Of a stretch of DNA of 64,000 nt, positions 1 through 64,000 are shown one piece after another. Under the pieces are notes generated by a model, which worked only from the letters and a program-made list of their open reading frames with translations, ran no database searches and had not been told where the DNA came from. The stretch covers positions 382,729 to 446,728 of the forward strand of contig NC_013887.1 of assembly GCF_000025525.1 (NCBI RefSeq). The letters run 5' to 3'. This stretch comes from Methanocaldococcus sp. FS406-22. GTDB taxonomy: Archaea; AGJL01; Methanococci; Methanococcales; Methanocaldococcaceae. Made by a program: the position numbers and the translations under genes. The stretch's first letter is position 1; every line of letters begins with the position of its first letter.

Positions 1-12
1 GTGAGGGATAGC

Positions 13-282
13 ATGGAGAAGTACGAAAAAGCAGCAGAGATATTTAAAGCATTTGGAGACCCAACAAGATTAATGATTTTAAAGCTGTTATGCGATAATG
101 GAAGTATGTGTGTCTGTAAAATAATAGATGAGTTGAAAAAGCCGCAGCCAACAATCTCACACCACTTAAACATTTTAAAGAAAGCAGGAATTGTTAGAGC
201 AAGAAAAGAAGGGACATGGAACTTCTACTACATAGTTGATGACAGAGTTAAGGAGATTATCAAGTTAGTTGATGAATTATAA
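13..282 (+). CDS. ArsR/SmtB-family winged-helix transcriptional regulator
   Basis: A small DNA-binding regulator of 89 residues. The fold is a typical ArsR winged helix: FGDPTRLMILKLL leads into helix 2, QPTISHHLNIL is the recognition helix, and GTWNFYYIVD is the wing. The segment SMCVCKII sits where metal-sensing ArsR/SmtB proteins carry the ELCVCDL motif, so thiol binding of a metal or metalloid is possible. The frame is open from base 1 (GTG), but GAGGGAT just before ATG 13 looks like the ribosome site, so I start there. The true upstream region lies outside the window. The effector is unknown; a redox-type sensor is an alternative. Confidence 0.85.
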   Translation: MEKYEKAAEIFKAFGDPTRLMILKLLCDNGSMCVCKIIDELKKPQPTISHHLNILKKAGIVRARKEGTWNFYYIVDDRVKEIIKLVDEL

Positions 283-428
283 ATCACCTCTCTTTTTTCA
301 CTATTTTATTAAATAATGATAAATGCAATTTATAATAAATACATTGAGTAAAATTATAAATGCTATTTTTGTTATTCTCTTATAGGGAATTTTTATTTTT
401 ATGAAATTCCAATATTATTGGTGATGCT

Positions 429-600
429 ATGGGAATTGAAGAGGAAATCAGAAAGACCATAGGGCTATCGCCCTATTGGTATACCCAGAGTGGGGCTTCA
501 CTACATTCAGCCCCACTTTATTTAAATAATGTGGGGATACCCAATAGGGACTTTGCCCTTATGGGGTGGAAATATGGGAATTGAAGAGGAAATTAGAAGG
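429..600 (+). mobile_element. Hairpin element A with 27-bp direct repeats of the GTPase gene start
   Basis: Bases 429-455 and 574-600 are direct copies, with 2 mismatches, of the first nine codons of the downstream GTPase gene. The first copy follows the natural ribosome site (GGTGATGCT). Between them lie about 118 bp of palindromic sequence. It opens with the hairpin CATAGGG-CTATCG-CCCTAT, carries an inner GTGGGGCT/AGCCCCAC stem, and closes with an imperfect inverted copy of the opening (GGGATACCCAATAGGG). GGGGTGG near the end of the insert is now the only ribosome-site-like sequence before the intact gene. Two similar elements are at 18044 and 20557. The simplest reading is insertion with a long target duplication that rebuilt the gene start. 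Confidence 0.7.
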
Positions 601-1677
601 ATAGAGGAGGAATTAAAAAGGACACCATATAACAAAGCTACACAGAAACACATTGGTAGGTTAAAAGCTAAGTTAGCTAAATTGAGGGAGCAGGCTCAAA
701 GTAGAGGGGGAGGTGGAGGAGGAAAAGGTTATGCTGTAAAGAAAAGTGGAGATGCCACTGCAGCTTTTGTTGGATTTCCATCTGTTGGAAAATCCACTCT
801 GCTAAATAAATTAACAAATGCTAAATCAGAAGTTGGAGCCTATGCATTCACCACCTTAACAATTGTTCCAGGAGTTATGGAACATAAAGGGGCTAAGATT
901 CAGCTTTTAGATGCACCAGGTATTATTGTTGGTGCATCCTCAGGAAAAGGTAGAGGGACTGAGGTTTTATCTGCAGTAAGAAGTGCTGATTTGATTTTAT
1001 TAACTGTAGATATTTACACCCTAGAACACCTTCCAGTTATTGAAAAAGAGCTCTACAATGTTGGGATTAGATTAGACCAAAGGCCACCAGATGTTAAAAT
1101 TAAAGTTAAAGATAGAGGAGGGATTAATGTTAGCTCAACCGTTCCATTAACCCATATAGATGAAGATACAATTGAAGCAATATTGAATGAATATAGAATA
1201 CACAACGCAGATGTTGTTATAAGGGAGGATATAACCTTAGAACAATTTATTGATGTTGTGGCAGGGAATAGAGTTTACATTCCATCTTTAGTGGTTGTAA
1301 ATAAGATAGATTTAGCTGATGAAGAATATCTAAAATATATAAAACAAAAATTAGAGGAATTTGGTAAAGAGTATGTTTTAGTTTCTGGGAATAAAGGAAT
1401 TAACTTGGATTTATTGAAAGATAAAATCTATGAAAAACTAGGATTTATAAAGATTTATTTAAAACCACAAGGGAAAAAGCCAGATTTTGATGAACCACTA
1501 ATTATGAGAAGAGGAGCTACTGTAAAAGATGTTTGTGAAAAACTACATAAAGATTTCGTTAGAAATTTCAGATATGCTCAAGTTTGGGGAAAATCTGCAA
1601 AACATCCTGGGCAGAGAGTTGGATTAGACCATAAATTAGAGGATGAAGACATTTTAACAATTGTTATAAAGAGATAA
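574..1677 (+). CDS. DRG-family (Obg-like) GTP-binding protein with TGS domain
   Basis: A cytoplasmic GTPase of 367 residues, the archaeal counterpart of eukaryotic DRG1/DRG2, thought to act in translation. Visible in order: a charged N-terminal helix and a Gly-rich linker (about 45-52), G1 GFPSVGKST (67-75), G3 DAPG, G4 NKID, and a C-terminal TGS domain beginning near IMRRGATVKDVC. Length is normal for the family. The frame extends upstream to ATG 529, but those 15 codons are encoded by the inserted hairpin element, while ATG 574 matches the duplicated ancestral start at 429. Starting at 574 is therefore preferred. Confidence 0.95.
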   Translation: MGIEEEIRRIEEELKRTPYNKATQKHIGRLKAKLAKLREQAQSRGGGGGGKGYAVKKSGDATAAFVGFPSVGKSTLLNKLTNAKSEVGAYAFTTLTIVPGVMEHKGAKIQLLDAPGIIVGASSGKGRGTEVLSAVRSADLILLTVDIYTLEHLPVIEKELYNVGIRLDQRPPDVKIKVKDRGGINVSSTVPLTHIDEDTIEAILNEYRIHNADVVIREDITLEQFIDVVAGNRVYIPSLVVVNKIDLADEEYLKYIKQKLEEFGKEYVLVSGNKGINLDLLKDKIYEKLGFIKIYLKPQGKKPDFDEPLIMRRGATVKDVCEKLHKDFVRNFRYAQVWGKSAKHPGQRVGLDHKLEDEDILTIVIKR

Positions 1678-1702
1678 ATAAAAAAGATAAAGAGATGAAA
1701 GT

Positions 1703-2587
1703 ATGGAGATTGAAGGATATGAAAAAATTATAGAAGCTGGAAAAATTGCATCTAAGGTTAGAGAGGAAGCAAAAAAGCTAATAAAGCCTGGAGTTAAGCT
1801 ATTAGAAGTTGCTGAATTTGTTGAAAATAGAATTAGAGAGTTAGGAGGAGAGCCAGCTTTTCCATGCAACATATCAATTAATGAGATAGCTGCCCACTAC
1901 ACACCAAAATTAAATGATAACTTAGAGTTTAAAGAGGGAGATGTTGTTAAATTGGATTTGGGAGCTCATGTAGATGGCTATATTGCAGATACTGCCATCA
2001 CAATAGATTTATCAAACTCCTATAAAGATTTGGTAAAGGCATCTGAAGATGCATTATACACAGTTATTAAAGAGATAAATCCACCAATGAATATTGGAGA
2101 GATGGGAAAGATTATTCAAGAGGTTATTGAGAGTTATGGCTACAAGCCAATATCTAACCTCTCTGGACATGTAATGCATAGATATGAGTTGCATACTGGT
2201 ATTAGCATTCCAAATGTTTATGAAAGGACTAATCAGTATATAGATGTTGGAGATTTGGTAGCTATAGAGCCATTTGCAACAAACGGTTTTGGAATGGTTA
2301 AAGATGGGAAAATAGGAAACATATATAAGTTCTTAGCCAAAAGACCAATTAGGTTACCACAGGCAAAAAGAATTTTAGATGTTATAGCAAAAAATTATCC
2401 TTATCTACCATTTGCTGAGAGATGGGTTTTAAAAAGTGAGAGTGAGAGATTGGCTTTAAACTCATTAATTAGGGCTTCATGCATTTATGGCTATCCAGTA
2501 TTAAAAGAGAGAGAAAACGGCATAGTTAGCCAATCGGAGCATACAATATTGATAACCGAAAATGGCATTGAGATAACAACAAAATAA
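1703..2587 (+). CDS. map: Methionine aminopeptidase, type II
   Basis: Removes the initiator methionine from nascent proteins in the cytoplasm, using two metal ions. The 294-residue protein has the type II pita-bread fold. The metal ligands can be seen: Asp in [10 protein letters not shown], Asp in IADTAITID, His in [11 protein letters not shown], Glu in AIEPFATNG and Glu in [12 protein letters not shown]. The catalytic-pocket His is in [11 protein letters not shown] long insertion before the last two ligands fits type II. The gene follows the GTPase by 25 bp and precedes trpE by 16 bp, so the three may be co-transcribed. Confidence 0.95.
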
Positions 2588-2603
2588 TCTTTTTGGGGAT
2601 AGA

Positions 2604-4037
2604 ATGATAATTAAAAAGATAAAAATGGATGTTTGTCCATTAGATGTTTATGAGCAAATTAGGGGAGAAAATACATTTTTGTTGGAATCAGCAGAGGGAG
2701 TTCCAAAGGTTGCAAGATACTCAATCTTAGGAAGAGCAGAGGGAAAATTAGCGTTTAAAGAAGGAAAGTTAAAAGTTGAAAGCTTTACAGAATTTGGAGA
2801 TAAGGTTAAGGATTTAGAAGGGAAATATGAATGTCCCTTAGATGCTTTAAGAGAAGTTAGAAATGAATATCTTAAATATATTGATATATCCAACATTGAA
2901 CCAATACCAAGATTTAAGGGAGGTTTGGTTGGATATTTAAGCTATGATATTATCAGATACTGGATAGACTTATCAAACATCAATCCAAAGCCAATAAATG
3001 ATTTAAAATTCCCTGATGCAGAGTTCTTTATTGTTAAGGACTTTATTTCATTTGATTTGAAGGAAAAGGTTATTAATTTAATAGCAGAGGATGAAGAAGG
3101 TATTAGAGAACTTGAAAAAATTGTAGAAAAAGGAAAGACTAAGGATAGCAAAGAGAAAGAAGAAAAACCTATAAAACATAAAGAAGAATTAAAAATCAAA
3201 TCTAACATGAGTAAGGAAGAGTTCATTGAGGCAGTAAAAAAGGCTAAGGAATACATCTTTGCTGGAGATATATTCCAAGTGGTTTTATCAAGAAGAATAG
3301 AGATTGATTTGGATAACTTAGACCATTTAGAGATTTATAAAAAGGTTAGGGAAATAAATCCTTCTCCATACATGTATTACTTAGATTTTGGTGATAGAAA
3401 GATTATTGGCTCATCACCAGAGATTTTAGTTAGAACTGACTATAAAGATGGGAAGAGATTGGTTATAACAAGACCTATAGCTGGAACAATAAGGAGAGGT
3501 AAGACAGAGGAAGAAGACAAAGAGTTAGAGAAAAAGCTGTTAAGTGACGAGAAAGAGAGAGCTGAACATGTTATGCTTGTAGATTTAGCAAGGAATGACA
3601 TTGGAAAGATATCAAAATTTGGAACTGTAGAAGTTACAGATTTTATGATTATTGAGAAATACTCCCATGTTCAGCATATAGTAAGTAATGTTGTTGGGGA
3701 GTTAAAAGATAACTATGATTCATTCTTAGCTGTAAAAGCTACATTCCCAGCTGGAACTTTGAGTGGAGCCCCAAAAGTTAGAGCGATGGAGATTATTGAA
3801 GAGCTTGAAAAGACATGGAGAGGGCCTTATGGTGGGGGAGTTGGTTACTTTGGATGGGACGATTTAATGGATTTAGCAATAACAATTAGAACCTTTGTAA
3901 TCTCAAAAGATAAGGGCTATATCCAAGTTGGTGCTGGAATAGTTGCTGATTCAATTCCAGAAAATGAGTGGGAAGAAACAGAAAGGAAAGGAATGGCTAA
4001 TGTTAAGACGATTGAGAGTTTAGTTAAATTTAAATAA
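2604..4037 (+). CDS. trpE: Anthranilate synthase component I
   Basis: Converts chorismate and ammonia (from the TrpG glutaminase) to anthranilate, the first step of tryptophan synthesis. The 477-residue protein has the N-terminal regulatory domain with LLESAEG, part of the tryptophan feedback site. A highly charged linker follows (about residues 170-195). The chorismate-binding domain carries [27 protein letters not shown] and [14 protein letters not shown]. The anthranilate-type retro-regulatory features separate it from PabB, though this split is not absolute by eye. Neither trpG nor other trp genes are adjacent, so the pathway is scattered. GGGGAT precedes the ATG. Confidence 0.92.
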
Positions 4038-4073
4038 TAAAAAATTAAATTTTTTATAAAGTTTGGTGATTTT

Positions 4074-4502
4074 ATGGCAGCAGTGGTATATAGTAAATTG
4101 TATGAACTTATTAAAAATGTTAAGGATGAAAAAGAAGCTGAAGAAATTTGTAAGATTATTGAAGAATATTTTGCGAAAAAGTGTAAGGAAGAGGTTTCTA
4201 AAAATTTTGAGGAGCAGAAGCCAGTTTTTAAAGCTGAATTGAAGGATGAGTTAAAGGATGAGTTGGCTACTAAGAAGGATATTGCCCTTTTAGAGGAGAG
4301 AATGAATTCTATGGAGGAGAGGATTTTAAGGTATGTTGATGATAAGTTCCATTATTTGGATAAGAAAATAGATGAGAGCTTTTATAAATTGGATAAAAAA
4401 ATGACTATTGGGTTTATAATTTTGATATTGCTTTATATTTTGACAAATCCTAATGCAATAGAATTAATAAGGGGTCTGTCCAATGTGAGCGTTGGTGAGT
4501 AA
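4074..4502 (+). CDS. Coiled-coil protein with C-terminal membrane anchor (DUF1640-like paralogue 1)
   Basis: Not assigned a function. It has 142 residues. The N-terminal signature YSKLYELIKNVKDEKEA is shared with the genes at 6039 and 18719. A charged coiled coil follows (ELKDELKDELATKKDI, EERMNSMEERILRYVDDK), then one C-terminal membrane helix (FIILILLYILTN). The architecture recalls the DUF1640 coiled-coil/membrane proteins. The last residues (GLSNVSVGE) differ from paralogue 6039 and lie in the GTCCAATGTG arm of an IS605-type remnant, so the natural C-terminus was probably replaced. GGTGATTTT precedes the ATG. Confidence 0.75.
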   Translation: MAAVVYSKLYELIKNVKDEKEAEEICKIIEEYFAKKCKEEVSKNFEEQKPVFKAELKDELKDELATKKDIALLEERMNSMEERILRYVDDKFHYLDKKIDESFYKLDKKMTIGFIILILLYILTNPNAIELIRGLSNVSVGE

Positions 4503-4676
4503 ATGCCCCACATTGGACTTGGGCGTCATCAGCCTCTTAATAGAAACCTCTGCCCCTGTCGTGGGGACCCCAACTCCACCCACCAATTTGACAGTTAGTT
4601 GGCTGCTTTAATATTTTTAAAAGAGGTTTAGGAAAATTTAGAGTTAATTGGAGTGGCATTATAAACTATGCATAAA
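4478..4676 (+). pseudogene. Scrambled remnant of an IS605-type tnpB 3' end
   Basis: Pieces of a tnpB gene close to that at 27769 lie here out of order. Minus strand 4509-4588 encodes a C-terminus like TTGAEVS...LMTPKSN. On the plus strand 4592-4636 encodes QLVGCFNIFKRGLGK, directly followed in frame by RVNWSGIIN (4640-4666), which in the intact protein lies upstream of QLVGCFN. One arm is therefore inverted and another transposed. The stem GTCCAATGTG (4478-4487) / CACATTGGAC (4509-4518) corresponds to the long-range 3' stem seen at the intact elements. No complete transposon frame remains. Confidence 0.8.
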
Positions 4677-4774
4677 AATAATATATAAACATTTCGAAAA
4701 CTCAATACTCCCATACACTCACAAATACTCACAAAAAACTAAACAGTTTAAAACAGCTATTATTTGGGATTAAA

Positions 4775-4883
4775 TAGTGTCTTTCAAAACCAATAAAATT
4801 TATTAAGGAAGTTTTGAATGCCTTTCCAAGAAAGGCGTTCATTAATATATATAGTTAATCTAAGAATTTTTTGAAAGACACTA
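4775..4883. mobile_element. MITE family 1 copy (TAGTGTCTTTCAAAA termini)
   Basis: A 109-bp palindromic element. Its ends are TAGTGTCTTTC and GAAAGACACTA in inverted orientation, and its centre is the hairpin GCCTTTCCAAGAAAGGC. Related copies lie at 19033, 45801, 52338 and 59789, and a decayed one near 48963. The ends begin with TA, suggesting a TA target. It has no coding capacity and presumably moves with a transposase supplied elsewhere. The rest of the 4677-4910 gap is AT-rich with nothing recognised. Confidence 0.8.
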
Positions 4884-4910
4884 TAAGCATACATAAAAAA
4901 GGAGGGGATA

Positions 4911-5840
4911 ATCATAATTAAAAAACTAATTGAGGCATTAAGACAGGCACAAGATGAAGATTTTAAAATATTAAAAATTATAGAATTGTCAATGAGATAT
5001 CATGAGTGGGTGCCATTAGATGAGATTGTTAGAAAGGCAAAGATGCCTGAAAAGGATGTGTTATATAGATTAAAGAGACTGAACAAATTTGGGTTTGTTG
5101 TAAGAAGCACTTATGGTTATGCTGTCTCAATGGGAGGCTATGATGCTTTAGCTGTAAATGCATTTGTTAAAAAAGGAATATTAAAAGCTATAGGCAATAA
5201 ATTAGGTGTTGGTAAGGAAGGAGATGTTTATACTGTCTTGCTAAGTGATGGAAGAGAGGCAGTTTTAAAATTCCATAAGCATGGAAGAACATGCTTTACA
5301 AGAGGGAAGAGGTATAGAGGGTATTTAGCTGATAAACATCATATAAGCTGGCTCTATGTTTCAAGATTAACGGCTGAGAGAGAATTTGAGATTTTAAATG
5401 AGTTATTCCCAACAGTTAAAGTTCCTGAACCAATAGAGTGGAATAGACATGCCATAATTATGGGTAAAGTTGTTGGAGAAGAGTTGAAGAGATTAGATTT
5501 ATCAGAATTTATGAGTAAAGAGGAAATTAAAGACTTATTCTGGAAAATTATTGAAGAGGTTAAAAAAGCTTATGAAATTGGATATATACATGGAGATTTG
5601 AGTGAATTTAACATTTTATTGGATGAGAATGGGGATTTTGTTATTATTGACTGGCCTCAGGCGGTTCCTAAATACCATCCAGACGCTGAATTCTACTTAA
5701 AGAGAGATATTTGGAATGTAATAAGATACTTCAAAAAGTATAAGATTGATAAGGAAGATGAAAGGATTGATGTTGATAAAATTTTCGCTTATATAACTGG
5801 AAAAGGACTTTCGCAGGATAAATACTCTATTGTATATTGA
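4911..5840 (+). CDS. rio2: RIO2-type serine/threonine protein kinase
   Basis: An atypical kinase/ATPase of small-subunit ribosome maturation. The N-terminal winged helix (YHEWVPLDEIVRKAKM, GFVVRSTYGYAVS) is followed by the RIO kinase domain: ATP loop GVGKEGDVYTV, lysine in AVLKFHKHG, catalytic loop HGDLSEFN and metal-binding IIDWPQ. The only ATG/TTG starts (4992, 4986) would cut off a helix (KKLIEALRQAQDEDFKILKI) that stays open and in frame back to a strong GGAGGGG box at 4901-4907. That box is followed by ATC (4911) and ATA (4914), not ATG. The C-terminal GLSQDKYSIVY is encoded by an inserted MITE. The kinase call is firm; the start is uncertain. Confidence 0.85.
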   Translation: MIIKKLIEALRQAQDEDFKILKIIELSMRYHEWVPLDEIVRKAKMPEKDVLYRLKRLNKFGFVVRSTYGYAVSMGGYDALAVNAFVKKGILKAIGNKLGVGKEGDVYTVLLSDGREAVLKFHKHGRTCFTRGKRYRGYLADKHHISWLYVSRLTAEREFEILNELFPTVKVPEPIEWNRHAIIMGKVVGEELKRLDLSEFMSKEEIKDLFWKIIEEVKKAYEIGYIHGDLSEFNILLDENGDFVIIDWPQAVPKYHPDAEFYLKRDIWNVIRYFKKYKIDKEDERIDVDKIFAYITGKGLSQDKYSIVY

Positions 5841-5903
5841 CATCCTTTGGATGTCTAAATTCCAAAAATAAATCTAATATATAAAAATTGCGAAAGTCCT
5901 TTT
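5801..5903. mobile_element. MITE family 2 copy (AAAAGGACTTTCGCA termini)
   Basis: A 103-bp element with perfect 15-bp inverted ends, AAAAGGACTTTCGCA (5801-5815) and TGCGAAAGTCCTTTT (5889-5903), and a small central hairpin GACATCC/GGATGTC. The left end is read through by the RIO2 gene and supplies its last 11 codons and stop. A second copy at 47119 does the same to the Sua5/YrdC gene. The gap from 5904 to 6038 shows nothing else recognised beyond a ribosome site for the next gene. Confidence 0.8.
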
Positions 5904-6038
5904 GAAAAGAGCCAATTCATAAATTTAAAGAGACAGGGCTTGCAGAAGGGCAAGATTAGTCAATAAAGAGACTATAAAAAATTAAAAAATTTAAATAACA
6001 AAAACACAAAAACATATGAATTTTATGAGGGTGATTTT

Positions 6039-6464
6039 ATGGCTATCGCCTATGCTAAGTTATATGAGTTGATATATAAAAATATTAAGGATGAAAAGAA
6101 GGCAGAAGAGTTATACAAAATTGTTGAAGAATTTATAAAAGAAAATGAACAAAGAATTGAAGATAAATTTAAGAACGAAAAAGTTATTATTAAAAATGAA
6201 TTAAAAGATGAGTTAAAAAATGAGTTAGCTACAAAAGAAGATATCTTATTAACTAAAACAGAACTTAAAAATGAAATTGACTTAGTTAGAGAAGAAATGA
6301 AAGCAATGGAGGAGAGGATTTTAAGGTATGTTGATAATAAAATCTATGAAGTTAGAAACGATATTACTCAAATAAAAATATTGGTAATAATTACCTTACT
6401 TGCTGTAGTTATTTTAAATCCTTATGCTTATGAAATTGTAAAAACTTTAATTGGATTAAAATAA
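6039..6464 (+). CDS. Coiled-coil protein with C-terminal membrane anchor (DUF1640-like paralogue 2)
   Basis: Unknown function; 141 residues. The N-terminus (MAIAYAKLYELI, then a KDEKKAEEL helix) matches the paralogues at 4074 and 18719. The middle is a charged coiled coil with ELKNELATKEDI and the shared MEERILRYVD. The C-terminus is one hydrophobic helix (ILVIITLLAVVILNPYAYEI) that should anchor it in the membrane. This copy appears intact, unlike 4074. GAGGGTGATTTT precedes the start. It begins a run of five same-strand genes up to 8984 that may form an operon. Confidence 0.8.
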   Translation: MAIAYAKLYELIYKNIKDEKKAEELYKIVEEFIKENEQRIEDKFKNEKVIIKNELKDELKNELATKEDILLTKTELKNEIDLVREEMKAMEERILRYVDNKIYEVRNDITQIKILVIITLLAVVILNPYAYEIVKTLIGLK

Positions 6465-6480
6465 GTTTTGAGTGGAATCT

Positions 6481-7422
6481 ATGGCTTTTGATAAAATTTG
6501 TGATGAAATTATATTGGATTATGAGGATGCAAAAGATTTCGCCTATATTTTAAAATTAAGTTATTTGAATGAGTTTGAGAAAATTAAAAATTTAAATTTA
6601 GATAAATTTGGCATTGTTGAGAAGGATGATTTATTATTCTATGGGAAGAACTATCCTCTATTTAAAAGCTTACTATTTTTTAATGAAATTCCTGTATTTA
6701 GGGAAGAAAAAGAGAGTATTTTATTTTTAAAGAATATTGAGTTATCTCCGAGAAATACTTTAAACTCATTAACTTACGATGAAAAAATAAGATTGGGGAA
6801 TGAATTTCTAAAAAGATGTATAAATATTGTTCCTAAGGAATATATCAGCGATATTCCTCAGCTAATTTTTGGAAAGGAATATTATTTTAAAGGAGTTTGT
6901 TTAAAAGAATATGTCTCTGCCTTAAATGGACTTTATAAGATTGGTAAGAAGAATAAGGTTAAAAAATTAATAATCAATAGGGAATTGCCTGATGAGAAGG
7001 ATGTTAAAAAGTATAAGAAAAAACTGGCAAAGAAAATAAGCTTATTTAAGAAAAAATTAGATAATTATGAAATAAATTACTTTAACTTAAAGTTTAATAA
7101 CAAAAACTTTAAATGTCAATATATCTATGTTAGACAATCAATATGGGATAAGATTTTAAGTTTGTTTGGGGAAGAAATTGAACTAAAATATTATCCAACT
7201 TTGGTTAATGTTGCCTATTCCCATGAAAAAGTTGATTTCTTAAGGCCATTATTTATATTTGTGAATAAGGGAGACATTTCTGTTTATGCAAAAGTTCCCA
7301 AGCTTATTTATTTAAAAGATGGATTAACATTGAACCATTTGAATCTAAGAGGAAAGTGTATATATTTTGGTAATTGGGAAAAAGAGAGATTTTTGGAAAT
7401 TATTGAAAAGGGAGTCTTATGA
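6481..7422 (+). CDS. Uncharacterised protein
   Basis: I do not recognise this 313-residue protein. It is rich in Lys, Leu, Phe and Tyr, with no signal peptide or clear membrane helix. The middle has a basic stretch (DVKKYKKKLAKKISLFKKKL), and the C-terminal half looks alpha/beta with KLIYLKDGLTLNHLNLRG. A GTG start at 6472 would add three residues; ATG 6481 after GAGTGG is preferred. It starts 17 bp after paralogue 2 and overlaps the next gene by 4 bp (ATGA), so the secreted-protein gene downstream is probably translationally coupled to it. Confidence 0.65.
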   Translation: MAFDKICDEIILDYEDAKDFAYILKLSYLNEFEKIKNLNLDKFGIVEKDDLLFYGKNYPLFKSLLFFNEIPVFREEKESILFLKNIELSPRNTLNSLTYDEKIRLGNEFLKRCINIVPKEYISDIPQLIFGKEYYFKGVCLKEYVSALNGLYKIGKKNKVKKLIINRELPDEKDVKKYKKKLAKKISLFKKKLDNYEINYFNLKFNNKNFKCQYIYVRQSIWDKILSLFGEEIELKYYPTLVNVAYSHEKVDFLRPLFIFVNKGDISVYAKVPKLIYLKDGLTLNHLNLRGKCIYFGNWEKERFLEIIEKGVL

Positions 7423-7910
7423 GAAAATATTTGATAATATTAGCTCTTATTTTATTTTTAAATAGTAGTTTTGGTTATTATTTGGGATATATTGAGGTAA
7501 CCGAGAGCAATCCTGCTAAAACAATAACATTTAATATGAATAAAGTCGAAAATTATACTTACAAACTTAGTTTTGTTCATTATGGAAATATAAAAGAGAA
7601 TATGCAGGTAAATATTTATTTAAATGAAAATTTGGTTTATACAATTGATGATTCCGATGATACATCTCCCGCATATAAGAAAAATATCTCTATAGATATA
7701 ACAGATTATTTAAAAAATGGAGAAAATGTTTTAAAAGTTGAAGGTGTGAATTTAATTGGGAATGAAAGTTATAATCCATATTATGTTCTAAAAGATGTTT
7801 ATATAAACGAGCCAACTAAGACACCAATAAGCTTTGAGTTGATGATTTATACTTTATTGATTATTAGTTATCTGATTTATATATTTAATGAGAATATTAA
7901 AAGAGAATAA
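7419..7910 (+). CDS. Secreted or membrane-anchored beta-rich protein
   Basis: Function unknown; 163 residues. A signal peptide is clear (RKYLIILALILFLNSSFG), followed by an extracellular domain of beta strands (NYTYKLSFVHYGNI, MQVNIYLNENLVYTI, GENVLKVEGVNLIG) resembling a small jelly-roll or galactose-binding sandwich. A C-terminal membrane helix follows (ELMIYTLLIISYLIYIF) with a short basic tail. It should face the outside of the cell. The start overlaps the stop of the upstream unknown gene by ATGA, which suggests the two proteins work together. Confidence 0.7.
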   Translation: MRKYLIILALILFLNSSFGYYLGYIEVTESNPAKTITFNMNKVENYTYKLSFVHYGNIKENMQVNIYLNENLVYTIDDSDDTSPAYKKNISIDITDYLKNGENVLKVEGVNLIGNESYNPYYVLKDVYINEPTKTPISFELMIYTLLIISYLIYIFNENIKRE

Positions 7911-7949
7911 CAATGATTGTTATGAAAAATAAATTTTTGGTGATTTATA

Positions 7950-8984
7950 ATGAAATTCTATAATAGAGACAAAGAATTGCATTATTTAAAGAATTATGTC
8001 CAATTAGAGCCAAACTCTATTTTATTCGTTTATGGTCCAAAATCATCTGGTAAATCTACAGTAATGAGGAGGGTTATTAAGGAGTTGGAAAATAGTGATA
8101 TAATATTTTTCTATTACAATCTAAGAGAGCATGCAACATATAGTAAGGAGGAGTTTTTAGAGGTATTTTTTGAAAAGGACAGAATGAAGTATGTAAAGAA
8201 TAATTTGATATTGGATTTGAAGGTTTTTAAAATAGGAATTGAAGAAAATTATGATTTTTCTAAGTTAAGCTTAAACGATGTTTTTAAAAAGATAAAATCA
8301 AGTATAAATGCTGTTATTGAAGATGGAAAGAGACCAGTTTTAATAATTGATGAACTGCAGAAGTTGAAGAATATTTATTTTAACGGAGATGGCAACGGAG
8401 ATAAGTCCCTATTAAATGAATTATTTAATCTCTTCGTCTCTCTAACTAAAATGGAGCATTTGTGCCATGTTATTTGTATAACATCTGATACTTTATTCAT
8501 TGATGAAATCTATAGGAATTCTACATTAAAAAATGCCTCTGAATACTATTTAATTGACTGGTTGAGGAAAGGGGCCATAAGAAATATTTTAAAAGAAGAA
8601 GATTTTAGTGAAGAAGAGATAAACTATTGTTTAAATTATTTATCATTACCTTATGAGATTTCTCAACTGATAAATAATAAAAAATTAGGTTTGTCTGTTG
8701 AACAAACTATAAAACAATGGATTAATGTTGAAAAAGATGGGCTAAAATACCTTATAGATACAACTGACTTAGATGAAGATAAAATTTATGGGGTTTTATC
8801 TAAGTTTAAGGACAAGATAAAAATCTCCTATCACAGAGAAGTTACAAAAGAAGAGATGAAGTATATAAAGTTTTTAATTGAGAATGAGATATTATTTTAT
8901 GATGTAATAAATGGGATAATTAAGCCAACTTCGATAATTGAGTGGCATGCTATAAGAGAGATTATAGGACTTTTACAGGAATAG
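7950..8984 (+). CDS. Archaeal AAA+ ATPase (ATPase_2 family)
   Basis: A STAND/AAA-type ATPase of 344 residues, one of a family expanded in Methanocaldococcus. It starts with the family signature MKFYNRDKELHYLKNY. Walker A is GPKSSGKST, Walker B VLIIDELQKL, and sensor-1 the segment CHVICITSDTLF. The C-terminal third resembles the winged-helix domain of the family. The paralogue at 13896 shares all these motifs. Cellular role is not known; members are often beside mobile or surface genes. GGTGATTTATA precedes the ATG. Confidence 0.85.
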   Translation: MKFYNRDKELHYLKNYVQLEPNSILFVYGPKSSGKSTVMRRVIKELENSDIIFFYYNLREHATYSKEEFLEVFFEKDRMKYVKNNLILDLKVFKIGIEENYDFSKLSLNDVFKKIKSSINAVIEDGKRPVLIIDELQKLKNIYFNGDGNGDKSLLNELFNLFVSLTKMEHLCHVICITSDTLFIDEIYRNSTLKNASEYYLIDWLRKGAIRNILKEEDFSEEEINYCLNYLSLPYEISQLINNKKLGLSVEQTIKQWINVEKDGLKYLIDTTDLDEDKIYGVLSKFKDKIKISYHREVTKEEMKYIKFLIENEILFYDVINGIIKPTSIIEWHAIREIIGLLQE

Positions 8985-9071
8985 AATATTTTTAGCATTA
9001 TAATAAAAATTTTTTGTAATGAATGTGTGCTGATAGACCGTGCTGAAGAATAAAGGTTATGATATAGATGA

Positions 9072-9170
9072 TTATTCCTACCAATAATTAATTCTCCAAG
9101 GTGCGGAGTTTGTAGTTATTGTAGTTCTGAAAAATATGGAGATATTAAGATAAAAAGTTTCAAGATGTGA
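9072..9170 (+). pseudogene. Possible cysteine-rich gene remnant
   Basis: The 190-bp gap between the ATPase and the glycosyltransferase holds a short open frame without a start, reading INSPRCGVCSYCSSEKYGD. The CxxCxxC pattern and codon use look like protein-coding sequence, perhaps the tail of an iron-sulfur or zinc protein, but I cannot assign a family. A stop lies just upstream at 9069. It may be what is left of a glycan-modifying gene, or chance. Confidence 0.3.
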
Positions 9171-9174
9171 AACT

Positions 9175-10293
9175 ATGAATAAAATTTCGATATTAAGAAG
9201 TGTTGATAAATATATTGGAAATTTAATAATATCACTTTTATCTATTTTTAAAACTAAAACACATAAGAATTTGACAGATAAAAAGCCAAAGAATGTTTTA
9301 ATTATTAGATTATGGACTTTAGGGGAGAGTTTACTGACACTTCCAATGATTAAAAAATTAAAAGATGAGGGATATAATGTTTCTGTTTTAGTAACAAAGA
9401 GAAGTAAAGGGGTTTTTGAAAATGTTGACTTTGTTGATGAAATTATTGATTTTGAAAATTTTTGGGAAGTTTTAAAAAAATTTAAAAAATACGATGTTGT
9501 TATTGATACAGAGCCGTATCTTAATATATCTGCCATATTAGGCTGGTTTTTAGGTAGAGATGTTATTGGATTTAAAGGACTTTTTAGAGATAAGTTGTAT
9601 GATTTCAAGATTGAATATAATGATAAGATTCATGCTGTTTATAATTTTTGTAATATGTTAAAACCTTTTGATATTGACTATAAACCAGAAAAACTGGTTC
9701 CTTTAAAATATACGGAAAAAGATAAAGAGAATGTTAATAAACTATTAAAAGAATATGACTTAGATGATAAAAAATTAATTGGCATTCATTGTGGAACTGC
9801 TGAAACAGCTCCATGGAGAAGTTGGAAAAAAGAGAAGTTTGCTAAATTGATAGAAAAATTAGTTGAAGATGGTTTTTATGTTGTTTTGACTGGAAGTATG
9901 GGGGATTATGAAATAAATGAGAAAATTTTAAATTTAGTTAATAATAAATATCGGGATAGAGTATTTAACTTTGCATGTAAAACTAATTTGAGAGAGTTTG
10001 CCTATTTATTGACTAAGTTTAAAGTGTTTGTTTCTAACGATACTGGGCCTATGCATTTAAGTGCTGCTATGGGGACTAAGACGATTGGTTTATTTGGGCC
10101 AAATTTACCAGAGAGATTTGCTCCATTTGGTAAAGGAAATATTGCCATTTATAAAGCGAGAAGTTTAGATTGCTCTCCTTGCATAAATGTTCATAAAGGT
10201 GAATTTAAAGAATGTAAATTGAATGGAAAGTGTATGGATTTAATTGAAGTAGAGGATGTTTATAATGTTATTGTAGATTTGGTGAAAAATTAA
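9175..10293 (+). CDS. Glycosyltransferase family 9 (ADP-heptose heptosyltransferase-like)
   Basis: A GT-B fold sugar transferase of 372 residues related to bacterial LPS heptosyltransferases (WaaC/WaaF/RfaF). The N-terminal domain has NVLIIRLWTLGESLLTLP, typical of the acceptor side. The C-terminal nucleotide-sugar domain has IGIHCGTAETAPWRSWKKEK, FVSNDTGPMHLSAAMGTKTIGLFGP and a late cysteine cluster, CSPCINV...CKLNGKC. The donor is plausibly the ADP-heptose made by the genes at 16.5-19.6 kb on the other strand. It overlaps the start region of the next gene, so the three plus-strand genes likely form an operon. Confidence 0.85.
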   Translation: MNKISILRSVDKYIGNLIISLLSIFKTKTHKNLTDKKPKNVLIIRLWTLGESLLTLPMIKKLKDEGYNVSVLVTKRSKGVFENVDFVDEIIDFENFWEVLKKFKKYDVVIDTEPYLNISAILGWFLGRDVIGFKGLFRDKLYDFKIEYNDKIHAVYNFCNMLKPFDIDYKPEKLVPLKYTEKDKENVNKLLKEYDLDDKKLIGIHCGTAETAPWRSWKKEKFAKLIEKLVEDGFYVVLTGSMGDYEINEKILNLVNNKYRDRVFNFACKTNLREFAYLLTKFKVFVSNDTGPMHLSAAMGTKTIGLFGPNLPERFAPFGKGNIAIYKARSLDCSPCINVHKGEFKECKLNGKCMDLIEVEDVYNVIVDLVKN

Positions 10294-10304
10294 TGGGTGA
10301 TAGC

Positions 10305-11156
10305 ATGAGTATTAGAAGCACTTTAGGATTAATAAATGAGCTATGGAGATATTCCAACTATAATATAGATTTCTTAATTAGAATAAGTATATTGGAATTA
10401 TGGAATTGCTTAAAAGGAAGAACAAAATTAGATTTTTTTAAAAAATATGACTTTAAATTTAAAACAATGTTAAATAAAGAATTCTTGTTTAACACTCCTT
10501 ATGGTAAGTTTATAGCAAGTTCAATAGATGGATGGTATGCTATGCAAAATAATTATGAAAAATATGTTCAAGAAGTTTTTAATGATAATTATCAAAAATA
10601 TAAAATGAACAAAGATAAGATATTTTTGGATATTGGAGCAAATATTGGTAGATTTACTGTATTGAATGCTTTAAGAGGTTATAAAGTTTATGCATTTGAG
10701 CCGGCAGAGCCAATATTTAAACAACTTGAAAGAAATGTTAAATTAAACAATTTAAACAATGTCGTATTGATTCCTTATGCTTTATCTGATGAAGAAAACG
10801 AATTTGAGTTTGAATATTTTGAAGGTTTTGAGTGTAGTTCAAGAATTAGAGAAAAAAGAGATGAATTTTCAAAATATGCTAAAATTTTAAAAATAAAAAC
10901 TAAGAGATTAGACGAAATTGTAAAAGAATATAATATAAACATTGACAAAATCAGATTAATAAAAATAGATGTAGAAGGACATGAATATGGTGTAATCAAA
11001 GGTGGTATTAAAACATTTAAAAAACTGAATAATGTAGATATAACTATGGAGATTTGGGATTCAAATCCAAATAAAGAAAAAACATTAAAGCTAATGAGGG
11101 AATTAGGGTTCAAATGCGAACAAATAAGCAAAGATGATTGGCACTTTTGGAAGTGA
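10305..11156 (+). CDS. FkbM-family SAM-dependent methyltransferase
   Basis: A methyltransferase of 283 residues, probably O-methylating a sugar of the surface glycan. The SAM site is seen in IFLDIGANIGRFTVLNAL and VYAFEPAEPIFKQL. The FkbM signature KIDVEGHEYGVIKGG follows, then TMEIWD. An ATG at 10293 overlaps the upstream stop, but GGTGATAGC immediately precedes ATG 10305, so that start is preferred. It lies between two GT9-like genes, in keeping with glycan tailoring. Confidence 0.85.
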   Translation: MSIRSTLGLINELWRYSNYNIDFLIRISILELWNCLKGRTKLDFFKKYDFKFKTMLNKEFLFNTPYGKFIASSIDGWYAMQNNYEKYVQEVFNDNYQKYKMNKDKIFLDIGANIGRFTVLNALRGYKVYAFEPAEPIFKQLERNVKLNNLNNVVLIPYALSDEENEFEFEYFEGFECSSRIREKRDEFSKYAKILKIKTKRLDEIVKEYNINIDKIRLIKIDVEGHEYGVIKGGIKTFKKLNNVDITMEIWDSNPNKEKTLKLMRELGFKCEQISKDDWHFWK

Positions 11157-11161
11157 TAAAT

Positions 11162-12352
11162 ATGAACAAAAAACTATTATATTTTTTATTAAAGTTGTCA
11201 ATACTCATATCGAACATATCTTATAATATCCTATTTAAAAAAAGAAGGCTAAATATAGACTTAACTAAAACTCTAATTCTATTTAATAGAACAGATAGAA
11301 TTGGAGATGCTATAGTTACCCTTCCATTTTTCTTAGCACTAAAAAATAAAGGTATAAAGTTTAAAGTTCTATGCTCTCCATATAATAAATGGGTTTTAGA
11401 ACCATTTGTTGAGATTGAGGAGATTAAAGATTTTAAATTTAGCGATTTTGAGTTTTCGATTAAATCTTTGTTATTTAATATCTTATCTTCTATAGCAACA
11501 TACTTAAAAAATCTTTTTATAGAAAAAAACAAAAATATAACTTTTGTTGATTTAAAAGGAGATTTTCATTTATCTGAAAGATTTAAAAATTACTATCAAA
11601 TACATTTTAAGTCATTCTTACTAAATTTAAAATATTCCGACTATGTATTTAACGATTTTTATGTTTTTGGGAGCAAAATGCAATTAATAGAAAAATACTC
11701 TATGATTTTTGATAATTTAGAAGATATAGAAGAATTTCCTAAAGAATTAAAAGAGTATATTATTAACAACCATAATAAAGAAATTGATACGTTAATAAAC
11801 TCATTAAAAGATTTTATTATAATTTTTGTAGGTAATAAAGAGTTTAGAAACTTAAATATAGAGCAGTGGAAGTATTTAATCGAAAATATTAATTATGAAG
11901 GAAAAATAGTAGTTATAGATGACCCATCTCAAAATTATCTAAAAAGATTAAAATCTATTATCAAAAAGGAAAATGTTATATTCTTAGAAAAGGTATATGA
12001 TTTATGGTCTCTAATGTATTTAGCTATGCATTCAAAATTAGTTATAGGTGTTGATGGAGGAGGGTTTAATTTTTTACAACTTCCAACTAATGCATTTGAA
12101 ATAATTCTTTACACTAACGAAAAAGTTTGGAGACCATTTTCAAAAAATGAGTATCAAATAATTAGAAAAGATAGAAAACATATTATTGAGAAATCAATAA
12201 CTTCTCAGAATCTTAAGAAATATATTTATTATATAGATTGGGACTATAAAGTAGTTTATGAAATCTTACAGGAAAAAAATAATGATTTTGTGGATAAAAT
12301 CAGAGTTGATTTAATAGTCGAAGAAATAAACAAAATTTTATTTGAAGTATAG
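11162..12352 (+). CDS. Divergent GT9-like glycosyltransferase
   Basis: A 396-residue protein with recognisable but worn GT9 motifs: TLILFNRTDRIGDAIVTLPFF matches the heptosyltransferase N-terminus, and LVIGVDGGGFNFLQLPTNAF takes the place of the usual SNDTGPMHLA donor loop. The altered loop may mean a different donor or loss of activity. An ATG at 11138 lies inside the previous gene; ATG 11162 has GGAAGTGATAAAT before it and is preferred. It follows the FkbM gene by 5 bp. Confidence 0.7.
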   Translation: MNKKLLYFLLKLSILISNISYNILFKKRRLNIDLTKTLILFNRTDRIGDAIVTLPFFLALKNKGIKFKVLCSPYNKWVLEPFVEIEEIKDFKFSDFEFSIKSLLFNILSSIATYLKNLFIEKNKNITFVDLKGDFHLSERFKNYYQIHFKSFLLNLKYSDYVFNDFYVFGSKMQLIEKYSMIFDNLEDIEEFPKELKEYIINNHNKEIDTLINSLKDFIIIFVGNKEFRNLNIEQWKYLIENINYEGKIVVIDDPSQNYLKRLKSIIKKENVIFLEKVYDLWSLMYLAMHSKLVIGVDGGGFNFLQLPTNAFEIILYTNEKVWRPFSKNEYQIIRKDRKHIIEKSITSQNLKKYIYYIDWDYKVVYEILQEKNNDFVDKIRVDLIVEEINKILFEV

Positions 12353-12353
12353 A

Positions 12354-13889
12354 CTAATTTTTAATCTTAAGGGAAGATACTATATTTTTTATTTCATTTA
12401 TATTAATTATTTTCAACCCTAAAATTCCAATCAAATAAACTCCAAAATAAACAACCCCACCAACAATTAACTGTAAAACAACATTACTTATAATTTTCGT
12501 TACCAACATCAAAGGAATTAAACTAAAAATCCCAACTAAAACAGCCAAAATCCATTTTTTAATTAAAAATGAATAATTCAAAAATCTACTTAAATACCAT
12601 GCCTGTAAAATCCACATAATTAAGTAACTGAAAATTGTAGTCAAAGAAGCTCCAACAATCCCAAACTTAGGAATCAGCAAAATATTAAACACCAAATTAA
12701 AAATAGCTCCACCATATAAAATCTTAGTTGATAAGTGTGGCTTTCCAATACCATTTAACACAGTAAATCCTATATTATTCAAAGTTAAAAATACAGTTCC
12801 CAAACTTAAAATCCTTATAGCAGGAGCAGCTGATAAATATTGAGGATTAAAAAACAAGTTTATAATAACCTCTGGAAAATATGCCATTAATATTGCCATT
12901 GGTAGGACTAAAACAAATGAATATAAACAAATTCTCTCAACCCCATAACCCAACGCCTCTTTATAACCCTTCTCCCATAACTCAGAACTCATTGGGAATA
13001 AAACAGCTCCAACAGCAGAGGCAAAATAACCTAAAATAGAGACGGTTGGCATAGCAACATTCCTATAATCAGCAACAGCATTTAAACCAGTAAAATAAGT
13101 TAAGCAAATCCCATCAACATACCCTAAAACTAAACTTCCAGCACTACCAATCATTAAAGGCAATCCATAAGAAAATAAATCTTTAACTAATTTTTTTGAA
13201 AATAAAAATCTCTCTTTAAAGAACTCTGAAAAAATCTTTTTAATAAATATGTATCCGTAAACCAAAATCATTAAAATTGGGGCTAATGTATAAGCATAAG
13301 TTGGAGTGAAAACACTATGCATTCCAAATATGTAAATAAACACTACTGATAGAACCAAAATTAAAAATATCCTAACAAAATTTATGGTTCCAAAATACTT
13401 CTGATTTTGAAAACCCTGTATAGAATTGGAAATAACATCCATAATACTCTGAAACCAATATCCAATACTCAAAATAATTAAAACATTAATAACCAAATCC
13501 AAATGCCCGGTAAATTGCCCCTGATTGTTTATATAAAATTCAGCAATAAATGGAGCCAATAAAATTATCAAAATCGTTATAATTAGAGAAACAGAACTTT
13601 GCAAAATTCCAACGCTAACTATGGCTGATTTAATCAAATCTTTCCTCCTCTCATGTAAAAATTTTGGAATATATCTAACTAAAGCAGCACTTAACCCTAA
13701 ATCTTTAAAAATAGCAACCATACAACAAAAGTCTAAAACAGCATAAAATAAACCAACCTCCAACTTAGGAATTTCATTTGCATAGAGCATTCTAACTAAA
13801 TATCCAATGGGTGCTGCTAAAATTAAAAGTAAAAAATTCCAACCAATGCCCTTTATTGCCCTCTCTTTATAACTCAACTTATTCACCAT
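12354..13889 (-). CDS. Polysaccharide flippase (Wzx/MATE-like, MOP superfamily)
   Basis: An integral membrane transporter of 511 residues with about 14 predicted helices, expected to flip lipid-linked oligosaccharides across the membrane for S-layer or surface glycan assembly. The N-terminus (GIGWNFLLLILAAPIGYLVR) and the pattern of paired helices fit the Wzx/RfbX group. Its stop nearly abuts the convergent glycosyltransferase gene. ATG 13889 has no obvious ribosome site, whereas GGTGAATAAG precedes a TTG at 13877, which may be the true start. Confidence 0.88.
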   Translation of the reverse strand: MVNKLSYKERAIKGIGWNFLLLILAAPIGYLVRMLYANEIPKLEVGLFYAVLDFCCMVAIFKDLGLSAALVRYIPKFLHERRKDLIKSAIVSVGILQSSVSLIITILIILLAPFIAEFYINNQGQFTGHLDLVINVLIILSIGYWFQSIMDVISNSIQGFQNQKYFGTINFVRIFLILVLSVVFIYIFGMHSVFTPTYAYTLAPILMILVYGYIFIKKIFSEFFKERFLFSKKLVKDLFSYGLPLMIGSAGSLVLGYVDGICLTYFTGLNAVADYRNVAMPTVSILGYFASAVGAVLFPMSSELWEKGYKEALGYGVERICLYSFVLVLPMAILMAYFPEVIINLFFNPQYLSAAPAIRILSLGTVFLTLNNIGFTVLNGIGKPHLSTKILYGGAIFNLVFNILLIPKFGIVGASLTTIFSYLIMWILQAWYLSRFLNYSFLIKKWILAVLVGIFSLIPLMLVTKIISNVVLQLIVGGVVYFGVYLIGILGLKIININEIKNIVSSLKIKN

Positions 13890-13895
13890 ATTTTT

Positions 13896-14966
13896 TTATA
13901 ACAATCTCTTTATAGCGTTCCAGACTAAAAAACTCTGTGGTTTTAAAATCCTTTTTTGTGAATTTAAAAATAAAATATTCTCCTTAATTAAAAATATCCT
14001 AATTTTCCTTTTTATCTTATTCTTTGGAACTTCATAGTTATCTTTAAACAATTTTAATACCTCTAAGACTTCATCATAATTCACGCTTTCATAATCCTCC
14101 TCAACCTTCTCTAATAATTCTTCTAAGTGATTTAACTCCTCCCCAAGTTTTGTTTCCAAAACCTCTTTCAAATCTTTACCAAGTTTTAACTTAACAATAA
14201 CATCATAAATATCCTTTGCCTTTCCACCAACATAGTTATAAATTAGCTCTTTATCATCATTAGACAAATGTCTATTTAGTAAATCTCCTGATAGAAAATC
14301 AATAAACTTTAAAGCTGTATCTTTATCAAAATCATCAACTAAGATATAGTCAACTCTCCCTTTTAATTCAGCTTTCCCATAGATATACTCAATAAATAAG
14401 CTATCTGAGCTTAAACAAAAAACATGACATAAATGTTGTTCTTTAGTTAAAGAAACTAAGAATTGAAATAGTTCTTTTAATAAATACTTCTGCCCGTTAA
14501 GAACGACATCTTTAATCATTTGAAACTCATCAAAGATTAAAATTGGTTGTTTCCCACTCTTTTTAACTTCTAATAATAAGGTGTTTAAATACTGAAAAAC
14601 ATCGTTTATCTTCTCTTCAAATAACTTATCAAATTCAATCTCAGGAATTGGAATACCAGTTAAAATCTTAGCTCCTTTGGTTATTAAATTCAAAACCTCT
14701 GATTTGTCCTTAATCTTCTCAAAGAAGTCATCTTTTTTAGTAGTGAAGATAGCTTCAATGAATTCTTTTTTTTCTGAGATTAAATAAGTTCTAAAATTGA
14801 TATAAAAAACCTTGTAATCGTCACTTATCCTATTTTCTATAATGTATTTTATTAAGGTTGTTTTTCCACTGTTTAAAGGACCATAAATAAAATAAATATT
14901 ATTTGGCTCCCCTTCTAAGATTGATAGAATTTCTTTTATTTCTTTCTCCCTGTTAAAAAATTTCAT
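13896..14966 (-). CDS. Archaeal AAA+ ATPase (ATPase_2 family), paralogue of 7950
   Basis: A 356-residue ATPase with the same plan as the protein at 7950: [16 protein letters not shown] at the N-terminus, Walker [10 protein letters not shown], Walker [12 protein letters not shown], and [12 protein letters not shown] as sensor 1. Its stop lies 6 bp upstream of the flippase start, so the two are likely co-transcribed. That places this ATPase in the glycan island, but what it acts on is unknown. GGTGGATATTT precedes the ATG. Confidence 0.85.
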
Positions 14967-14987
14967 AAATATCCACCATCATGTTTT

Positions 14988-15150
14988 TTATAAAATCTCA
15001 ACACCTTCATTTAAAATCGTTGAGTAAAAACTACTATACCTTAATTTATTAAATTCATTTTCACTTTTAATTATAACATTAATTAGAATTCCGTATTCAA
15101 CCATAATATCAACAATCAAAGTCTATAATATCATCTAATATAATGTCCGT
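14988..15150 (-). pseudogene. C-terminal fragment of a MNT-type nucleotidyltransferase
   Basis: Minus-strand 15104-14988 reads 38 codons (VEYGILINVIIKSENEF, SSFYSTILNEGVEIL) that match the C-terminal end of minimal nucleotidyltransferases of the MNT/HEPN type. The frame is blocked just upstream, but ILDDIIDFDC in another frame between about 15113 and 15145 looks like the preceding segment, implying a frameshift. The N-terminal half is missing where the tnpB element begins. The paired HEPN gene is not visible. It probably lost function when the insertion sequence arrived. Confidence 0.5.
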
Positions 15151-15153
15151 TCC

Positions 15154-15222
15154 GACTCTCCACTACTTATGAAACATTTAGAACATTTGTATAATTTGTT
15201 GTATAATTTGTAGTGGAGAGTC
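15154..15222 (-). ncRNA. Long-range stem at tnpB 3' end (omega-RNA-like)
   Basis: GACTCTCCACTAC (15154-15166) and GTAGTGGAGAGTC (15210-15222) are perfect 13-bp inverted repeats that straddle the tnpB stop codon at 15178. TnpB guide RNAs (omega RNA) are known to come from the 3' end of the tnpB gene and the right transposon end. The same arrangement, with different sequence but kept pairing, is seen at 27735, 4478 and 57363. The adjacent coding region to about 15300 is unusually GC-rich for this genome. Confidence 0.55.
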
Positions 15223-16404
15223 TTCCCCTAATAAGGGGCTTTCGGGGGGAACGGGACTCCCCACATCCTTCGGTTTGTTAAATAATAGTTTAAACCCCCT
15301 AAGCATTATATTCAAACTACCAACAACATCTCTATCTAAAATACAACCACAATCCTCGCACTTTAAAACCCGATGCCCATTCGGGCTCATCTTACCCCCA
15401 CATATCGGGCATCGGGAGGAAGTATAATGTGGATTCACAAAAATAACTTTAATCCCATTAAGTTTAGCCTTATACTTAATAACCTCTTGTAATCTCCTAA
15501 AACTCCACCTATGCAATCTACCATTCAACTTTTTAGAGTATTTAATCTTGTTTCTAATCTCTTTTAAATCCTCTAAGGCAATAACCCCATTAACACTCTT
15601 AGCAATTTCGATTATCTTATTAACAACCTTGTGATAAATGTCAGTAATCTTATTCCTTTCCCTATTACCATACTTTTCCAATAATTCTTTCTTCTTATCC
15701 TCATTTTCAACCTTCTTTTGGATTTTTCTTCTCTTAACATAATAAGAAGTCCTAACAGTCCTCTCATTAGTTATAATTTGTATTATACCGTTAGTTGTAG
15801 CGATAGTAACATTATTCTCATTCAAATCAACTCCTACAACACTCTCCCCTTCTTTAATCAAAACATTCTTTGAGAATACTACGTTTAGATAATAAGCATC
15901 TTTTCTTCTAACAATCCATGCTTGTCCAACCTTCCAGTCTTTAAACTTTTTATGATACTCTGAAACAAAAAGTTCTACTTCTACCCTCCCCTTCGGTGTT
16001 GAAATTCTTGCCAAACCATTATCTAAATCTAATCTAAACAAATGGTCGTCTAACATTATCACACTGCCCTTAAAATCTGGTTTTTTACTTGCCCTACCTT
16101 TTCTATGCCTCTTTCTCCAACTTTTAAATATTGAAGTGGTTATTTGACATGCAGTATAGAGGTAATGGGATGGGAGTTTTTGATATTTTTCTCTTAATTC
16201 TTTATACTTTTCAGATTTTAACCGTTTAAAACTTGTAATATTGTTTTCAAAGGCATAATTTAAGAGTTCATTAACTATTGTCTTATACGTGGAGAATAAA
16301 CCAACTATTTCATTGGGAGTTTGTTTTATTTTAAATCTTGCAGTTAGTTTAATTGTTTCTAAGTATTCGTTTGACATTTTCAACAACCTTTCCATTGTTA
16401 TCAC
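15178..16404 (-). CDS. tnpB: IS605-type TnpB, RNA-guided nuclease family
   Basis: A 408-residue TnpB with an apparently complete RuvC active site: Asp in VVGVDLNENN, Glu in VIALEDLKEI, and the last Asp in LDRDVVGSLNI (about residue 359). The zinc finger is CPICGG and CEDCGC. No tnpA transposase is next to it, so this is an IS1341-type, tnpB-only element that would depend on TnpA elsewhere. The start may be internal (for example the Met before SNEYLETIKL). It sits next to a broken nucleotidyltransferase gene and divides the glycan island. Confidence 0.92.
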   Translation of the reverse strand: MITMERLLKMSNEYLETIKLTARFKIKQTPNEIVGLFSTYKTIVNELLNYAFENNITSFKRLKSEKYKELREKYQKLPSHYLYTACQITTSIFKSWRKRHRKGRASKKPDFKGSVIMLDDHLFRLDLDNGLARISTPKGRVEVELFVSEYHKKFKDWKVGQAWIVRRKDAYYLNVVFSKNVLIKEGESVVGVDLNENNVTIATTNGIIQIITNERTVRTSYYVKRRKIQKKVENEDKKKELLEKYGNRERNKITDIYHKVVNKIIEIAKSVNGVIALEDLKEIRNKIKYSKKLNGRLHRWSFRRLQEVIKYKAKLNGIKVIFVNPHYTSSRCPICGGKMSPNGHRVLKCEDCGCILDRDVVGSLNIMLRGFKLLFNKPKDVGSPVPPESPLLGEDSPLQIIQQIIQMF

Positions 16405-16518
16405 AAATAATTACAATGTTCCAAAAGCATATAAACGTTTTGAACGTTTCATTTAAGGAAACAGCCCAAATTTCTTTTTTAAATTTTTCAAAAATAACTT
16501 AATGCCCTGTCATGCATA

Positions 16519-17025
16519 TTAACCACTCTTTCTTATAATCTCAACACAATCATATAAACTTTTAGCAATAAAATCTGCTTCTGTTTCTTCATCCTCATAA
16601 AGAATCCTTATTGTCTTACAACCAACACTCTTTCCACAAATTATATCCCTTTCACTATCTCCAATCATCCAACTTTTTTTAAAGTCAATATTCCACTTTT
16701 CCTTTGCTTTTAAAAGCATACCGTTTCTTGGTTTTCTACAATTACAAGTCCCCTCCAAATGTGGGCAGTAAAAAATATCATCAATCTCAGGCAACAATTT
16801 AAGCATATAGTCATGAACAACTTTTAAATCTTCTTCTGTCATAACTCCTTTGGCAATTCCTTGCTGATTAGTTACAACTATCAACAAATAACCCATCTTT
16901 TTAAATTCGATTAACGCCTCCCTAACTTTAGGCAGTAGTTCAAACTCCTCTATTTTTTTAACATAGTTCCCAATTAGTCGTTTATTGATAACCCCATCCC
17001 TATCTAAAAAAATTGCCTTGTTCAT
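16519..17025 (-). CDS. gmhB: D-glycero-beta-D-manno-heptose 1,7-bisphosphate 7-phosphatase
   Basis: A HAD phosphatase of 168 residues that removes the 7-phosphate from heptose bisphosphate. Motif I is FLDRDGVINK, motif II is VVTNQQGIAKG, and motif IV is MIGDSERDI. The GmhB zinc loop CPHLEGTCNCRKP is present, which separates it from histidinol phosphatases. An ATG at 17037 is possible; GGATGATATT before ATG 17025 is a better ribosome site. It lies downstream of hldA on the same strand. Confidence 0.88.
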   Translation of the reverse strand: MNKAIFLDRDGVINKRLIGNYVKKIEEFELLPKVREALIEFKKMGYLLIVVTNQQGIAKGVMTEEDLKVVHDYMLKLLPEIDDIFYCPHLEGTCNCRKPRNGMLLKAKEKWNIDFKKSWMIGDSERDIICGKSVGCKTIRILYEDEETEADFIAKSLYDCVEIIRKSG

Positions 17026-17143
17026 AATATCATCCATATTTTAAATCTTAAAATGTTTTAAATAAAATTATTTTACTATCAACCCAATACTTTTTAACAC
17101 TTCTGATATGAACAGGGAGATTATGATTATTGTTATATTGATA

Positions 17144-18058
17144 TTATTTCTCACTAAACAACTCTTCCAAACTAACTGTTGCAGTTCCAACCTTTCCAAC
17201 AACGATTGAACTTGCTTTATTTGCCAATTTAACTGCCTCAATTAAATCATAGCCCTTATCTAATGCATAACCCAAAACTGCAATAAACGTATCTCCTGCC
17301 CCTGAAACGTCATGAACTTCTTTAACCTTTGTTGGAATATGGAAGATTTCCCCATCGAGAGTTATTAAAGTAGCTCCTTTTTCACTCCTTGTTATAACAA
17401 AATTTGAATTATATTTATCAACTAACTCCAATCCAGCTTTTTCTAACTCCTCATCTTTATTCTCAATCTCTCTTCCTAAAATTTGGGAAGCCTCTTTTAA
17501 ATTTGGTTTTATTAGATAAACATCTCTATAAAACTCTATGTTTTTTGGTTTTGGGTCAACTAAAATTTTTCCTTTAAATTCTTTTTTTATGCCTTCCATA
17601 AGTTCCTTTGTAATTAATCCCTTTGCATAATCAGAAATTATTAATATATTTGACTTCCCATTGAGATTCTTAATAACTTCTAAGATTTTACTACTTAGTT
17701 CATCATTTATTGGATAAATTTTTTCATAATCAACCCTAAGCAATTGCTGATTATAACCCATAGCGACAAATCTATGCTTCACTATCGTTGGTCTCCCATC
17801 AGAAACAAAACAATATTTAATATTATTCTCATTGCATAACTCTTCAATACATTTTCCAAATTCATCGTTATTAGAAATACTTATCAAAAATACATCATGG
17901 TTTAAAGAAGCTATATTGTTTGCGACATTTCCCGCTCCCCCTAAGGTGTATCTCTCCTCAACCACATTTAATATTGGAACAGGTGCTTCTGGATTTATCC
18001 TTTCAACCTTTCCATAAGTATATTTGTCAAGCATAACCTCTCCTAAAACAATTATCAT
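17144..18058 (-). CDS. hldA: D-glycero-beta-D-manno-heptose 7-phosphate kinase
   Basis: A PfkB/ribokinase-family sugar kinase of 304 residues. It has the N-terminal sugar site GGAGNVANNIASL and the C-terminal anion hole DVSGAGDTFIAVLGYAL typical of the HldE kinase domain. It stands alone here instead of being fused to the nucleotidyltransferase, which is the separate gene at 18214. Its product is the substrate of GmhB. The first five codons and ribosome site (GAGGGAGAAT) are duplicated at 18190-18216 on the far side of an inserted hairpin element. Confidence 0.88.
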   Translation of the reverse strand: MIIVLGEVMLDKYTYGKVERINPEAPVPILNVVEERYTLGGAGNVANNIASLNHDVFLISISNNDEFGKCIEELCNENNIKYCFVSDGRPTIVKHRFVAMGYNQQLLRVDYEKIYPINDELSSKILEVIKNLNGKSNILIISDYAKGLITKELMEGIKKEFKGKILVDPKPKNIEFYRDVYLIKPNLKEASQILGREIENKDEELEKAGLELVDKYNSNFVITRSEKGATLITLDGEIFHIPTKVKEVHDVSGAGDTFIAVLGYALDKGYDLIEAVKLANKASSIVVGKVGTATVSLEELFSEK

Positions 18059-18216
18059 ATTCTCCCTCTACTAATATTTATTTAAATTTTTAATAATCTA
18101 ATGACCATACCAATTTGTTAATTTACACCTCCGAGCGTAGCGAGGAGGTGTTAGAGAGTATAGCAATAGAGGGCATCCCTCTATGCTTATAAAACAATTA
18201 TCATCTTCTCCCTCTA
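18044..18216 (-). mobile_element. Hairpin element B with 27-bp direct repeats of the hldA start
   Basis: Bases 18044-18070 and 18190-18216 are direct repeats with a single mismatch. Each holds the hldA ribosome site, ATG and four further codons. The upstream copy sits directly behind hldC, where the gene presumably began before insertion. The 119-bp insert, read on the minus strand, opens with the hairpin CATAGAGGG-AT-GCCCTCTATT. It also contains ACCTCC-GAGCGTAGC-GAGGAGGT and GGTCATTA, the latter shared with element C. hldA remains intact because the repeat rebuilt its 5' end. Confidence 0.72.
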
Positions 18217-18687
18217 TTTATATTTCTCTAAAACCCATTCTATTATTTTTGTTGTTGAAAATCCTTCAATTAATGGGATTATTTTTATTTCCCCACCATA
18301 ACTTTTAACAATCTCTGCTTCTGGTAAATCCTCTTCTTTATAATCTCCACCTTTTACATGAATATCTGGTTTGATTATTTTTATAAGTTCTATGGGAGTT
18401 TCTTCATCAAAAGGAACTACAAAATCTACAGCCTTTAAGTTATCTAAAACATAAGCTCTCGAGTATAGAGGAATTATCGGTCTTTTATTTCCTTTTATCT
18501 TTTTTATGGATTTATCTGAATTTATTCCAACTATTAAAATATCCCCCAACTTTTTTGCCTTGTTTAAATACTCTACATGTCCCCTATGGATTATATCAAA
18601 ACATCCGTTAGTAAAAACAATTTTTAGATTTTGGTTTTTTAACTCTCTTACGATGTCTTCTAATAATCTTCTATCCTCAATTATCAT
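18214..18687 (-). CDS. hldC: D-glycero-beta-D-manno-heptose 1-phosphate nucleotidyltransferase
   Basis: A cytidylyltransferase-fold enzyme of 157 residues that activates heptose 1-phosphate, in bacteria with ATP to give ADP-heptose. The signature is TNGCFDIIHRGHVEYLN, then LIVGINSDKSIKKIKG and RPIIP. It matches the C-terminal domain of HldE (RfaE domain II). The nucleotide used in archaea is not proven by sequence. AAGGGAGAAC precedes the ATG. hldA originally followed directly, now separated by element B. Confidence 0.85.
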   Translation of the reverse strand: MIIEDRRLLEDIVRELKNQNLKIVFTNGCFDIIHRGHVEYLNKAKKLGDILIVGINSDKSIKKIKGNKRPIIPLYSRAYVLDNLKAVDFVVPFDEETPIELIKIIKPDIHVKGGDYKEEDLPEAEIVKSYGGEIKIIPLIEGFSTTKIIEWVLEKYK

Positions 18688-18718
18688 GTTCTCCCTTATT
18701 TATTAGAAATTTTGTTTT

Positions 18719-19021
18719 TTATTTAAATAACAATAATTTTCCAATGATTTCGGGAGCATAGATAGATAAAATTATAATTAATGCAATTATTATCATATCT
18801 CGTCTAAGCAGTTTAATTTCCTTCTCAATCTTTTCATCTAAATATTTAATATCTTCCTTTGTAGCTAATTCACTTCTTAATTCATCTTTCAACTCATTCT
18901 TGATAATAATTTTATTTTCTTTATTAAGTTCAATAATAATATCATAAATTTCTCTTGCTTCCTTCTCATCTTTAACCTTTTTAAGTATCAACTCATACAA
19001 CTTAGCATAGGAAATTGCCAT
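18719..19021 (-). CDS. Coiled-coil protein with C-terminal membrane anchor (DUF1640-like paralogue 3)
   Basis: Unknown function; 100 residues, shorter than its paralogues at 4074 and 6039. It shares the start MAISYAKLYELI, the KDEKEAREI helix and the ELRSELATKEDI coiled coil, and ends in a hydrophobic helix (MIIIALIIILSIYAPEIIGKLL). The alternative ATG at 19042 adds seven residues absent from paralogues, so ATG 19021 is used. It sits between gmhA and hldC, next to a truncated MITE, so its place in the heptose operon may be accidental. Confidence 0.72.
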   Translation of the reverse strand: MAISYAKLYELILKKVKDEKEAREIYDIIIELNKENKIIIKNELKDELRSELATKEDIKYLDEKIEKEIKLLRRDMIIIALIIILSIYAPEIIGKLLLFK

Positions 19022-19032
19022 AATCTCCACCA

Positions 19033-19097
19033 TAACTAACAATAAGGCATTTATGAACGCCTTCCTTACTAAATTTTATTAATTTCAAAAGACACTA
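19033..19097. mobile_element. Truncated MITE family 1 copy
   Basis: The right half of a family 1 element: ATGAACGCCTTCC, then AAATTTTATTAATTTCAAAAGACACTA. It matches the reverse complement of the left half of the 4775 copy but lacks the other arm and most of the central hairpin. The terminal CTA is the complement of the TAG stop codon of gmhA, so the element supplies the end of that gene. Confidence 0.65.
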
Positions 19098-19649
19098 AAA
19101 CAATCTCTTCTCAACCTCTTCACATATTACATGATATATAGTTAGATGACATTCTTGGATTCTTGCTGTGTTATTGGAAGGAACTATCAATGCCAAATCA
19201 ACAATATCCTTCAATTTTCCCCCATCCTTTCCTAACAATCCAATTGTATAAATGCCCATTTCTTTTGCTTTATTAACTGCCTTTATAACATTCTCTGAAT
19301 TTCCACTTGTAGATATTCCAACTAAAACATCCCCTTCTTTTCCTAAAGCTTCAACTTGCCTTTCAAAAATCTTATCAAAACCATAATCATTTCCTATAGC
19401 TGTTAAAATTGACGTATCCGTTGTTAATGCAATTGCAGGCAGTCCTTTCCTTTCTAATTTAAACCTACCCACAATTTCAGCAGCAAAATGTTGAGAATCA
19501 GCAGCTGAACCACCATTTCCACAAATTAAAATTTTATTCCCATTTTTTAATGCATTGTATATAATATCAATGGCTTTTTTTAACTTTCCCTCATTTTCTT
19601 CAATAAATTTTAACTTTACATTTGCACTTTCTTCAAAATACTTTTTCAT
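19095..19649 (-). CDS. gmhA: Sedoheptulose 7-phosphate isomerase
   Basis: A SIS-domain isomerase of 184 residues that makes D-glycero-D-manno-heptose 7-phosphate, the first step of nucleotide-heptose synthesis. The family motifs are [35 protein letters not shown] and [15 protein letters not shown], with the Glu and His expected of GmhA. Length is normal. The stop codon lies in a MITE end. It is the first gene of the minus-strand heptose set and is divergent from galU, with a shared promoter region at 19650-19737. Confidence 0.92.
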
Positions 19650-19737
19650 AATACCACCAAATTTTTATACCTCTGAAATAATAATTATAGATTGTTAATA
19701 ATTTAAATTTAACTGAAAAATTTACTAAAGGGAGAAG

Positions 19738-20592
19738 ATGATAAAGAAGGCAGTAATTCCAGTAGCTGGTTTTGGGACTCGACTGTTGCCAATAACGAAA
19801 GCACAACCAAAAGAAATGCTCCCAGTTGTGAATAAGCCAATAGTTCAGTATGTTGTTGAGGATTTAGTAGAAGCAGGAGTAAAAGATATTTTATTTGTAA
19901 CTGGGAAGGGTAAGCAGGCGATAGAAAACCACTTTGACGTAAACTATGAGTTAGAATGCAAATTAGAAAAATCTGGAAAATATGAACTTTTGAAAATCAT
20001 TAAAGAGATAGACAACTTAGGAAATATATTTTATGTAAGGCAGAAAGAGCAGAAAGGTTTAGGAGATGCTATTTTATACGGGGAGGAGTTTGTTGGGGAA
20101 GAATACTTTATAGCAATGGTTGGAGATACAATTTACTCTAAAAATATTGTAAAGGACTTAATAAAAGCCCATGAAAAGTATGGTTGTTCAGTTATCGCCT
20201 TAGAGAGGGTTCCAAAAGAAGACGTTTATAAGTATGGAGTAATTGATGGAGAAAAGATAGAGGAGGGGATTTATAGAATAAAAAACATGGTAGAGAAGCC
20301 AAAAGTAGAAGAAGCTCCTTCAAATTTAATTATAACAGGAGCTTATTTATTGTCACCAAAAATATTTGAAAAGATTAGAGAAACTCCACCAGGAAGAGGA
20401 GGGGAAATCCAAATTACAGATGCCATGAATTTATTGTTAAAGGAGGAAGAGATTATAGGAGTTGAGATTAACTGTAAGAGATATGATATTGGAGATGTTC
20501 TTGGATGGTTAAAGGCAAATGTAGAGATTGGAGCTGAAAAATTCCCTGAATTTAGAGAGTTTTTAAAGGAGTTTGTTAAAAATCTACTTTGA
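19738..20592 (+). CDS. galU: UTP-glucose-1-phosphate uridylyltransferase
   Basis: Forms UDP-glucose from UTP and glucose 1-phosphate, a donor for surface glycans. The 284-residue protein carries AGFGTRLLPITKAQPKEMLP at the nucleotide site, then VEKPKVEEAPSNLIITGAYL and GGEIQITDAMNLL, diagnostic for bacterial-type GalU. AAGGGAGAAG precedes the ATG. The last codons (KEFVKNL) are duplicated at 20762-20791, after an inserted hairpin element. Confidence 0.92.
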   Translation: MIKKAVIPVAGFGTRLLPITKAQPKEMLPVVNKPIVQYVVEDLVEAGVKDILFVTGKGKQAIENHFDVNYELECKLEKSGKYELLKIIKEIDNLGNIFYVRQKEQKGLGDAILYGEEFVGEEYFIAMVGDTIYSKNIVKDLIKAHEKYGCSVIALERVPKEDVYKYGVIDGEKIEEGIYRIKNMVEKPKVEEAPSNLIITGAYLLSPKIFEKIRETPPGRGGEIQITDAMNLLLKEEEIIGVEINCKRYDIGDVLGWLKANVEIGAEKFPEFREFLKEFVKNLL

Positions 20593-20791
20593 AAATTTTT
20601 AAGAGGCATTGCTTCCGCAAGGAAGCAATGCATCGGGGTATCACAGTAAGAATTCGAAGTATAGTGGTATAATGACCTAATGGAGCTTAATATACTATAA
20701 TTTTTGATGAAACTTTTTCTAAAAGTTTCATAGGAATAGGGGACTTCCCCTATGCTTAGGGGAGTTTTTAAAGGAGTTTGTTAAAAACCTA
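20557..20791 (+). mobile_element. Hairpin element C with 30-bp direct repeats of the galU end
   Basis: Bases 20557-20586 and 20762-20791 are direct repeats with one mismatch, carrying the last codons of galU. The 175-bp insert holds three clear hairpins: GCATTGCTTCC-GCAA-GGAAGCAATGC, ATGAAACT...AGTTTCAT, and ATAGGGGA-CT-TCCCCTAT followed by GCTTA. Read on the minus strand, the last of these is the same leading end (CATAG-stem-CTATT) as in elements A and B. The insert ends the current galU frame with a TGA. From 20792 to 20872 only AT-rich sequence is seen. Confidence 0.7.
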
Positions 20792-20872
20792 TAATACTTC
20801 CCTCAAATTTTAAAATACAATAAAGATAATATTTAATGTTTTTAATAACATATTTTTAATTTTTGGGATACT

Positions 20873-21286
20873 ATGGATATAGCGATAATATTGGGGCTCT
20901 TAGTGGCTGTATTTTATGGTGTTGGAACGTTTTTTGCAAAAATCGTTTGTGAAAAAAACCCATTATTCCAATGGATAGTGGTAAACATAGTTGGAATTAT
21001 ACTATGTTTGATCATATTAATTAAATATAAGAATATAATTATAACCGAGCAAAAAATTCTTAGTTATGCCATAATATCAGCAATTTTAGTTGTTATTGGC
21101 TCTCTACTGTTATACTATGCATTATATAAAGGAAAAGCGAGTATTGTTGTGCCTTTATCGTCAATAGGCCCTGCAATAACAGTAGCTTTATCGATAATGT
21201 TTTTAAAAGAGAGCTTAACAATTTCCCAAATGATTGGCATAGTTTTTATAATTGTTGGGATTATACTTCTTTCAATATCTAACTGA
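20873..21286 (+). CDS. EamA-type small membrane transporter
   Basis: A 137-residue membrane protein with about five hydrophobic helices, forming a single EamA (drug/metabolite transporter) repeat. Typical are AVFYGVGTFFAKI near the start, LLYYALYKGKASIVVPLSSIGPAITV, and FLKESLTISQMIGIVFIIVGIILL at the end. Such one-repeat proteins work as dimers; the substrate is unknown. It is convergent with tfrB, with only 14 bp between their ends. Confidence 0.85.
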   Translation: MDIAIILGLLVAVFYGVGTFFAKIVCEKNPLFQWIVVNIVGIILCLIILIKYKNIIITEQKILSYAIISAILVVIGSLLLYYALYKGKASIVVPLSSIGPAITVALSIMFLKESLTISQMIGIVFIIVGIILLSISN

Positions 21287-21300
21287 AAGGATAAATAAAA

Positions 21301-22770
21301 TTAAATCACTTTAGCTAATAAAGAGACGATATTCATAACATCTATTTCTTTATCCAATTTATTCTCTTCTTTAAACCTTTTTAAGCTATCTCTTATGTGA
21401 TATTCACAGAATGGGCAAACTGTTATTACAGCATCTACATTGGCATTGTAAATCATCTTTGCCCTTCTTTTTCCTATTAAATTGGCGATATCTGGCTTTC
21501 CACTTCTAACTCCTCCTCCAGCTCCACAGCATCTTGCCTCTATATCAACAAATTCAAGTTCTGGAATTGATTTTAAAATCTCCCTTGGTTGCTCATAAAT
21601 GCCTTGTCCTCTTCTCAAATGACATGGGTCGTGGTAAGTGACTCTCATCTTCAACGGCTTGTATTTTAAAAGCCCTACTTCAGTTAAAACCTCTGTTATA
21701 TCTTTAACCTCAAACTCCCTCTCTTTATAATCGTTTTTTAACGTGCTTCCACATCCAGCACAGATGGTTACAACACAATCCACATCCAACTTGTTAAATA
21801 TCTCTAAATTCTTCTTTTTTAACATTTCAGCAACATCTCTCTGCCCAGTTCTAAAGAATGGAGAACCACAGCAAACTTGATTTTTAGGGATAACAACTGA
21901 TACACCATGAGCATTTAAAACCTTTATTGCATCCTTTCCTACATTCTGCAATCTAAAATCAACCAAACATCCAGTAAAGAAAGCTACTCTTAACTTTTCA
22001 TTTTCAGCTGGGTAGAAATCATCAACTTGTTTTAATAAAGGCAAGTCCTCTTCAACGACACTTCTATTGTATTTTAAAACATTTTCCCTAACTTTTAAGT
22101 GGTTATCTATATAATAGCCCTTACTAAATGCTAATGCTCTTAATCTTTCTATAGCTTTATGTACAATATCAATCTCTTTTGGGCAGACCTCAACACACTT
22201 TGCACACGTTGTGCAGTTGTAGATATTTTCAAAGTATGCAGTTATTTCTCTGCTATCTTCATCCCTCTTATCAAACGCAAATCTTGCCAACTGTCTCATG
22301 AATGTTGGGCCGGGATAATCACTAACTTCCCTTGCTGGGCATACAGATAGGCAAGATAGACAGTCAATACAACCTCTAAGTTCTTTGTTCTCTTCAACAT
22401 ATTTTTGAGGGATGATTTCAAGCCCTTCTGGGTAGTTTTTCCTTATGAGATAGTTTCTTATGCCTAATAATTTTTTGTAGTATGATTCTCTATCAACAAT
22501 TAAGTCTCTAATAACTTTAAATCCCTTCAATGGCTCAATTATCATTCCATCCTCTACCTTTGTTTCACATGCTAATCTTGGCTCTCCATTTATTGTTAAA
22601 GCACAAGAGCCACATTGCCCATTTCTACATGATGCCCTAAATAAGATGTTAGCTCCATAATTTTTGTTTATATATTCCAATGCTCCTAAGACAGTAATAT
22701 TCTCTGGAACTTCATAGCTTTCGAAGTATTCTTTTTTTCCATCAAATCTCTTAACCTTTATTTTTATCAT
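21301..22770 (-). CDS. tfrB: Thiol:fumarate reductase (CoM/CoB) subunit B
   Basis: With TfrA, not in this window, reduces fumarate with coenzymes M and B, giving succinate and the CoM-CoB heterodisulfide. The 489-residue protein has an N-terminal [2Fe-2S] ferredoxin domain (CRNGQCGSCALTING), two [4Fe-4S] motifs (CIDCLSCLSVCP and CTTCAKCVEVCP), and two HdrB-like CCG domains (VCCGSP, CCGAGGGVRSG) for heterodisulfide chemistry. The frame runs on to 22833, but TAATG at 22768-22772 joins the upstream stop to ATG 22770, with GGATGGGAT as ribosome site. Confidence 0.93.
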   Translation of the reverse strand: MIKIKVKRFDGKKEYFESYEVPENITVLGALEYINKNYGANILFRASCRNGQCGSCALTINGEPRLACETKVEDGMIIEPLKGFKVIRDLIVDRESYYKKLLGIRNYLIRKNYPEGLEIIPQKYVEENKELRGCIDCLSCLSVCPAREVSDYPGPTFMRQLARFAFDKRDEDSREITAYFENIYNCTTCAKCVEVCPKEIDIVHKAIERLRALAFSKGYYIDNHLKVRENVLKYNRSVVEEDLPLLKQVDDFYPAENEKLRVAFFTGCLVDFRLQNVGKDAIKVLNAHGVSVVIPKNQVCCGSPFFRTGQRDVAEMLKKKNLEIFNKLDVDCVVTICAGCGSTLKNDYKEREFEVKDITEVLTEVGLLKYKPLKMRVTYHDPCHLRRGQGIYEQPREILKSIPELEFVDIEARCCGAGGGVRSGKPDIANLIGKRRAKMIYNANVDAVITVCPFCEYHIRDSLKRFKEENKLDKEIDVMNIVSLLAKVI

Positions 22771-23687
22771 TATCCCATCCTCAATAGAGCTATTGCAATT
22801 ATATATAGGGTTAAAAACAATAACCCCTGCCATCTGCCAATTTTTGAGTATTTTGCAAATAGATATAGCAGAAGACTCATAACTGTCAGCACACCCATTT
22901 GGATAGGTGCTGGAGGAAGATACATAAATAAGCTTCCAACTGCCAAAGCTCCACCAATATCTGCTATATTACTTCCAACAACATTTCCTAAGACCATTCC
23001 TCCAAGGTTTCTTTTTGCCGCCGCTAAAGAAACCATCAGCTCTGGAACAGACGTTCCAAATGCCACCAATGTGAAGCCAATAACCTTATCAGATATATTT
23101 AAGGCAGTAGCTATCTTTTTTGCCCCATCTACAAAAAGCTCCGCTCCAACTAAGACCCCAACTAAACCAATTATTAATAATACTAAAGAAAACACTATTG
23201 AATGACCGCTGTTTTTATTATTGTTTTCTTCTATCTCCCCTACACTTCCATTCTTTATAGTCCATCTTAAATAAAATGCAAAAAGTATTAGTAAAATTAT
23301 TCCATCAATCCATGAAAATCCATCAATTCCAATAACTGCAGTAAATACAACAAACAAAAGATAGGCAAGAATATTTTTTTGCAGGTTTTTATCAACCACT
23401 ATAGGGCTTATAATCGCACTTAGCCCAAGAACTAAACCAATATTGCAAATACATGAACCAATGGCATTTCCTATTGATATGCCGGGAGCATGCATGTAAG
23501 AGGCATAGGCAGAGGTTAATATCTCTGGTAAAGAAGTCCCTATAGCCATGACAGTAGCTCCAATGACAAAATTTGATACATTAAAGTGCCTTGCTATTCT
23601 TTCACTCCCTAAAACGAACCAATCACTCCCATAATACAGCAATATAAGCCCTAATAGAAAGTAACCAATCCCCAAAATCAGCATCAT
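22770..23687 (-). CDS. Sodium/calcium exchanger (NCX family)
   Basis: A ten-helix membrane antiporter of 305 residues that exchanges Na+ for Ca2+, apparently the homologue of the structurally known NCX_Mj. Both alpha repeats are complete: ATVMAIGTSLPEILTSAYAS with GNAIGSCICN, and FTLVAFGTSVPELMVSLAAA with GNVVGSNIAD. The Glu in each GTS-PE segment and the Asn/Asp of the paired repeats form the ion sites. The central loop (GEIEENNNKN) is short. It is coupled to tfrB by a 1-base overlap. Confidence 0.93.
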   Translation of the reverse strand: MMLILGIGYFLLGLILLYYGSDWFVLGSERIARHFNVSNFVIGATVMAIGTSLPEILTSAYASYMHAPGISIGNAIGSCICNIGLVLGLSAIISPIVVDKNLQKNILAYLLFVVFTAVIGIDGFSWIDGIILLILFAFYLRWTIKNGSVGEIEENNNKNSGHSIVFSLVLLIIGLVGVLVGAELFVDGAKKIATALNISDKVIGFTLVAFGTSVPELMVSLAAAKRNLGGMVLGNVVGSNIADIGGALAVGSLFMYLPPAPIQMGVLTVMSLLLYLFAKYSKIGRWQGLLFLTLYIIAIALLRMG

Positions 23688-23698
23688 ATTTATCTAAC

Positions 23699-24913
23699 CT
23701 ACTCTATTTCTTTTAATAGATAAACCCTATCTCCCTCTCTAACTAAGTGATTTAGCTTAACCCCAACTCTATCTCCTTTTTTGGCAATATTTACATCTTT
23801 ATGGTTTATCTGCATTGATTTAACAACCTCTTCAACACAGCCAGTAGTTTTTCCCATTATTAATATTGTGTCTCCAATTTTTAAATCTCCCCATAGCTCA
23901 ATCTCTGCCACACTAACCTTTTTGTAAAAATTAACAACTCTCCCAATTTCAATTTTCCTATACTTTGAGGCATTTCCTTCTATCTCATATTGGAAATCAT
24001 GATTTTTATTTATATCTCTAAAGTAAAACCCAGTATCATAGCCTCTATTATAAACCTTCTGAAGCTCTTTTTTGAAGTATTCAAGCTTATCATAATAAGT
24101 GCCGTCTAAAACACTATCTATTGCCTCCCTATAAACTTTTGTGGTTCTCATTACATAGTCTGCATTCTTTGCTCTTCCCTCAATTTTAAATGAATCAAAA
24201 ACCTCCATTAATGCTGGAATATGCTCTATCATACATAAATCTTTTGGTGATAGTAGATATTTTCCTTCACAAACTACTTCATAAGTACCGTCATGATGCT
24301 CATTAATCAACTTCCACTTCCTTCTACATGGTTGTAGGCAGTCCCCACAGTTTGCATGCCTTCCAAATAGATAGGAGCTTAAAAAGCATCTTCCACTTAT
24401 AGCTACACATAAAGCACCATGAACAAAACCCTCTAACTCTAAATTAACTCCATCTTTTTTTAAATTCTCTCTAATCTCCCTTATTTGATTTAAAGTTAGC
24501 TCTCTTGATAGTATAACCCTTTTAGCAAACTTTGAATAGAACTTAGCTGTTAAGGAGTTTGTTATGTTGCATTGGACGCTTGCATGAACTCTCAATCCCA
24601 ACTCATTAGCCAACTGCATAGTCCCTAAGTCGCTAACTATTACAGCATCAACCTCAGCAGAATTTGCAAAGTCTAAGATTTCCTCAACTTTCTTTAAATC
24701 ATTCTCATATATAACTGTGTTTGTGCAGAGATAAACCTTTCTGTTGTTGTCGTGGGCATATTTAATACCCTCTATCAACTCCTCTCTTGTAAAGTTTTTT
24801 GCATTAGCTCTCATGTTTAGCTCTTTTAATCCGCAATAAACAGCATCTGCTCCATAATCAATAGCTGTTTTTAGGCATGTTAAATCATTTGCTGGAGATA
24901 ACAACTCAACCAT
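23699..24913 (-). CDS. Peptidase U32-family protein
   Basis: A 404-residue TIM-barrel protein of the U32 (collagenase-like) family; some members act in tRNA or rRNA hydroxylation instead of proteolysis. It has VELLSPANDLTCLKTAIDYGADAVYCG at the N-terminus (start of the barrel), the U32 signature region around LEGFVHGALCVAISGRC, and a cysteine set CGDCLQPCRR that may bind an iron-sulfur cluster. The C-terminal beta domain (VAEIELWGDLKIGDTI) is also typical. ATG 24913 follows GTGATGCTT and is preferred over 24922. Substrate not known. Confidence 0.88.
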   Translation of the reverse strand: MVELLSPANDLTCLKTAIDYGADAVYCGLKELNMRANAKNFTREELIEGIKYAHDNNRKVYLCTNTVIYENDLKKVEEILDFANSAEVDAVIVSDLGTMQLANELGLRVHASVQCNITNSLTAKFYSKFAKRVILSRELTLNQIREIRENLKKDGVNLELEGFVHGALCVAISGRCFLSSYLFGRHANCGDCLQPCRRKWKLINEHHDGTYEVVCEGKYLLSPKDLCMIEHIPALMEVFDSFKIEGRAKNADYVMRTTKVYREAIDSVLDGTYYDKLEYFKKELQKVYNRGYDTGFYFRDINKNHDFQYEIEGNASKYRKIEIGRVVNFYKKVSVAEIELWGDLKIGDTILIMGKTTGCVEEVVKSMQINHKDVNIAKKGDRVGVKLNHLVREGDRVYLLKEIE

Positions 24914-25042
24914 AAGCATCACTTAAAAATTTTTATTTTTGTAAATTTAAATAAATTTTAAATTGCACTTGAATAAAACCTTCGTTAAGAATAACACCAA
25001 AATAGTCCCAATGGATAATATATAATTTCTATATAAAAAAGA

Positions 25043-25798
25043 TTACCTTATTGGAATAACAACTGGAATTCCCCTAACATTTTCAACATAGGCATCAACT
25101 CCATAAACAGCTTTAATATTCTCTGGACTTATAATCTCTTTTCCTCCCTCAGCATAGATAACTCCATCTTTTAGCATTATAAACTTATCAGAGTATCTTA
25201 AAGCCAAGTTTAAATCATGCATAACTACAATTGAAGCAATATTTTGAGATTTTGATATATCTCTAATAATTCTCATAACCTCCAACTGATTCTTTAAATC
25301 TAAATTATTTGTTGGTTCATCTAAAAGCAGTATTTGAGGTTCTTGCACCAATGCCCTTGCTATTATAACCTTTTGCAGTTCTCCCCCACTTAGTTCATTT
25401 GTATATCTTAAAGCATAGTCCTCCAAGTTTAAAAGTTTTAAAACTTTATGAGTTATCTCTATATCTTTATCAGATACTTCCCATTTTATGTGTGGCTTTC
25501 TTCCTAATAAAACAGCATCAAAGACAGTCATATAATTTCCTTCAGCTCTCTGTGGAACATAACCAACCTTTTTTGCTAATTCAAGGTTATCCAACTGTCT
25601 TATGTCAAAATTATCAATTAATATTGTTCCTCTCTTTGGCTTTAAAATTTTATTTATGCATTTTAAGAGTGTTGATTTCCCAGCTCCATTAACTCCTAAG
25701 ATAGAGACAACCTCTCCCCTTTTAACCTCAAATTTTATGTTATTTAATACCTTTCTGCTTCTATAAGCAAATTCAACTCCATCGACAGAGAGAATCAT
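25043..25798 (-). CDS. ABC transporter ATP-binding protein (Fe-siderophore/B12 type)
   Basis: The 251-residue ATPase subunit of a type II (BtuCD/FecCDE-like) importer. All motifs are present: Walker [11 protein letters not shown]-loop VPQ, signature LSGGELQKV, Walker [14 protein letters not shown], and switch His in VMHDLN. The same-strand cluster continues upstream with an unknown gene, the permease and a disrupted binding protein. The substrate could be iron chelate, corrinoid or another metal complex. Unless another binding protein serves it, the importer may be inactive. Confidence 0.92.
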
Positions 25799-25807
25799 TA
25801 AATCACC

Positions 25808-26341
25808 TTAAGCTAAGTTATGCAAGATATACAACAAAACTGCCAATATCTTTATAGCCATTTTTTCTGGTTTTACAACTTTAATATCTTCATGTAGTTT
25901 AATTTCTGCTGATAGGTCTTTTAAATACATTAGACATTTTAAACACTCTGCTTCTCCCTCAAACTCAAAAACTATCTTATTATTTTCAATTTTTTCTAGG
26001 CATTTATAGTCAATTATTGGCTTTTCTGGAATTTTAACCATAAATTTTTGGCACAGTTCTTTATAAAATGGAAGTGGAGTAAAAGGTAGAAATGAGAGAT
26101 AACCATGTCTGCGGATATATCCCATTATGTCATGGTGGAGATATTTTCCTAATTTGTAATAGTCATCTTTATTATCCAAAGAAACCTCTAAAATTTTCTC
26201 TAAGAGTTCTTTGTTGTTCCTCAACAAAATATAGATCAATTTAAAGTAGTGAGCAAATATTAAATAATTTACATACTCTTCCCAACTCAACCTTTTTTCT
26301 GATTCAAATATAAAGGTTATTTTTGCAGTGTTTTCCAACAT
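25808..26341 (-). CDS. Uncharacterised protein in metal importer cluster
   Basis: I do not recognise this 177-residue protein. It looks mostly helical (SWEEYVNYLIFAHYFKLIYILLRNN), with a CLKCLMYLKDLS cysteine pair and a hydrophobic C-terminal helix (AIKILAVLLYILHNLA). It sits between the permease and ATPase genes, 9 bp before the latter, so it is likely an accessory protein of that importer. ATG 26341 follows GGGGTGA; ATG 26362 is an alternative start. Confidence 0.65.
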   Translation of the reverse strand: MLENTAKITFIFESEKRLSWEEYVNYLIFAHYFKLIYILLRNNKELLEKILEVSLDNKDDYYKLGKYLHHDIMGYIRRHGYLSFLPFTPLPFYKELCQKFMVKIPEKPIIDYKCLEKIENNKIVFEFEGEAECLKCLMYLKDLSAEIKLHEDIKVVKPEKMAIKILAVLLYILHNLA

Positions 26342-26398
26342 TTCACCCCAAATATTTGGCAAACTACCTTCATAATAAAAAATTTTTATAACTCTATT

Positions 26399-27448
26399 TT
26401 ATACTCTTTTATACATCTTCAACAGCAAGTATAGAAACATCGGAGCCCCTAAGAAGGATGTTAATATCCCAACTGGCAAGACAATTGGAGCAATTATCGT
26501 TCTTGCAAATGTATCTGCTATTAACAATAAAACTGCCCCAAATAATGCAGAAATTGGGATTAAAAACCTATAATCTCCCCCAATGCAAATTCTAACAATA
26601 TGTGGGCAAATCAATCCAACAAATCCAATTATTCCCAAGAATGCAACATTTACACTTGTTAATAATGAAGCTACAAGCATGCCAATCAGTCGTGTTTTTT
26701 CTGTATTAACTCCTAATGATTTAGCTGTCTCCTCTCCAGCCTCTAAGGCATTGTAATCCCATCTTTTGTAGATAAAGTATATCAAAGAGGGAATCATAAC
26801 TGCAGTCATAATATAAATCTCTGTCCATATAGGTCTGCCTAAATCTCCAAAAGTCCAATAGACCATTGCCGCTAACTGCAAGTCATCTGCAAAGTATTGA
26901 ATAAGCATAGTTCCAGCTGTAAATAATGAACTCATTGCCACTCCAGCTAAAATCATCGCCTCTGGTGTTAAACCTCTCAACTTGGCAAGTAGTAAGATTA
27001 CAACAACCCCAATCAAAGCCCCTAAGAATGCAAAGATTGTTATCACATAAGGGTTGTTGATAAATATCCTTCCAGTGCTTTCTGCTCCTCCAAAACCAAA
27101 CATGATTATGGCAAAACATGCACCAAACATTGCTCCATGAGAGATTCCCATTGTAAATGGGCTTGCTAATGGGTTTCTTAAGATGCACTGCATAACTGCC
27201 CCAGCTACAGCTAAAGAGATTCCAGCAATTATTGCGGCAAATATCCTTGGCAATCTTATATTCCAAATAACTAAGTTTATATTACTGCTCCCATAACCGA
27301 GTAGAGCATTTATAACCTCATTGACAGTTAGCTTATAATCTCCAACACATAGGGCATAGATTGCACTTAAAAATAAGGTTATAAGTAGTATAAATCCAAA
27401 AGCTATCTTTTTCTTTGTATATGCTTTATACTTTTGAGGAATATCCAT
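26399..27448 (-). CDS. ABC transporter permease (FecCD/BtuC family)
   Basis: A 349-residue integral membrane subunit with about ten helices. Family marks are IRLPRIFAAIIAGISLAVAGAVMQ, NPLASPFTMGISHGAMFGA, the conserved LGIIGFVGLICPHIVR with the coupling helix, and LPVGILTSFLGAPMFLYLL at the end. It should pair with the ATPase at 25043. The binding protein that would deliver substrate is the interrupted gene upstream. Confidence 0.93.
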   Translation of the reverse strand: MDIPQKYKAYTKKKIAFGFILLITLFLSAIYALCVGDYKLTVNEVINALLGYGSSNINLVIWNIRLPRIFAAIIAGISLAVAGAVMQCILRNPLASPFTMGISHGAMFGACFAIIMFGFGGAESTGRIFINNPYVITIFAFLGALIGVVVILLLAKLRGLTPEAMILAGVAMSSLFTAGTMLIQYFADDLQLAAMVYWTFGDLGRPIWTEIYIMTAVMIPSLIYFIYKRWDYNALEAGEETAKSLGVNTEKTRLIGMLVASLLTSVNVAFLGIIGFVGLICPHIVRICIGGDYRFLIPISALFGAVLLLIADTFARTIIAPIVLPVGILTSFLGAPMFLYLLLKMYKRV

Positions 27449-27734
27449 AGTATCACATTTTAAATTTTTATTACCACCAGCTAAAAGATTGTTAATATCA
27501 GATATAAATATTACCCATCCATCAGAAATAATCCTAAAAATAAGATAATCTTACATAAAAAAGTAGATAAAAATTATTCAAACTCCAACTTTTTAAATCC
27601 ACCAAATTTCTTTGCCATCTCTTTATAAACTGGTTTTCCTACTAAGAAGGTATAAATTTCATCTGCCTTTTCTTCTGGATTTATATCCTTAAATCTCTCT
27701 GGATATAAAACTTTTCCAATATAATAGGGGTTCT

Positions 27735-29132
27735 CCCAACGTGGTCAAATATAGACAATTATAGACGTTTAGGTAATTCTCATTAGATACTTTCCATTAT
27801 AATCTACCTTATAGACCACGTTGGGATTGGGCGTCATCAGTTTCCCAAAGGAAACCTCCGCCCCTGTCGTGGTAACCCCAGAGCCACCCATCAACTCCTT
27901 AATCTTTCCTAAACCTCTTCTAAAAATATTAAAACAACCTACTAACTGACGATTAAAAGAGCTTAAACAATTATAGCAATACATAACCTGCCCTTCTTGG
28001 GACTCCATTCTACTCCCGCATACAGGACAGGTTGTCGAAGTATAGGCGGGATTAACCAAAATAACAATCGTCTTATAACTGAGTTTTTCAATTATACCAT
28101 TCCAATTAACCCTATCCAACTTTCGATTAAAGGTCTTATGCTTATACATCCTCCTCTTATCCAAATCCTCAAAGACAAAGATAGCATTAGGAAACAATTG
28201 AGATAATTGGATAGTAAGCTTGTGTAAAAAGTCATTAACTCTATTTCTCCTCCTTTCGAATAATCTTTTTATCTTTCTTAAAGACCTTAAAGGACATTTT
28301 TTGAGCAGTTTTTTAAGAAAGTCGATTTTTCTATCATAAACCTCTTTAAGTCGGTGTAGTTCAGACAAATCTATTCTAATCCAACCTTTTATCGGGTGGT
28401 ATAAGTCGAGAGATTTTAAGTTACTATCTACTCCAACAATTATTTCTTTGTCTGAATAATTTAAGTTATCTTTAAACGTTAAAAATGCTTCATTTTCCTT
28501 TAAAATGATTTCTCCAATTGTTAAGTCCTTAACCTTATCGAAAAACCATTCATCTTTAATGTTTAAGATTAAATATTCCTTTCTTGGTTTTATCGTTATT
28601 CTCACTTCCCCTTTTTCTTTATCGTATTTTATTAGAGTAGTTTTAACTCTAACGAACAATCTTTTAACTATCGGTTTTGTTTTAGTTCTATAACCTTTTT
28701 TATAATTCGAAGCCCAACTTTCTAAAATAGAGTACGCAGTTTTTATAACTCCATCGATGTAATGAGAAGCATAATTCCAATCTTTTAATAGCTTATTTCT
28801 CAAATCTCTTTTGAATTTGTTAGATTTTGGAATTTTTGGCTTTCTCTCTTTAGAATATTCGATGTTATTCCAAATTATGTCAATGGCTGTATTTAATTTG
28901 TTTCTACATTCGATTAAAAAAGTTTTAAGTAGATGATTATGTCTAACTTTGTAAGATAGAACGATTTGATAAGACAATTCTTGGCTGTTTTTTGATTTAG
29001 TTTTATTCGGCATGATAATCGTTTATTTGTTTTTTAATAAATTATTTATCACCAAATTATTTAAAAGTTTCTTTTAAATACTTTTGTTTATAAATGTCCA
29101 TGTTTGTCTATGAATAATTAAACAGTTTCAAA
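27735..29132 (-). mobile_element. IS1341-type (tnpB-only) insertion in the binding-protein gene
   Basis: The boundaries come from the split gene: coding sequence of the binding protein ends near 29132 and resumes near 27734. The 3' end carries inverted repeats CCCAACGTGGTC (27735-27746) and GACCACGTTGGG (27814-27825), which bracket the tnpB stop codon at 27769. That is the arrangement expected of the structured right end and omega RNA. No target duplication is seen, as usual for IS200/IS605 elements. No tnpA is present. Confidence 0.8.
27769..29013 (-). CDS. tnpB: IS605-type TnpB with altered catalytic triad
   Basis: A 414-residue TnpB-family protein. The first two RuvC acidic residues are present (Asp in IIVGVDSNLKSLD, Glu in IFVFEDLDKRR), as are the zinc-finger cysteines CPVCGS and CYNC. 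The final motif, DRD in active TnpB proteins and in the copy at 15178, reads NRQ here (residues 354-356, in FNRQLVGCFNIF). The third catalytic acid is therefore missing and the protein may bind guided DNA without cutting it. The frame is otherwise complete. Confidence 0.9.
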   Translation of the reverse strand: MPNKTKSKNSQELSYQIVLSYKVRHNHLLKTFLIECRNKLNTAIDIIWNNIEYSKERKPKIPKSNKFKRDLRNKLLKDWNYASHYIDGVIKTAYSILESWASNYKKGYRTKTKPIVKRLFVRVKTTLIKYDKEKGEVRITIKPRKEYLILNIKDEWFFDKVKDLTIGEIILKENEAFLTFKDNLNYSDKEIIVGVDSNLKSLDLYHPIKGWIRIDLSELHRLKEVYDRKIDFLKKLLKKCPLRSLRKIKRLFERRRNRVNDFLHKLTIQLSQLFPNAIFVFEDLDKRRMYKHKTFNRKLDRVNWNGIIEKLSYKTIVILVNPAYTSTTCPVCGSRMESQEGQVMYCYNCLSSFNRQLVGCFNIFRRGLGKIKELMGGSGVTTTGAEVSFGKLMTPNPNVVYKVDYNGKYLMRIT

Positions 29133-30229
29133 CGGCGTCTGCCAAAGCAGTCCCTACATTTGTCATGTAAAAGTTATATGGCAATAAACCATAAACGTTT
29201 CCAGTTTTGAATGCCTTTAATGAGTTATAGAAGTTTGGATTTTTGCTGTAATCATCTTTTATTAGTTTTAAACTAAATTCATCAATAAATATAACATCTG
29301 GATTCCATTCTAATAACTTCTCCCTATCAATCTGAACATATCCTACTTTTCCTAACTCATCTGCAATGTTCTTTGCATTAACAGCCATAAATGGTGGGTA
29401 TTTACACTGAGTGCTCTCAATTCCATGTATTCCCTTAAATCCAATACCTCCAACATAGACAGTTGGCTTTTTATCATCTGGAATGTCCTTTGTTCTATTA
29501 TTTAAATCTCTCTGGCAGTCTTTTATAAATTTGATAACCTCTTCAGCTCTATCCTCTTTACCCAGTATTTTTCCAGCAAGTTCTAATGATTTAAATAAAT
29601 CTTCGTTGTTGAATGTTGCCAACTGCCCATAGCTTAAAACAACAACTGGAATGCCAGTCTTTTGTTGTAAGGCATCAACTTCATCCTTTGGCATGTATGT
29701 AACAAATATTACATCCGGCTTAACTTGAATTATAGCTTCTGGGTTTGGTTTTGGGCATGGCCCTCCTTGTCCTATTGTTGGCAAGTTAGCAAGCTCTGGA
29801 TGTGCAATTCTATAAGGTCTTCCCCATGGAGTCCATTTCTTTTCAGCATCTTCAACTCCAACAACCTTATCTGTTGCGTTTAGATAAACTATTAACCTTA
29901 AACATCCTGGACCGCAACATACGATTCTATTAACTTCCTTAGGCACTTCAACTTCTCTACCGTATAAATCAACGACTTTTATAGTTTTAGAAGTCTCAGT
30001 AGTTGGAGTTTGCTTCTCTCCTGTATTATGTTCCATACATCCACACAGCCCCACAGCGACAATTAGAATTGTTAATAAACCTATTAGCTTTTTTAACATA
30101 TTCTCACCATCTTAGGCTATATGATATGAACAAAAGTTTTTAATATTAAATATAAATCTTTCGGTAGTTTATCAAAAATAATATTAAAAATAGAATGAGG
30201 TTCATAAAATAATGTAAAATTAGAAAAAA

Positions 30230-30979
30230 TTATTTAGCTAGAATTTCTACAATATGTTTAATTTCAGGAATTTCAACACTTAACTCCTCTCCTTTTAACC
30301 CACATCTCATAATCTCCTTATTGTTTGGGATAACTGCAATAACTTTATCCTTATTGATATTTTCAAGGATTAAGTCCTTTGTCTCATCATCTACCTTATT
30401 AACTATGAAATAAACTTTCTTGCCCAATTTCTCTCCAATCTCCTCAATCTTCTTAGACAATCTTATTGATTCATAAGTTGGGTCTACAATTGCTATGATG
30501 ACATCACAACCCCCTTCAACACCCCTACCAAAATGCTCTATCCCGGCCTCTGTATCGACAATAACAACCTCTTTATCATTTAGCTTTAAAGATTTCAAAA
30601 ATTCTCTTAGCAAAGCACCCATTGGGCATGCACAACCTTCTCCAAAATCATGGATTTTTCCGATTGCTAAGAGTTTGATGTTGTCTTTCTCTACCAAATA
30701 CTCTTTTGGTAAAGAAGCTATAGATATCTCTCCCTCAAATAATTCAACTTCTTTGCCCTCCATTTTTTCTCTCAACTTCTTCATAAACTCCTTTCTTCCA
30801 CCAAGATACTCTATAAAGTCCTTTGGTAAATCCATGCCTAACAACTTATGCAAACTTAAGTTTGACTCATCTCCATCGATAACTAAAACGTTATATCCCT
30901 TTTTAGCAAACTCTTTAGCAAGTAACGTTGTTACTGAGCTTTTTCCACAACCTCCCTTCCCACAGATAGAGATTTTCAT
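30230..30979 (-). CDS. CooC-like nickel-insertion ATPase (MinD/NifH family)
   Basis: A 249-residue P-loop ATPase related to CooC, which helps put nickel into carbon monoxide dehydrogenase. It starts with the deviant Walker A GKGGCGKSSVTTLLAKEF. The pair of cysteines in GEGCACPMGALLREFL is the CooC CxC motif that binds metal at the dimer interface. VVDTEAGIEHFGRG is switch II. It lies 35 bp downstream of the LOR/SDH gene behind mrtA, so a role in a nickel enzyme such as CODH is likely, but a link with MCR assembly is only inference. Confidence 0.85.
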   Translation of the reverse strand: MKISICGKGGCGKSSVTTLLAKEFAKKGYNVLVIDGDESNLSLHKLLGMDLPKDFIEYLGGRKEFMKKLREKMEGKEVELFEGEISIASLPKEYLVEKDNIKLLAIGKIHDFGEGCACPMGALLREFLKSLKLNDKEVVIVDTEAGIEHFGRGVEGGCDVIIAIVDPTYESIRLSKKIEEIGEKLGKKVYFIVNKVDDETKDLILENINKDKVIAVIPNNKEIMRCGLKGEELSVEIPEIKHIVEILAK

Positions 30980-31014
30980 AACAAATCCTCCTTAAAAATT
31001 TTATAAAAAAATAG

Positions 31015-32235
31015 TTATTCCTTTCCATATAAATCTTTCTCTAATAGATGCAAGAACGCACACGGGTCTGAGACGATTCCAACAGCTTGATGAGTTCCTC
31101 TATCCTGTAGTCTTGTTACAACATAGGGGTTCATGTCTATACATACAGTTTTAACTCTTGCTGGCAGAATGTTCCCAGTTGCTATACCATGTAGCATAGT
31201 AGCTAAAATTATGCACATATCTGCATTTTTAGCATGTTTCCTCATCTCATCTTGGGCAACCATAACATCAGTTATTGTATCTGGTAAAGGTCCATCATCC
31301 CTTAAAGAACCTCCAATAACATAAGGAACATTGTTTTTTACACATTCATATAAAACCCCTTTCTTTAAAATTCCTTTTTTAACAGCCTCTTTTATCCCTC
31401 CAGCTTTCCACATCTCATTTATTGCTACAAGGTGGCTTTTATATCCTCCTTTAACAATGTTGCAAGTATCGTCCATACCTAATGTTGTGCCAAATAACGC
31501 ATACTCAATATCCATTGTTGCAAATCCATTTCCGCAGAAGAGGGCATCTACATAACCATCTCTAACAAATTTTTCTAATATTTTATGAGCCCTTGTATGT
31601 GCTATAGCTGTTCCAACAACCCAAACAATTTTACCATTATTTTTCTTTATTCTCTTAATTTCCTCTGCTATCATTTTTGAGTAGTAATCTAATGGCTTCT
31701 CCGGAGATACCTCACTCTGCATAAATCCAAAGATATCTTTTTCTCTACTCCTCTCTAATGGCACTACTCTAATCCCTTTATAACCAACAACAACCTCATC
31801 CCCTTCCTTAATCAAACCCATTCTCTTACATACTGGAACTTTCTCTCCATTTCTATTTTCAATAACTATAACACAGTCCATCTCTATATCCTCAACCTCT
31901 TTCCAAACACCATCTATCTTTACATAGGTTGGAAGGTTTGTTGTTCCATAGAAATCGTCTGGCAAAACTTTATCTCTTGGAGCTTTTTTTGTTTCAACAT
32001 CATCAGTAGATACAACAGCTCCTAATTGTTGAATCTCTCTCAAAATGTTATCTAAATGCTCTCCGTCTTTACCTTTAACCAAGATTCTTGCATAACTCTT
32101 ATCTTCATTTGTTTTACCAACTTCAAGCTTCTCTATCTCAAAATCTCCCCCCATTGATATTATTTTATCTAAAACTTTTGATAAAATGTTTGAATCTATT
32201 ATATGTCCCTCCAATTCAACAACTTCAAAATTCAT
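31015..32235 (-). CDS. LOR/SDH-family protein, putative archaeal ornithine cyclodeaminase
   Basis: A 406-residue protein of the TIGR00300 (LOR/SDH) family. Members in Methanococcus have been described as NAD-dependent ornithine cyclodeaminases giving proline. The N-terminal part (ELEGHIIDSNILSKVLD, DDVETKKAPRDKVLPDDFYGTTN) is typical. The C-terminal Rossmann-like domain has VWVVGTAIAHTRAHKIL, CGNGFATMDIEYALFGT and the TMLHGIATGNILPARVK segment. GGAGGGATAGC precedes the ATG. The gene is 75 bp behind mrtA. Enzymatic activity is inferred from the family. Confidence 0.8.
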   Translation of the reverse strand: MNFEVVELEGHIIDSNILSKVLDKIISMGGDFEIEKLEVGKTNEDKSYARILVKGKDGEHLDNILREIQQLGAVVSTDDVETKKAPRDKVLPDDFYGTTNLPTYVKIDGVWKEVEDIEMDCVIVIENRNGEKVPVCKRMGLIKEGDEVVVGYKGIRVVPLERSREKDIFGFMQSEVSPEKPLDYYSKMIAEEIKRIKKNNGKIVWVVGTAIAHTRAHKILEKFVRDGYVDALFCGNGFATMDIEYALFGTTLGMDDTCNIVKGGYKSHLVAINEMWKAGGIKEAVKKGILKKGVLYECVKNNVPYVIGGSLRDDGPLPDTITDVMVAQDEMRKHAKNADMCIILATMLHGIATGNILPARVKTVCIDMNPYVVTRLQDRGTHQAVGIVSDPCAFLHLLEKDLYGKE

Positions 32236-32310
32236 GCTATCCCTCCAATTAAAATCTTAAAAATAATTTAAAATAAAAATAGCACAAAAACAAAAAAACT
32301 AAAAATGAGA

Positions 32311-33969
32311 TTATGCTGCTGGAATGATTAAATCTCTTTCTCCAGCTGGCTCAAACTCTCTTAATGCTCCTTTAGCTATGCATTTTCTCGGCCATTTGAA
32401 GTCAAATATTAAGTTGTCATCAGCAAACGCAACCTTAATTATTGGGTTTAGGCAGAACGCATCTCCCCTTGCTGCATGAGGAGCTTGAGCTATTCCAGCA
32501 TACTCTGGCTGATGCCCAACGTTCATTGCATAGTTTGGATAGTTAGGCCCTCTGCACTCATGCAGCAATCCTTCATCACTTCTGATTGATAGTGAGTTAG
32601 CTGCTCCACACTGGTCTTGCAAGTCATAACCATAGAATCCTAACCTGCTGTGATACTCTTTATGTAAGATCTGGCTTAGATACCACCCATTAATTCCAGC
32701 GTTTGAGTTTCCTGTTGCAAATGCTACAGAACATCCAGCTGCAGCAGCTGTAACCCCTGCTCTTTGTGATCCACCAAAGTGGTCTTCTAATAAAGCTGGG
32801 TATTCATCATACTGCTCTAAACCATAGAGAGTTACTTCAGTTGCTATATCCTTAACAACATCCATACTTGGTTTAACTCCACATAAGCCATATTTCTTCT
32901 CAACATAGTCCAATCCATAGTAGACGAAGTCATCTAAGATGTCATCTGTGTAAGTTGCTGATGCGTATTGAGTGAACCCAACCCCTCCAGACATGTAACT
33001 ACCTAACCAAACTTGATCGTAGAATGTTGCTGCAGCCCCTATAACCTCCAATGTTACCTGAGCTGGGTCATCACTAACTCTTGATGTTTGTATAATGTCA
33101 GCGAATATTCCAAATGGAACTCCTCCTGGCTCATTTGGCCCTCTTGCTCTTCTTGCCGGTAGTATCATACCCATCTGTATGACATCAGCGTGCTTTGCAG
33201 CGTAGGAGAAATCTGCTATAGCAGCCTCTCCAGCACATAATTTGTAAGCGGTGATGAAACTCATTCCAATCTGCATTGCACTCCATCTTGAAACAGTTCC
33301 TCCATCACAGCATCTAACAACAATTGTTGGAACTCTACTTACCTGATAAGTTCTATTTCCAATATATTTCTTAATTTGCTCTGCCTGCTCTTCTGGGAAT
33401 TCCTTGTTTATGTCTATTAAGAATCTCTTATCAATTTCATCAGCTAACTCATCGTTTCCAGTGAATATCTTAGCATAACAGTCCCAAACTAAACCTGGAT
33501 GGACTTCAACCATGTGCTCTTGGACAACTGCTCCTCCTGGGAGAGCATGGTTAATTGTTTCCATGTATTCGTTGATTGTCTCTGGAGTAACCTCTACCCC
33601 TAATCTCTTCTCTAAAACAGCATGAGCTGTATCCATTCCTACTATAACAGTCCTCTTAATATCATCAACCAATTGCTGTATTGCTGCATTGTTACAGAAG
33701 TGTAAGTCATCCCCTTCAACAAACACATCTGTTCCTGATATCTTATAGGTCATTAACTTCCTCTGCCCTAATGGAACCCCAATATCTGGATTGTAGAATG
33801 GTATTCCTCCTCTTTTCTCAATTAATTTTTGAGCAAATTCAACAAACTCCCTCTTTCTTGCAGACTGTCTCCATCCACCAAAGATGTAGAACTTAGTGTA
33901 TTTTTCTTTTGGGTCTTCTTCAAACTTCTCCTTTAATGCCTTTAGGAAGAGCTTTTTTTCAACTTCCAT
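32311..33969 (-). CDS. mrtA: Methyl-coenzyme M reductase II subunit alpha
   Basis: The catalytic alpha subunit (552 residues) of the nickel-F430 enzyme that releases methane from methyl-CoM and CoB. Typical McrA segments are present: [25 protein letters not shown], covering the methyl-His and methyl-Arg regions; [19 protein letters not shown]; and [18 protein letters not shown], which holds the thioglycine and methyl-Cys positions. [15 protein letters not shown] closes the active site. It overlaps mrtG by one base. The gene set B-G-A without mcrC/mcrD marks it as isoenzyme II (mrt). Confidence 0.96.
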
Positions 33970-34769
33970 TATTCTTCACCTAATCTCTTTTTCAAATCTT
34001 TTTTAAACACTTCTAAACCAAATCCTCCTTTTGTCCTTGCCTCATGAATTATTTGCACAACCTCTAAAGCTTCCTCATCCTCCCTCATTCCAATGTTATC
34101 TTTTCTGTAAATTGTTGTTATTTTTGCCAAATAATCATGTGGTAATGGCTCTCCAACATCTACTGGCTCGTCTAATGGCCTTCCAACCTGGTCTTTAACA
34201 TACAAAACATGCCCTGTTTTTTCATCGTAGATGTATCTCTGCAAACCATCGAACATTAAACCGTTTTCATCCAATCTTAATGAATGCCCGTGAACAGTTG
34301 CCCCTCTAATACCACAAGTTGCCGGGTCAAAGAACTCTGTATCAATTAAGAAGTTTTTGGAGATTTTTTCTAAGTCAAGTTCTCTCATCTCAATAACTTG
34401 CCTTCCAGATAGTGTTCCAGTGTCAATTCCTCTAAATCTCCACATGTATGTTCTTGCTCTGTCATAAGGCTGAGCTGGGGCATTATACATTGAATCAGCA
34501 AACTGGATGTATCTAACTCTAACTCCCTCCTTAGCTCCTTGAATTGGCTCAACAATATCTTTAATTGGGTCTTCCTCAAAGTCCATCTCTTCCAATGGTG
34601 GGTGGACTGTTTTATAGCTCTCTCCTGGGTTTCTATGCCCCAATATCTTAACTATCTCATCATCTGGGATATCCCTCAACTTTTTTAACTCAACATTAGG
34701 GTTCATGTGCTTTCTTCTATTCTCAGCAATTAAGGTATTTCCAGGATAAAATTGTGGTTTGTATGCCAT
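33969..34769 (-). CDS. mrtG: Methyl-coenzyme M reductase II subunit gamma
   Basis: The 266-residue gamma subunit of the cytoplasmic (alpha beta gamma)2 complex. It begins [23 protein letters not shown], the near-invariant McrG N-terminus. Further family segments are [45 protein letters not shown] and [19 protein letters not shown]. The stop overlaps the mrtA start, and the start is 10 bp from the end of mrtB. Confidence 0.96.
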
Positions 34770-34779
34770 GCAATCACCG

Positions 34780-36123
34780 TTAGATAACTTTTTCTTTCTC
34801 TTTAACCTCTACAGCACCTTCAGCAACATACTTTAACGGCTCTCTTAGGTGGTCGATAGCACTATAGACAGTTCCAACCAGTGCTGAAGTCCTCTCAACT
34901 GAAAACATTTGAGTTCCAGCATCTAAACACATCGCAGCTGCAGCACATGGGATAGCAAATCCTTTTGAGTGTCTTGTAACAACGTGGTTTCCATGGAATG
35001 TTCCTGGCCCTCCTCCTCCGTAGATTGAGTGACTGAAGAATGAGAAACCAACTGCTGTTCCCTCTGCCCTTCCGAAATCAACACTTGGCAAACCAGTTTC
35101 ATACTCCAAGATATCGTTGTAGTAGAGGACAGTTGAAGCAACCCCTTGAGCTGCCCTTGCTGCCCCAACATTAACAATAACTGCAGCAACTAAACCAGAT
35201 GCGGCATAGGCATTCCATAAAGCCCAATCAACTGGTTCATAAACTGTAAAGCCGGAAGGTAATGTTTTCACTGGTCTTATGACTCCATCCTCTAAAGCTC
35301 TTTCAACAACTGAAGCAACTACAGTTCCAACTGTTCCATCCTTTCCATTCTTTTTAACAAGTTCAAATGTTAGATTGTTGGCGTTTAACCCCTGGAATGC
35401 TAATCCTAACAAGTGCAATCTCTCAAATGCTCCTAACGCATCTCCAGTTTCAAACATCGCTGTCTGCTCTAATATTGATGCTAAAGCAACAGCATTCAAT
35501 GTCTTTTTCCTTGTAACTGCTACAATGTGGTTTGCCATAATATTTCTTAAACCATAACCTAACCCTTCTAACAAAACTGGTGGCCCTAACAAAGTAGCGA
35601 TATTAGCTCCATGGAAATCAACTGTTTGTGGATATCTTCCCATAACTGCCGTTTTTACTACGGGAGCATCGAACATATCAACCTCAAAGGTATCGACGAT
35701 TGCTTGAACAGTTGCTCCTCCTCCAATTAATGCTGATACTGTATAATCAGCAGCAACTCTCAACCTCTTTGATGGCAGTTGTAAAAGCAATTGCTTACCT
35801 CCGTTGATTAACTTAACAACTGTGTCATCATCTTCTTCAATTTGAACCATTTTTTTAATCTTTTCGGCAATGATTTCAGCGTTTTCAACTATTGGCAAAT
35901 CCAGTTCTCTCCCTGGACAGAAACATGCCTTTCCTCCAACTGCTCCAGTCCTTAAAGCGTTTTCTATCCCAGCTAAGTTTATAGCAACACTCCTCTTAAT
36001 GTCATTAACTATTCTCTCAATTGTTGGGTTTTTTAGCGGGCTTATCGCTTCTAAAGGTACATTTTCCTCCAACAACTTTCCTCTTTCGTCATACAAATCT
36101 ATCTTATCTTCATAATGTAACAT
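34780..36123 (-). CDS. mrtB: Methyl-coenzyme M reductase II subunit beta
   Basis: The 447-residue beta subunit, first gene of the mrt operon. The N-terminus [13 protein letters not shown] and [20 protein letters not shown] are typical. [36 protein letters not shown] lies in the part that lines the active-site channel. ATG 36135 is possible, but GGTGTTGGTA before ATG 36123 and family N-termini favour the latter. A strong TATA box and a candidate operator lie upstream (36150-36193). Confidence 0.95.
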
Positions 36124-36149
36124 TACCAACACCAACCTTTTTGTTAATG

Positions 36150-36193
36150 TATTACTACAACTATAGAAAATGATAGTAATAGGTATATAAAAT
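36150..36193 (-). promoter_or_regulatory. mrt operon promoter with inverted-repeat operator candidate
   Basis: On the minus strand AAATTTTATATACC (about 36183-36195) is an archaeal BRE/TATA box, placing transcription start near 36160 and leaving a leader of about 35 bases. Immediately downstream is a perfect inverted repeat TATTACTA (36150-36157) / TAGTAATA (36174-36181) separated by 16 bases. It covers the presumed start site, where a repressor would act. N16 spacing of half-sites is also known for E. coli NikR. The divergent gene at 36620 encodes a NikR-like protein. Confidence 0.5.
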
Positions 36194-36319
36194 TTTCTAT
36201 TTTCTCTTAAAAATTACCAAAAAATATGAGAATAATAATATTAGAATAATAAAATTAAAAAAAAATCTTTAAAATCTTTAAAAAAATTTTAAATTCCTCA
36301 CAGAGGTGAGCCCAATATG

Positions 36320-36415
36320 CAATAGAACTTACGCAATTGAGCCTATATAAGGAAAATTTGATGCCTTTAGGCATCATCAATGCAATAAAATTATATATCT
36401 GCGTAAGTTCTATTG
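36320..36415. mobile_element. MITE with CAATAGAACTTACGCA termini
   Basis: A 96-bp palindromic element in the divergent spacer of mrtB and the NikR-like gene. The inverted ends CAATAGAACTTACGCA (36320-36335) and TGCGTAAGTTCTATTG (36400-36415) are perfect over 16 bp. The centre is a hairpin GATGCC-TTTA-GGCATC. The ends resemble MITE family 2 (GGACTTTCGCA against GAACTTACGCA), so the two are probably related. The rest of 36194-36619 is AT-rich, with a likely TATA box TTTTATAAAA at 36564-36573 for the plus-strand gene. Confidence 0.8.
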
Positions 36416-36619
36416 TGGGAGTGATTCCTATGGCATACTCCATATAACAAAATTCATCATATATAATATTTTCGGTTTAATTTTTAATATAAAGTTTTAT
36501 CTTAAATTGGAATATTCATAACAACAATATTTAAATATTTCAATTAATTTTTAATAGCAATGTTTTTATAAAACATTTTTATTAATACTATTTCAAAAAT
36601 AAATATTACGAGTGATATC

Positions 36620-37003
36620 ATGGAACGGATTTCATTAACCATCGAGAAAAATCTATTAAAGGAAGTTGATGAAATTATAGATAAGGAAAGGATATCCCGT
36701 TCAGAATTTATAAGAAGAGCTTTAGAATATTATGTAAAAAAGTATGATTGGCTGAGTAGAATCGAGTCAAAGGTTGGTGAGATAACTGTCATATATAACT
36801 CAAAGGCGGTTAATGATATTGTCGAGTTGGAAAGCCAATATAGAGATATTGTAATAACATCACTTGAAATTCCATTTGAAAGGAAAATTATTAGAATGAT
36901 TGCAATTAAAGGACAGAGGGATAGAATAATAGAATTTACGAATAAATTAAAGGGTATCAGTAATGTTGAATTGGCTCAACTAACTACAATCAGCATTGAG
37001 TGA
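36620..37003 (+). CDS. NikR-like ribbon-helix-helix regulator lacking nickel ligands
   Basis: A 127-residue DNA-binding protein. The N-terminal ribbon-helix-helix is clear (RISLTIEKNLLKEVDEII, SRSEFIRRALEYYV). The C-terminal part (GEITVIYNSKAVNDIVEL, ITSLEIPF, IIRMIAIKGQRDRIIEF) follows the ACT-like regulatory fold of NikR. The His and Cys residues that bind nickel in NikR (positions equal to His76, His87, His89 and Cys95 of E. coli) are not here; there is no His or Cys in the whole protein. It is divergent from the mrt operon. Confidence 0.8.
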   Translation: MERISLTIEKNLLKEVDEIIDKERISRSEFIRRALEYYVKKYDWLSRIESKVGEITVIYNSKAVNDIVELESQYRDIVITSLEIPFERKIIRMIAIKGQRDRIIEFTNKLKGISNVELAQLTTISIE

Positions 37004-37007
37004 AATC

Positions 37008-38138
37008 ATGCACAAACTCGAAAAAATAAGGGAGGAGTTGAATTCTTATTTCTTAGAGAGGAGGGAGGAGATTGATATTGCTTTAACATCAATCTTAGCT
37101 AATGAGCATACTGTATTTTTGGGCAATCCGGGAGTTGCCAAATCACAATTAATTAGGGCTATAGCATCCCATATAAACGCTAATTACTTCGAAAAGCTTA
37201 TTACAAGATTTACTACAGAGGATGAGTTATTCGGCCCTTTAAGCATTAAAGAGTTAAAGGATAATGATAGGTTTGTTAGGAAAACCTCTGGATACTTGCC
37301 AACAGCTGAAATTGCCTTCTTAGATGAGGTTTTTAAGGCAAATAGTTCAATATTAAATGCCTTATTATCAATAATCAATGAAAGGATTTATCATAATGGG
37401 GATAGGATTGAAAAAGTGCCTTTAATCAGCCTATTTGGTGCTTCAAACGAACTACCAGAAGAAAATGAGTTATTAGCATTCTATGACAGATTCCTATTCA
37501 GAAAAGTCGTTAAAGGAATAAGAAGTTGTGAGAATTTGATAAAATTAATCAAATTGGAGGATGAGTATAAACCAAAAACAACAATAACTGTAAAGGAACT
37601 TAAAAAAATGCAAGAAGAAGCTAATGAAGTTGATATAGAGAATATTATTGGATATCTGGTTGATATAAAAAAGAGGTTATCTCAAAATCACATCTATATA
37701 TCAGATAGGAGATTTAAAAAGTCAGTTAAAGCAATTAAGTGCTTTGCCTATCTGAATGGCAGAAAAGAGGCTGAGATTGAAGATTTAGAGATATTGAGGC
37801 ATATATTCTGGGATGATGTAGATGATATATTGATTGTTTCGAAGGTAATATTCGATATAACCAACAAATATGCTGAACAGGTTTTAGATAAGGTAGAAAT
37901 CATTAAAAATCTCAAAAATGAACTTAAATACATAGACATTAAGAAAATTGGAGAGTGTAAGAAAGATTATAACAAGTTAATTGAAATTCTCTGTAAGATG
38001 GCATATATAAGATTGGAGCTAAAGAAGATTAGGAATGAGGCATTAATAAACAAAAGAAAAACTGACTTTATTGATGAGGTAATTAAAGAGACAGATGAAT
38101 TTAATAATTATGTTGAAGGGATTTTAAATGAATTGTGA
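37008..38138 (+). CDS. MoxR-family AAA+ ATPase (RavA-like)
   Basis: A 376-residue MoxR ATPase, expected to act as a chaperone with a VWA partner (encoded at 39154). Walker A is GNPGVAKSQLI, Walker B EIAFLDEVFKANSSILNALLSI, sensor 1 LFGASNELPEE, and the lid has RRFKKSVKAIK. A TTG at 36996 lies inside the upstream gene; GTGAAATC before ATG 37008 decides the start. It overlaps the following HEAT-like gene by 11 bp, so the two are co-translated. Confidence 0.9.
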   Translation: MHKLEKIREELNSYFLERREEIDIALTSILANEHTVFLGNPGVAKSQLIRAIASHINANYFEKLITRFTTEDELFGPLSIKELKDNDRFVRKTSGYLPTAEIAFLDEVFKANSSILNALLSIINERIYHNGDRIEKVPLISLFGASNELPEENELLAFYDRFLFRKVVKGIRSCENLIKLIKLEDEYKPKTTITVKELKKMQEEANEVDIENIIGYLVDIKKRLSQNHIYISDRRFKKSVKAIKCFAYLNGRKEAEIEDLEILRHIFWDDVDDILIVSKVIFDITNKYAEQVLDKVEIIKNLKNELKYIDIKKIGECKKDYNKLIEILCKMAYIRLELKKIRNEALINKRKTDFIDEVIKETDEFNNYVEGILNEL

Positions 38139-38763
38139 AGAGTATAGAAAGAAATTAAAGTTAAATTACGGAAATAGGGAGAAATTAAAAGTTTTGAAGG
38201 AGTTATATCAAATGGAAGTTGATGAGATAACTAAGTTAAATATATTGGATGATGTTTTTGAGTTATTGACATCAACAAAGGAAAGAGGGTTTGAGGATAT
38301 AATATCTACACACTATACATCTGACTCAAAGAATAAAGCCATTATATACTATTGCATAAAAATTATAGAAAAGGTTGGTGTTAAATATCCAAATTTAGTT
38401 TATATTTATATTCCCTATTTGATAAAACTCTTAGACAGTGAGTTTGAGTGCATTAGATTTGCAAGTGCTGAAGCTTTAGCAAATATTCCTTCAAAACTAA
38501 CAATCTATGCCTATCCAAAACTTATAAGGAGATTGGATAATGAGGTTTATGCCAAAGTGTTGGTTAAGTTAATTATGAAATCAGACAATAAAGAGGCAAT
38601 TTTATTAAAACTCTTTGAAAACTTCAATGAATATTCCCTTTGTGTAATAAAAGAGCTTTATAAATACGATAAAAAATTAGTTTATGAATTCATCCCATTA
38701 ATTTTAAGAGATTTTGGAGATAGGGGCTTAATTATGATGCGAGAGATAAAGGCTGATTTATAA
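38128..38763 (+). CDS. HEAT-repeat-like helical protein
   Basis: A 211-residue, mostly helical protein. Its middle (YIPYLIKLLDSEFECIRFASAEALANI, LIRRLDNEVYAKVLVKLIM) looks like HEAT or ARM repeats, which usually form scaffolds for protein binding. No enzyme motif is visible. It lies between the MoxR ATPase, overlapping it, and a VWA protein, and may be an adaptor of that pair. Its 3' end overlaps the convergent gene at 38732 by 32 bp. Confidence 0.72.
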   Translation: MNCEEYRKKLKLNYGNREKLKVLKELYQMEVDEITKLNILDDVFELLTSTKERGFEDIISTHYTSDSKNKAIIYYCIKIIEKVGVKYPNLVYIYIPYLIKLLDSEFECIRFASAEALANIPSKLTIYAYPKLIRRLDNEVYAKVLVKLIMKSDNKEAILLKLFENFNEYSLCVIKELYKYDKKLVYEFIPLILRDFGDRGLIMMREIKADL

Positions 38764-39073
38764 AGGCATTTTCTTCAATTCTAAATTGTTGGGCATAGCT
38801 AACCAACTTAGGGATGGATTTCATTAAATTCTCTACTATACTTACTGATATAAACTCTGGGATGTTATTATAATCTTTTTCAGTATTTATCTCTCCTTCA
38901 ATGTTTGCTTCAAAGGAAAATTCACCATAGGCTTTGATATTGCATACGAAGTTGAATTTTTTTGTATCTAATTTTTTATACTCTATGTTCCAATCAACAT
39001 TTAACTCTACCGTCTTATTCTTAGGTATTTTTATTGGGGGCTTTATAGATATACTTAAGAGACTAACTTCCAT
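38732..39073 (-). CDS. Small beta-rich protein, possibly SecB-like
   Basis: A 113-residue protein of alternating beta strands (SLLSISIKPPIKIPKN, FNFVCNIKAYGEFSFEANIEGE) followed by a C-terminal helix (SIVENLMKSIPKLVSYAQQF). This order recalls SecB-type chaperones, which exist in Methanocaldococcus, but the match is by shape only. GGTGAGAGT precedes the ATG, supporting a real gene despite the overlap with 38128. It is embedded on the opposite strand within the MoxR-VWA cluster. Confidence 0.6.
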   Translation of the reverse strand: MEVSLLSISIKPPIKIPKNKTVELNVDWNIEYKKLDTKKFNFVCNIKAYGEFSFEANIEGEINTEKDYNNIPEFISVSIVENLMKSIPKLVSYAQQFRIEENAFINQPLSLAS

Positions 39074-39153
39074 ACTCTCACCGTGTAATACTTTTATACA
39101 AAATAGTATATATATTTTATGATTTATTTTGAATTCAGTATTATGGTGAAAGA

Positions 39154-40302
39154 ATGATTAAGTATGATAAGTATGATAAGATGGTTTGGGAGAGATGTAA
39201 GGATAAAATTGCCTTCTATTTAAGTGAAAGAGAGACAGAGATGGTATTTTACCTCTTCTTTAAATATGAAATTGAGATTTTGGAAGAAAACGATTTAATT
39301 AAAAAGATTATTAGAGACAGGAGATTTAAAAACATAAAATCAATAACTACCTTAGATGAAAACTATTCATTAATAGCCACTGAATTTTTTTGTGAGAAGC
39401 TTAAGGAGTTAAAGGAAAAGAGCAGAGAAGAAGATATAAGTGAATTGTTGGATGAGCTTGAAAGCTACATGGAAAATATAACATCATCTTTTGGTTCTTA
39501 TGGTTCTGGTGAGGGATATAAAAGCTACACAGACCCAAAGAGAAAGTTAGAGCTGACTGAAAAGCTATTAAAAAACAGTAAACTTAAAGAATTTATGAAA
39601 GTTTTAGGAAAGTTTAAAAGAATGGCTATAAAGAAGTATAGAACAAAGATTAAACACTTCTCTGGAGAGAAATATTCGATAAACTTAGGAAATAATCTGG
39701 TGAATTTGCTATCATCAGAGTACAAAAACTTTGCTGAAGAGATACTTTTTGTTGATTTATTGAGGAGATACAATGAAAATAAGCTTTTAAACTATAAGAT
39801 ATTGGAAAATGATGAGAACTGTGGAGATTTTGTTGTTTGTTTAGATTTAAGTGGTTCAATGAGAGGGAATAAAGAGGTTTGGGCTAAGGCAATAGCTCTC
39901 TGCCTAATGGATATCTCTTTAAAAAGAAATAAGAGATACATAGCAATATTATTTGATGATGGAGTTAGAGATATAAGAGTTTATGAGAAAAAGGTATCTT
40001 TTGATGAGATTTTGGAATTTGCCTCTATATTTTATGGTGGAGGAACAAACTTTGAAAAACCTTTGAGAGAGGCATTAAAGTTTAATGGAGATATTGTTTT
40101 TATAACAGATGGGGAGTGTGAAATTCCAATTGAATTTTTAGAGAAGATTAAAGAGGAAAAACAGAGAAGAAAAATAAAGATTTACTCTATCTGCATAAAT
40201 ACAAAACCAACACTTAGCTTAAAACAAATATCTGATATGGCAGTGACAATTTATGAGCTGACATCTAAAACAGCAGAAAAGATTTTTGATATATTAATTT
40301 AG
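39154..40302 (+). CDS. VWA-domain protein, MoxR partner
   Basis: A 382-residue protein with a helical N-terminal half and a C-terminal von Willebrand A domain. The metal-adhesion site is complete: DLSGSMRGN, the threonine in GGGTNFEKPLREAL and the aspartate in VFITDGECEIP. Proteins of this kind (ViaA, CoxE, YehP types) work with MoxR ATPases, here the gene at 37008. GGTGAAAGA precedes the ATG. The client is unknown. Confidence 0.87.
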   Translation: MIKYDKYDKMVWERCKDKIAFYLSERETEMVFYLFFKYEIEILEENDLIKKIIRDRRFKNIKSITTLDENYSLIATEFFCEKLKELKEKSREEDISELLDELESYMENITSSFGSYGSGEGYKSYTDPKRKLELTEKLLKNSKLKEFMKVLGKFKRMAIKKYRTKIKHFSGEKYSINLGNNLVNLLSSEYKNFAEEILFVDLLRRYNENKLLNYKILENDENCGDFVVCLDLSGSMRGNKEVWAKAIALCLMDISLKRNKRYIAILFDDGVRDIRVYEKKVSFDEILEFASIFYGGGTNFEKPLREALKFNGDIVFITDGECEIPIEFLEKIKEEKQRRKIKIYSICINTKPTLSLKQISDMAVTIYELTSKTAEKIFDILI

Positions 40303-40748
40303 TCCCTACTCGTAGCTTTTAACCTATTTTCATTTAACAATAAATCTAAGGCATCGTTTATATCCTTAACAACTATATCAGAGCTTAATATTGTTTTGCT
40401 CCAGGCTCCTTCATCTCCAATAACGCAGATGCCTAAATCAGCATTTTTTAATAATAGCTCATCATTATTTCCATTCCCTATAGCAATAATTTTTTTATCT
40501 GGGTTTAGTTTTTTTAACTCTTCTAAAATTTTTAACTTGGCTATCTTCTCACTGCCATATTTTTCTCTATCTACCTTCATACCTTTAACGTTTAAGTTTT
40601 TGGCAATATCGTTTAAAGTTCCAAAGGTATCTGCAGATAAGATATAAATCTCTGCCTTTTCCTTTAAAATAGCTAATCTCTCTTTAACTCCCTCTTTTAT
40701 CTTCCCATCAGCTGCTATTGTTCCATTTAAATCTAAGAGAATAATCAT
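40299..40748 (-). CDS. HAD-family phosphatase
   Basis: A 149-residue minimal HAD hydrolase. Motif I is LLDLNGTIAADG; here the second acidic residue of the usual DxD is Asn. Motif II is ILSADTFG, motif III Lys lies near KYGSEKIAKLK, and motif IV is AIGNGNNDELLLKNADLGICV. This cap-less form resembles soluble P-type ATPase-like phosphatases known in Methanocaldococcus. Whether DLN at motif I slows turnover is not known. Its last codons overlap the convergent VWA gene by 4 bp. Confidence 0.8.
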   Translation of the reverse strand: MIILLDLNGTIAADGKIKEGVKERLAILKEKAEIYILSADTFGTLNDIAKNLNVKGMKVDREKYGSEKIAKLKILEELKKLNPDKKIIAIGNGNNDELLLKNADLGICVIGDEGAWSKTILSSDIVVKDINDALDLLLNENRLKATSRD

Positions 40749-40823
40749 AGTATCAGCCCAGCTTGTTTTTATTTGGATTAAAAAAAGAGATATAAAAATG
40801 TAGCTAATAGAATTTTTAATAGC

Positions 40824-41096
40824 TTAAGGGTTTTTATAAGCTCCTTCTCTTCTACTTACCTTTCTGATAACTACTGTCTTATCATCCCATAAAACGACAT
40901 ACTGAACCCTAAATTTTCCAATTCTAACTCTATAGACGTCATCACTACCTTTTAATCTTTTAATATCAAATTTTTCTTTAGGAATTGGATTTGTTTTTAG
41001 TGTTTCTATTAATTCCTTAAATTTTTCTAAATTTGATTTTGGTAAATCTTTTAAATCTTTTAATACTCTCTTGTGTATTTCAACGTTAAATTTCAT
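40824..41096 (-). CDS. relE: RelE/ParE-type toxin
   Basis: A 90-residue RelE-fold protein, presumed ribosome-dependent mRNA interferase. It has FNVEIHKRVLKDLKDLP, the IKRLKGSDDVYRVRIGKFRVQYVV core and a C-terminal RKVSRREGAY. The catalytic-type basic residues and terminal Tyr are present. The start overlaps the stop of the antitoxin gene by ATGA, so the pair is co-translated. Confidence 0.88.
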   Translation of the reverse strand: MKFNVEIHKRVLKDLKDLPKSNLEKFKELIETLKTNPIPKEKFDIKRLKGSDDVYRVRIGKFRVQYVVLWDDKTVVIRKVSRREGAYKNP

Positions 41097-41341
41097 AACA
41101 ATCCCAATTCTTTCAAAGCCTCTTCTGCTGACACAGTCTCTTTTTTATCTAAAGATTTTTTAACATCTTCTATAATTTCCTCATAATCTTCCTCAAACTC
41201 CTCTTCTGGAATAGTTAATGCCTTCAATTTTAGTAACTTTATCTCCAATCTTTCAATCCTTTCAGAAAGGTCGTCTCTTAGTTTTTTTAGTTCATTTAGT
41301 TCAGTTTCCAATTGTGCTATTTCTTTATTTATGTTAAGCAT
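41093..41341 (-). CDS. Antitoxin of the RelE pair
   Basis: An 82-residue acidic protein, coiled coil at first (EIAQLETELNELKKLRDDLSERIERLEIKLLKLK), with a negative tail (EEDYEEIIEDVKKSLDKKETVSAEEALKELGLL) that would wrap the toxin. It differs from classic RelB in lacking an obvious ribbon-helix-helix, so autoregulation may not follow the usual scheme. The assignment rests on its size, charge and overlap with the toxin gene. Confidence 0.78.
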   Translation of the reverse strand: MLNINKEIAQLETELNELKKLRDDLSERIERLEIKLLKLKALTIPEEEFEEDYEEIIEDVKKSLDKKETVSAEEALKELGLL

Positions 41342-41390
41342 AACACTTCACCAAAAATATCTTTTTTAGTAATAATATAAAAATTTATCT

Positions 41391-42287
41391 TTAATCCCTT
41401 GTTATCATCGTCCCAATGCCCTCCTCTGTAAATATCTCCAACAGTAAAGCATGAGGAATCTTCCCATTTATTATATGAACGCTTTTAACTCCATGCTCCA
41501 ATGCATATAAAGCACTCTCTGCCTTTGGAATCATTCCTCCTTTTATTCTGCCGTCCTCTATCATCTCCTTTAATTCAGAGGCAGTTAATTTTCTATGCAA
41601 TGTTTCTGGATTGTTTATATCATCCATAATTCCATCAACATCTGTTATTAAAATAAGCTTCTCTGCCTTTAAAGCTCCAGCTATGTCTCCAGCAACGGTA
41701 TCGGCATTTAAGTTATAAGCCTCTCCCTTCTCATCCAAACCAATTGGTGAAACAACTGGGATATAGCCGTTATTTATCAAAATCTCCAATAATTCAGTAT
41801 TAACCTCCACTGTCTCTCCAACTCTACCTAAATCAACTTCTATTTCCTCTCCTTTTTCAGTTTTTATCTTTTTTAATTTTTTCTTGGCTAAGATTATTCT
41901 TCCAGATTTTCCAGATAATCCAACCGCCTTTCCTCCAAACTTTGATAACTTAGAGACGATATCCCCATTAATTTTTCCAGCTAAAACCATTTCAACAATA
42001 TCTAAGGTTTCTTCATCAGTAACTCTTAACCCATGGACAAATTCTGGCTTTTTGCCCATCTTTTCCATTGCTTTATTAATCTCTGGCCCTCCACCATGGA
42101 CAACAACTGGGTTTATACCAACATATTTTAATAAAACAACATCTTGGGCAGTCCAATTCTTTGCCTTCTCGTCAATCATCGCATGCCCACCATACTTTAT
42201 AACAAAAATCTTCCCATAAAATTTCTGTATAAATGGAAGAGCCTCCATTAAAATCTCTGCCTTCTCAATCATCTCTATCATACTCAT
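41391..42287 (-). CDS. argB: Acetylglutamate kinase
   Basis: Phosphorylates N-acetylglutamate in arginine synthesis. The 298-residue protein has IKYGGHAMIDEKAK near the start, VVHGGGPEINKAM for the substrate, GLSGKSGRII, and the ATP-side segments NLNADTVAGDIAGALKAEKLI and RIKGGMIPKAESALYAL. Met-1 and Met-3 are both possible starts. No other arg gene is next to it. Confidence 0.95.
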   Translation of the reverse strand: MSMIEMIEKAEILMEALPFIQKFYGKIFVIKYGGHAMIDEKAKNWTAQDVVLLKYVGINPVVVHGGGPEINKAMEKMGKKPEFVHGLRVTDEETLDIVEMVLAGKINGDIVSKLSKFGGKAVGLSGKSGRIILAKKKLKKIKTEKGEEIEVDLGRVGETVEVNTELLEILINNGYIPVVSPIGLDEKGEAYNLNADTVAGDIAGALKAEKLILITDVDGIMDDINNPETLHRKLTASELKEMIEDGRIKGGMIPKAESALYALEHGVKSVHIINGKIPHALLLEIFTEEGIGTMITRD

Positions 42288-42437
42288 CCCTATAAACTTT
42301 TTAAGTTTAAGAGTGGATAAAAGAATTATTTAAAATTTATCAAACAATAACTTTAAATAATAGAAGTCGTAAGTAAGGTAATTAATAAAAATTAAGATTT
42401 TAGATAAAACGAGATTTTTGGTGATTGGTGAGATAAG

Positions 42438-42785
42438 ATGCCGAATTATCATGTGACTTTACAGGCAGCATATATTGTGAGAAATGTAGATGATGTAGAA
42501 GATGCTATAAGCGTCACTATATCCCAAATAGGGAAGATGTTGAATAAAGAAGGATTAAACTATGTAGATATAGACATTGGGCTAACTATCTGTCCAAAAT
42601 GTGGAGAGTTAGTGGATTGCGTATTGGTTGTAGCAAGAACAGCTTTGGTTGGTGTTTTGCTGTCTATGAAGGTATTCAATGCTGAAAGCCCAGAGCATGC
42701 TATAAGAATAGCTAAAGCAACAATTGGAAAGGTTTTAAAAAATATCCCATTAGAGCCAGTTGATGTTGTAGAGTTAGAAAAGTAA
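42438..42785 (+). CDS. DUF555 family protein (conserved in methanogens)
   Basis: A 115-residue protein of the DUF555 family, conserved in methanogens and without known function. It begins [23 protein letters not shown] and has one [10 protein letters not shown] cysteine set that may bind zinc. The rest is predicted alpha/beta ([29 protein letters not shown]). GGTGAGATAAG precedes the ATG. It stands alone between convergent and divergent neighbours. Confidence 0.8.
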
Positions 42786-42832
42786 ATTAAATTATAATAA
42801 ATCAAAAAATACTAAAAATTTGTTTTATTATT

Positions 42833-43144
42833 TTATCCTTTTTTAAATCCCAATCCAAAACCGATAAGAAAGGAAGTTCCAAAAGATAACGAATGGACGA
42901 GTCCAACAATCTTATCTCCAAAAACTAATAAGGAATTTTCAAGATTTCCAAGCAATGCTGAAAATGCCTCTTTATTTATTGTAATTACCCCTATTTTAGC
43001 CAAGTATAGGAGGGATAATATATAAATCCCTATTAAGAATGCCACTATCTTTATTGCCTTTTTTGCAGCCCATCCAACGACAAATCCAATAACAAATCCA
43101 CTACCAATATCTGGAAGAAACTGTGAGAAATCCAAAATAATCAC
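42833..43144 (-). CDS. FUN14-family membrane protein
   Basis: A 103-residue membrane protein with glycine-rich helices typical of FUN14: [35 protein letters not shown], then GVITIN and a second hydrophobic end [16 protein letters not shown]. Eukaryotic homologues are mitochondrial; the archaeal role is not known. It is divergent from the gene at 43208, with a 63-bp spacer. Confidence 0.8.
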
Positions 43145-43207
43145 CCTACCTTATCTTAGCTTAAATTTCTTTAGTCTTTAGTATATAAAAGTTTCTAAGT
43201 GATAAAT

Positions 43208-44632
43208 ATGAAGACATATATAGGAAAGATACATCTAAAGTGGTGCAAAAATTGTAATATCCCATTATTGGGAAGAGTTTGTGAAGTTTGTGGTTCAAAA
43301 GCTGTTGATGTAAAGCTAACTCCACCTGGAGACCCAAGATTAGGGTTTAAGTATGACATAGATTTTATGAACGACATCTTAGAGGAAGAGTTTGGAGCTA
43401 AAAATGTTTTAAATGGGAAAATTATATTGCTAAATAAAATTCCGGGCAATGAGGAGGCTTATGAAGTTATAGTTGATGGAGAGGTTAAATATTTGTTATA
43501 TTTTGATGAAGATAGAGAGAGATGGAAAATTAAGCTAAAGTTAAATGGGGCAAGGGATTTGATAGAAAAAGGAGCTTATAAAAAAATAATTAAAATAAAG
43601 GATGATGTTGTAGAGGTTTTAAAAAATAAAAAAGGTTCTATCTTAAGACCTGGAATTATAGAATTTACAGATGATATTGAGGAGAGAGATGATGTTATAA
43701 TCGTTGATGAGAGTGGAAGAGTTGTAGGGGTTGGTTTGGCTGTTGTAAGCTCCAAAGATATAAAAAATATGGAGAAAGGAAAAGTCGTTAAGGTTAGATT
43801 CTTTATTAAGGACGATAAAGATGATTATAAAGCTGGAAAAGTTTATGATAGCTTAGAAGAGGCATTTGAGTTAATGGTTAAGGCTAATAAAGGAGTTATA
43901 GATGCATTTGAGAGAAATGCCATTGGATTCATAAAAAATACCTATGAAAAGTTAAAAAAGCCAGTCATGGTTGCATTCTCTGGAGGGAAGGACAGCTTAG
44001 CCACTCTAATTTTAACATTAAAAGCCTTAGGCAAGGATATAGATGTCGTATTCATAGATACTGGATTAGAATTTGAAGAGACATTAAAAAACGTTGAAGA
44101 GGTTGAGAAACACTATGGCATTAAGATAATAAGGCTGAAAGGAGAGGATTTCTGGGAGAAGGTTAAAGAGTATGGCATTCCAGCGAGAGATTATAGATGG
44201 TGTTCTGAAGTCTGCAAGTTAGAGCCATTGAAAAAATTTATAGAGGAACGTTATGAGAATGATGTCTTATCCTTTGTAGGGATTAGAAAGTATGAAAGTT
44301 TTAGCAGAGCAACTAAAAAAAGAATTCATAGAAACACTTACATTAGAAAGCAGATAAATGCCCTCCCTATATTTCACTGGAGCTCTCTTCATGTTTGGAT
44401 ATATTTATTGAGAGAGAAAGCTCCATATAACAAACTGTATGAGAAAGGATTTGATAGGATTGGATGTTTTATGTGCCCAGCAATGGAGATGGGAGAGATT
44501 TATAAGATAAAGAAAGAATTTCCAGAATTATGGGAAAAATGGGAGAATATTTTGAGGGAATATGCAAAAAAACACAATTTAGGAGAGGAATGGATAAAGA
44601 AAGGATTGTGGAGATGGAAGTATAAGGTTTAA
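43208..44632 (+). CDS. PUA-domain/PAPS reductase-like protein with Cys clusters
   Basis: A 474-residue multidomain protein. The N-terminus holds a zinc ribbon (WCKNCNIPLLGRVCEVCG), followed by a region ending in a PUA-type fold (IIVDESGRVVGVGLAVVSSKDI). Next is a PP-loop domain with AFSGGKDSLATLILTL and the PAPS-reductase-like segments YRWCSEVCKLEP and GIRKYES. A final cysteine cluster, IGCFMCPAMEMG, may bind iron-sulfur. The PUA suggests an RNA substrate, so sulfate activation is not the only reading. GTGATAAAT marks ATG 43208 instead of 43199. Confidence 0.82.
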   Translation: MKTYIGKIHLKWCKNCNIPLLGRVCEVCGSKAVDVKLTPPGDPRLGFKYDIDFMNDILEEEFGAKNVLNGKIILLNKIPGNEEAYEVIVDGEVKYLLYFDEDRERWKIKLKLNGARDLIEKGAYKKIIKIKDDVVEVLKNKKGSILRPGIIEFTDDIEERDDVIIVDESGRVVGVGLAVVSSKDIKNMEKGKVVKVRFFIKDDKDDYKAGKVYDSLEEAFELMVKANKGVIDAFERNAIGFIKNTYEKLKKPVMVAFSGGKDSLATLILTLKALGKDIDVVFIDTGLEFEETLKNVEEVEKHYGIKIIRLKGEDFWEKVKEYGIPARDYRWCSEVCKLEPLKKFIEERYENDVLSFVGIRKYESFSRATKKRIHRNTYIRKQINALPIFHWSSLHVWIYLLREKAPYNKLYEKGFDRIGCFMCPAMEMGEIYKIKKEFPELWEKWENILREYAKKHNLGEEWIKKGLWRWKYKV

Positions 44633-44706
44633 ACATCTTTCCCTCCATATAAGGAAATAACCATAAAATATTTCCCTACAAAGAAGGAAAGTTTAAAAGG
44701 GAGAGT

Positions 44707-45798
44707 ATGAAGATTGGTGTTGTTATTCATGGTCCGGAGATTATAGATAGTGGTTATGCATTGAAGATTATAAACTTATTAAAAAGATTTGGAGAGGTTA
44801 AAGCTAAATTAGGAGGTACTATGGGAAGAGTAGCAGTTATAGACAACAATCTGCAAGATATTATAGATATATCTGAAAAGTTAATGCCCTCCCAATCATT
44901 AAAAAAATTGGCTGATAATGATGTTTTAATTCTAATGAACTATGGAAAGTCAAAGATTACTGGGCATACGTTTGGAAAGATTGTTGTTGAGAGAGCTAAT
45001 TTAAACAAGCCAATAATTCAGATTGAGAGACCTGGAGAGGAGGATGGCACTATAATCATTTGGAATGATGATAATTCAGAAGTTGTTAAAGATATAGCAA
45101 ACTATCTATCAAAAGAATTAAACTTAAAGATTGAGAGGTGTGTTAGCAATGGCTTAGAGGTTTGGGAAGAGAATGGAAGAGTTTTTAGAAAGGTTCATGG
45201 TGTTGATGTTGGTGAGGCAATTTTGGTTAATGGTATTGTTGTAGGAAGAGCTAAAAGCAGAGAGGTTATCTTAGTTGCTGAAAATGGAAAATTGATTGAT
45301 ATTATTGGTGGAGAGTTGAAAGAAGGAGGAGTTAAAAAATTAAAAAATGTTGATTTAAAAAAAGCTGTAATAAAAACTGGAGTTTTAAGAAGGCATCCAA
45401 CAAATCCAAAAATTGAAAGTAGGGAGATTGATAAAGGCTATACCGTTATTGTAAATCATGCTGGAGAGGATGTTATTGAAATGATTAAAAATAAGGAAGT
45501 TGTAGCAGTTATAACAATTGGGGATGATACAACAACTATCTGTGGAGATATATTGGCAAGGTTTGGAATAAGGGTTATAGGCATTACGGATGGAGATAGG
45601 GACGATATATTAAAAAATCCAGTTATATTGAAGGGTTCAGTAGTTTTTTTAATTAAAAATATGCGCGATGATGATGCTGGAGAAATCTTAAAGAAAAATT
45701 TAAATCTTAATAAAAAATACGGCTATCAAGAGATTTTAGATGAAATTAAGAAAATATTTAATGATAACAACATTTGTTATGAAGAATTTGTTTATTGA
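44707..45798 (+). CDS. DUF2117 family protein
   Basis: A 363-residue protein conserved in methanogens. It begins MKIGVVIHGPEIIDSGYALKI and has an N-terminal nucleotide-binding look, with RFGEVKAKLGGTMGRVAVID and a mid region VFRKVHGVDVGEAILVNG. VAVITIGDDTTTICGDIL and GIRVIGITDGDRDDIL in the C-terminal half suggest a phosphate- or metal-binding site. No function is known to me. GGGAGAGT precedes the ATG, and a MITE begins 3 bp after its stop. Confidence 0.75.
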   Translation: MKIGVVIHGPEIIDSGYALKIINLLKRFGEVKAKLGGTMGRVAVIDNNLQDIIDISEKLMPSQSLKKLADNDVLILMNYGKSKITGHTFGKIVVERANLNKPIIQIERPGEEDGTIIIWNDDNSEVVKDIANYLSKELNLKIERCVSNGLEVWEENGRVFRKVHGVDVGEAILVNGIVVGRAKSREVILVAENGKLIDIIGGELKEGGVKKLKNVDLKKAVIKTGVLRRHPTNPKIESREIDKGYTVIVNHAGEDVIEMIKNKEVVAVITIGDDTTTICGDILARFGIRVIGITDGDRDDILKNPVILKGSVVFLIKNMRDDDAGEILKKNLNLNKKYGYQEILDEIKKIFNDNNICYEEFVY

Positions 45799-45800
45799 GC

Positions 45801-45914
45801 TATTGGTGTTTTTTCAAAATACTTTAGAATATCTTAAGGCACTGATGAACGACTTCTTTTAAGAAGGCGTTCAAATATTCCTTATTAATTTTAATAACTC
45901 TTTGAAAAACACTA
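45801..45914. mobile_element. MITE family 1 copy
   Basis: A 114-bp palindrome with ends TATTGGTGTTTTTTCAAA and TTTGAAAAACACTA and the middle hairpin ACGACTTCTTTTAAGAAGGCGT. It lies exactly between the stops of two convergent genes. The right end is nearly identical to that of the copy at 52338, so they are from the same subfamily. Confidence 0.75.
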
Positions 45915-45915
45915 T

Positions 45916-46476
45916 TTATCCTAAAATTCCTGAAGTTTTTAGTGAGATTATTAAATTCACAATGGTTAATGCCATCATAACATAGAGTAACATCTTGATT
46001 GAATTTATAGAGTTGATTATAGATTCCTGATTTTTTGATAAAGACTTAATGCTGTTACTTAAATTTTCAATCTTTTTGCTATGATGTCTTAAAGTGTCTT
46101 CCATAAGATTATATCTATTACTTATCTTGAGTGAAGACTCCTCCAATGAATGTTTTATGTCTCTCATTTCATTTTTAACAGCTATTATTGCGTTGTGTGT
46201 ATTTTCAACAGATTTTTTCATATTTTCTGCAAAATCTAAATATTCCTTCAATTTTTTCTCTAATTCGTCTAATTCTGAAACAGATAAGTTTATTCTCTCA
46301 TTTGTTATTCTTAACCCATAATGTATTTCAGTAATATAGTTGTTAATTTCAGAAATTAAGTTATTGAGTTTTGTTATAATCTCATCCAACACAACTTCTG
46401 TTTCTAAAACACTTGAAGAGCTTTTATCTAATTCTTCTATTAATTTATTCAGCCAGTCTGTCTGTTTGTCGTTCAT
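45916..46476 (-). CDS. Coiled-coil protein with C-terminal membrane helix
   Basis: A 186-residue protein of unknown role. It is almost all long helices with heptad character ([48 protein letters not shown]) and ends in one membrane helix ([18 protein letters not shown]). GGTGATAGAG before ATG 46476 decides the start over 46485. The gene follows another coiled-coil gene at 46528 on the same strand and they may form a complex. Confidence 0.7.
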
Positions 46477-46527
46477 CTCTATCACCTAAAACGCCCCCTC
46501 CCCAAATTCCCTATTACATAAACTTTT

Positions 46528-47064
46528 TCAATGTTTATTTAAAAAATCATCAATTTGTAGAAGGAGATTTTCTAATTTATCCTTTAATATTTTGGTTTTA
46601 TCAATTAACTCGTCTAATTTTTTTCTATTATTCTCTAACATGTCGTATGCTATTTTAAATTCCTCTATAGCCTGAGTTGATGACGCTATATTTATAATCT
46701 TAAGTTTGTCTGTTATTTCTTTTAATGTAGGGATTGATGATGCACAATTCTCAATTTCATTTTTTAAGTTGTTAGATGTGTTTTCAATATTTTCAATAAC
46801 CTTGATTAGATTTTCTAAAGGTTTAACAAATTTTTTAATAATTTCATTATTGGAAAATTTGCCACTTTCCCGGTTTTTTATAATTAATTGAAAGTTTTTT
46901 TCAATAATTTCTAATGTTTTATCGATGTTATCTAACATTTCCGCTAATTGTAATAATATATTGGAGATATTTTCATTCTCTTTTTTGAATTCTCTGGCAC
47001 TCCTTAGTAGTGATTTTATAGAGTTATCCAATTTTATAAGAAGTTCATCATTTTTATTCTCCAT
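46528..47064 (-). CDS. Coiled-coil protein
   Basis: A 178-residue soluble helical protein without recognisable family. Coiled-coil segments include NISNILLQLAEMLDNIDKTLEIIEKNF and ENTSNNLKNEIENCASSIPTLKEI. The central helices resemble the signalling region of methyl-accepting proteins in style only. AGGTGTTCCAA precedes ATG 47064. Its product and the membrane coiled-coil protein encoded downstream (45916) are natural partners to test. Confidence 0.65.
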   Translation of the reverse strand: MENKNDELLIKLDNSIKSLLRSAREFKKENENISNILLQLAEMLDNIDKTLEIIEKNFQLIIKNRESGKFSNNEIIKKFVKPLENLIKVIENIENTSNNLKNEIENCASSIPTLKEITDKLKIINIASSTQAIEEFKIAYDMLENNRKKLDELIDKTKILKDKLENLLLQIDDFLNKH

Positions 47065-47118
47065 TTGGAACACCTAAAATTTATTTTTCCATTAAATAAT
47101 TCTATATGATGTTTATAT

Positions 47119-47207
47119 ATAGGATTTTCGCAGTTTATATATTAAATTTGGAATTTAGGGTACAAAGATTAATATACAATAAAATTTTATTCCTGCGAAA
47201 GTCCCAT
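47119..47207. mobile_element. MITE family 2 copy
   Basis: An 89-bp element with inverted ends ATAGGATTTTCGCAG (47119-47133) and CTGCGAAAGTCCCAT (47193-47207). The right end is read by the Sua5/YrdC gene, encoding its C-terminal MGLSQE and stop, just as the copy at 5801 ends the RIO2 gene. The short gap to the coiled-coil gene (47065-47118) shows a TATATATA run only. Confidence 0.7.
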
Positions 47208-47837
47208 AATATTAGCAACCTTTCTGATTTTTGAGAAGGGAATAACTCCCTCTCTAATTGGTATTATTTTATCATCCTCTATTTTAATAATTGTAGAAGG
47301 CTTTGAATACTTACATTTGCCTATATCAACTACGTAATCAACGTTTTTTAATATTTCTTCATCTATCTCATTCACAGATGTGGGGCTTTCTTTTCCGGAA
47401 ATATTTGCTGATGTGGTTGTTAATGGCACTATAGAAAGCTCCCTAATAATTGGCTCGTCTGGGATCCTTATGCCAACATAATCTTTAGCTACAATATCCG
47501 GAATAACCGGCTTTTTCTTTAAAATTATTGTTAAAGCTCCTGGTAAAAATTTATCAATAATTTTTTTAGCTAAGTCATTTACATAGGCATATTTTTCAAT
47601 CTCACTCTTATCTTTAACACATATTGATAAAGGCTTGCTAAAATCTCTTCTTTTTATTTCATAAACTTTTTTTACAGCTTTCTCATCTAAAGCGTTTGCT
47701 GAAATACCGTATAATGTATCAGTCCCACAGATAATGATTTTCCCATTTAATATCTCTTCTTTTAAAAAATCCAAAACCTTTTTTCTCTCATTTTCATCAA
47801 GTTCATAGATTTTTATTATCTTGTCTTTTAATTCCAT
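47187..47837 (-). CDS. sua5: Threonylcarbamoyl-AMP synthase (Sua5/YrdC)
   Basis: Makes threonylcarbamoyl-AMP from threonine, bicarbonate and ATP for the t6A modification of tRNA. The 216-residue protein is a YrdC domain only, without the extra Sua5 domain. Motifs: CGTDTLYGISANALDEKAV, IKRRDFSKPLSICV, GALTIILKK, GIRIPDEP, TTTSANISGKESP and RKPSTIIKI-like SKPSTIIKIEDD. The final residues GLSQE are encoded by a MITE end. Confidence 0.92.
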   Translation of the reverse strand: MELKDKIIKIYELDENERKKVLDFLKEEILNGKIIICGTDTLYGISANALDEKAVKKVYEIKRRDFSKPLSICVKDKSEIEKYAYVNDLAKKIIDKFLPGALTIILKKKPVIPDIVAKDYVGIRIPDEPIIRELSIVPLTTTSANISGKESPTSVNEIDEEILKNVDYVVDIGKCKYSKPSTIIKIEDDKIIPIREGVIPFSKIRKVANIMGLSQE

Positions 47838-47848
47838 TGGACATCCCT

Positions 47849-48091
47849 TTAACTGTCGTAAAGTATTATAGCCCCATATCTACAAGCCTTTAAACACTCT
47901 CCACACTTCGTACAGTTCTCTTCATTTTTAACAACTACTCTATTATTTTCTATAGCAAAAACATTATTTTTGCAAGTTCTATAGCAAGATAGGCAATTTT
48001 TGCATTTGTTATAGTCAATTTCAATGATTTTGTTTGATTTTTCTCTAATATCTTTTTTGCCTTTAAATATGCTTAAAATTTTAGACAGCAT
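47849..48091 (-). CDS. Ferredoxin with two [4Fe-4S] clusters
   Basis: An 80-residue bacterial-type ferredoxin. The cluster motifs are CKNCLSCYRTCKNN and CTKCGECLKACRYG. A basic N-terminal tail (SKILSIFKGKKDIREKSNK) precedes them. The frame extends to 48121, but GGTGATAAC just before ATG 48091 fixes the start. The electron partners are unknown. It is 13 bp behind the nucleoside phosphorylase gene and 11 bp ahead of sua5, likely one operon. Confidence 0.9.
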   Translation of the reverse strand: MLSKILSIFKGKKDIREKSNKIIEIDYNKCKNCLSCYRTCKNNVFAIENNRVVVKNEENCTKCGECLKACRYGAIILYDS

Positions 48092-48104
48092 GTTATCACC
48101 AAAA

Positions 48105-48863
48105 TTAGCCGATAACGGCATGTTTTAAAGCATCTTTACAAATACACTTCCTCTCTCCAAAGTCATAGTTTATAAAGTTTTCAACAACCTTTAAAATTTT
48201 ATCTTCCATCTCTTTTATCTTTTCAAGGACTTCATCAACAGTTAAGATATGTTTTGATATTCCACAGGCGTAGTTTGTTATGTTGCATAAAGATACATAA
48301 CACATTTCCAATTCCCTTGCCAAAACAACCTCTGGATAGCCTGTCATTCCTACAACATCCCCCCAGTTTTTGTATATGGCTATTTCCCTTTTTGTTTCAA
48401 ACCTCGGCCCTTCAGTGCAGACATAAACCCCCTCTCCATAGGCAAAGTTGTTTTTGTCCAATATGGATTTTAGAATCTCCCTCAACTCTGGACAGTAAGG
48501 CTCTGTCATGTCAATATGAACAACCTTCCCTTCATCATAAAATGTTTCTTCCCTCTTCTTTGTAAATTCTATGAAATCATTTGGAATGAAAAACATTCCA
48601 GGCTTTAAATGTTCCTTTAATGAACCAACTGAATTTATAGCCAAAATTCTCTCAACACCTAACTTTTTTAATGCATAGATATTGGCTCTATAGTTTATTT
48701 TATGTGGTGGAATATTATGCTTAACTCCATGCCTAAATAATAAAACTACCTCATTTTCCTTATCAATTATAACCTTTGCCTTTCCATATTTTGTATCAAC
48801 AATCTCTTCTTTATCTCCTTTTAATATTTCGGCTATTCCAGTCCCTCCTATTATGCCAATCAT
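48105..48863 (-). CDS. mtnP: Methylthioadenosine/methylthioinosine phosphorylase
   Basis: A 252-residue PNP-family phosphorylase that salvages 5'-methylthio nucleosides from polyamine and SAM metabolism. IGIIGGTGIAEIL is the phosphate site; FRHGVKHNIPPHKINYRAN and EGPRFETKREIAIYKNWG, GMTGYPEVVLARELEMCY are family motifs. In M. jannaschii the homologue has been reported to prefer methylthioinosine, so the name mtnP should be read broadly. GGTGATAAC precedes the ATG. Confidence 0.88.
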   Translation of the reverse strand: MIGIIGGTGIAEILKGDKEEIVDTKYGKAKVIIDKENEVVLLFRHGVKHNIPPHKINYRANIYALKKLGVERILAINSVGSLKEHLKPGMFFIPNDFIEFTKKREETFYDEGKVVHIDMTEPYCPELREILKSILDKNNFAYGEGVYVCTEGPRFETKREIAIYKNWGDVVGMTGYPEVVLARELEMCYVSLCNITNYACGISKHILTVDEVLEKIKEMEDKILKVVENFINYDFGERKCICKDALKHAVIG

Positions 48864-49191
48864 GTTATCACCAAAATTAATTAATGTAGAGGTTTTGGTT
48901 TTTTAATTCTTACAATTTTTGATAATTTCATTGGTAGAACTTTAACAGTTTATTATTAATAAGCATTTGGATGCTACTTTCCTTAAAAAATTTTATTGTA
49001 CTGATGATTCTTAATTAAGTTTAATAAGTTTGAAAACACTAAATTTAAAATAAAAAACCTCATTAGTCAACAATAAAAAATAAAACTCCTTTGTATCTAT
49101 CTCTCTAAAAAATAAAGAATAATAAAAAATTAAGTTTATAGATATTTTAATCCCATATGAAACTCCTGCTAAAAAAGATGTGAAGCTATAA
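48864..49191. other. Intergenic region with a decayed MITE
   Basis: This 328-bp AT-rich gap between two minus-strand genes holds no credible gene. From about 48963 to 49041 the sequence TTTGGATGC...ACTGATGATTC...TTTGAAAACACTA resembles the right part of a family 1 MITE in decayed form. The segment 48876-48960 is without recognised signals. Confidence 0.4.
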
Positions 49192-49557
<366 letters not shown>

Positions 49558-49752
49558 TTAAATACTTAAATTTAATTTTTGACATTAATTATTTTTATTT
49601 TTATCTAAAAGGAACAAAGAAACCTAATTCCTAAAAAATGAGAAAGAAATTTCCTTCCTTAGTAAGTTATATATTTAAGCTTTTCCATTAGGGGAATTAG
49701 GAAGATGGGTAGTAGGTAGGACAATTCCTATAAAATTTGTGAGGTGAAAAAT

Positions 49753-50913
49753 ATGGAAGGCGTTGATGTGTTCTTTTTCATGTGGGCGGCATCGTTGATA
49801 TTTTTCATGAAGGCAGGGTTTATTGCGTTAGAGATTGGACAGTTTAGAGCTAAAAATGTCTCTTATCATTGTGTTTTGAAATTGTTGGATTTGGCTGCAG
49901 TGTTTATTGCCTATTTGTTTATTGGTTATGGAATTTCTTATGGTTTGGAAAATATAGTTCCTTTACTAACAGGAACTTTTAATGCTTATTTAGGAGCTTG
50001 GTGGATGAAGATGGTTATGTTTGCTGCTGCAGCAGTGACAATTATAACAGGAGGAGTTGCTGAAAGAATAAAGATTTTACCTTACTTTATAGGAGCTTTA
50101 ATTGTTGGAGGTATTTTATATCCAATTGTTGAACATCTGGTTTGGGGCGGAGGTTTTGCTGATTTATTAGGGATAACTTTCCACGACTATGCTGGAAGTG
50201 GAGCTGTTCATTTGTTTGGTGGTTTAGTTGGTTTAATGGCAGCATATGTCTTAGGTCCGAGAATCGATAAATATATAAATGGAAAGCCACAGGCAATTCC
50301 AGGGCATAATATTCCAATAGCTGTTTTAGGAGCTTTTATTTTGGCATTTGGATGGTATGGATTTAACATTGGAAGTGCTTCTGGCATATCTAACGGTGTT
50401 GAGTTGGCAAGTGTAGCCATCGCAACAACAATGGCTTTAGCTGGGGGTATTATAGGAGGGGCTTTAAGTTCAAGAAACGACCCTCTTTACACAGCTAACG
50501 GTATGTGTGCTGGTTTAGTTGCTGTTTGTAGTGGAGTTGATTTATTCACACCAATTGGGGCGTTTATAGTTGGTTTGTTAGCAGGAATTCAGCAGCCATT
50601 TACATATAAGTTTATTGAAGAGAAGTTAAAGATTGACGATGTCTGTGCTATAGGACCAGTTCATGCTATGAGTGGTTTGATTGGAGTTATATGTGCAGGA
50701 ATTCCATTTTTATTGAAAAGTGATGCCGTTTCTAAAGTATCCCTTATGGGTCAAATAATTGGAGCTATTGTTATTGCTCTAATTGCAATAGTTGGAGGAC
50801 TAATTATTTATAAAGGATTAGATTTAACAATTGGATTAAGAGTTAGTGAGGAGGCTGAAAAAACTGGTTTAGATACTGCAATATTACAAACAACTGCATA
50901 CTCAGAAGAATAA
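49753..50913 (+). CDS. amt: Ammonium transporter (Amt)
   Basis: A 386-residue trimeric ammonium channel with eleven helices. The twin-His pore is visible: AGSGAVHLFGG and GPVHAMSG. Other motifs are GGVAERIKI, FILAFGWYGFNIGS, and the PII-facing C-terminus GLRVSEEAEKTGLD. A GTG at 49744 is inside the GAGGTGA ribosome site, so ATG 49753 is used. A TATA box AGTTATATATTTAA lies about 75 bp upstream (49667-49680). Confidence 0.95.
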   Translation: MEGVDVFFFMWAASLIFFMKAGFIALEIGQFRAKNVSYHCVLKLLDLAAVFIAYLFIGYGISYGLENIVPLLTGTFNAYLGAWWMKMVMFAAAAVTIITGGVAERIKILPYFIGALIVGGILYPIVEHLVWGGGFADLLGITFHDYAGSGAVHLFGGLVGLMAAYVLGPRIDKYINGKPQAIPGHNIPIAVLGAFILAFGWYGFNIGSASGISNGVELASVAIATTMALAGGIIGGALSSRNDPLYTANGMCAGLVAVCSGVDLFTPIGAFIVGLLAGIQQPFTYKFIEEKLKIDDVCAIGPVHAMSGLIGVICAGIPFLLKSDAVSKVSLMGQIIGAIVIALIAIVGGLIIYKGLDLTIGLRVSEEAEKTGLDTAILQTTAYSEE

Positions 50914-51048
50914 ACTTAATAATTTTTTATTATACATATTAACTTTTTAACTTTTTTTAATCGTCAATTATTTTCCTCGATAAAATATTTATATGATTTT
51001 TAGATTTTAGATATTCAGCCAAAAAAACATATTTTATATTGTGATAAC

Positions 51049-52337
51049 ATGGAGCTTATGGTGGCTATTGGTTATCTTGGACTAGCTTTAATCCTTGGTT
51101 CTTTAGTAGCAAAAATTGCTGAAAAGTTAAAAATTCCAGATATTCCTTTACTTCTGTTGTTAGGTTTAATTATAGGGCCTTTTTTGCAGATTATACCGTC
51201 AGAATCTGCAATGAAGATTTTTGAGTATGCTGGACCGATTGGTTTAATCTTCATCTTATTGGGAGGAGCATTTACAATGAGGATTTCTTTATTGAGAAGG
51301 GTTATTAAAACAGTCATAAGGTTAGATACAATAACATTCTTAATTACATTACTTGTTTCAGGTCTTGTTTTTAATATGGTTTTAAGTCTCCCTTATAACT
51401 CTCTCCAGTTGGTTATTTGTTTGGGGCGATAACGTCAGCAACAGACCCTGCCACATTAATCCCAGTATTCTCAAGAGTTAAAACTAACCCAGAGGTTGCT
51501 ATAACGTTAGAGGCTGAGAGTATTTTTAACGACCCTTTAGGAATAGTATCTACAAGTGTTGTTTTGGGTTTGATTGGGTTATCTTCATCAACAAATCCAG
51601 TAATTGATTTAATTACACTTGCTGGTGGAGCTATAATAGTTGGTTTATTATTGGCTAAGGTTTATGAAAAGATAATTATACACTCTGAATTTCACGAGTA
51701 TGTTGCTCCATTAGTTCTTGGAGGAGCTATGCTTCTTTTATATGTTGGAGACGATTTATTACCAAGTATTTGTGGCTATGGATTTAGTGGCTACATGGCT
51801 ATCGCAATAATGGCATTATACTTAGGTGATAAGTTATTTAAAATGGCAGAAAAACATGAAAACTATGAATACGTTGTTAGATTCTGCGATGATTTATCCC
51901 TACTTGCGAGAATATTCATATTCGTATTCTTAGGAGCATGCATAAAACTGAGCATGTTAGAGAACTATTGGATACCCGGTTTATTAGTTGCTCTCGGTTC
52001 AATATTCTTAGCAAGACCACTTGGTGTTTTTATCGGGTTAATAGGTTCAAAACACTCACTTAAAGAAAAATTATATTTTGCCTTAGAGGGACCGAGAGGG
52101 GTTGTTCCAGCTGCTTTAGCAGTTACTGTAGGAATAGAGATTCTGAAAAATGCCAATAAAATTCCAATGTCGATAACAAAGTATATAGCTCCAGTAGATA
52201 TTGCAGGAACTATAATAATCGGAACATTTATGACTATACTACTAAGCGTTATATTAGAAGCATCATGGGCAGGAATATTAGCCCTGAAATTATTAGGAGA
52301 GTATAAGAGAAAGCATGAAGAAGAGGTTCATCACTAA
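51049..52337 (+). pseudogene. nhaP: Na+/H+ antiporter NhaP1, frameshifted
   Basis: A CPA1 antiporter of normal size (about 430 residues) once a single frameshift is allowed. Frame 1 (51049-51432) covers the first helices; frame 2 (from about 51399 to 52337) continues with SATDPATLIPVF, EAESIFNDPLG with the ND ion site, and GPRGVVPAALAVTVG. The break is in CTCTCTCC at 51399-51406: with one CT fewer the reading NSPVGYLFGAITS is continuous. It may be a true null mutation, a phase-variable repeat or a sequencing error. The homologue in M. jannaschii is the well-studied MjNhaP1. Confidence 0.85.
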
Positions 52338-52443
52338 TAGTGTTTTTCAAAAGTTATTAAAATTAATAAGGAATATTTGGATGCCTTCCTTTGGAAGGCA
52401 TTCATCAGTGCCTTAGTTATTCCAAAGTATTTGAAAAACACTA
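52338..52443. mobile_element. MITE family 1 copy
   Basis: A 106-bp palindrome with ends TAGTGTTTTTCAAA and TTTGAAAAACACTA and a central hairpin GATGCCTTCC-TTT-GGAAGGCATTC. It begins on the base after the nhaP stop codon and ends 34 bp before the start of ribK, so it lies in what must be the ribK promoter region. Confidence 0.82.
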
Positions 52444-52477
52444 TAAAACTTTATTTATTTTTTGTGTGGTGAAATCG

Positions 52478-52876
52478 ATGATTATTGAGGGAGAGATAGT
52501 TTCAGGACTTGGAGAGGGAAGATATTTTTTATCCCTTCCTCCTTACAAAGAAGCTTTTAAAAAGATTTTGGGTTTTGAACCCTTTGAAGGAACATTGAAT
52601 TTGAAGTTAGATAAAGAATTTGACATATCTAAATTTGAATATATTGAAACAGAGGATTTTGAATTCAATGGGAGACGATTTTTTGGAGTTAAGGTTTTGC
52701 CAATAGAGATATTAATAAATAATAAGAAAATAGATGGAGCAATAGTTGTGCCGAAAAAAACATATCATAGTGGTAATATTATAGAGATAATTGCTCCAAT
52801 AAAACTTAGGGAGCAGTTTAATTTAAAGGATGGAGACACTATAAAAATACTAATTAAGGGAGATAAGAATGAATAG
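52478..52876 (+). CDS. ribK: CTP-dependent riboflavin kinase
   Basis: A 132-residue archaeal riboflavin kinase that uses CTP to make FMN. The cradle-loop barrel shows [20 protein letters not shown], the substrate segment [14 protein letters not shown] and [23 protein letters not shown]. An open frame reaches back to 52391, but it lies within a MITE; GGTGAAATCG before ATG 52478 gives the true start. Its end overlaps ribB by 8 bp, linking the two riboflavin genes. Confidence 0.92.
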
Positions 52877-53552
52877 TGTAGAAAAAGCTATAGAAGCATT
52901 AAGAAGAGGAGAAATAATTTTAGTTTATGACTCAGATGAGAGAGAGGGAGAAACAGATATGGTTGTTGCATCCCAATTTATAACTCCGGAGCATATAAGA
53001 AGAATGAGAAAGGATGCTGGAGGGTTAATTTGCACAGCCATTCATCCAGACATCTGCAATAAATTAGGCATTCCATTCATGGTTGATATTTTGGAATTTG
53101 CCTCTCAAAAATTTAAAGTTCTTAAGGAACTCTACCCTAACGACATTCCTTACGATGAGAAATCATCATTTTCAATTACAATAAACCATAGAAAGACATT
53201 TACTGGAATTACAGATAATGACAGGGCATTTACAATAAAAAAATTGGCTGAGTTAGTTAGAGAGGAGAGGTTTAATGACTTTGGAAAGGAGTTTAGAAGT
53301 CCAGGGCATGTGACGTTATTGAGGGCAGCGGAAGGTTTAGTTAAAAATAGGCAGGGACACACTGAGATGACTGTAGCTTTGGCAGAGATGGCTGGTTTGA
53401 TACCAATAACAACCATCTGCGAGATGATGGGCGATGATGGAAATGCAATGAGCAAAACTGAAACAAAAAGATATGCTGAAAGGCATAACTTAGTTTATTT
53501 AAGTGGGGAAGAGATAATTAACTATTATTTGGAAAAATACCTAAGGGAGTAG
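52869..53552 (+). CDS. ribB: 3,4-dihydroxy-2-butanone 4-phosphate synthase
   Basis: Makes the four-carbon unit of riboflavin from ribulose 5-phosphate. The 227-residue protein has [17 protein letters not shown] with the acidic Mg2+ residues, [37 protein letters not shown] and [17 protein letters not shown] with the catalytic His. It overlaps ribK, so FMN synthesis genes are coupled. Confidence 0.95.
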
Positions 53553-53610
53553 TTTTTTATTTTTTTGCTGATTTTCATTTTTAGATTTGAATTTTTAGTG
53601 AGGGATGTAA

Positions 53611-54456
53611 ATGGACAGGCATGTTATGGAGGCATTAGGAAAGGCAAGGGTTGTAGTTGAAAATGGCAGGGTTGTTGAGATTACAGAGCCAAAAATAAAG
53701 TATTGCCCATTATTTGCTAAACATAGAGGGATAAAGGAGATAACAAAGGAAAGCATAAAGGAGAATATAGAGTTTAGGATAAAGGATTTTGGATTATTTA
53801 CAAAGAATAGGGTTGTTGAAGAAAGCAGATATATAGTCCCTTTTGGAGCTTCAGAGATTTTAATGAGTGCTTTAAAAAGAAAGATTATTGATGCTGCCGT
53901 TATAGTAGCTGACTGTGCTGGGACTGTTATTACTGCAAATCCAAACTTAGTTCAAGGTCTCTGCGGGAGGATTTCTGGTATTATAGAGACGTCTCCAATT
54001 TTAGAAGTAATAAAAAGGATTGAAAAAGCTGGAGGAATTGTTTTAGATAAAGATACTGCTAAAATAAACCAGTTTGAAGGAGTTAAAAAAGCCATAGAGT
54101 TGGGTTATAAGAAGATAGCAGTTACAGTAACAAATCTTGAAGACGCTAAAAGATGCAAATCGTTAGAAAATGATAATATAAAAATATTAACTTTTGGCGT
54201 TCATACAACTGGAATTGAAGAAAATGATGAGATAGCAGATTACTTTGATTTGATAACTGCCTGTGCTTCAAAATTTTTAAGAGAAGGATTGAAAGGAAGG
54301 ATAAAGGCACAGATTGGAAAAACTATCCCAATATTTGCCTTATCTGATTTTGGAAAAGAGGTTTTGTTGGAGAGAGCTAAAGAGTTAGATAACATACTGA
54401 TAACTATTGAAGATTTGCCAGCATTAAATGATAATCAGCCAAAACCACTGATTTAG
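53611..54456 (+). CDS. Methanogenesis marker protein 8 (DUF2099)
   Basis: A 281-residue protein of the methanogenesis marker 8 family, found in methanogens and believed to serve MCR or cofactor biology, without a proven function. Recognisable segments are KYCPLFAKHRGIKEIT, VADCAGTVITANPNLVQGLCGRISG and TAKINQFEGVKKAIELGYKKIAVTV. Conserved cysteines (CPLF, ADCAG, LCGR, TACASK) suggest metal or iron-sulfur binding. GTGAGGGATGTAA precedes the ATG. Confidence 0.8.
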   Translation: MDRHVMEALGKARVVVENGRVVEITEPKIKYCPLFAKHRGIKEITKESIKENIEFRIKDFGLFTKNRVVEESRYIVPFGASEILMSALKRKIIDAAVIVADCAGTVITANPNLVQGLCGRISGIIETSPILEVIKRIEKAGGIVLDKDTAKINQFEGVKKAIELGYKKIAVTVTNLEDAKRCKSLENDNIKILTFGVHTTGIEENDEIADYFDLITACASKFLREGLKGRIKAQIGKTIPIFALSDFGKEVLLERAKELDNILITIEDLPALNDNQPKPLI

Positions 54457-54610
54457 AATAGGACTTCACAGAAACTATACATTTTTAATCTTTAAAACTA
54501 TTATTTTTAACAAATAATTGTTATAATATAAAAAACAATAATTGACATATATTAGCGTTTTTAATAACATATTTATATTAAAAGTTAGGATTAAGTTTAA
54601 TGGTGAAAAC

Positions 54611-55267
54611 ATGATTATCTTTGGATTATTTGGAAAAACAGGATGTGGAAAGACAGAAATATTAAATGAGCTAAAAAAACACCATCCTGTTATAGATATT
54701 GAAGAAATTGCGAGAACGAGAGGGAGTATTTTGGGAGATTTGTATCACTTAAGCATGAGAAGCCAGGAGGAGTTTGATTATCTAATAAATAAAGAGATTG
54801 AAAAAGCTAAACAAATTGGTTATGCAGTTGTTGAGTATGAAGGAAGAAAGATTGGTGGAGAGAAAAAGCTAAAAATTCCTGAATTATTAGCTGATATCAA
54901 AAATTACACCTATAAAATCTTAATTGACTGCCCTTATGAATGCCAAATAAACAGGTTAGTCTCTATCTACAAACCAAAGAATGAGAGGGAAAAAGAAATT
55001 TTGATAAACAAATTTTTAATATTAAAGAAGAGCTTTAAAAAGCCAGAGATGATTGAAGCCGTGGAAAAAATCATCGAACTTATAAAACAAGACAAATACT
55101 ATGAAGCAGCAAAATTAATTGAAGAAAAACTTTATAGAGAGCATTATATGAGAAATGTGAAAAAGATAGAGCCTGATTTAGTTGTTTATAATGAAGATGT
55201 TAAAAAATCAGCTAAGATAATAGACGAATTTATTAAAGAAAAGCTTAAAGAGCATAATTTAATTTAA
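54611..55267 (+). CDS. SelU P-loop subunit (tRNA 2-selenouridine synthase, split form)
   Basis: A 218-residue protein equal to the C-terminal P-loop half of bacterial SelU (MnmH), which replaces sulfur by selenium in the wobble 2-thiouridine of tRNA. Walker A is [28 protein letters not shown] and [17 protein letters not shown] are SelU hallmarks. GGTGAAAAC before ATG 54611 decides the start over 54542. The rhodanese half is the next gene, 10 bp downstream. Splitting of SelU into two genes is reported for Methanococcales. Confidence 0.85.
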
Positions 55268-55277
55268 GAGGGAAAAC

Positions 55278-55946
55278 ATGGACGAGGAGATTTTATCTCG
55301 GCTAATAACTTTTACAGAGGATGTTGTTTTATGCATTGTTTTGAATGACGGAAGGAAGATGATAACAAACGGTAAAAAAATACTAGCTGGGAAAATTGAG
55401 GGAGATTTGGCTTCTTTCATATTAACTGCCTCTAAAGAATTTTTAAAAGACAAAAAAATTGGCGTAAAAAAATTTAAAGATTACGATATATACTTTGAAA
55501 GAATATCAATAGATAAGTTTTTAAAGTCTATTGGAGGGGAGTTCGTTAAAAATGCAATAACTGTTAATGAGTTATTAGAGTTAATAGAAAAAGAGGATGT
55601 TATTATAGTAGATACAAGAAGTCCAAGAGAATTTAAGGAGGAAACAATCCCTGGAGCTATAAATATTCCATTATTTTTAGATGAGGAACATGCATTAATT
55701 GGAAAAACTTATAAACAAGAAGGGAGAGAAAAAGCTATAGAAATAGCTACAGATATCGTTGAGAAAAGCTTAAAGAGAATCTTAAATGAAGCAAAAAAGC
55801 TTGATAGGGATAAGCTAATTGTTGTCTTCTGTGCAAGAGGAGGAATGAGAAGCCAAACAATGGCTTTAATTTTACAGCTATTAGGTTTTAAGGTTAAGAG
55901 ATTAATAGGCGGATTTAAAGCATTTAAGCATGCAATAAACAAATAA
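55278..55946 (+). CDS. SelU rhodanese subunit (tRNA 2-selenouridine synthase, split form)
   Basis: A 222-residue protein. The first about 90 residues ([20 protein letters not shown]) are an extra domain not seen in bacterial SelU. The rest is the SelU-type rhodanese domain: [42 protein letters not shown] and the active Cys loop [20 protein letters not shown]. Together with the P-loop protein just upstream it should form a complete SelU. Confidence 0.85.
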
Positions 55947-55950
55947 TTTT

Positions 55951-56298
55951 TTATAAAAGCTTTAAATGTCCAGTAATCTTATCTATCTTTTCATCTCTTT
56001 CTGGCCCTATAGCAACAGCTGTCAAAGTCCCTGGCTCTAATTGTGTATGTCCAGCATCCCTAATTATTGAGCATGGCAATCCCTCACTTCTTGCCTTGTT
56101 GTAAATATCTATCAACTCTTGCTCAGAATTTACTTTAACCACCACTTTCTTCTGCCCTTCTCTTAACCACTCTTCAACTACCTTTGGATTTTTCTTCTTT
56201 GCCTCTAAAAATGCTTCTATTACTGCATGCCCTCCTTGAGCTACCATCTTTCCCTTTCCCATACCTAAATCGTTCCTTATGACTATAACCATCTTCAT
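55951..56298 (-). CDS. pth2: Peptidyl-tRNA hydrolase, Pth2 type
   Basis: A 115-residue hydrolase that frees tRNA from stalled peptidyl-tRNA. Family motifs: [74 protein letters not shown]. It is complete and typical. Its start is 4 bp downstream of the stop of the FAD oxidoreductase gene. Confidence 0.95.
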
Positions 56299-56302
56299 AA
56301 TC

Positions 56303-58080
56303 TCACAACTTTTCTATAATCTCTTTCCAATTACCAGACTTTTTAAAGTCTTTTTCAGTATATAAACCCTCTTTTATTAAAATTCCCCTTGCTGCTATCA
56401 ATCCAGTTGCTGCAGCATTGACTATATCCCTTGTTAATCCTGCTCCATCTCCAGCTGCAAATACATCTTCTATATTGGTTTCTAAGTATTCATTTACCTC
56501 CAATTTCATGGCATAATATTTAATTTCTGGAGCATAAATTAAGGTGTTGGAACTAAAAACTCCTGGAATAATTTTATCAAGCTTTTCAAGACCTTCAATT
56601 ATATCGGTAGTTATTCTGTGCGGAAGAACCATAGCGATATCTCCAGGAGTTACATCTTTTAGTGTTGGCTCTACAATGCTTCTCTTTATCCTACTCCAAG
56701 TGCTTCTCCTTCCTTTTAATAAATCTCCCAATCTCTGAAGTATTGGTTTATTTCCACCAATTGTTGTAGCTATTTGGGCTATGTTCCTACCATAACTTGT
56801 AGTATCTTCAACAGGTTCAGTTAGCTCTACTCTAACCAAAAATGCAAAGTTTGTATTGTTGCTCTTTATTTCCCTCATTGAATGTCCATTAACTCCAATC
56901 AAGTTGTCATAAACCTCCTTAACAACAAATCCGTTTGGATTTGTGCAGAAAGTCCTGACAAAGTCATCGTAAGTATCAGTATATATGTGAAATTTTGGGT
57001 CATAGTTTATCTTAGTTATATGCTCCATAATTAGGGCGGGAACCTCTACTCTAACCCCAATATCTATAGGAGCATGAGTGGCTTTTAAATTAATTTTATC
57101 TATCATACTATGAAGCCATTCAGCTCCTCCTCTTCCTGGGGCTAAGATGATGTATCTTGTTTTTAATGTCTTTATTCCTTCTTTAGTTTTTACTGTAACC
57201 TCTCCTCTTTTAAATGAGATTACTTCAGAATTTATCATGAATTTAACTCCCTTACCATTAATTGTCGCTAAGAAAGCACCGCCCTTTAGGGCGGTGATGA
57301 ATTAGGGGAGGTGGGTGGGACAAGCGTAATTTTTATATATTCGAAGTTAGAATCTAACGATTGTCCCCAGTCCACGTTATTATGGGTGGGATTCAGGCGA
57401 AATCAAAGATTTCGCTACCTGAAGCAGAAACTTCAGTCTCGAAAATCCCACCGCTGGGGACGTTAAGTTGGGAAAAGGTAGTCCCGAACCCCGAAAGGGG
57501 TAGGGATAGTGGGCTTGGCAACCCATGGAGGGTGAGGGTTTTAAACCCTCTGCTCTCCTAAAGAAACTCCGCCCTTTAGGGCGGAGAGTATGTCATTTTC
57601 TAAGTGTTGTTTTATATTTTTAATAACCCTTGGTGTATTGTCAGAACCTATATGCCTTTGAATTATTGGAATAAACTTTATACCAACTTGGGCAGCCTTT
57701 TTTTCAAGCTTTTTAACTTCTTCCTCATCTCCTTTATAAACCTCTCTTGGAGCACCAAACCTTAAAAATATTTTATCTACCTCATAAACTAACTGCCAGG
57801 CATAGTTTTCATCATTAACAAGTTCAGCTAAATTCCCCCCAATATCTGGCCTTAAGTTGAGAGTCCCATCACTTAGCCCTCCAGCTCCCCCAACTCCATA
57901 CATGATATTACAAGTAGGGCATTTTAAACATTTTCCAGTTTTTAACATTGGACATTTTCTATCCTCTATATCCTTTCCCTTTTCAATGATTAAAATTTTT
58001 AATTTAGATTTTTCTGCCAACTCATAGGCTGCAAATAGTCCAGCAGGCCCTGCCCCCACAATGATTACATCATAATCCAT
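56303..58080 (-). pseudogene. FAD-dependent oxidoreductase, split by a structured insertion
   Basis: A flavoprotein of the COG2509 type in two pieces. The 5' part (58080 to about 57590) has the FAD site DVIIVGAGPAGLFAAYELAE and the cysteines CPMLKTGKCLKCPTCNIMYG, and ends after QHLENDI. The 3' part (57267-56303) resumes near TINGKGVKFMINSEVISF and holds RYIILAPGRGGAEW, and AAGDGAGLTRDIVNAAATG for FAD. Between them lies a 0.3-kb GC-rich element. The 3' frame could restart at ATG 57238, but a working enzyme is unlikely. Confidence 0.88.
57268..57590 (+). mobile_element. GC-rich structured element with tnpB 3' remnant (omega-RNA-like PATE)
   Basis: About 320 bp, very GC-rich against its surroundings. 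Both ends carry the same hairpin, CACCGCCCTTTAGGGCGGTG (57277-57296) and CTCCGCCCTTTAGGGCGGAG (57567-57586), typical of IS200/IS605 ends. Inside, GTCCCCAG (57363-57370) pairs with CTGGGGAC (57454-57461), GGGTGGGATT with AATCCCACC, plus short hairpins GAAATC/GATTTC, CCCC-GAAA-GGGG and GAGGGTTTTAAACCCTC. A short frame (PEAETSVSKIPPLGT) looks like a TnpB C-terminus. It has no transposase gene, so it is a non-autonomous element that kept the guide-RNA region. Confidence 0.75.
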
Positions 58081-58196
58081 GTTTGCACCATGATTAAATA
58101 TTAATTAGTTTTGGTTTAAGATATTATAAAAAATAATATATAAAGCTTGGAGAGATATCTTATCCTAAAATATAGAGACCTCTCAACGTGAGAAAT

Positions 58197-59378
58197 ATGC
58201 AAGAAAAAGGAGTTAGTGAGAGAGAGATTTTTGAGGAGTTGAGAAAATATAGAGATTTAGATTTAAAGTATGAAGATGGAAAGATTTTTGGTTCAATGTG
58301 CTCAAATGTTCTCCCAATAACCAGAAAAATTGTGGATATGTTCTTAGAAACAAACTTGGGAGACCCAGGGTTGTTTAAAGGAACTAAATTATTGGAAGAG
58401 AAAGCTATAGCTTTATTAGGGGAGATGCTAAACAACAAAGATGCTTATGGGCATATTGTTAGTGGAGGAACTGAAGCAAACTTGATGGCTTTAAGATGCA
58501 TAAAAAATATATGGAGAGAGAAAAGAAAAAAAGGATTATCAAAAAATGAGCATCCAAAGATTATTGTCCCAATAACTGCCCACTTTTCATTTGAAAAAGG
58601 AAGAGAGATGATGGATTTAGACTATATCTATGCCCCAATTAAAAAAGATTACACAATAGACGAAAAGTTCGTTAAAGATGCTGTAGAGGATTATGATATA
58701 GATGGTATTATTGGAATTGCTGGAACAACAGAGCTTGGGACTATTGATAATATAGAGGAGCTAAGTAGGATAGCAAAAGAATATGACATTTACATCCATG
58801 TAGATGCAGCATTTGGCGGTTTTGTAATCCCATTTTTAGATGATAAATACAAGAAAAAGGAGGTTAATTATAACTTTGACTTCTCTTTAGGAGTTGATTC
58901 TATAACCATAGACCCTCATAAAATGGGACATTGTCCAATACCAAGTGGAGGAATTTTGTTTAAAAATATAGACTATAAAAAATACTTAGAAGTAGATGCC
59001 CCCTACCTAACAGAAACAAAACAGGCGACAATCTTAGGGACAAGAGTTGGATTTGGAGGAGCTTGTACTTATGCAGTTTTAAGATATTTAGGTAGAGAAG
59101 GGCAGAAGAAGATTGTTAGTGAATGTATGGAAAACACCCTCTATTTATATAAAAAATTAAAAGAGAATGGGTTTAAGCCAGTTATTGAGCCTATATTAAA
59201 TATTGTTGCAATTGAAGATGAGAATTATAAAGAAGTCTGCAAAAAACTTAGAGATAAAGGCATTTATGTTTCAGTTTGCAATTGCGTTGAGGCTTTGAGA
59301 ATAGTTGTAATGCCACATATTAGGAAGGAGCATATAGATAATTTCATTGAAATATTGAAGACTATTAAGAAAGATTAA
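58197..59378 (+). CDS. mfnA: L-tyrosine decarboxylase
   Basis: A PLP enzyme of 393 residues that makes tyramine for methanofuran (and can act on aspartate in some archaea to give beta-alanine). Motifs: [27 protein letters not shown], and [18 protein letters not shown] with the PLP lysine. ATG 58197 follows GTGAGAAAT; the GTG at 58188 is part of that ribosome site. It is divergent from the broken oxidoreductase gene. Confidence 0.93.
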
Positions 59379-59564
59379 TTGAAAAAATATTTATAATAAC
59401 ATTTAAGTATACCATTATAATATATTACAACTAATATTAAGTATTAAGTTTCAGTATGTTGGGAACCATCAACTTTATTATTTTGTAGCTTTATTTACAT
59501 ATATATCGGTTAATCCCAATATTAAATATATAAGAATATATTAAAAATAAGATGGGGGAGGGGC

Positions 59565-59744
59565 ATGGAAGAAAATTGGAGGGAAATTACTATTAAAAAT
59601 ATTAGAGAGATTAATCAAAAAATAACAAGGTTGGAATGGCTCTTAAACTCATATAAAAACGATAGAGAGGCAGAGTATATAAATAAAAAGATAAATGAAT
59701 TGAGAATTAAAAGAGATGAGTATATAAAATCCCTTAAAGAGTAA
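59565..59744 (+). CDS. Small coiled-coil protein
   Basis: A 59-residue open frame behind the very strong ribosome site GGGGGAGGGG. It encodes a charged, helical peptide (MEENWREITIKNIREINQ, WLLNSYKNDREAEYIN, INELRIKRDEYIKSL) with heptad character. No family is recognised. The ribosome site, codon use and the promoter-like AT run upstream (ATATATAAGAATATATT) argue that it is expressed. The gap 59379-59564 before it has nothing else. Confidence 0.6.
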   Translation: MEENWREITIKNIREINQKITRLEWLLNSYKNDREAEYINKKINELRIKRDEYIKSLKE

Positions 59745-59788
59745 AAGCAGTTGAAATAAAATAATGAAAAAGGAAGAATACAAAATTA

Positions 59789-59894
59789 TAGTGCCTTTTA
59801 AAGCATTTTGAATAAATAAGACATAAATGAATATCTTCCTTTTGGAGGCATTCAAATCTTCCTTTATAAATTTTATTAATTTTGAAAGACACTA
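59789..59894. mobile_element. MITE family 1 copy
   Basis: A 106-bp copy with left end TAGTGCCTTTTAAAG, right end TTTTGAAAGACACTA and central hairpin ATCTTCC-TTTT-GGAGGCAT. The left end has several substitutions, so this is an older copy. It separates the small coiled-coil gene from the L31e promoter. Confidence 0.75.
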
Positions 59895-59979
59895 TAAATC
59901 TACCGTAATCTTTAAATATCTTTTTCAATATTTCTATGGGTAGGATATTTTTATCATCTTAACTATTTTGGAGGTGTTA

Positions 59980-60231
59980 ATGATGGAAGAAAGAATATAC
60001 ACAATCCCATTGAGAGACGTTATAAACAAATCAGTTAGAACAAAGAGAGCTCCAAGAGCTATAAAGAAGATAAAACAGTTTTTAAAGAGACACATGAAGG
60101 CAGATATTGTTAAGATAGACAATGAATTAAACGAAAAGATTTGGGAGAGAGGAATTCAAAAACCACCAGCAAGAGTTAGAGTTAAGGCAGTTAAAGAAGG
60201 TAATGTTGTTATAGCTACACTTGCAGAATAA
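59980..60231 (+). CDS. rpl31e: Large ribosomal subunit protein L31e
   Basis: An 83-residue ribosomal protein of the archaeal/eukaryotic L31e family: [31 protein letters not shown] and [18 protein letters not shown] are characteristic. GGAGGTG lies 3 bases before ATG 59980 (ATG 59983 is equally possible), which rules out the in-frame ATG at 59968. It is followed after 11 bp by the aIF6 gene, a common archaeal pair. Confidence 0.95.
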
Positions 60232-60242
60232 AAGGGATGACT

Positions 60243-60923
60243 ATGATTATCAGAAAATACTTTTCAGGAATTCCCACAATTGGTGTATTAGCACTGACAA
60301 CTGAAGACCTTACTTTATTACCAATTTTTCTTGACAAAAATGATGTTAATGAAGTATCTGAGGTTTTAGAAACAAAATGCCTCCAGACCAATATTGGAGG
60401 CAGTTCGTTAGTTGGCTCTTTATCAGCAGCAAATAAGTATGGGCTATTATTACCAAAAATAGTTGAAGATGAGGAATTAACTCAAATAAAAAACTTTTTA
60501 AGGGAGAATGACTTAGATTTAAATGTTGAGATTATAAAATCAAAAAACACGGCTTTGGGTAACTTAATATTAACAAATGATAAAGGAGCTTTGATATCTA
60601 TAGAGTTAAAGGACTTTAAGAAAGATATTGAAGATATTTTAAATGTTGAGGTTGAAATTGGCACCATTGCTGAGCTCCCTACTGTTGGAAGCAATGCCGT
60701 TGTAACAAATAAGGGTTGTTTAACTCATCCTTTAGTTGAAGATGATGAGCTTGAATTTTTAAAAAGCTTATTTAAAGTGGAGTATATTGGCAAAGGAACA
60801 GCAAATAAAGGAACAACTTCCGTTGGTGCTTGCATTATAGCAAATTCTAAAGGGGCTATAGTTGGCGGAGACACTACTGGACCAGAGCTTTTAATGATTG
60901 AAGATGCCTTAGGGCTGATTTAA
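60243..60923 (+). CDS. eif6: Translation initiation factor aIF6
   Basis: A 226-residue anti-association factor that binds the large ribosomal subunit. The five-fold pentein repeats are seen as ELPTVGSNAVVTNKGCLTHP, TANKGTTSVGACIIANSKGAIVGGDTTGPE and the N-terminal CLQTNIGGSSLVGSL. GGGATGACT before ATG 60243 decides the start. Confidence 0.96.
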   Translation: MIIRKYFSGIPTIGVLALTTEDLTLLPIFLDKNDVNEVSEVLETKCLQTNIGGSSLVGSLSAANKYGLLLPKIVEDEELTQIKNFLRENDLDLNVEIIKSKNTALGNLILTNDKGALISIELKDFKKDIEDILNVEVEIGTIAELPTVGSNAVVTNKGCLTHPLVEDDELEFLKSLFKVEYIGKGTANKGTTSVGACIIANSKGAIVGGDTTGPELLMIEDALGLI

Positions 60924-61129
60924 GAATCCATTTTTTAATTTTATGTTTGTCTCGTTGAATAAACTTGGAATTTGATAAAGGTAATCATTAGTTGGTATTT
61001 GTTAATTTAGAGGATTTAAATATCATTAGGTTTATATTATAGAGTAGTTATTTACCCTTAGAAAAATATAGTGCCGAAAAGTATAAATATCAGAAGAATA
61101 ATAAAAAATAGATTGTGAATGATTGCCCT

Positions 61130-61232
61130 GTTAAAATAAGACCGATTCGGTATGGAAACCAAATAATTGGAAGCCTTACAAACCTATAATCAAATTCTAT
61201 ATCGTTAAAATAAGACCGATTCGGTATGGAAA
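61130..61232. CRISPR. Minimal CRISPR array: two repeats, one spacer
   Basis: Two identical 29-base repeats starting GTTAAAATAAGACCG and ending ATTCGGTATGGAAA lie at 61130-61158 and 61204-61232. They are separated by a 45-base unique spacer (61159-61203). The repeat is close to those known from Methanocaldococcus arrays. No cas gene is in the window. The sequence upstream (60924-61129) is AT-rich, with a TATA-like AAGTATAAATAT at 61079-61090, and may be a leader. Confidence 0.85.
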
Positions 61233-61297
61233 TGAATGTAATTTTGTATTAAATAAAACTCTTCTAAAACTCTAAAAAATAAATAAAATAAATATCA

Positions 61298-62350
61298 TTA
61301 TTTTTTATACCATTCATTAAATTTATTTTCTATAAACTCTCTTATTTTTGCAGGTTCTAAGCCATTAGCTATACTATAAACTGCTACTCCTCCAGCACCA
61401 ACTCCTTCCTTCACAGAACCTTTGCAGTAATTTTTCAAACCTTCAATTTTTGCCTTCTCAAAATAAAACTTAGATGCCAATATTGGAACTTCTCCAATCT
61501 GCTCAACTATTCCCTTTAAATCCCCTTTTCTATCATTTAAAACAAATTCAGTTGTTCCTATGGCTATTAAGTTTTTATCTAAAACCTCTTTGTTAATCTC
61601 TTTTATAACTGCTAAGACAGCACTCATCTGTGTTCCTCCAGCTAAGATAACGGGTTTGTTTTTTTCAGCAAAGCTTATAGCTAAACCTGCAACAACTGGC
61701 ATCATCTTATCTCCAACAGCATTTAAAACATCAAAAACAGATGAATTTTCATTTATATTTGCCTTTTTTAAACCCTCTCTAACAACCTTTATCTTTAACT
61801 CATGCGGGTTGTTTATAGAGCCGGAGCTAACCTTTCCCTCTGCGTCATATCCCAAGCCAAGTAAAACCCCTAAAGCAGTTGTAGTTCCACCAGGAACACT
61901 CTCTCCAACAATTAGCATCTCAGCATCCAAGTTTTTTCCTAAGAGATAGCCCTTCATATATAGCTCTTTTGAGTTGTTCATTGCCTTACCTTCTTCTATC
62001 TTTCCTGTTGGCTTTTCATCTACCTCTATAAAAGGTATCTTTGGCTTAACAAAAGCTCCAGCATCTATGTGTAAGTTTTTTATGTTTTTTAGCTCAACGC
62101 ACGCCCTTGTTATGGTTGCTGGTGTTGGTGAGCCAGTGGCATCTATTGGTGGTGTCTTTAAAGTTAATGACTTTCCATAAAAAACAAGCTCGACATCTGC
62201 AGATGGTGTGTATTTAATAACATCTCTATGAACTCCAGATATTGGAATTGATAGAGTTGTCTCTATTGATGAGATTACACAAGTAAATAATGGGGTTTTT
62301 CCTTTAATTTTGTCTAAGAAGTTATTTTCATTTATTGTTATTATTCCCAT
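61298..62350 (-). CDS. cobT: CobT-family nicotinate mononucleotide phosphoribosyltransferase
   Basis: A 350-residue enzyme of the archaeal CobT family (TIGR00303), which forms the alpha-ribazole phosphate of the cobamide lower ligand from nicotinate mononucleotide and a base. Segments: IPISGVHRDVIKYTPSADVE, ESVPGGTTTALGVLLGLGYDAEG, VAGLAISFAEKNKPVILAGGTQMSAVLAV and the Gly-rich GVGAGGVAVY end. The base used by this organism cannot be told from sequence. It is 16 bp behind the PP-loop ATPase gene. Confidence 0.87.
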   Translation of the reverse strand: MGIITINENNFLDKIKGKTPLFTCVISSIETTLSIPISGVHRDVIKYTPSADVELVFYGKSLTLKTPPIDATGSPTPATITRACVELKNIKNLHIDAGAFVKPKIPFIEVDEKPTGKIEEGKAMNNSKELYMKGYLLGKNLDAEMLIVGESVPGGTTTALGVLLGLGYDAEGKVSSGSINNPHELKIKVVREGLKKANINENSSVFDVLNAVGDKMMPVVAGLAISFAEKNKPVILAGGTQMSAVLAVIKEINKEVLDKNLIAIGTTEFVLNDRKGDLKGIVEQIGEVPILASKFYFEKAKIEGLKNYCKGSVKEGVGAGGVAVYSIANGLEPAKIREFIENKFNEWYKK

Positions 62351-62366
62351 AATATCCCTCGTTTGT

Positions 62367-63200
62367 TTATATGTTTAATCCTCTCCTCTTCAACTCTTCA
62401 TAAACCTCTTTAGGAACTTTAGGTCTTTCCAATGCCTCCTCAGCTCTATCTTTAGACAACAATCCCAATCTAACAAGTGTAGCAACTCTATCAATCTCAA
62501 AGCTAAAACCATATTTGTCATAAAATCTCTCCAATGCTACACCAAGCACTAAGCAATTTGTCGTATATCCTCCTAAATTTGGTTTTTTCCAGGGTAAATC
62601 TTCTAACATTTTATATTTCTCCTCTTCTTTAAATTTATAGGGGGCTAATAACCTTATCATCTTTATGCCTTCCTTCATATCCCTTACTGCAGAGTGTCCA
62701 AACGGCAATTCATGCCCTGTAATTACATATTTCAAACCCAACATCTTAGCTATTCTCCAAACCTCCCTTAATATAAGCCTTGAACATCTTCTACAAGGAC
62801 TTTCCCCTCTTTTTATCGCATCCTCAAACAAGTCTGTATAATCTCTATTTAAAATCATTAAATCAACATTGTAATGTTTAGTTACATTTAGGGCATTTTC
62901 TATTGCCTCCTTAGCCATATACTTATTATCAACCATAACACATAAAGGATTTAGTTTAAATTCCTCTCTCAATAATTTTAATGCTAAAACACTATCTTTT
63001 CCACCAGAAAATGCCAAGACACAGTGATATTTCCATCCCTCCTTTTTTAAATTATATAAAATTTCTTCAACCTCTTTCTTCATTTTTTCAAAGTTTGGAG
63101 GATATTTTAGCATTGTCAAACAATCTACACATATTGGCTTTCCTTCATAGTTAATTATCTTTTTTGTTTTTGATGTATGAACACAGATTGAACATCTCAT
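62367..63200 (-). CDS. PP-loop ATPase, TtuA/NcsA-like tRNA thiolation family
   Basis: A 277-residue ATP pyrophosphatase-type enzyme. An N-terminal zinc finger (MRCSICVHTSK and CVDCLTML) precedes the PP-loop LAFSGGKDSVLALKLL. The middle CRRCSRLILREVWRIAKMLGLKYVITGHELP carries the cysteines that in TtuA hold an iron-sulfur cluster. The second zinc finger of classic TtuA is absent, and the C-terminus is helical. It may thiolate tRNA or act on another substrate. Confidence 0.8.
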   Translation of the reverse strand: MRCSICVHTSKTKKIINYEGKPICVDCLTMLKYPPNFEKMKKEVEEILYNLKKEGWKYHCVLAFSGGKDSVLALKLLREEFKLNPLCVMVDNKYMAKEAIENALNVTKHYNVDLMILNRDYTDLFEDAIKRGESPCRRCSRLILREVWRIAKMLGLKYVITGHELPFGHSAVRDMKEGIKMIRLLAPYKFKEEEKYKMLEDLPWKKPNLGGYTTNCLVLGVALERFYDKYGFSFEIDRVATLVRLGLLSKDRAEEALERPKVPKEVYEELKRRGLNI

Positions 63201-63277
63201 TGTCTCACAGATAATATTTTATATAAGGGATGAAAATTTATCATGCGTTGGATATTAAATAAATGTAGGGGAGATGA

Positions 63278-63811
63278 ATGTTTTATAGGTTGTTGTTTGC
63301 ATCACTTTGGTATATACTACCAGCTTATGTGGCAAATGCATCAGCGTGTATATTTGGCGGAGGAACTCCAGTAGATTTAGGAAAAAATTTTATTGACGGA
63401 AGGAGATTAATAGGTAATGGAGTAACATATAGAGGTTGTATTTTTGGTATTATTTGTGGAACATTAGTTGGGTTAATCCAAGGAATTTTAGTGGATTTCA
63501 ATATTTTTAACAGCTTAGATTTTTACGGCACTGTTTTAGACCATGTTATATTGGCCTTCTTTTTATCTACTGGGGCAATTGTTGGTGATGCAGTAGGTGG
63601 CTTTATAAAAAGGAGATTAAATATTGAGAGAGGTAAACCAGCCCCACTGTTAGACCAACTTGACTTTGTTATTGGAGCTTTAGCATTTGGCTACATTGTA
63701 GCTCCAATACCTTATGAAATGATAATAATAATCTGCCTATTTACAGTGTTCATCCATCTACTTGGAAATATAATCGCCTATAAATTAGGTATTAAGGATG
63801 TTTGGTGGTAG
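63278..63811 (+). CDS. carS: CDP-archaeol synthase
   Basis: A 177-residue membrane enzyme that joins CTP and 2,3-di-O-geranylgeranylglyceryl phosphate in archaeal lipid synthesis. Family segments are [40 protein letters not shown] and [35 protein letters not shown]; five or so membrane helices are visible. GGGGAGATGA precedes the ATG. It is divergent from the PP-loop gene. Confidence 0.93.
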
Positions 63812-63813
63812 AG

Positions 63814-64000
63814 ATGATAACAATAGATATTGAGCTAAAAGACAAGCCTGGAGAATTATTAAAAGTTTTAACTCCAATATCAAAGCATGGAGCTAATGTA
63901 ATAAGTGTTATCCATTCAAGAGAGGAAAAAAGAGGAGGTAAAGTCCCTGTAAGGATTGTTATTGATGTTGAGGATAAGGAAAAATTAAAAAATATTTTGG
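63814..64000 (+). CDS. ACT-domain protein (partial)
   Basis: The first 62 codons of a gene that runs out of the window. The sequence [37 protein letters not shown] and [15 protein letters not shown] is an N-terminal ACT domain, which usually binds an amino acid and regulates an enzyme. It starts 2 bp after the carS stop (TAGAGATG), so it is co-transcribed with it. What follows the domain is not visible. Confidence 0.8.

Follow-up and report, generated by a model that had tools for sequence, protein, structure and literature searches.

The 64,000-nucleotide stretch of the Methanocaldococcus sp. FS406-22 genome analysed here (the window) holds three places at which direct repeats of a gene end flank a short palindromic insert. 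The question raised by this arrangement is whether the inserts are copies of a mobile element that duplicates its target, and by what process the gene ends came to be rebuilt beside them. Small palindromic repeats are widespread and their mode of movement is mostly obscure; the insertions described here leave a clear, testable mark, namely long variable duplications and one exact hairpin boundary.

Three inserts and their empty sites

Site A lies at the start of a DRG GTPase gene (574-1677), where repeat copies at 428-456 and 573-601 (29 bp, 2 mismatches) enclose an insert at 457-572; counting the GGTG ribosome-binding site, the repeat is 37 bp long (420-456 and 565-601), with a diverged spacer. 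The first copy (420-456, plus strand) is a displaced, non-functional and decayed gene start together with the native GGTGATGCT ribosome-binding region; its upstream flank matches the empty site of the sister genome G012, and it ends at the hairpin. There follow the left hairpin CCATAGGGCTATCGCCCTATTGG (457-479, plus strand), an internal palindromic module of the M4 type, GGGGCTTCACTACATTCAGCCCC (492-514, plus strand), with 1 mismatch to the module of sister inserts, and the right hairpin, an inverted copy (540-564, minus strand), which stops exactly at the second duplication copy. From the latter (565-601, plus strand), the functional copy, the DRG gene takes its GGTG ribosome-binding site, ATG and first codons.

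Sites B and C are both oriented on the minus strand. At site B, the copies at 18044-18070 and 18190-18216 (27 bp, 1 mismatch) flank an insert at 18071-18189 (RNA fold z -4.6) that contains a CATAG hairpin (18163-18186) and a palindromic module (18125-18151). The functional copy, 18044-18070, provides the ribosome-binding site, ATG and first codons of a PfkB-family kinase gene (17144-18058), and the displaced copy, 18190-18216, adjoins the hairpin, is identical to the G012 empty site and still contains the end of a cytidylyltransferase gene lying upstream (18214-18687). Weaker similarity extends this repeat to 43 bp (18044-18086 and 18190-18232), as expected for an eroded longer duplication. 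At site C, the repeated segment is the 3' end of a nucleotidyltransferase gene (19738-20592): the functional copy at 20557-20586 and the displaced native copy at 20762-20791, beyond which native downstream DNA continues, are 30 bp long with 1 mismatch. The insert between them (20587-20761) carries a CATAG hairpin (20733-20755), an M5-type palindrome (20706-20731) and an M3-type palindrome (20605-20631).

At all three loci, sister genomes possess an empty site in which the repeated segment is present only once. The inserts are real insertions with long direct duplications, as a sequence-only reading of the window had proposed. That reading had also located the three sites correctly and had recognised that, in a common orientation, all three inserts start with a CATAG..CTATT hairpin. 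The further motif GGTCATTA, which it had described as common to B and C, is indeed present in both but is absent from all other inserts tested, and its sharing may be due to chance. No further CATAG insertion was found in the parts of the window that could be aligned with sister stretches.

A hairpin family and its flanking duplications

The CATAG hairpin, with its bulged T and compensated outer base pair, occurs in 13 copies in the FS406-22 genome and in 17 strict matches in the sister genome G007, which we take to be M. jannaschii. It is found in most Methanocaldococcus genomes, and the family is genus-wide; genomes G000, G004-G009, G012 and G013 are rich in the hairpin, and G001, G002 and G010 have none. 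The hairpin is conserved: its outer pair covaries between C-G (51) and G-C (12), and a stem pair is either G-C (34) or A-T (28). Elements of about 60-300 bp consist of one or two CCATAG hairpins and one to several other hairpin modules; the inserts of site A and of several sister sites are bounded by inverted hairpins on either side, and many other copies have only one hairpin. No Rfam family matches the inserts. Some of the palindromic repeats of M. jannaschii named MJRE reportedly lie inside coding regions and leave the frame unbroken. Like the hairpins here, MJRE are dispersed palindromic repeats of M. jannaschii that are at times in frame within genes (17 hairpins, locus L140), and the two are probably the same, an equation that is made by description rather than by sequence. 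MJRE were reported in 2005 (Suyama, Lathe and Bork, FEBS Lett 579:5281; cited in PMC2229807), and to call the element undescribed was thus too strong. Long duplications at these palindromes were not reported in the literature searched, outside of which the 2005 paper itself falls.

The association of hairpins with direct repeats is far beyond chance. With a flanking direct repeat defined as one scoring at least 16 and ending at most 8 nt from the hairpin, repeats starting at the hairpin edge were found at 52 of the 115 hairpins tested (orthologous copies each counted separately), against 2-6 in controls in which the flanks were exchanged between sites, or 45% versus about 3%. The genome comparison covered the stretches around matches and a few syntenic blocks. 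The repeat boundary mostly lies 0-1 nt from CATAG, and the same junction point recurs at orthologous sites in separately sequenced genomes. Duplication lengths vary from 18 to about 73 bp, typically about 18-45 bp, so that the fixed length of 27-30 bp suggested by the three sites in the window does not hold. Inserts without flanking repeats, which the sequence-only reading had named as a sign of unrelated tandem duplications, do occur in part, since at about 55% of hairpins no repeat could be detected. At the 3' end of the M. jannaschii arsR gene, for instance, the insert is present without the second copy, and a sister species retains a perfect 18-bp copy there; in G012 the arsR 3' end bears a duplication that is perfect over 18 bp, and FS406-22 has an empty site there.

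The duplicated segment is usually the start or the end of a gene, and one copy often rebuilds it, as had been claimed. Among 3'-end sites, the repeat ends within 6 bp of the stop codon in 12 of 17, where about 4 would be expected for random duplication lengths (P about 5e-5), and in 23 of 24 single-hairpin cases the hairpin end is inside the gene and the opposite end adjoins the gene's terminus. Both the stop-codon precision and the 23:1 polarity may be due to erosion and selection. Duplications at tRNA 3' ends run on into the non-coding trailer (L020), and an ATPase-like gene of M. jannaschii (L140) has an internal in-frame insertion with a flush 25-bp duplication of which both copies read YILVDD. 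The latter case shows that duplication also happens where there is no gene end. The statement that the element spares its target is thus too strong, since duplications also lie inside a gene and beside tRNAs, and the pattern more probably reflects that insertions survived where they could be tolerated.

Proposed staggered insertion, erosion and allele exchange

Sites A, B and C are best explained, with a probability of about 0.55 for the explanation as a whole, as members of a family of non-autonomous palindromic repeats in Methanocaldococcus that underwent variable staggered insertion followed by erosion and allele exchange. Each element would have been inserted with a direct target duplication of variable length (about 18-45 bp as a rule, up to about 73 bp). 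Insertions would have been tolerated, and selected, where the duplication covered a gene start with its ribosome-binding site, or a stop codon, because the copy joined to the gene body then stays complete and the other copy is a displaced remnant. The copies would later have eroded; the displaced copy has decayed at an NrpR-like gene as well as at site A. Elements of this kind rewrite gene starts and ends, bringing new ribosome-binding sites, stop codons and C-terminal tails. At several loci, homologous recombination would have swapped insertion-bearing and insertion-free alleles between lineages, and a functional and a displaced copy could thereby come to differ like alleles of two strains.

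The evidence for such exchange comes from comparison of the copies with one another. Between the two RibL copies of M. jannaschii there are 7 synonymous and 0 non-synonymous codon differences, yet in G006, which has the same insertion point, the coding parts of both copies are identical. At TrmI, GCG is present in the functional copies of M. jannaschii, G012, G005 and G004, and GCA in the displaced copies. Divergence near the TrmI insert is weakly raised between G008 and G013 (8 per 100 versus about 3). The copies at these two loci seem to differ like alleles of different strains, suggesting that insertion-bearing alleles moved between lineages, and the elements may mark recombination between hyperthermophile lineages. 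Judged from these sequences, a foreign origin of copies appears clear at RibL and TrmI only. Over all copy pairs, 99 of 194 mismatches fall at the third codon position, which is about as expected for one neutral and one constrained copy and is therefore no proof of foreign origin by itself.

Several observations count against staggered insertion followed by exchange: no transposase or autonomous relative was found, the stop-codon precision and the polarity in 23 of 24 cases are unexpectedly strict, and no duplication could be detected at about 55% of hairpins. The main rival, although unlikely, is a purely recombinational origin. In one strain, a palindrome would have lain harmlessly next to a gene, and a DNA segment terminating at the hairpin would have entered another strain by homologous recombination through the gene body and illegitimate joining at the hairpin, leaving the recipient's own gene end displaced; the duplication would then be an orthologous gene end and not a target-site duplication. 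Such an origin would explain why similarity stops at gene ends, the 23:1 polarity, the exclusively synonymous differences at RibL and the nearly so at TrmI, the TrmI 3'-end junctions, which differ between species with the insert always directly behind the stop codon, and the non-native leader of the functional RibL start. However, it would hardly yield a flush 25-bp duplication within a gene, the perfect 18-bp arsR repeat, duplications running into tRNA trailers, or the NrpR pair, which is of its own lineage and in which both copies share derived states, and it leaves the exactness of the hairpin boundary unexplained.

A bolder version of the insertion reading can be put forward tentatively. 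An as yet unknown archaeal integration system that relies on no reverse transcriptase and no Y1 transposase may insert hairpin-ended palindromes with variable target duplications of 18-73 bp, such that insertions into gene ends rebuild the gene and the rebuilt, partly recoded ends are afterwards passed from species to species along with the insert.

Known systems and candidate enzymes

Long variable duplications are unusual, as these genomes have no known enzyme that would produce them. A MITE of a classical DDE transposon would have a short fixed target duplication, in contrast to the variable 18-73 bp here. Certain integrative elements reconstitute the 3' end of the gene that they target, one copy rebuilding the gene and the similarity ending at the gene end; these have an element-specific attachment core and a recombinase, whereas the hairpins here have dozens of unrelated targets and no recombinase was found. 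The sequence-only reading had proposed to look for a larger relative that carries a recombinase gene between such ends. None was found where inward-facing pairs of hairpins separated by at most a few kb were inspected (L135, L136), and these hold ordinary-looking ORFs. The Rickettsia palindromic elements (RPE) and other prokaryotic MITEs are likewise small non-autonomous palindromes, some forming in-frame gene fusions, but they belong to other organisms and have other sequences, and the relevant portion of the source makes no mention of duplications of 18-73 bp (PMC10969869). Insertion sequences of the IS1202 group make unusually long target duplications of 16-28 bp (PMC10132070); the range here is wider, with many above 30 bp. 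Moreover, these are full insertion sequences with a DDE transposase, and the rve domain (PF00665) is present in only 2 of 14 genomes (G009 and G001) and, among the hairpin-rich genomes, absent from G007, G008, G012 and G013 and present only in G009, provided that this model would catch an IS1202 transposase.

Insertion by a Cas1-family integrase, either a casposase or off-target CRISPR adaptation machinery that targets tRNA and gene 3' ends and duplicates segments up to repeat length, is improbable. Casposons, as far as the consulted portion of the source describes them, make duplications of 1-27 nt and target the 3' ends of tRNA and aEF-2 genes; they resemble the elements here in their variable duplications, in the palindromes within some terminal repeats and in leaving the target gene intact at 3' ends, and differ in being large and self-synthesising and in that gene starts are not among the targets described there (PMC4046053). 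CRISPR repeats of 30 bp are present in the window. Against such an integrase, the observed duplications reach 40-73 bp, insertions also lie at gene starts and inside a gene, and the junctions showed no leader-like target motif. Retroposition by target-primed reverse transcription would account for one precise hairpin end, a truncated or variable far end and variable duplications, all of which are observed, but it is strongly disfavoured, as reverse transcriptase (Pfam RVT_1) is absent from all 14 Methanocaldococcus genomes in a search in which control genomes gave the expected matches.

The ends of IS200/IS605 or REP/RAYT elements typically form an imperfect hairpin with an extrahelical T, and single-strand transposition recognising the bulged hairpin might also be considered, given a TnpB-only gene in the window (15178-16404). 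There is very little chance of this, since such systems make no target duplication and the duplications here are verified by empty sites; only 2 of 14 genomes, among them FS406-22 with one intact copy, gave a match to Y1 transposase, which is missing from the hairpin-rich sisters G007, G008, G012 and G013, and no CATAG hairpin lies in the surroundings of the TnpB gene. The elements are thus not IS200/IS605-like, a point on which the sequence-only reading was right. The search for the enzyme is narrowed by the occurrence of the insertion mark in genomes that lack reverse transcriptase and, for the most part, also the transposase that usually recognises hairpins. Finally, palindromes are prone to replication errors, but unrelated tandem duplications or assembly artefacts near them are scarcely credible here: tandem duplication is contradicted by the single-copy empty sites, and both readings by the exact hairpin boundary, the excess over controls and the shared junctions at orthologous sites in separately sequenced genomes.

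Three inserts and their target sites

The sequence-only reading had described three palindromic inserts, each opening with a CATAG hairpin and set between long direct repeats of a gene end, and these structures were borne out where it had placed them. At site A, 29-bp repeats (428-456 and 573-601) enclose an insert at 457-572 and rebuild the start of a DRG-type GTPase gene. At site B, 27-bp repeats (18044-18070 and 18190-18216) surround an insert at 18071-18189 and rebuild the start of a PfkB-family kinase gene. At site C, the 3' end of a nucleotidyltransferase gene is rebuilt by 30-bp repeats (20557-20586 and 20762-20791) around an insert at 20587-20761. In RNA folding, inserts A (z -4.9) and B (z -4.6) greatly outperformed shuffled sequences; the 149 nt that make up most of insert C gave a z of -2.0.

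Site A lacks the insert in G007, G012, G005 and other genomes (taken to be M. jannaschii, M. bathoardescens and M. fervens, respectively); in both G006 and a Methanocaldococcus MAG (L041) the identical position is occupied. Site B is empty in M. bathoardescens, M. fervens, G011 and others, and site C in M. jannaschii, M. bathoardescens and G006; M. fervens carries an insert with different modules at the same base as site C. This patchy sharing is compatible with ancient insertions that were precisely lost in places, or with transfer from lineage to lineage.

The hairpin family and its direct duplications

The strict hairpin pattern CATAGNGG..CCNCTATT has 13 exact matches in this genome and its reversed control none. 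It is present in 11 of the 14 Methanocaldococcus genomes searched (one of them, G008, presumably Methanocaldococcus sp. SG1), with 8-26 copies in nine of those, and is almost absent from the related genera searched. An unpaired T is a constant feature; the C-G pair beyond it becomes G-C in 12 of 75 distinct hairpins, and one stem pair alternates between G-C and A-T. Further palindromic modules follow the hairpin in varying combinations. Matched by description rather than sequence, these palindromes very probably correspond to the MJRE repeats reportedly described in M. jannaschii in a 2005 study; the literature searched yielded no account of long duplications in Methanocaldococcus. At two loci (L006, L007) the CATAG hairpin and further palindromic modules lie inside a larger repeat whose inverted ends are ATAGTGTTTTTCAAAA. 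At L143 (G012:C1:144889-147200), two identical hairpin pairs lie in direct orientation 867 bp apart, which suggests tandem duplication of the intervening stretch.

When the 110 nt before each of 115 hairpins were aligned to the 450 nt after it, counting repeats that scored at least 16 and ended within 8 nt of the hairpin, 52 hairpins had a flanking direct repeat, most commonly ending exactly one base before CATAG. With flanks exchanged among sites the count was 2-6; orthologous copies of different species were counted separately and are not independent, though the contrast is large nonetheless. Duplication lengths range from 18 to ~73 bp.

The majority overlap a gene end, and the gene-body copy remains complete. 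Duplication is not limited to such ends, because an M. jannaschii ATPase-like gene carries an internal in-frame insert with a flush 25-bp duplication (both copies encode YILVDD), a perfect 18-bp repeat spans the arsR stop codon in M. bathoardescens, and others lie at tRNA 3' ends (L011, L020, L139). These last three inserts, at different tRNA genes and in different genomes, join the T-loop copy at their far end through one and the same junction, AAAAGGTTC being followed by GTTT(G/A)AATC. Rebuilding of the gene end looks like a condition of survival rather than the mechanism.

Proposed insertion, erosion and allele exchange

Among the 14 genomes the reverse transcriptase domain RVT_1 was not found, Y1 transposase occurs only in this genome and G011 (broken), and rve only in G009 and G001, which for the whole family disfavours retroposition by known enzymes as well as transposition of the IS200/IS605 or rve type. 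The one intact Y1 transposase lies at L246 (G000:C1:1030333-1030686). An enzyme since lost from the genomes could still account for the family. IS1202-group elements are documented to make long target duplications (16-28 bp; PMC10132070) and casposons variable ones (1-27 nt; PMC4046053), but the Methanocaldococcus palindromes match neither group in length, size or gene content.

The best explanation is variable staggered insertion followed by erosion and allele exchange; the main rival is a purely recombinational origin of the duplications. Some enzyme would insert the palindrome with a variable stagger, duplication and insert would later erode, and alleles would be exchanged. At 12 of 17 hand-curated protein 3'-end sites the repeat stops no more than 6 bp from the end of the gene, where random lengths predict ~4 (P about 5e-5), and repeat length correlates with how far away that end lies (Spearman 0.64). 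Where an insert at a protein gene has a single hairpin, it faces the displaced copy, the remnant beyond the insert, in 23 of 24 hand-curated cases; at tRNA sites the side is reversed. Both regularities could arise if the duplication lost its useless part, and the insert its far end, through erosion, because the gene limits deletions on its own side. Similarity of lower identity that continues to 43 bp at site B points the same way.

In the putative RibL gene of M. jannaschii the copies differ at seven codons, all synonymous, and the insertion-free M. bathoardescens gene differs from the displaced copy at 3 positions and from the functional copy, joined to the gene body, at 6. G006 shares the insertion point and the new leader GGTGTGAATA, and its coding parts are identical between copies. 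The 3' end of the putative TrmI gene is a hot spot, with inserts directly after the stop codon in seven genomes (L221, L222, L225, L226, L227, L228, L233) and four junction points on the other side. Four genomes have one insertion point in common and others have different points; in those four, functional copies read GCG where displaced copies have GCA, and GCA also stands in the alleles of this genome, G013 and G011, which are empty. Such patterns are hard to explain if a dead copy simply decayed; the RibL and TrmI sequences point to lineages having exchanged alleles that bear the insertion. The copies at A, C and the putative NrpR gene resemble simple duplicates that have decayed somewhat.

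Other features of the window

Another palindrome, GGACTTTCGCA..TGCGAAAGTCC (5802-5902), has entered the 3' end of a RIO kinase gene (4986-5840) and replaces the protein's C-terminus; relative to M. bathoardescens its duplication measures only ~6-7 bp, and it is probably an ordinary MITE. Three related-looking small proteins (4074-4502, 6039-6464 and 18719-19042) have a Y(A/S)KLYELI stretch in common; the second, the one scanned, had no Pfam match. A TnpB-like gene (Cas12f1-like_TNB) at 15178-16404 is without an adjoining TnpA in the stretch read. At 61130-61233 a single spacer separates two CRISPR-type repeats (Rfam CRISPR-DR13).
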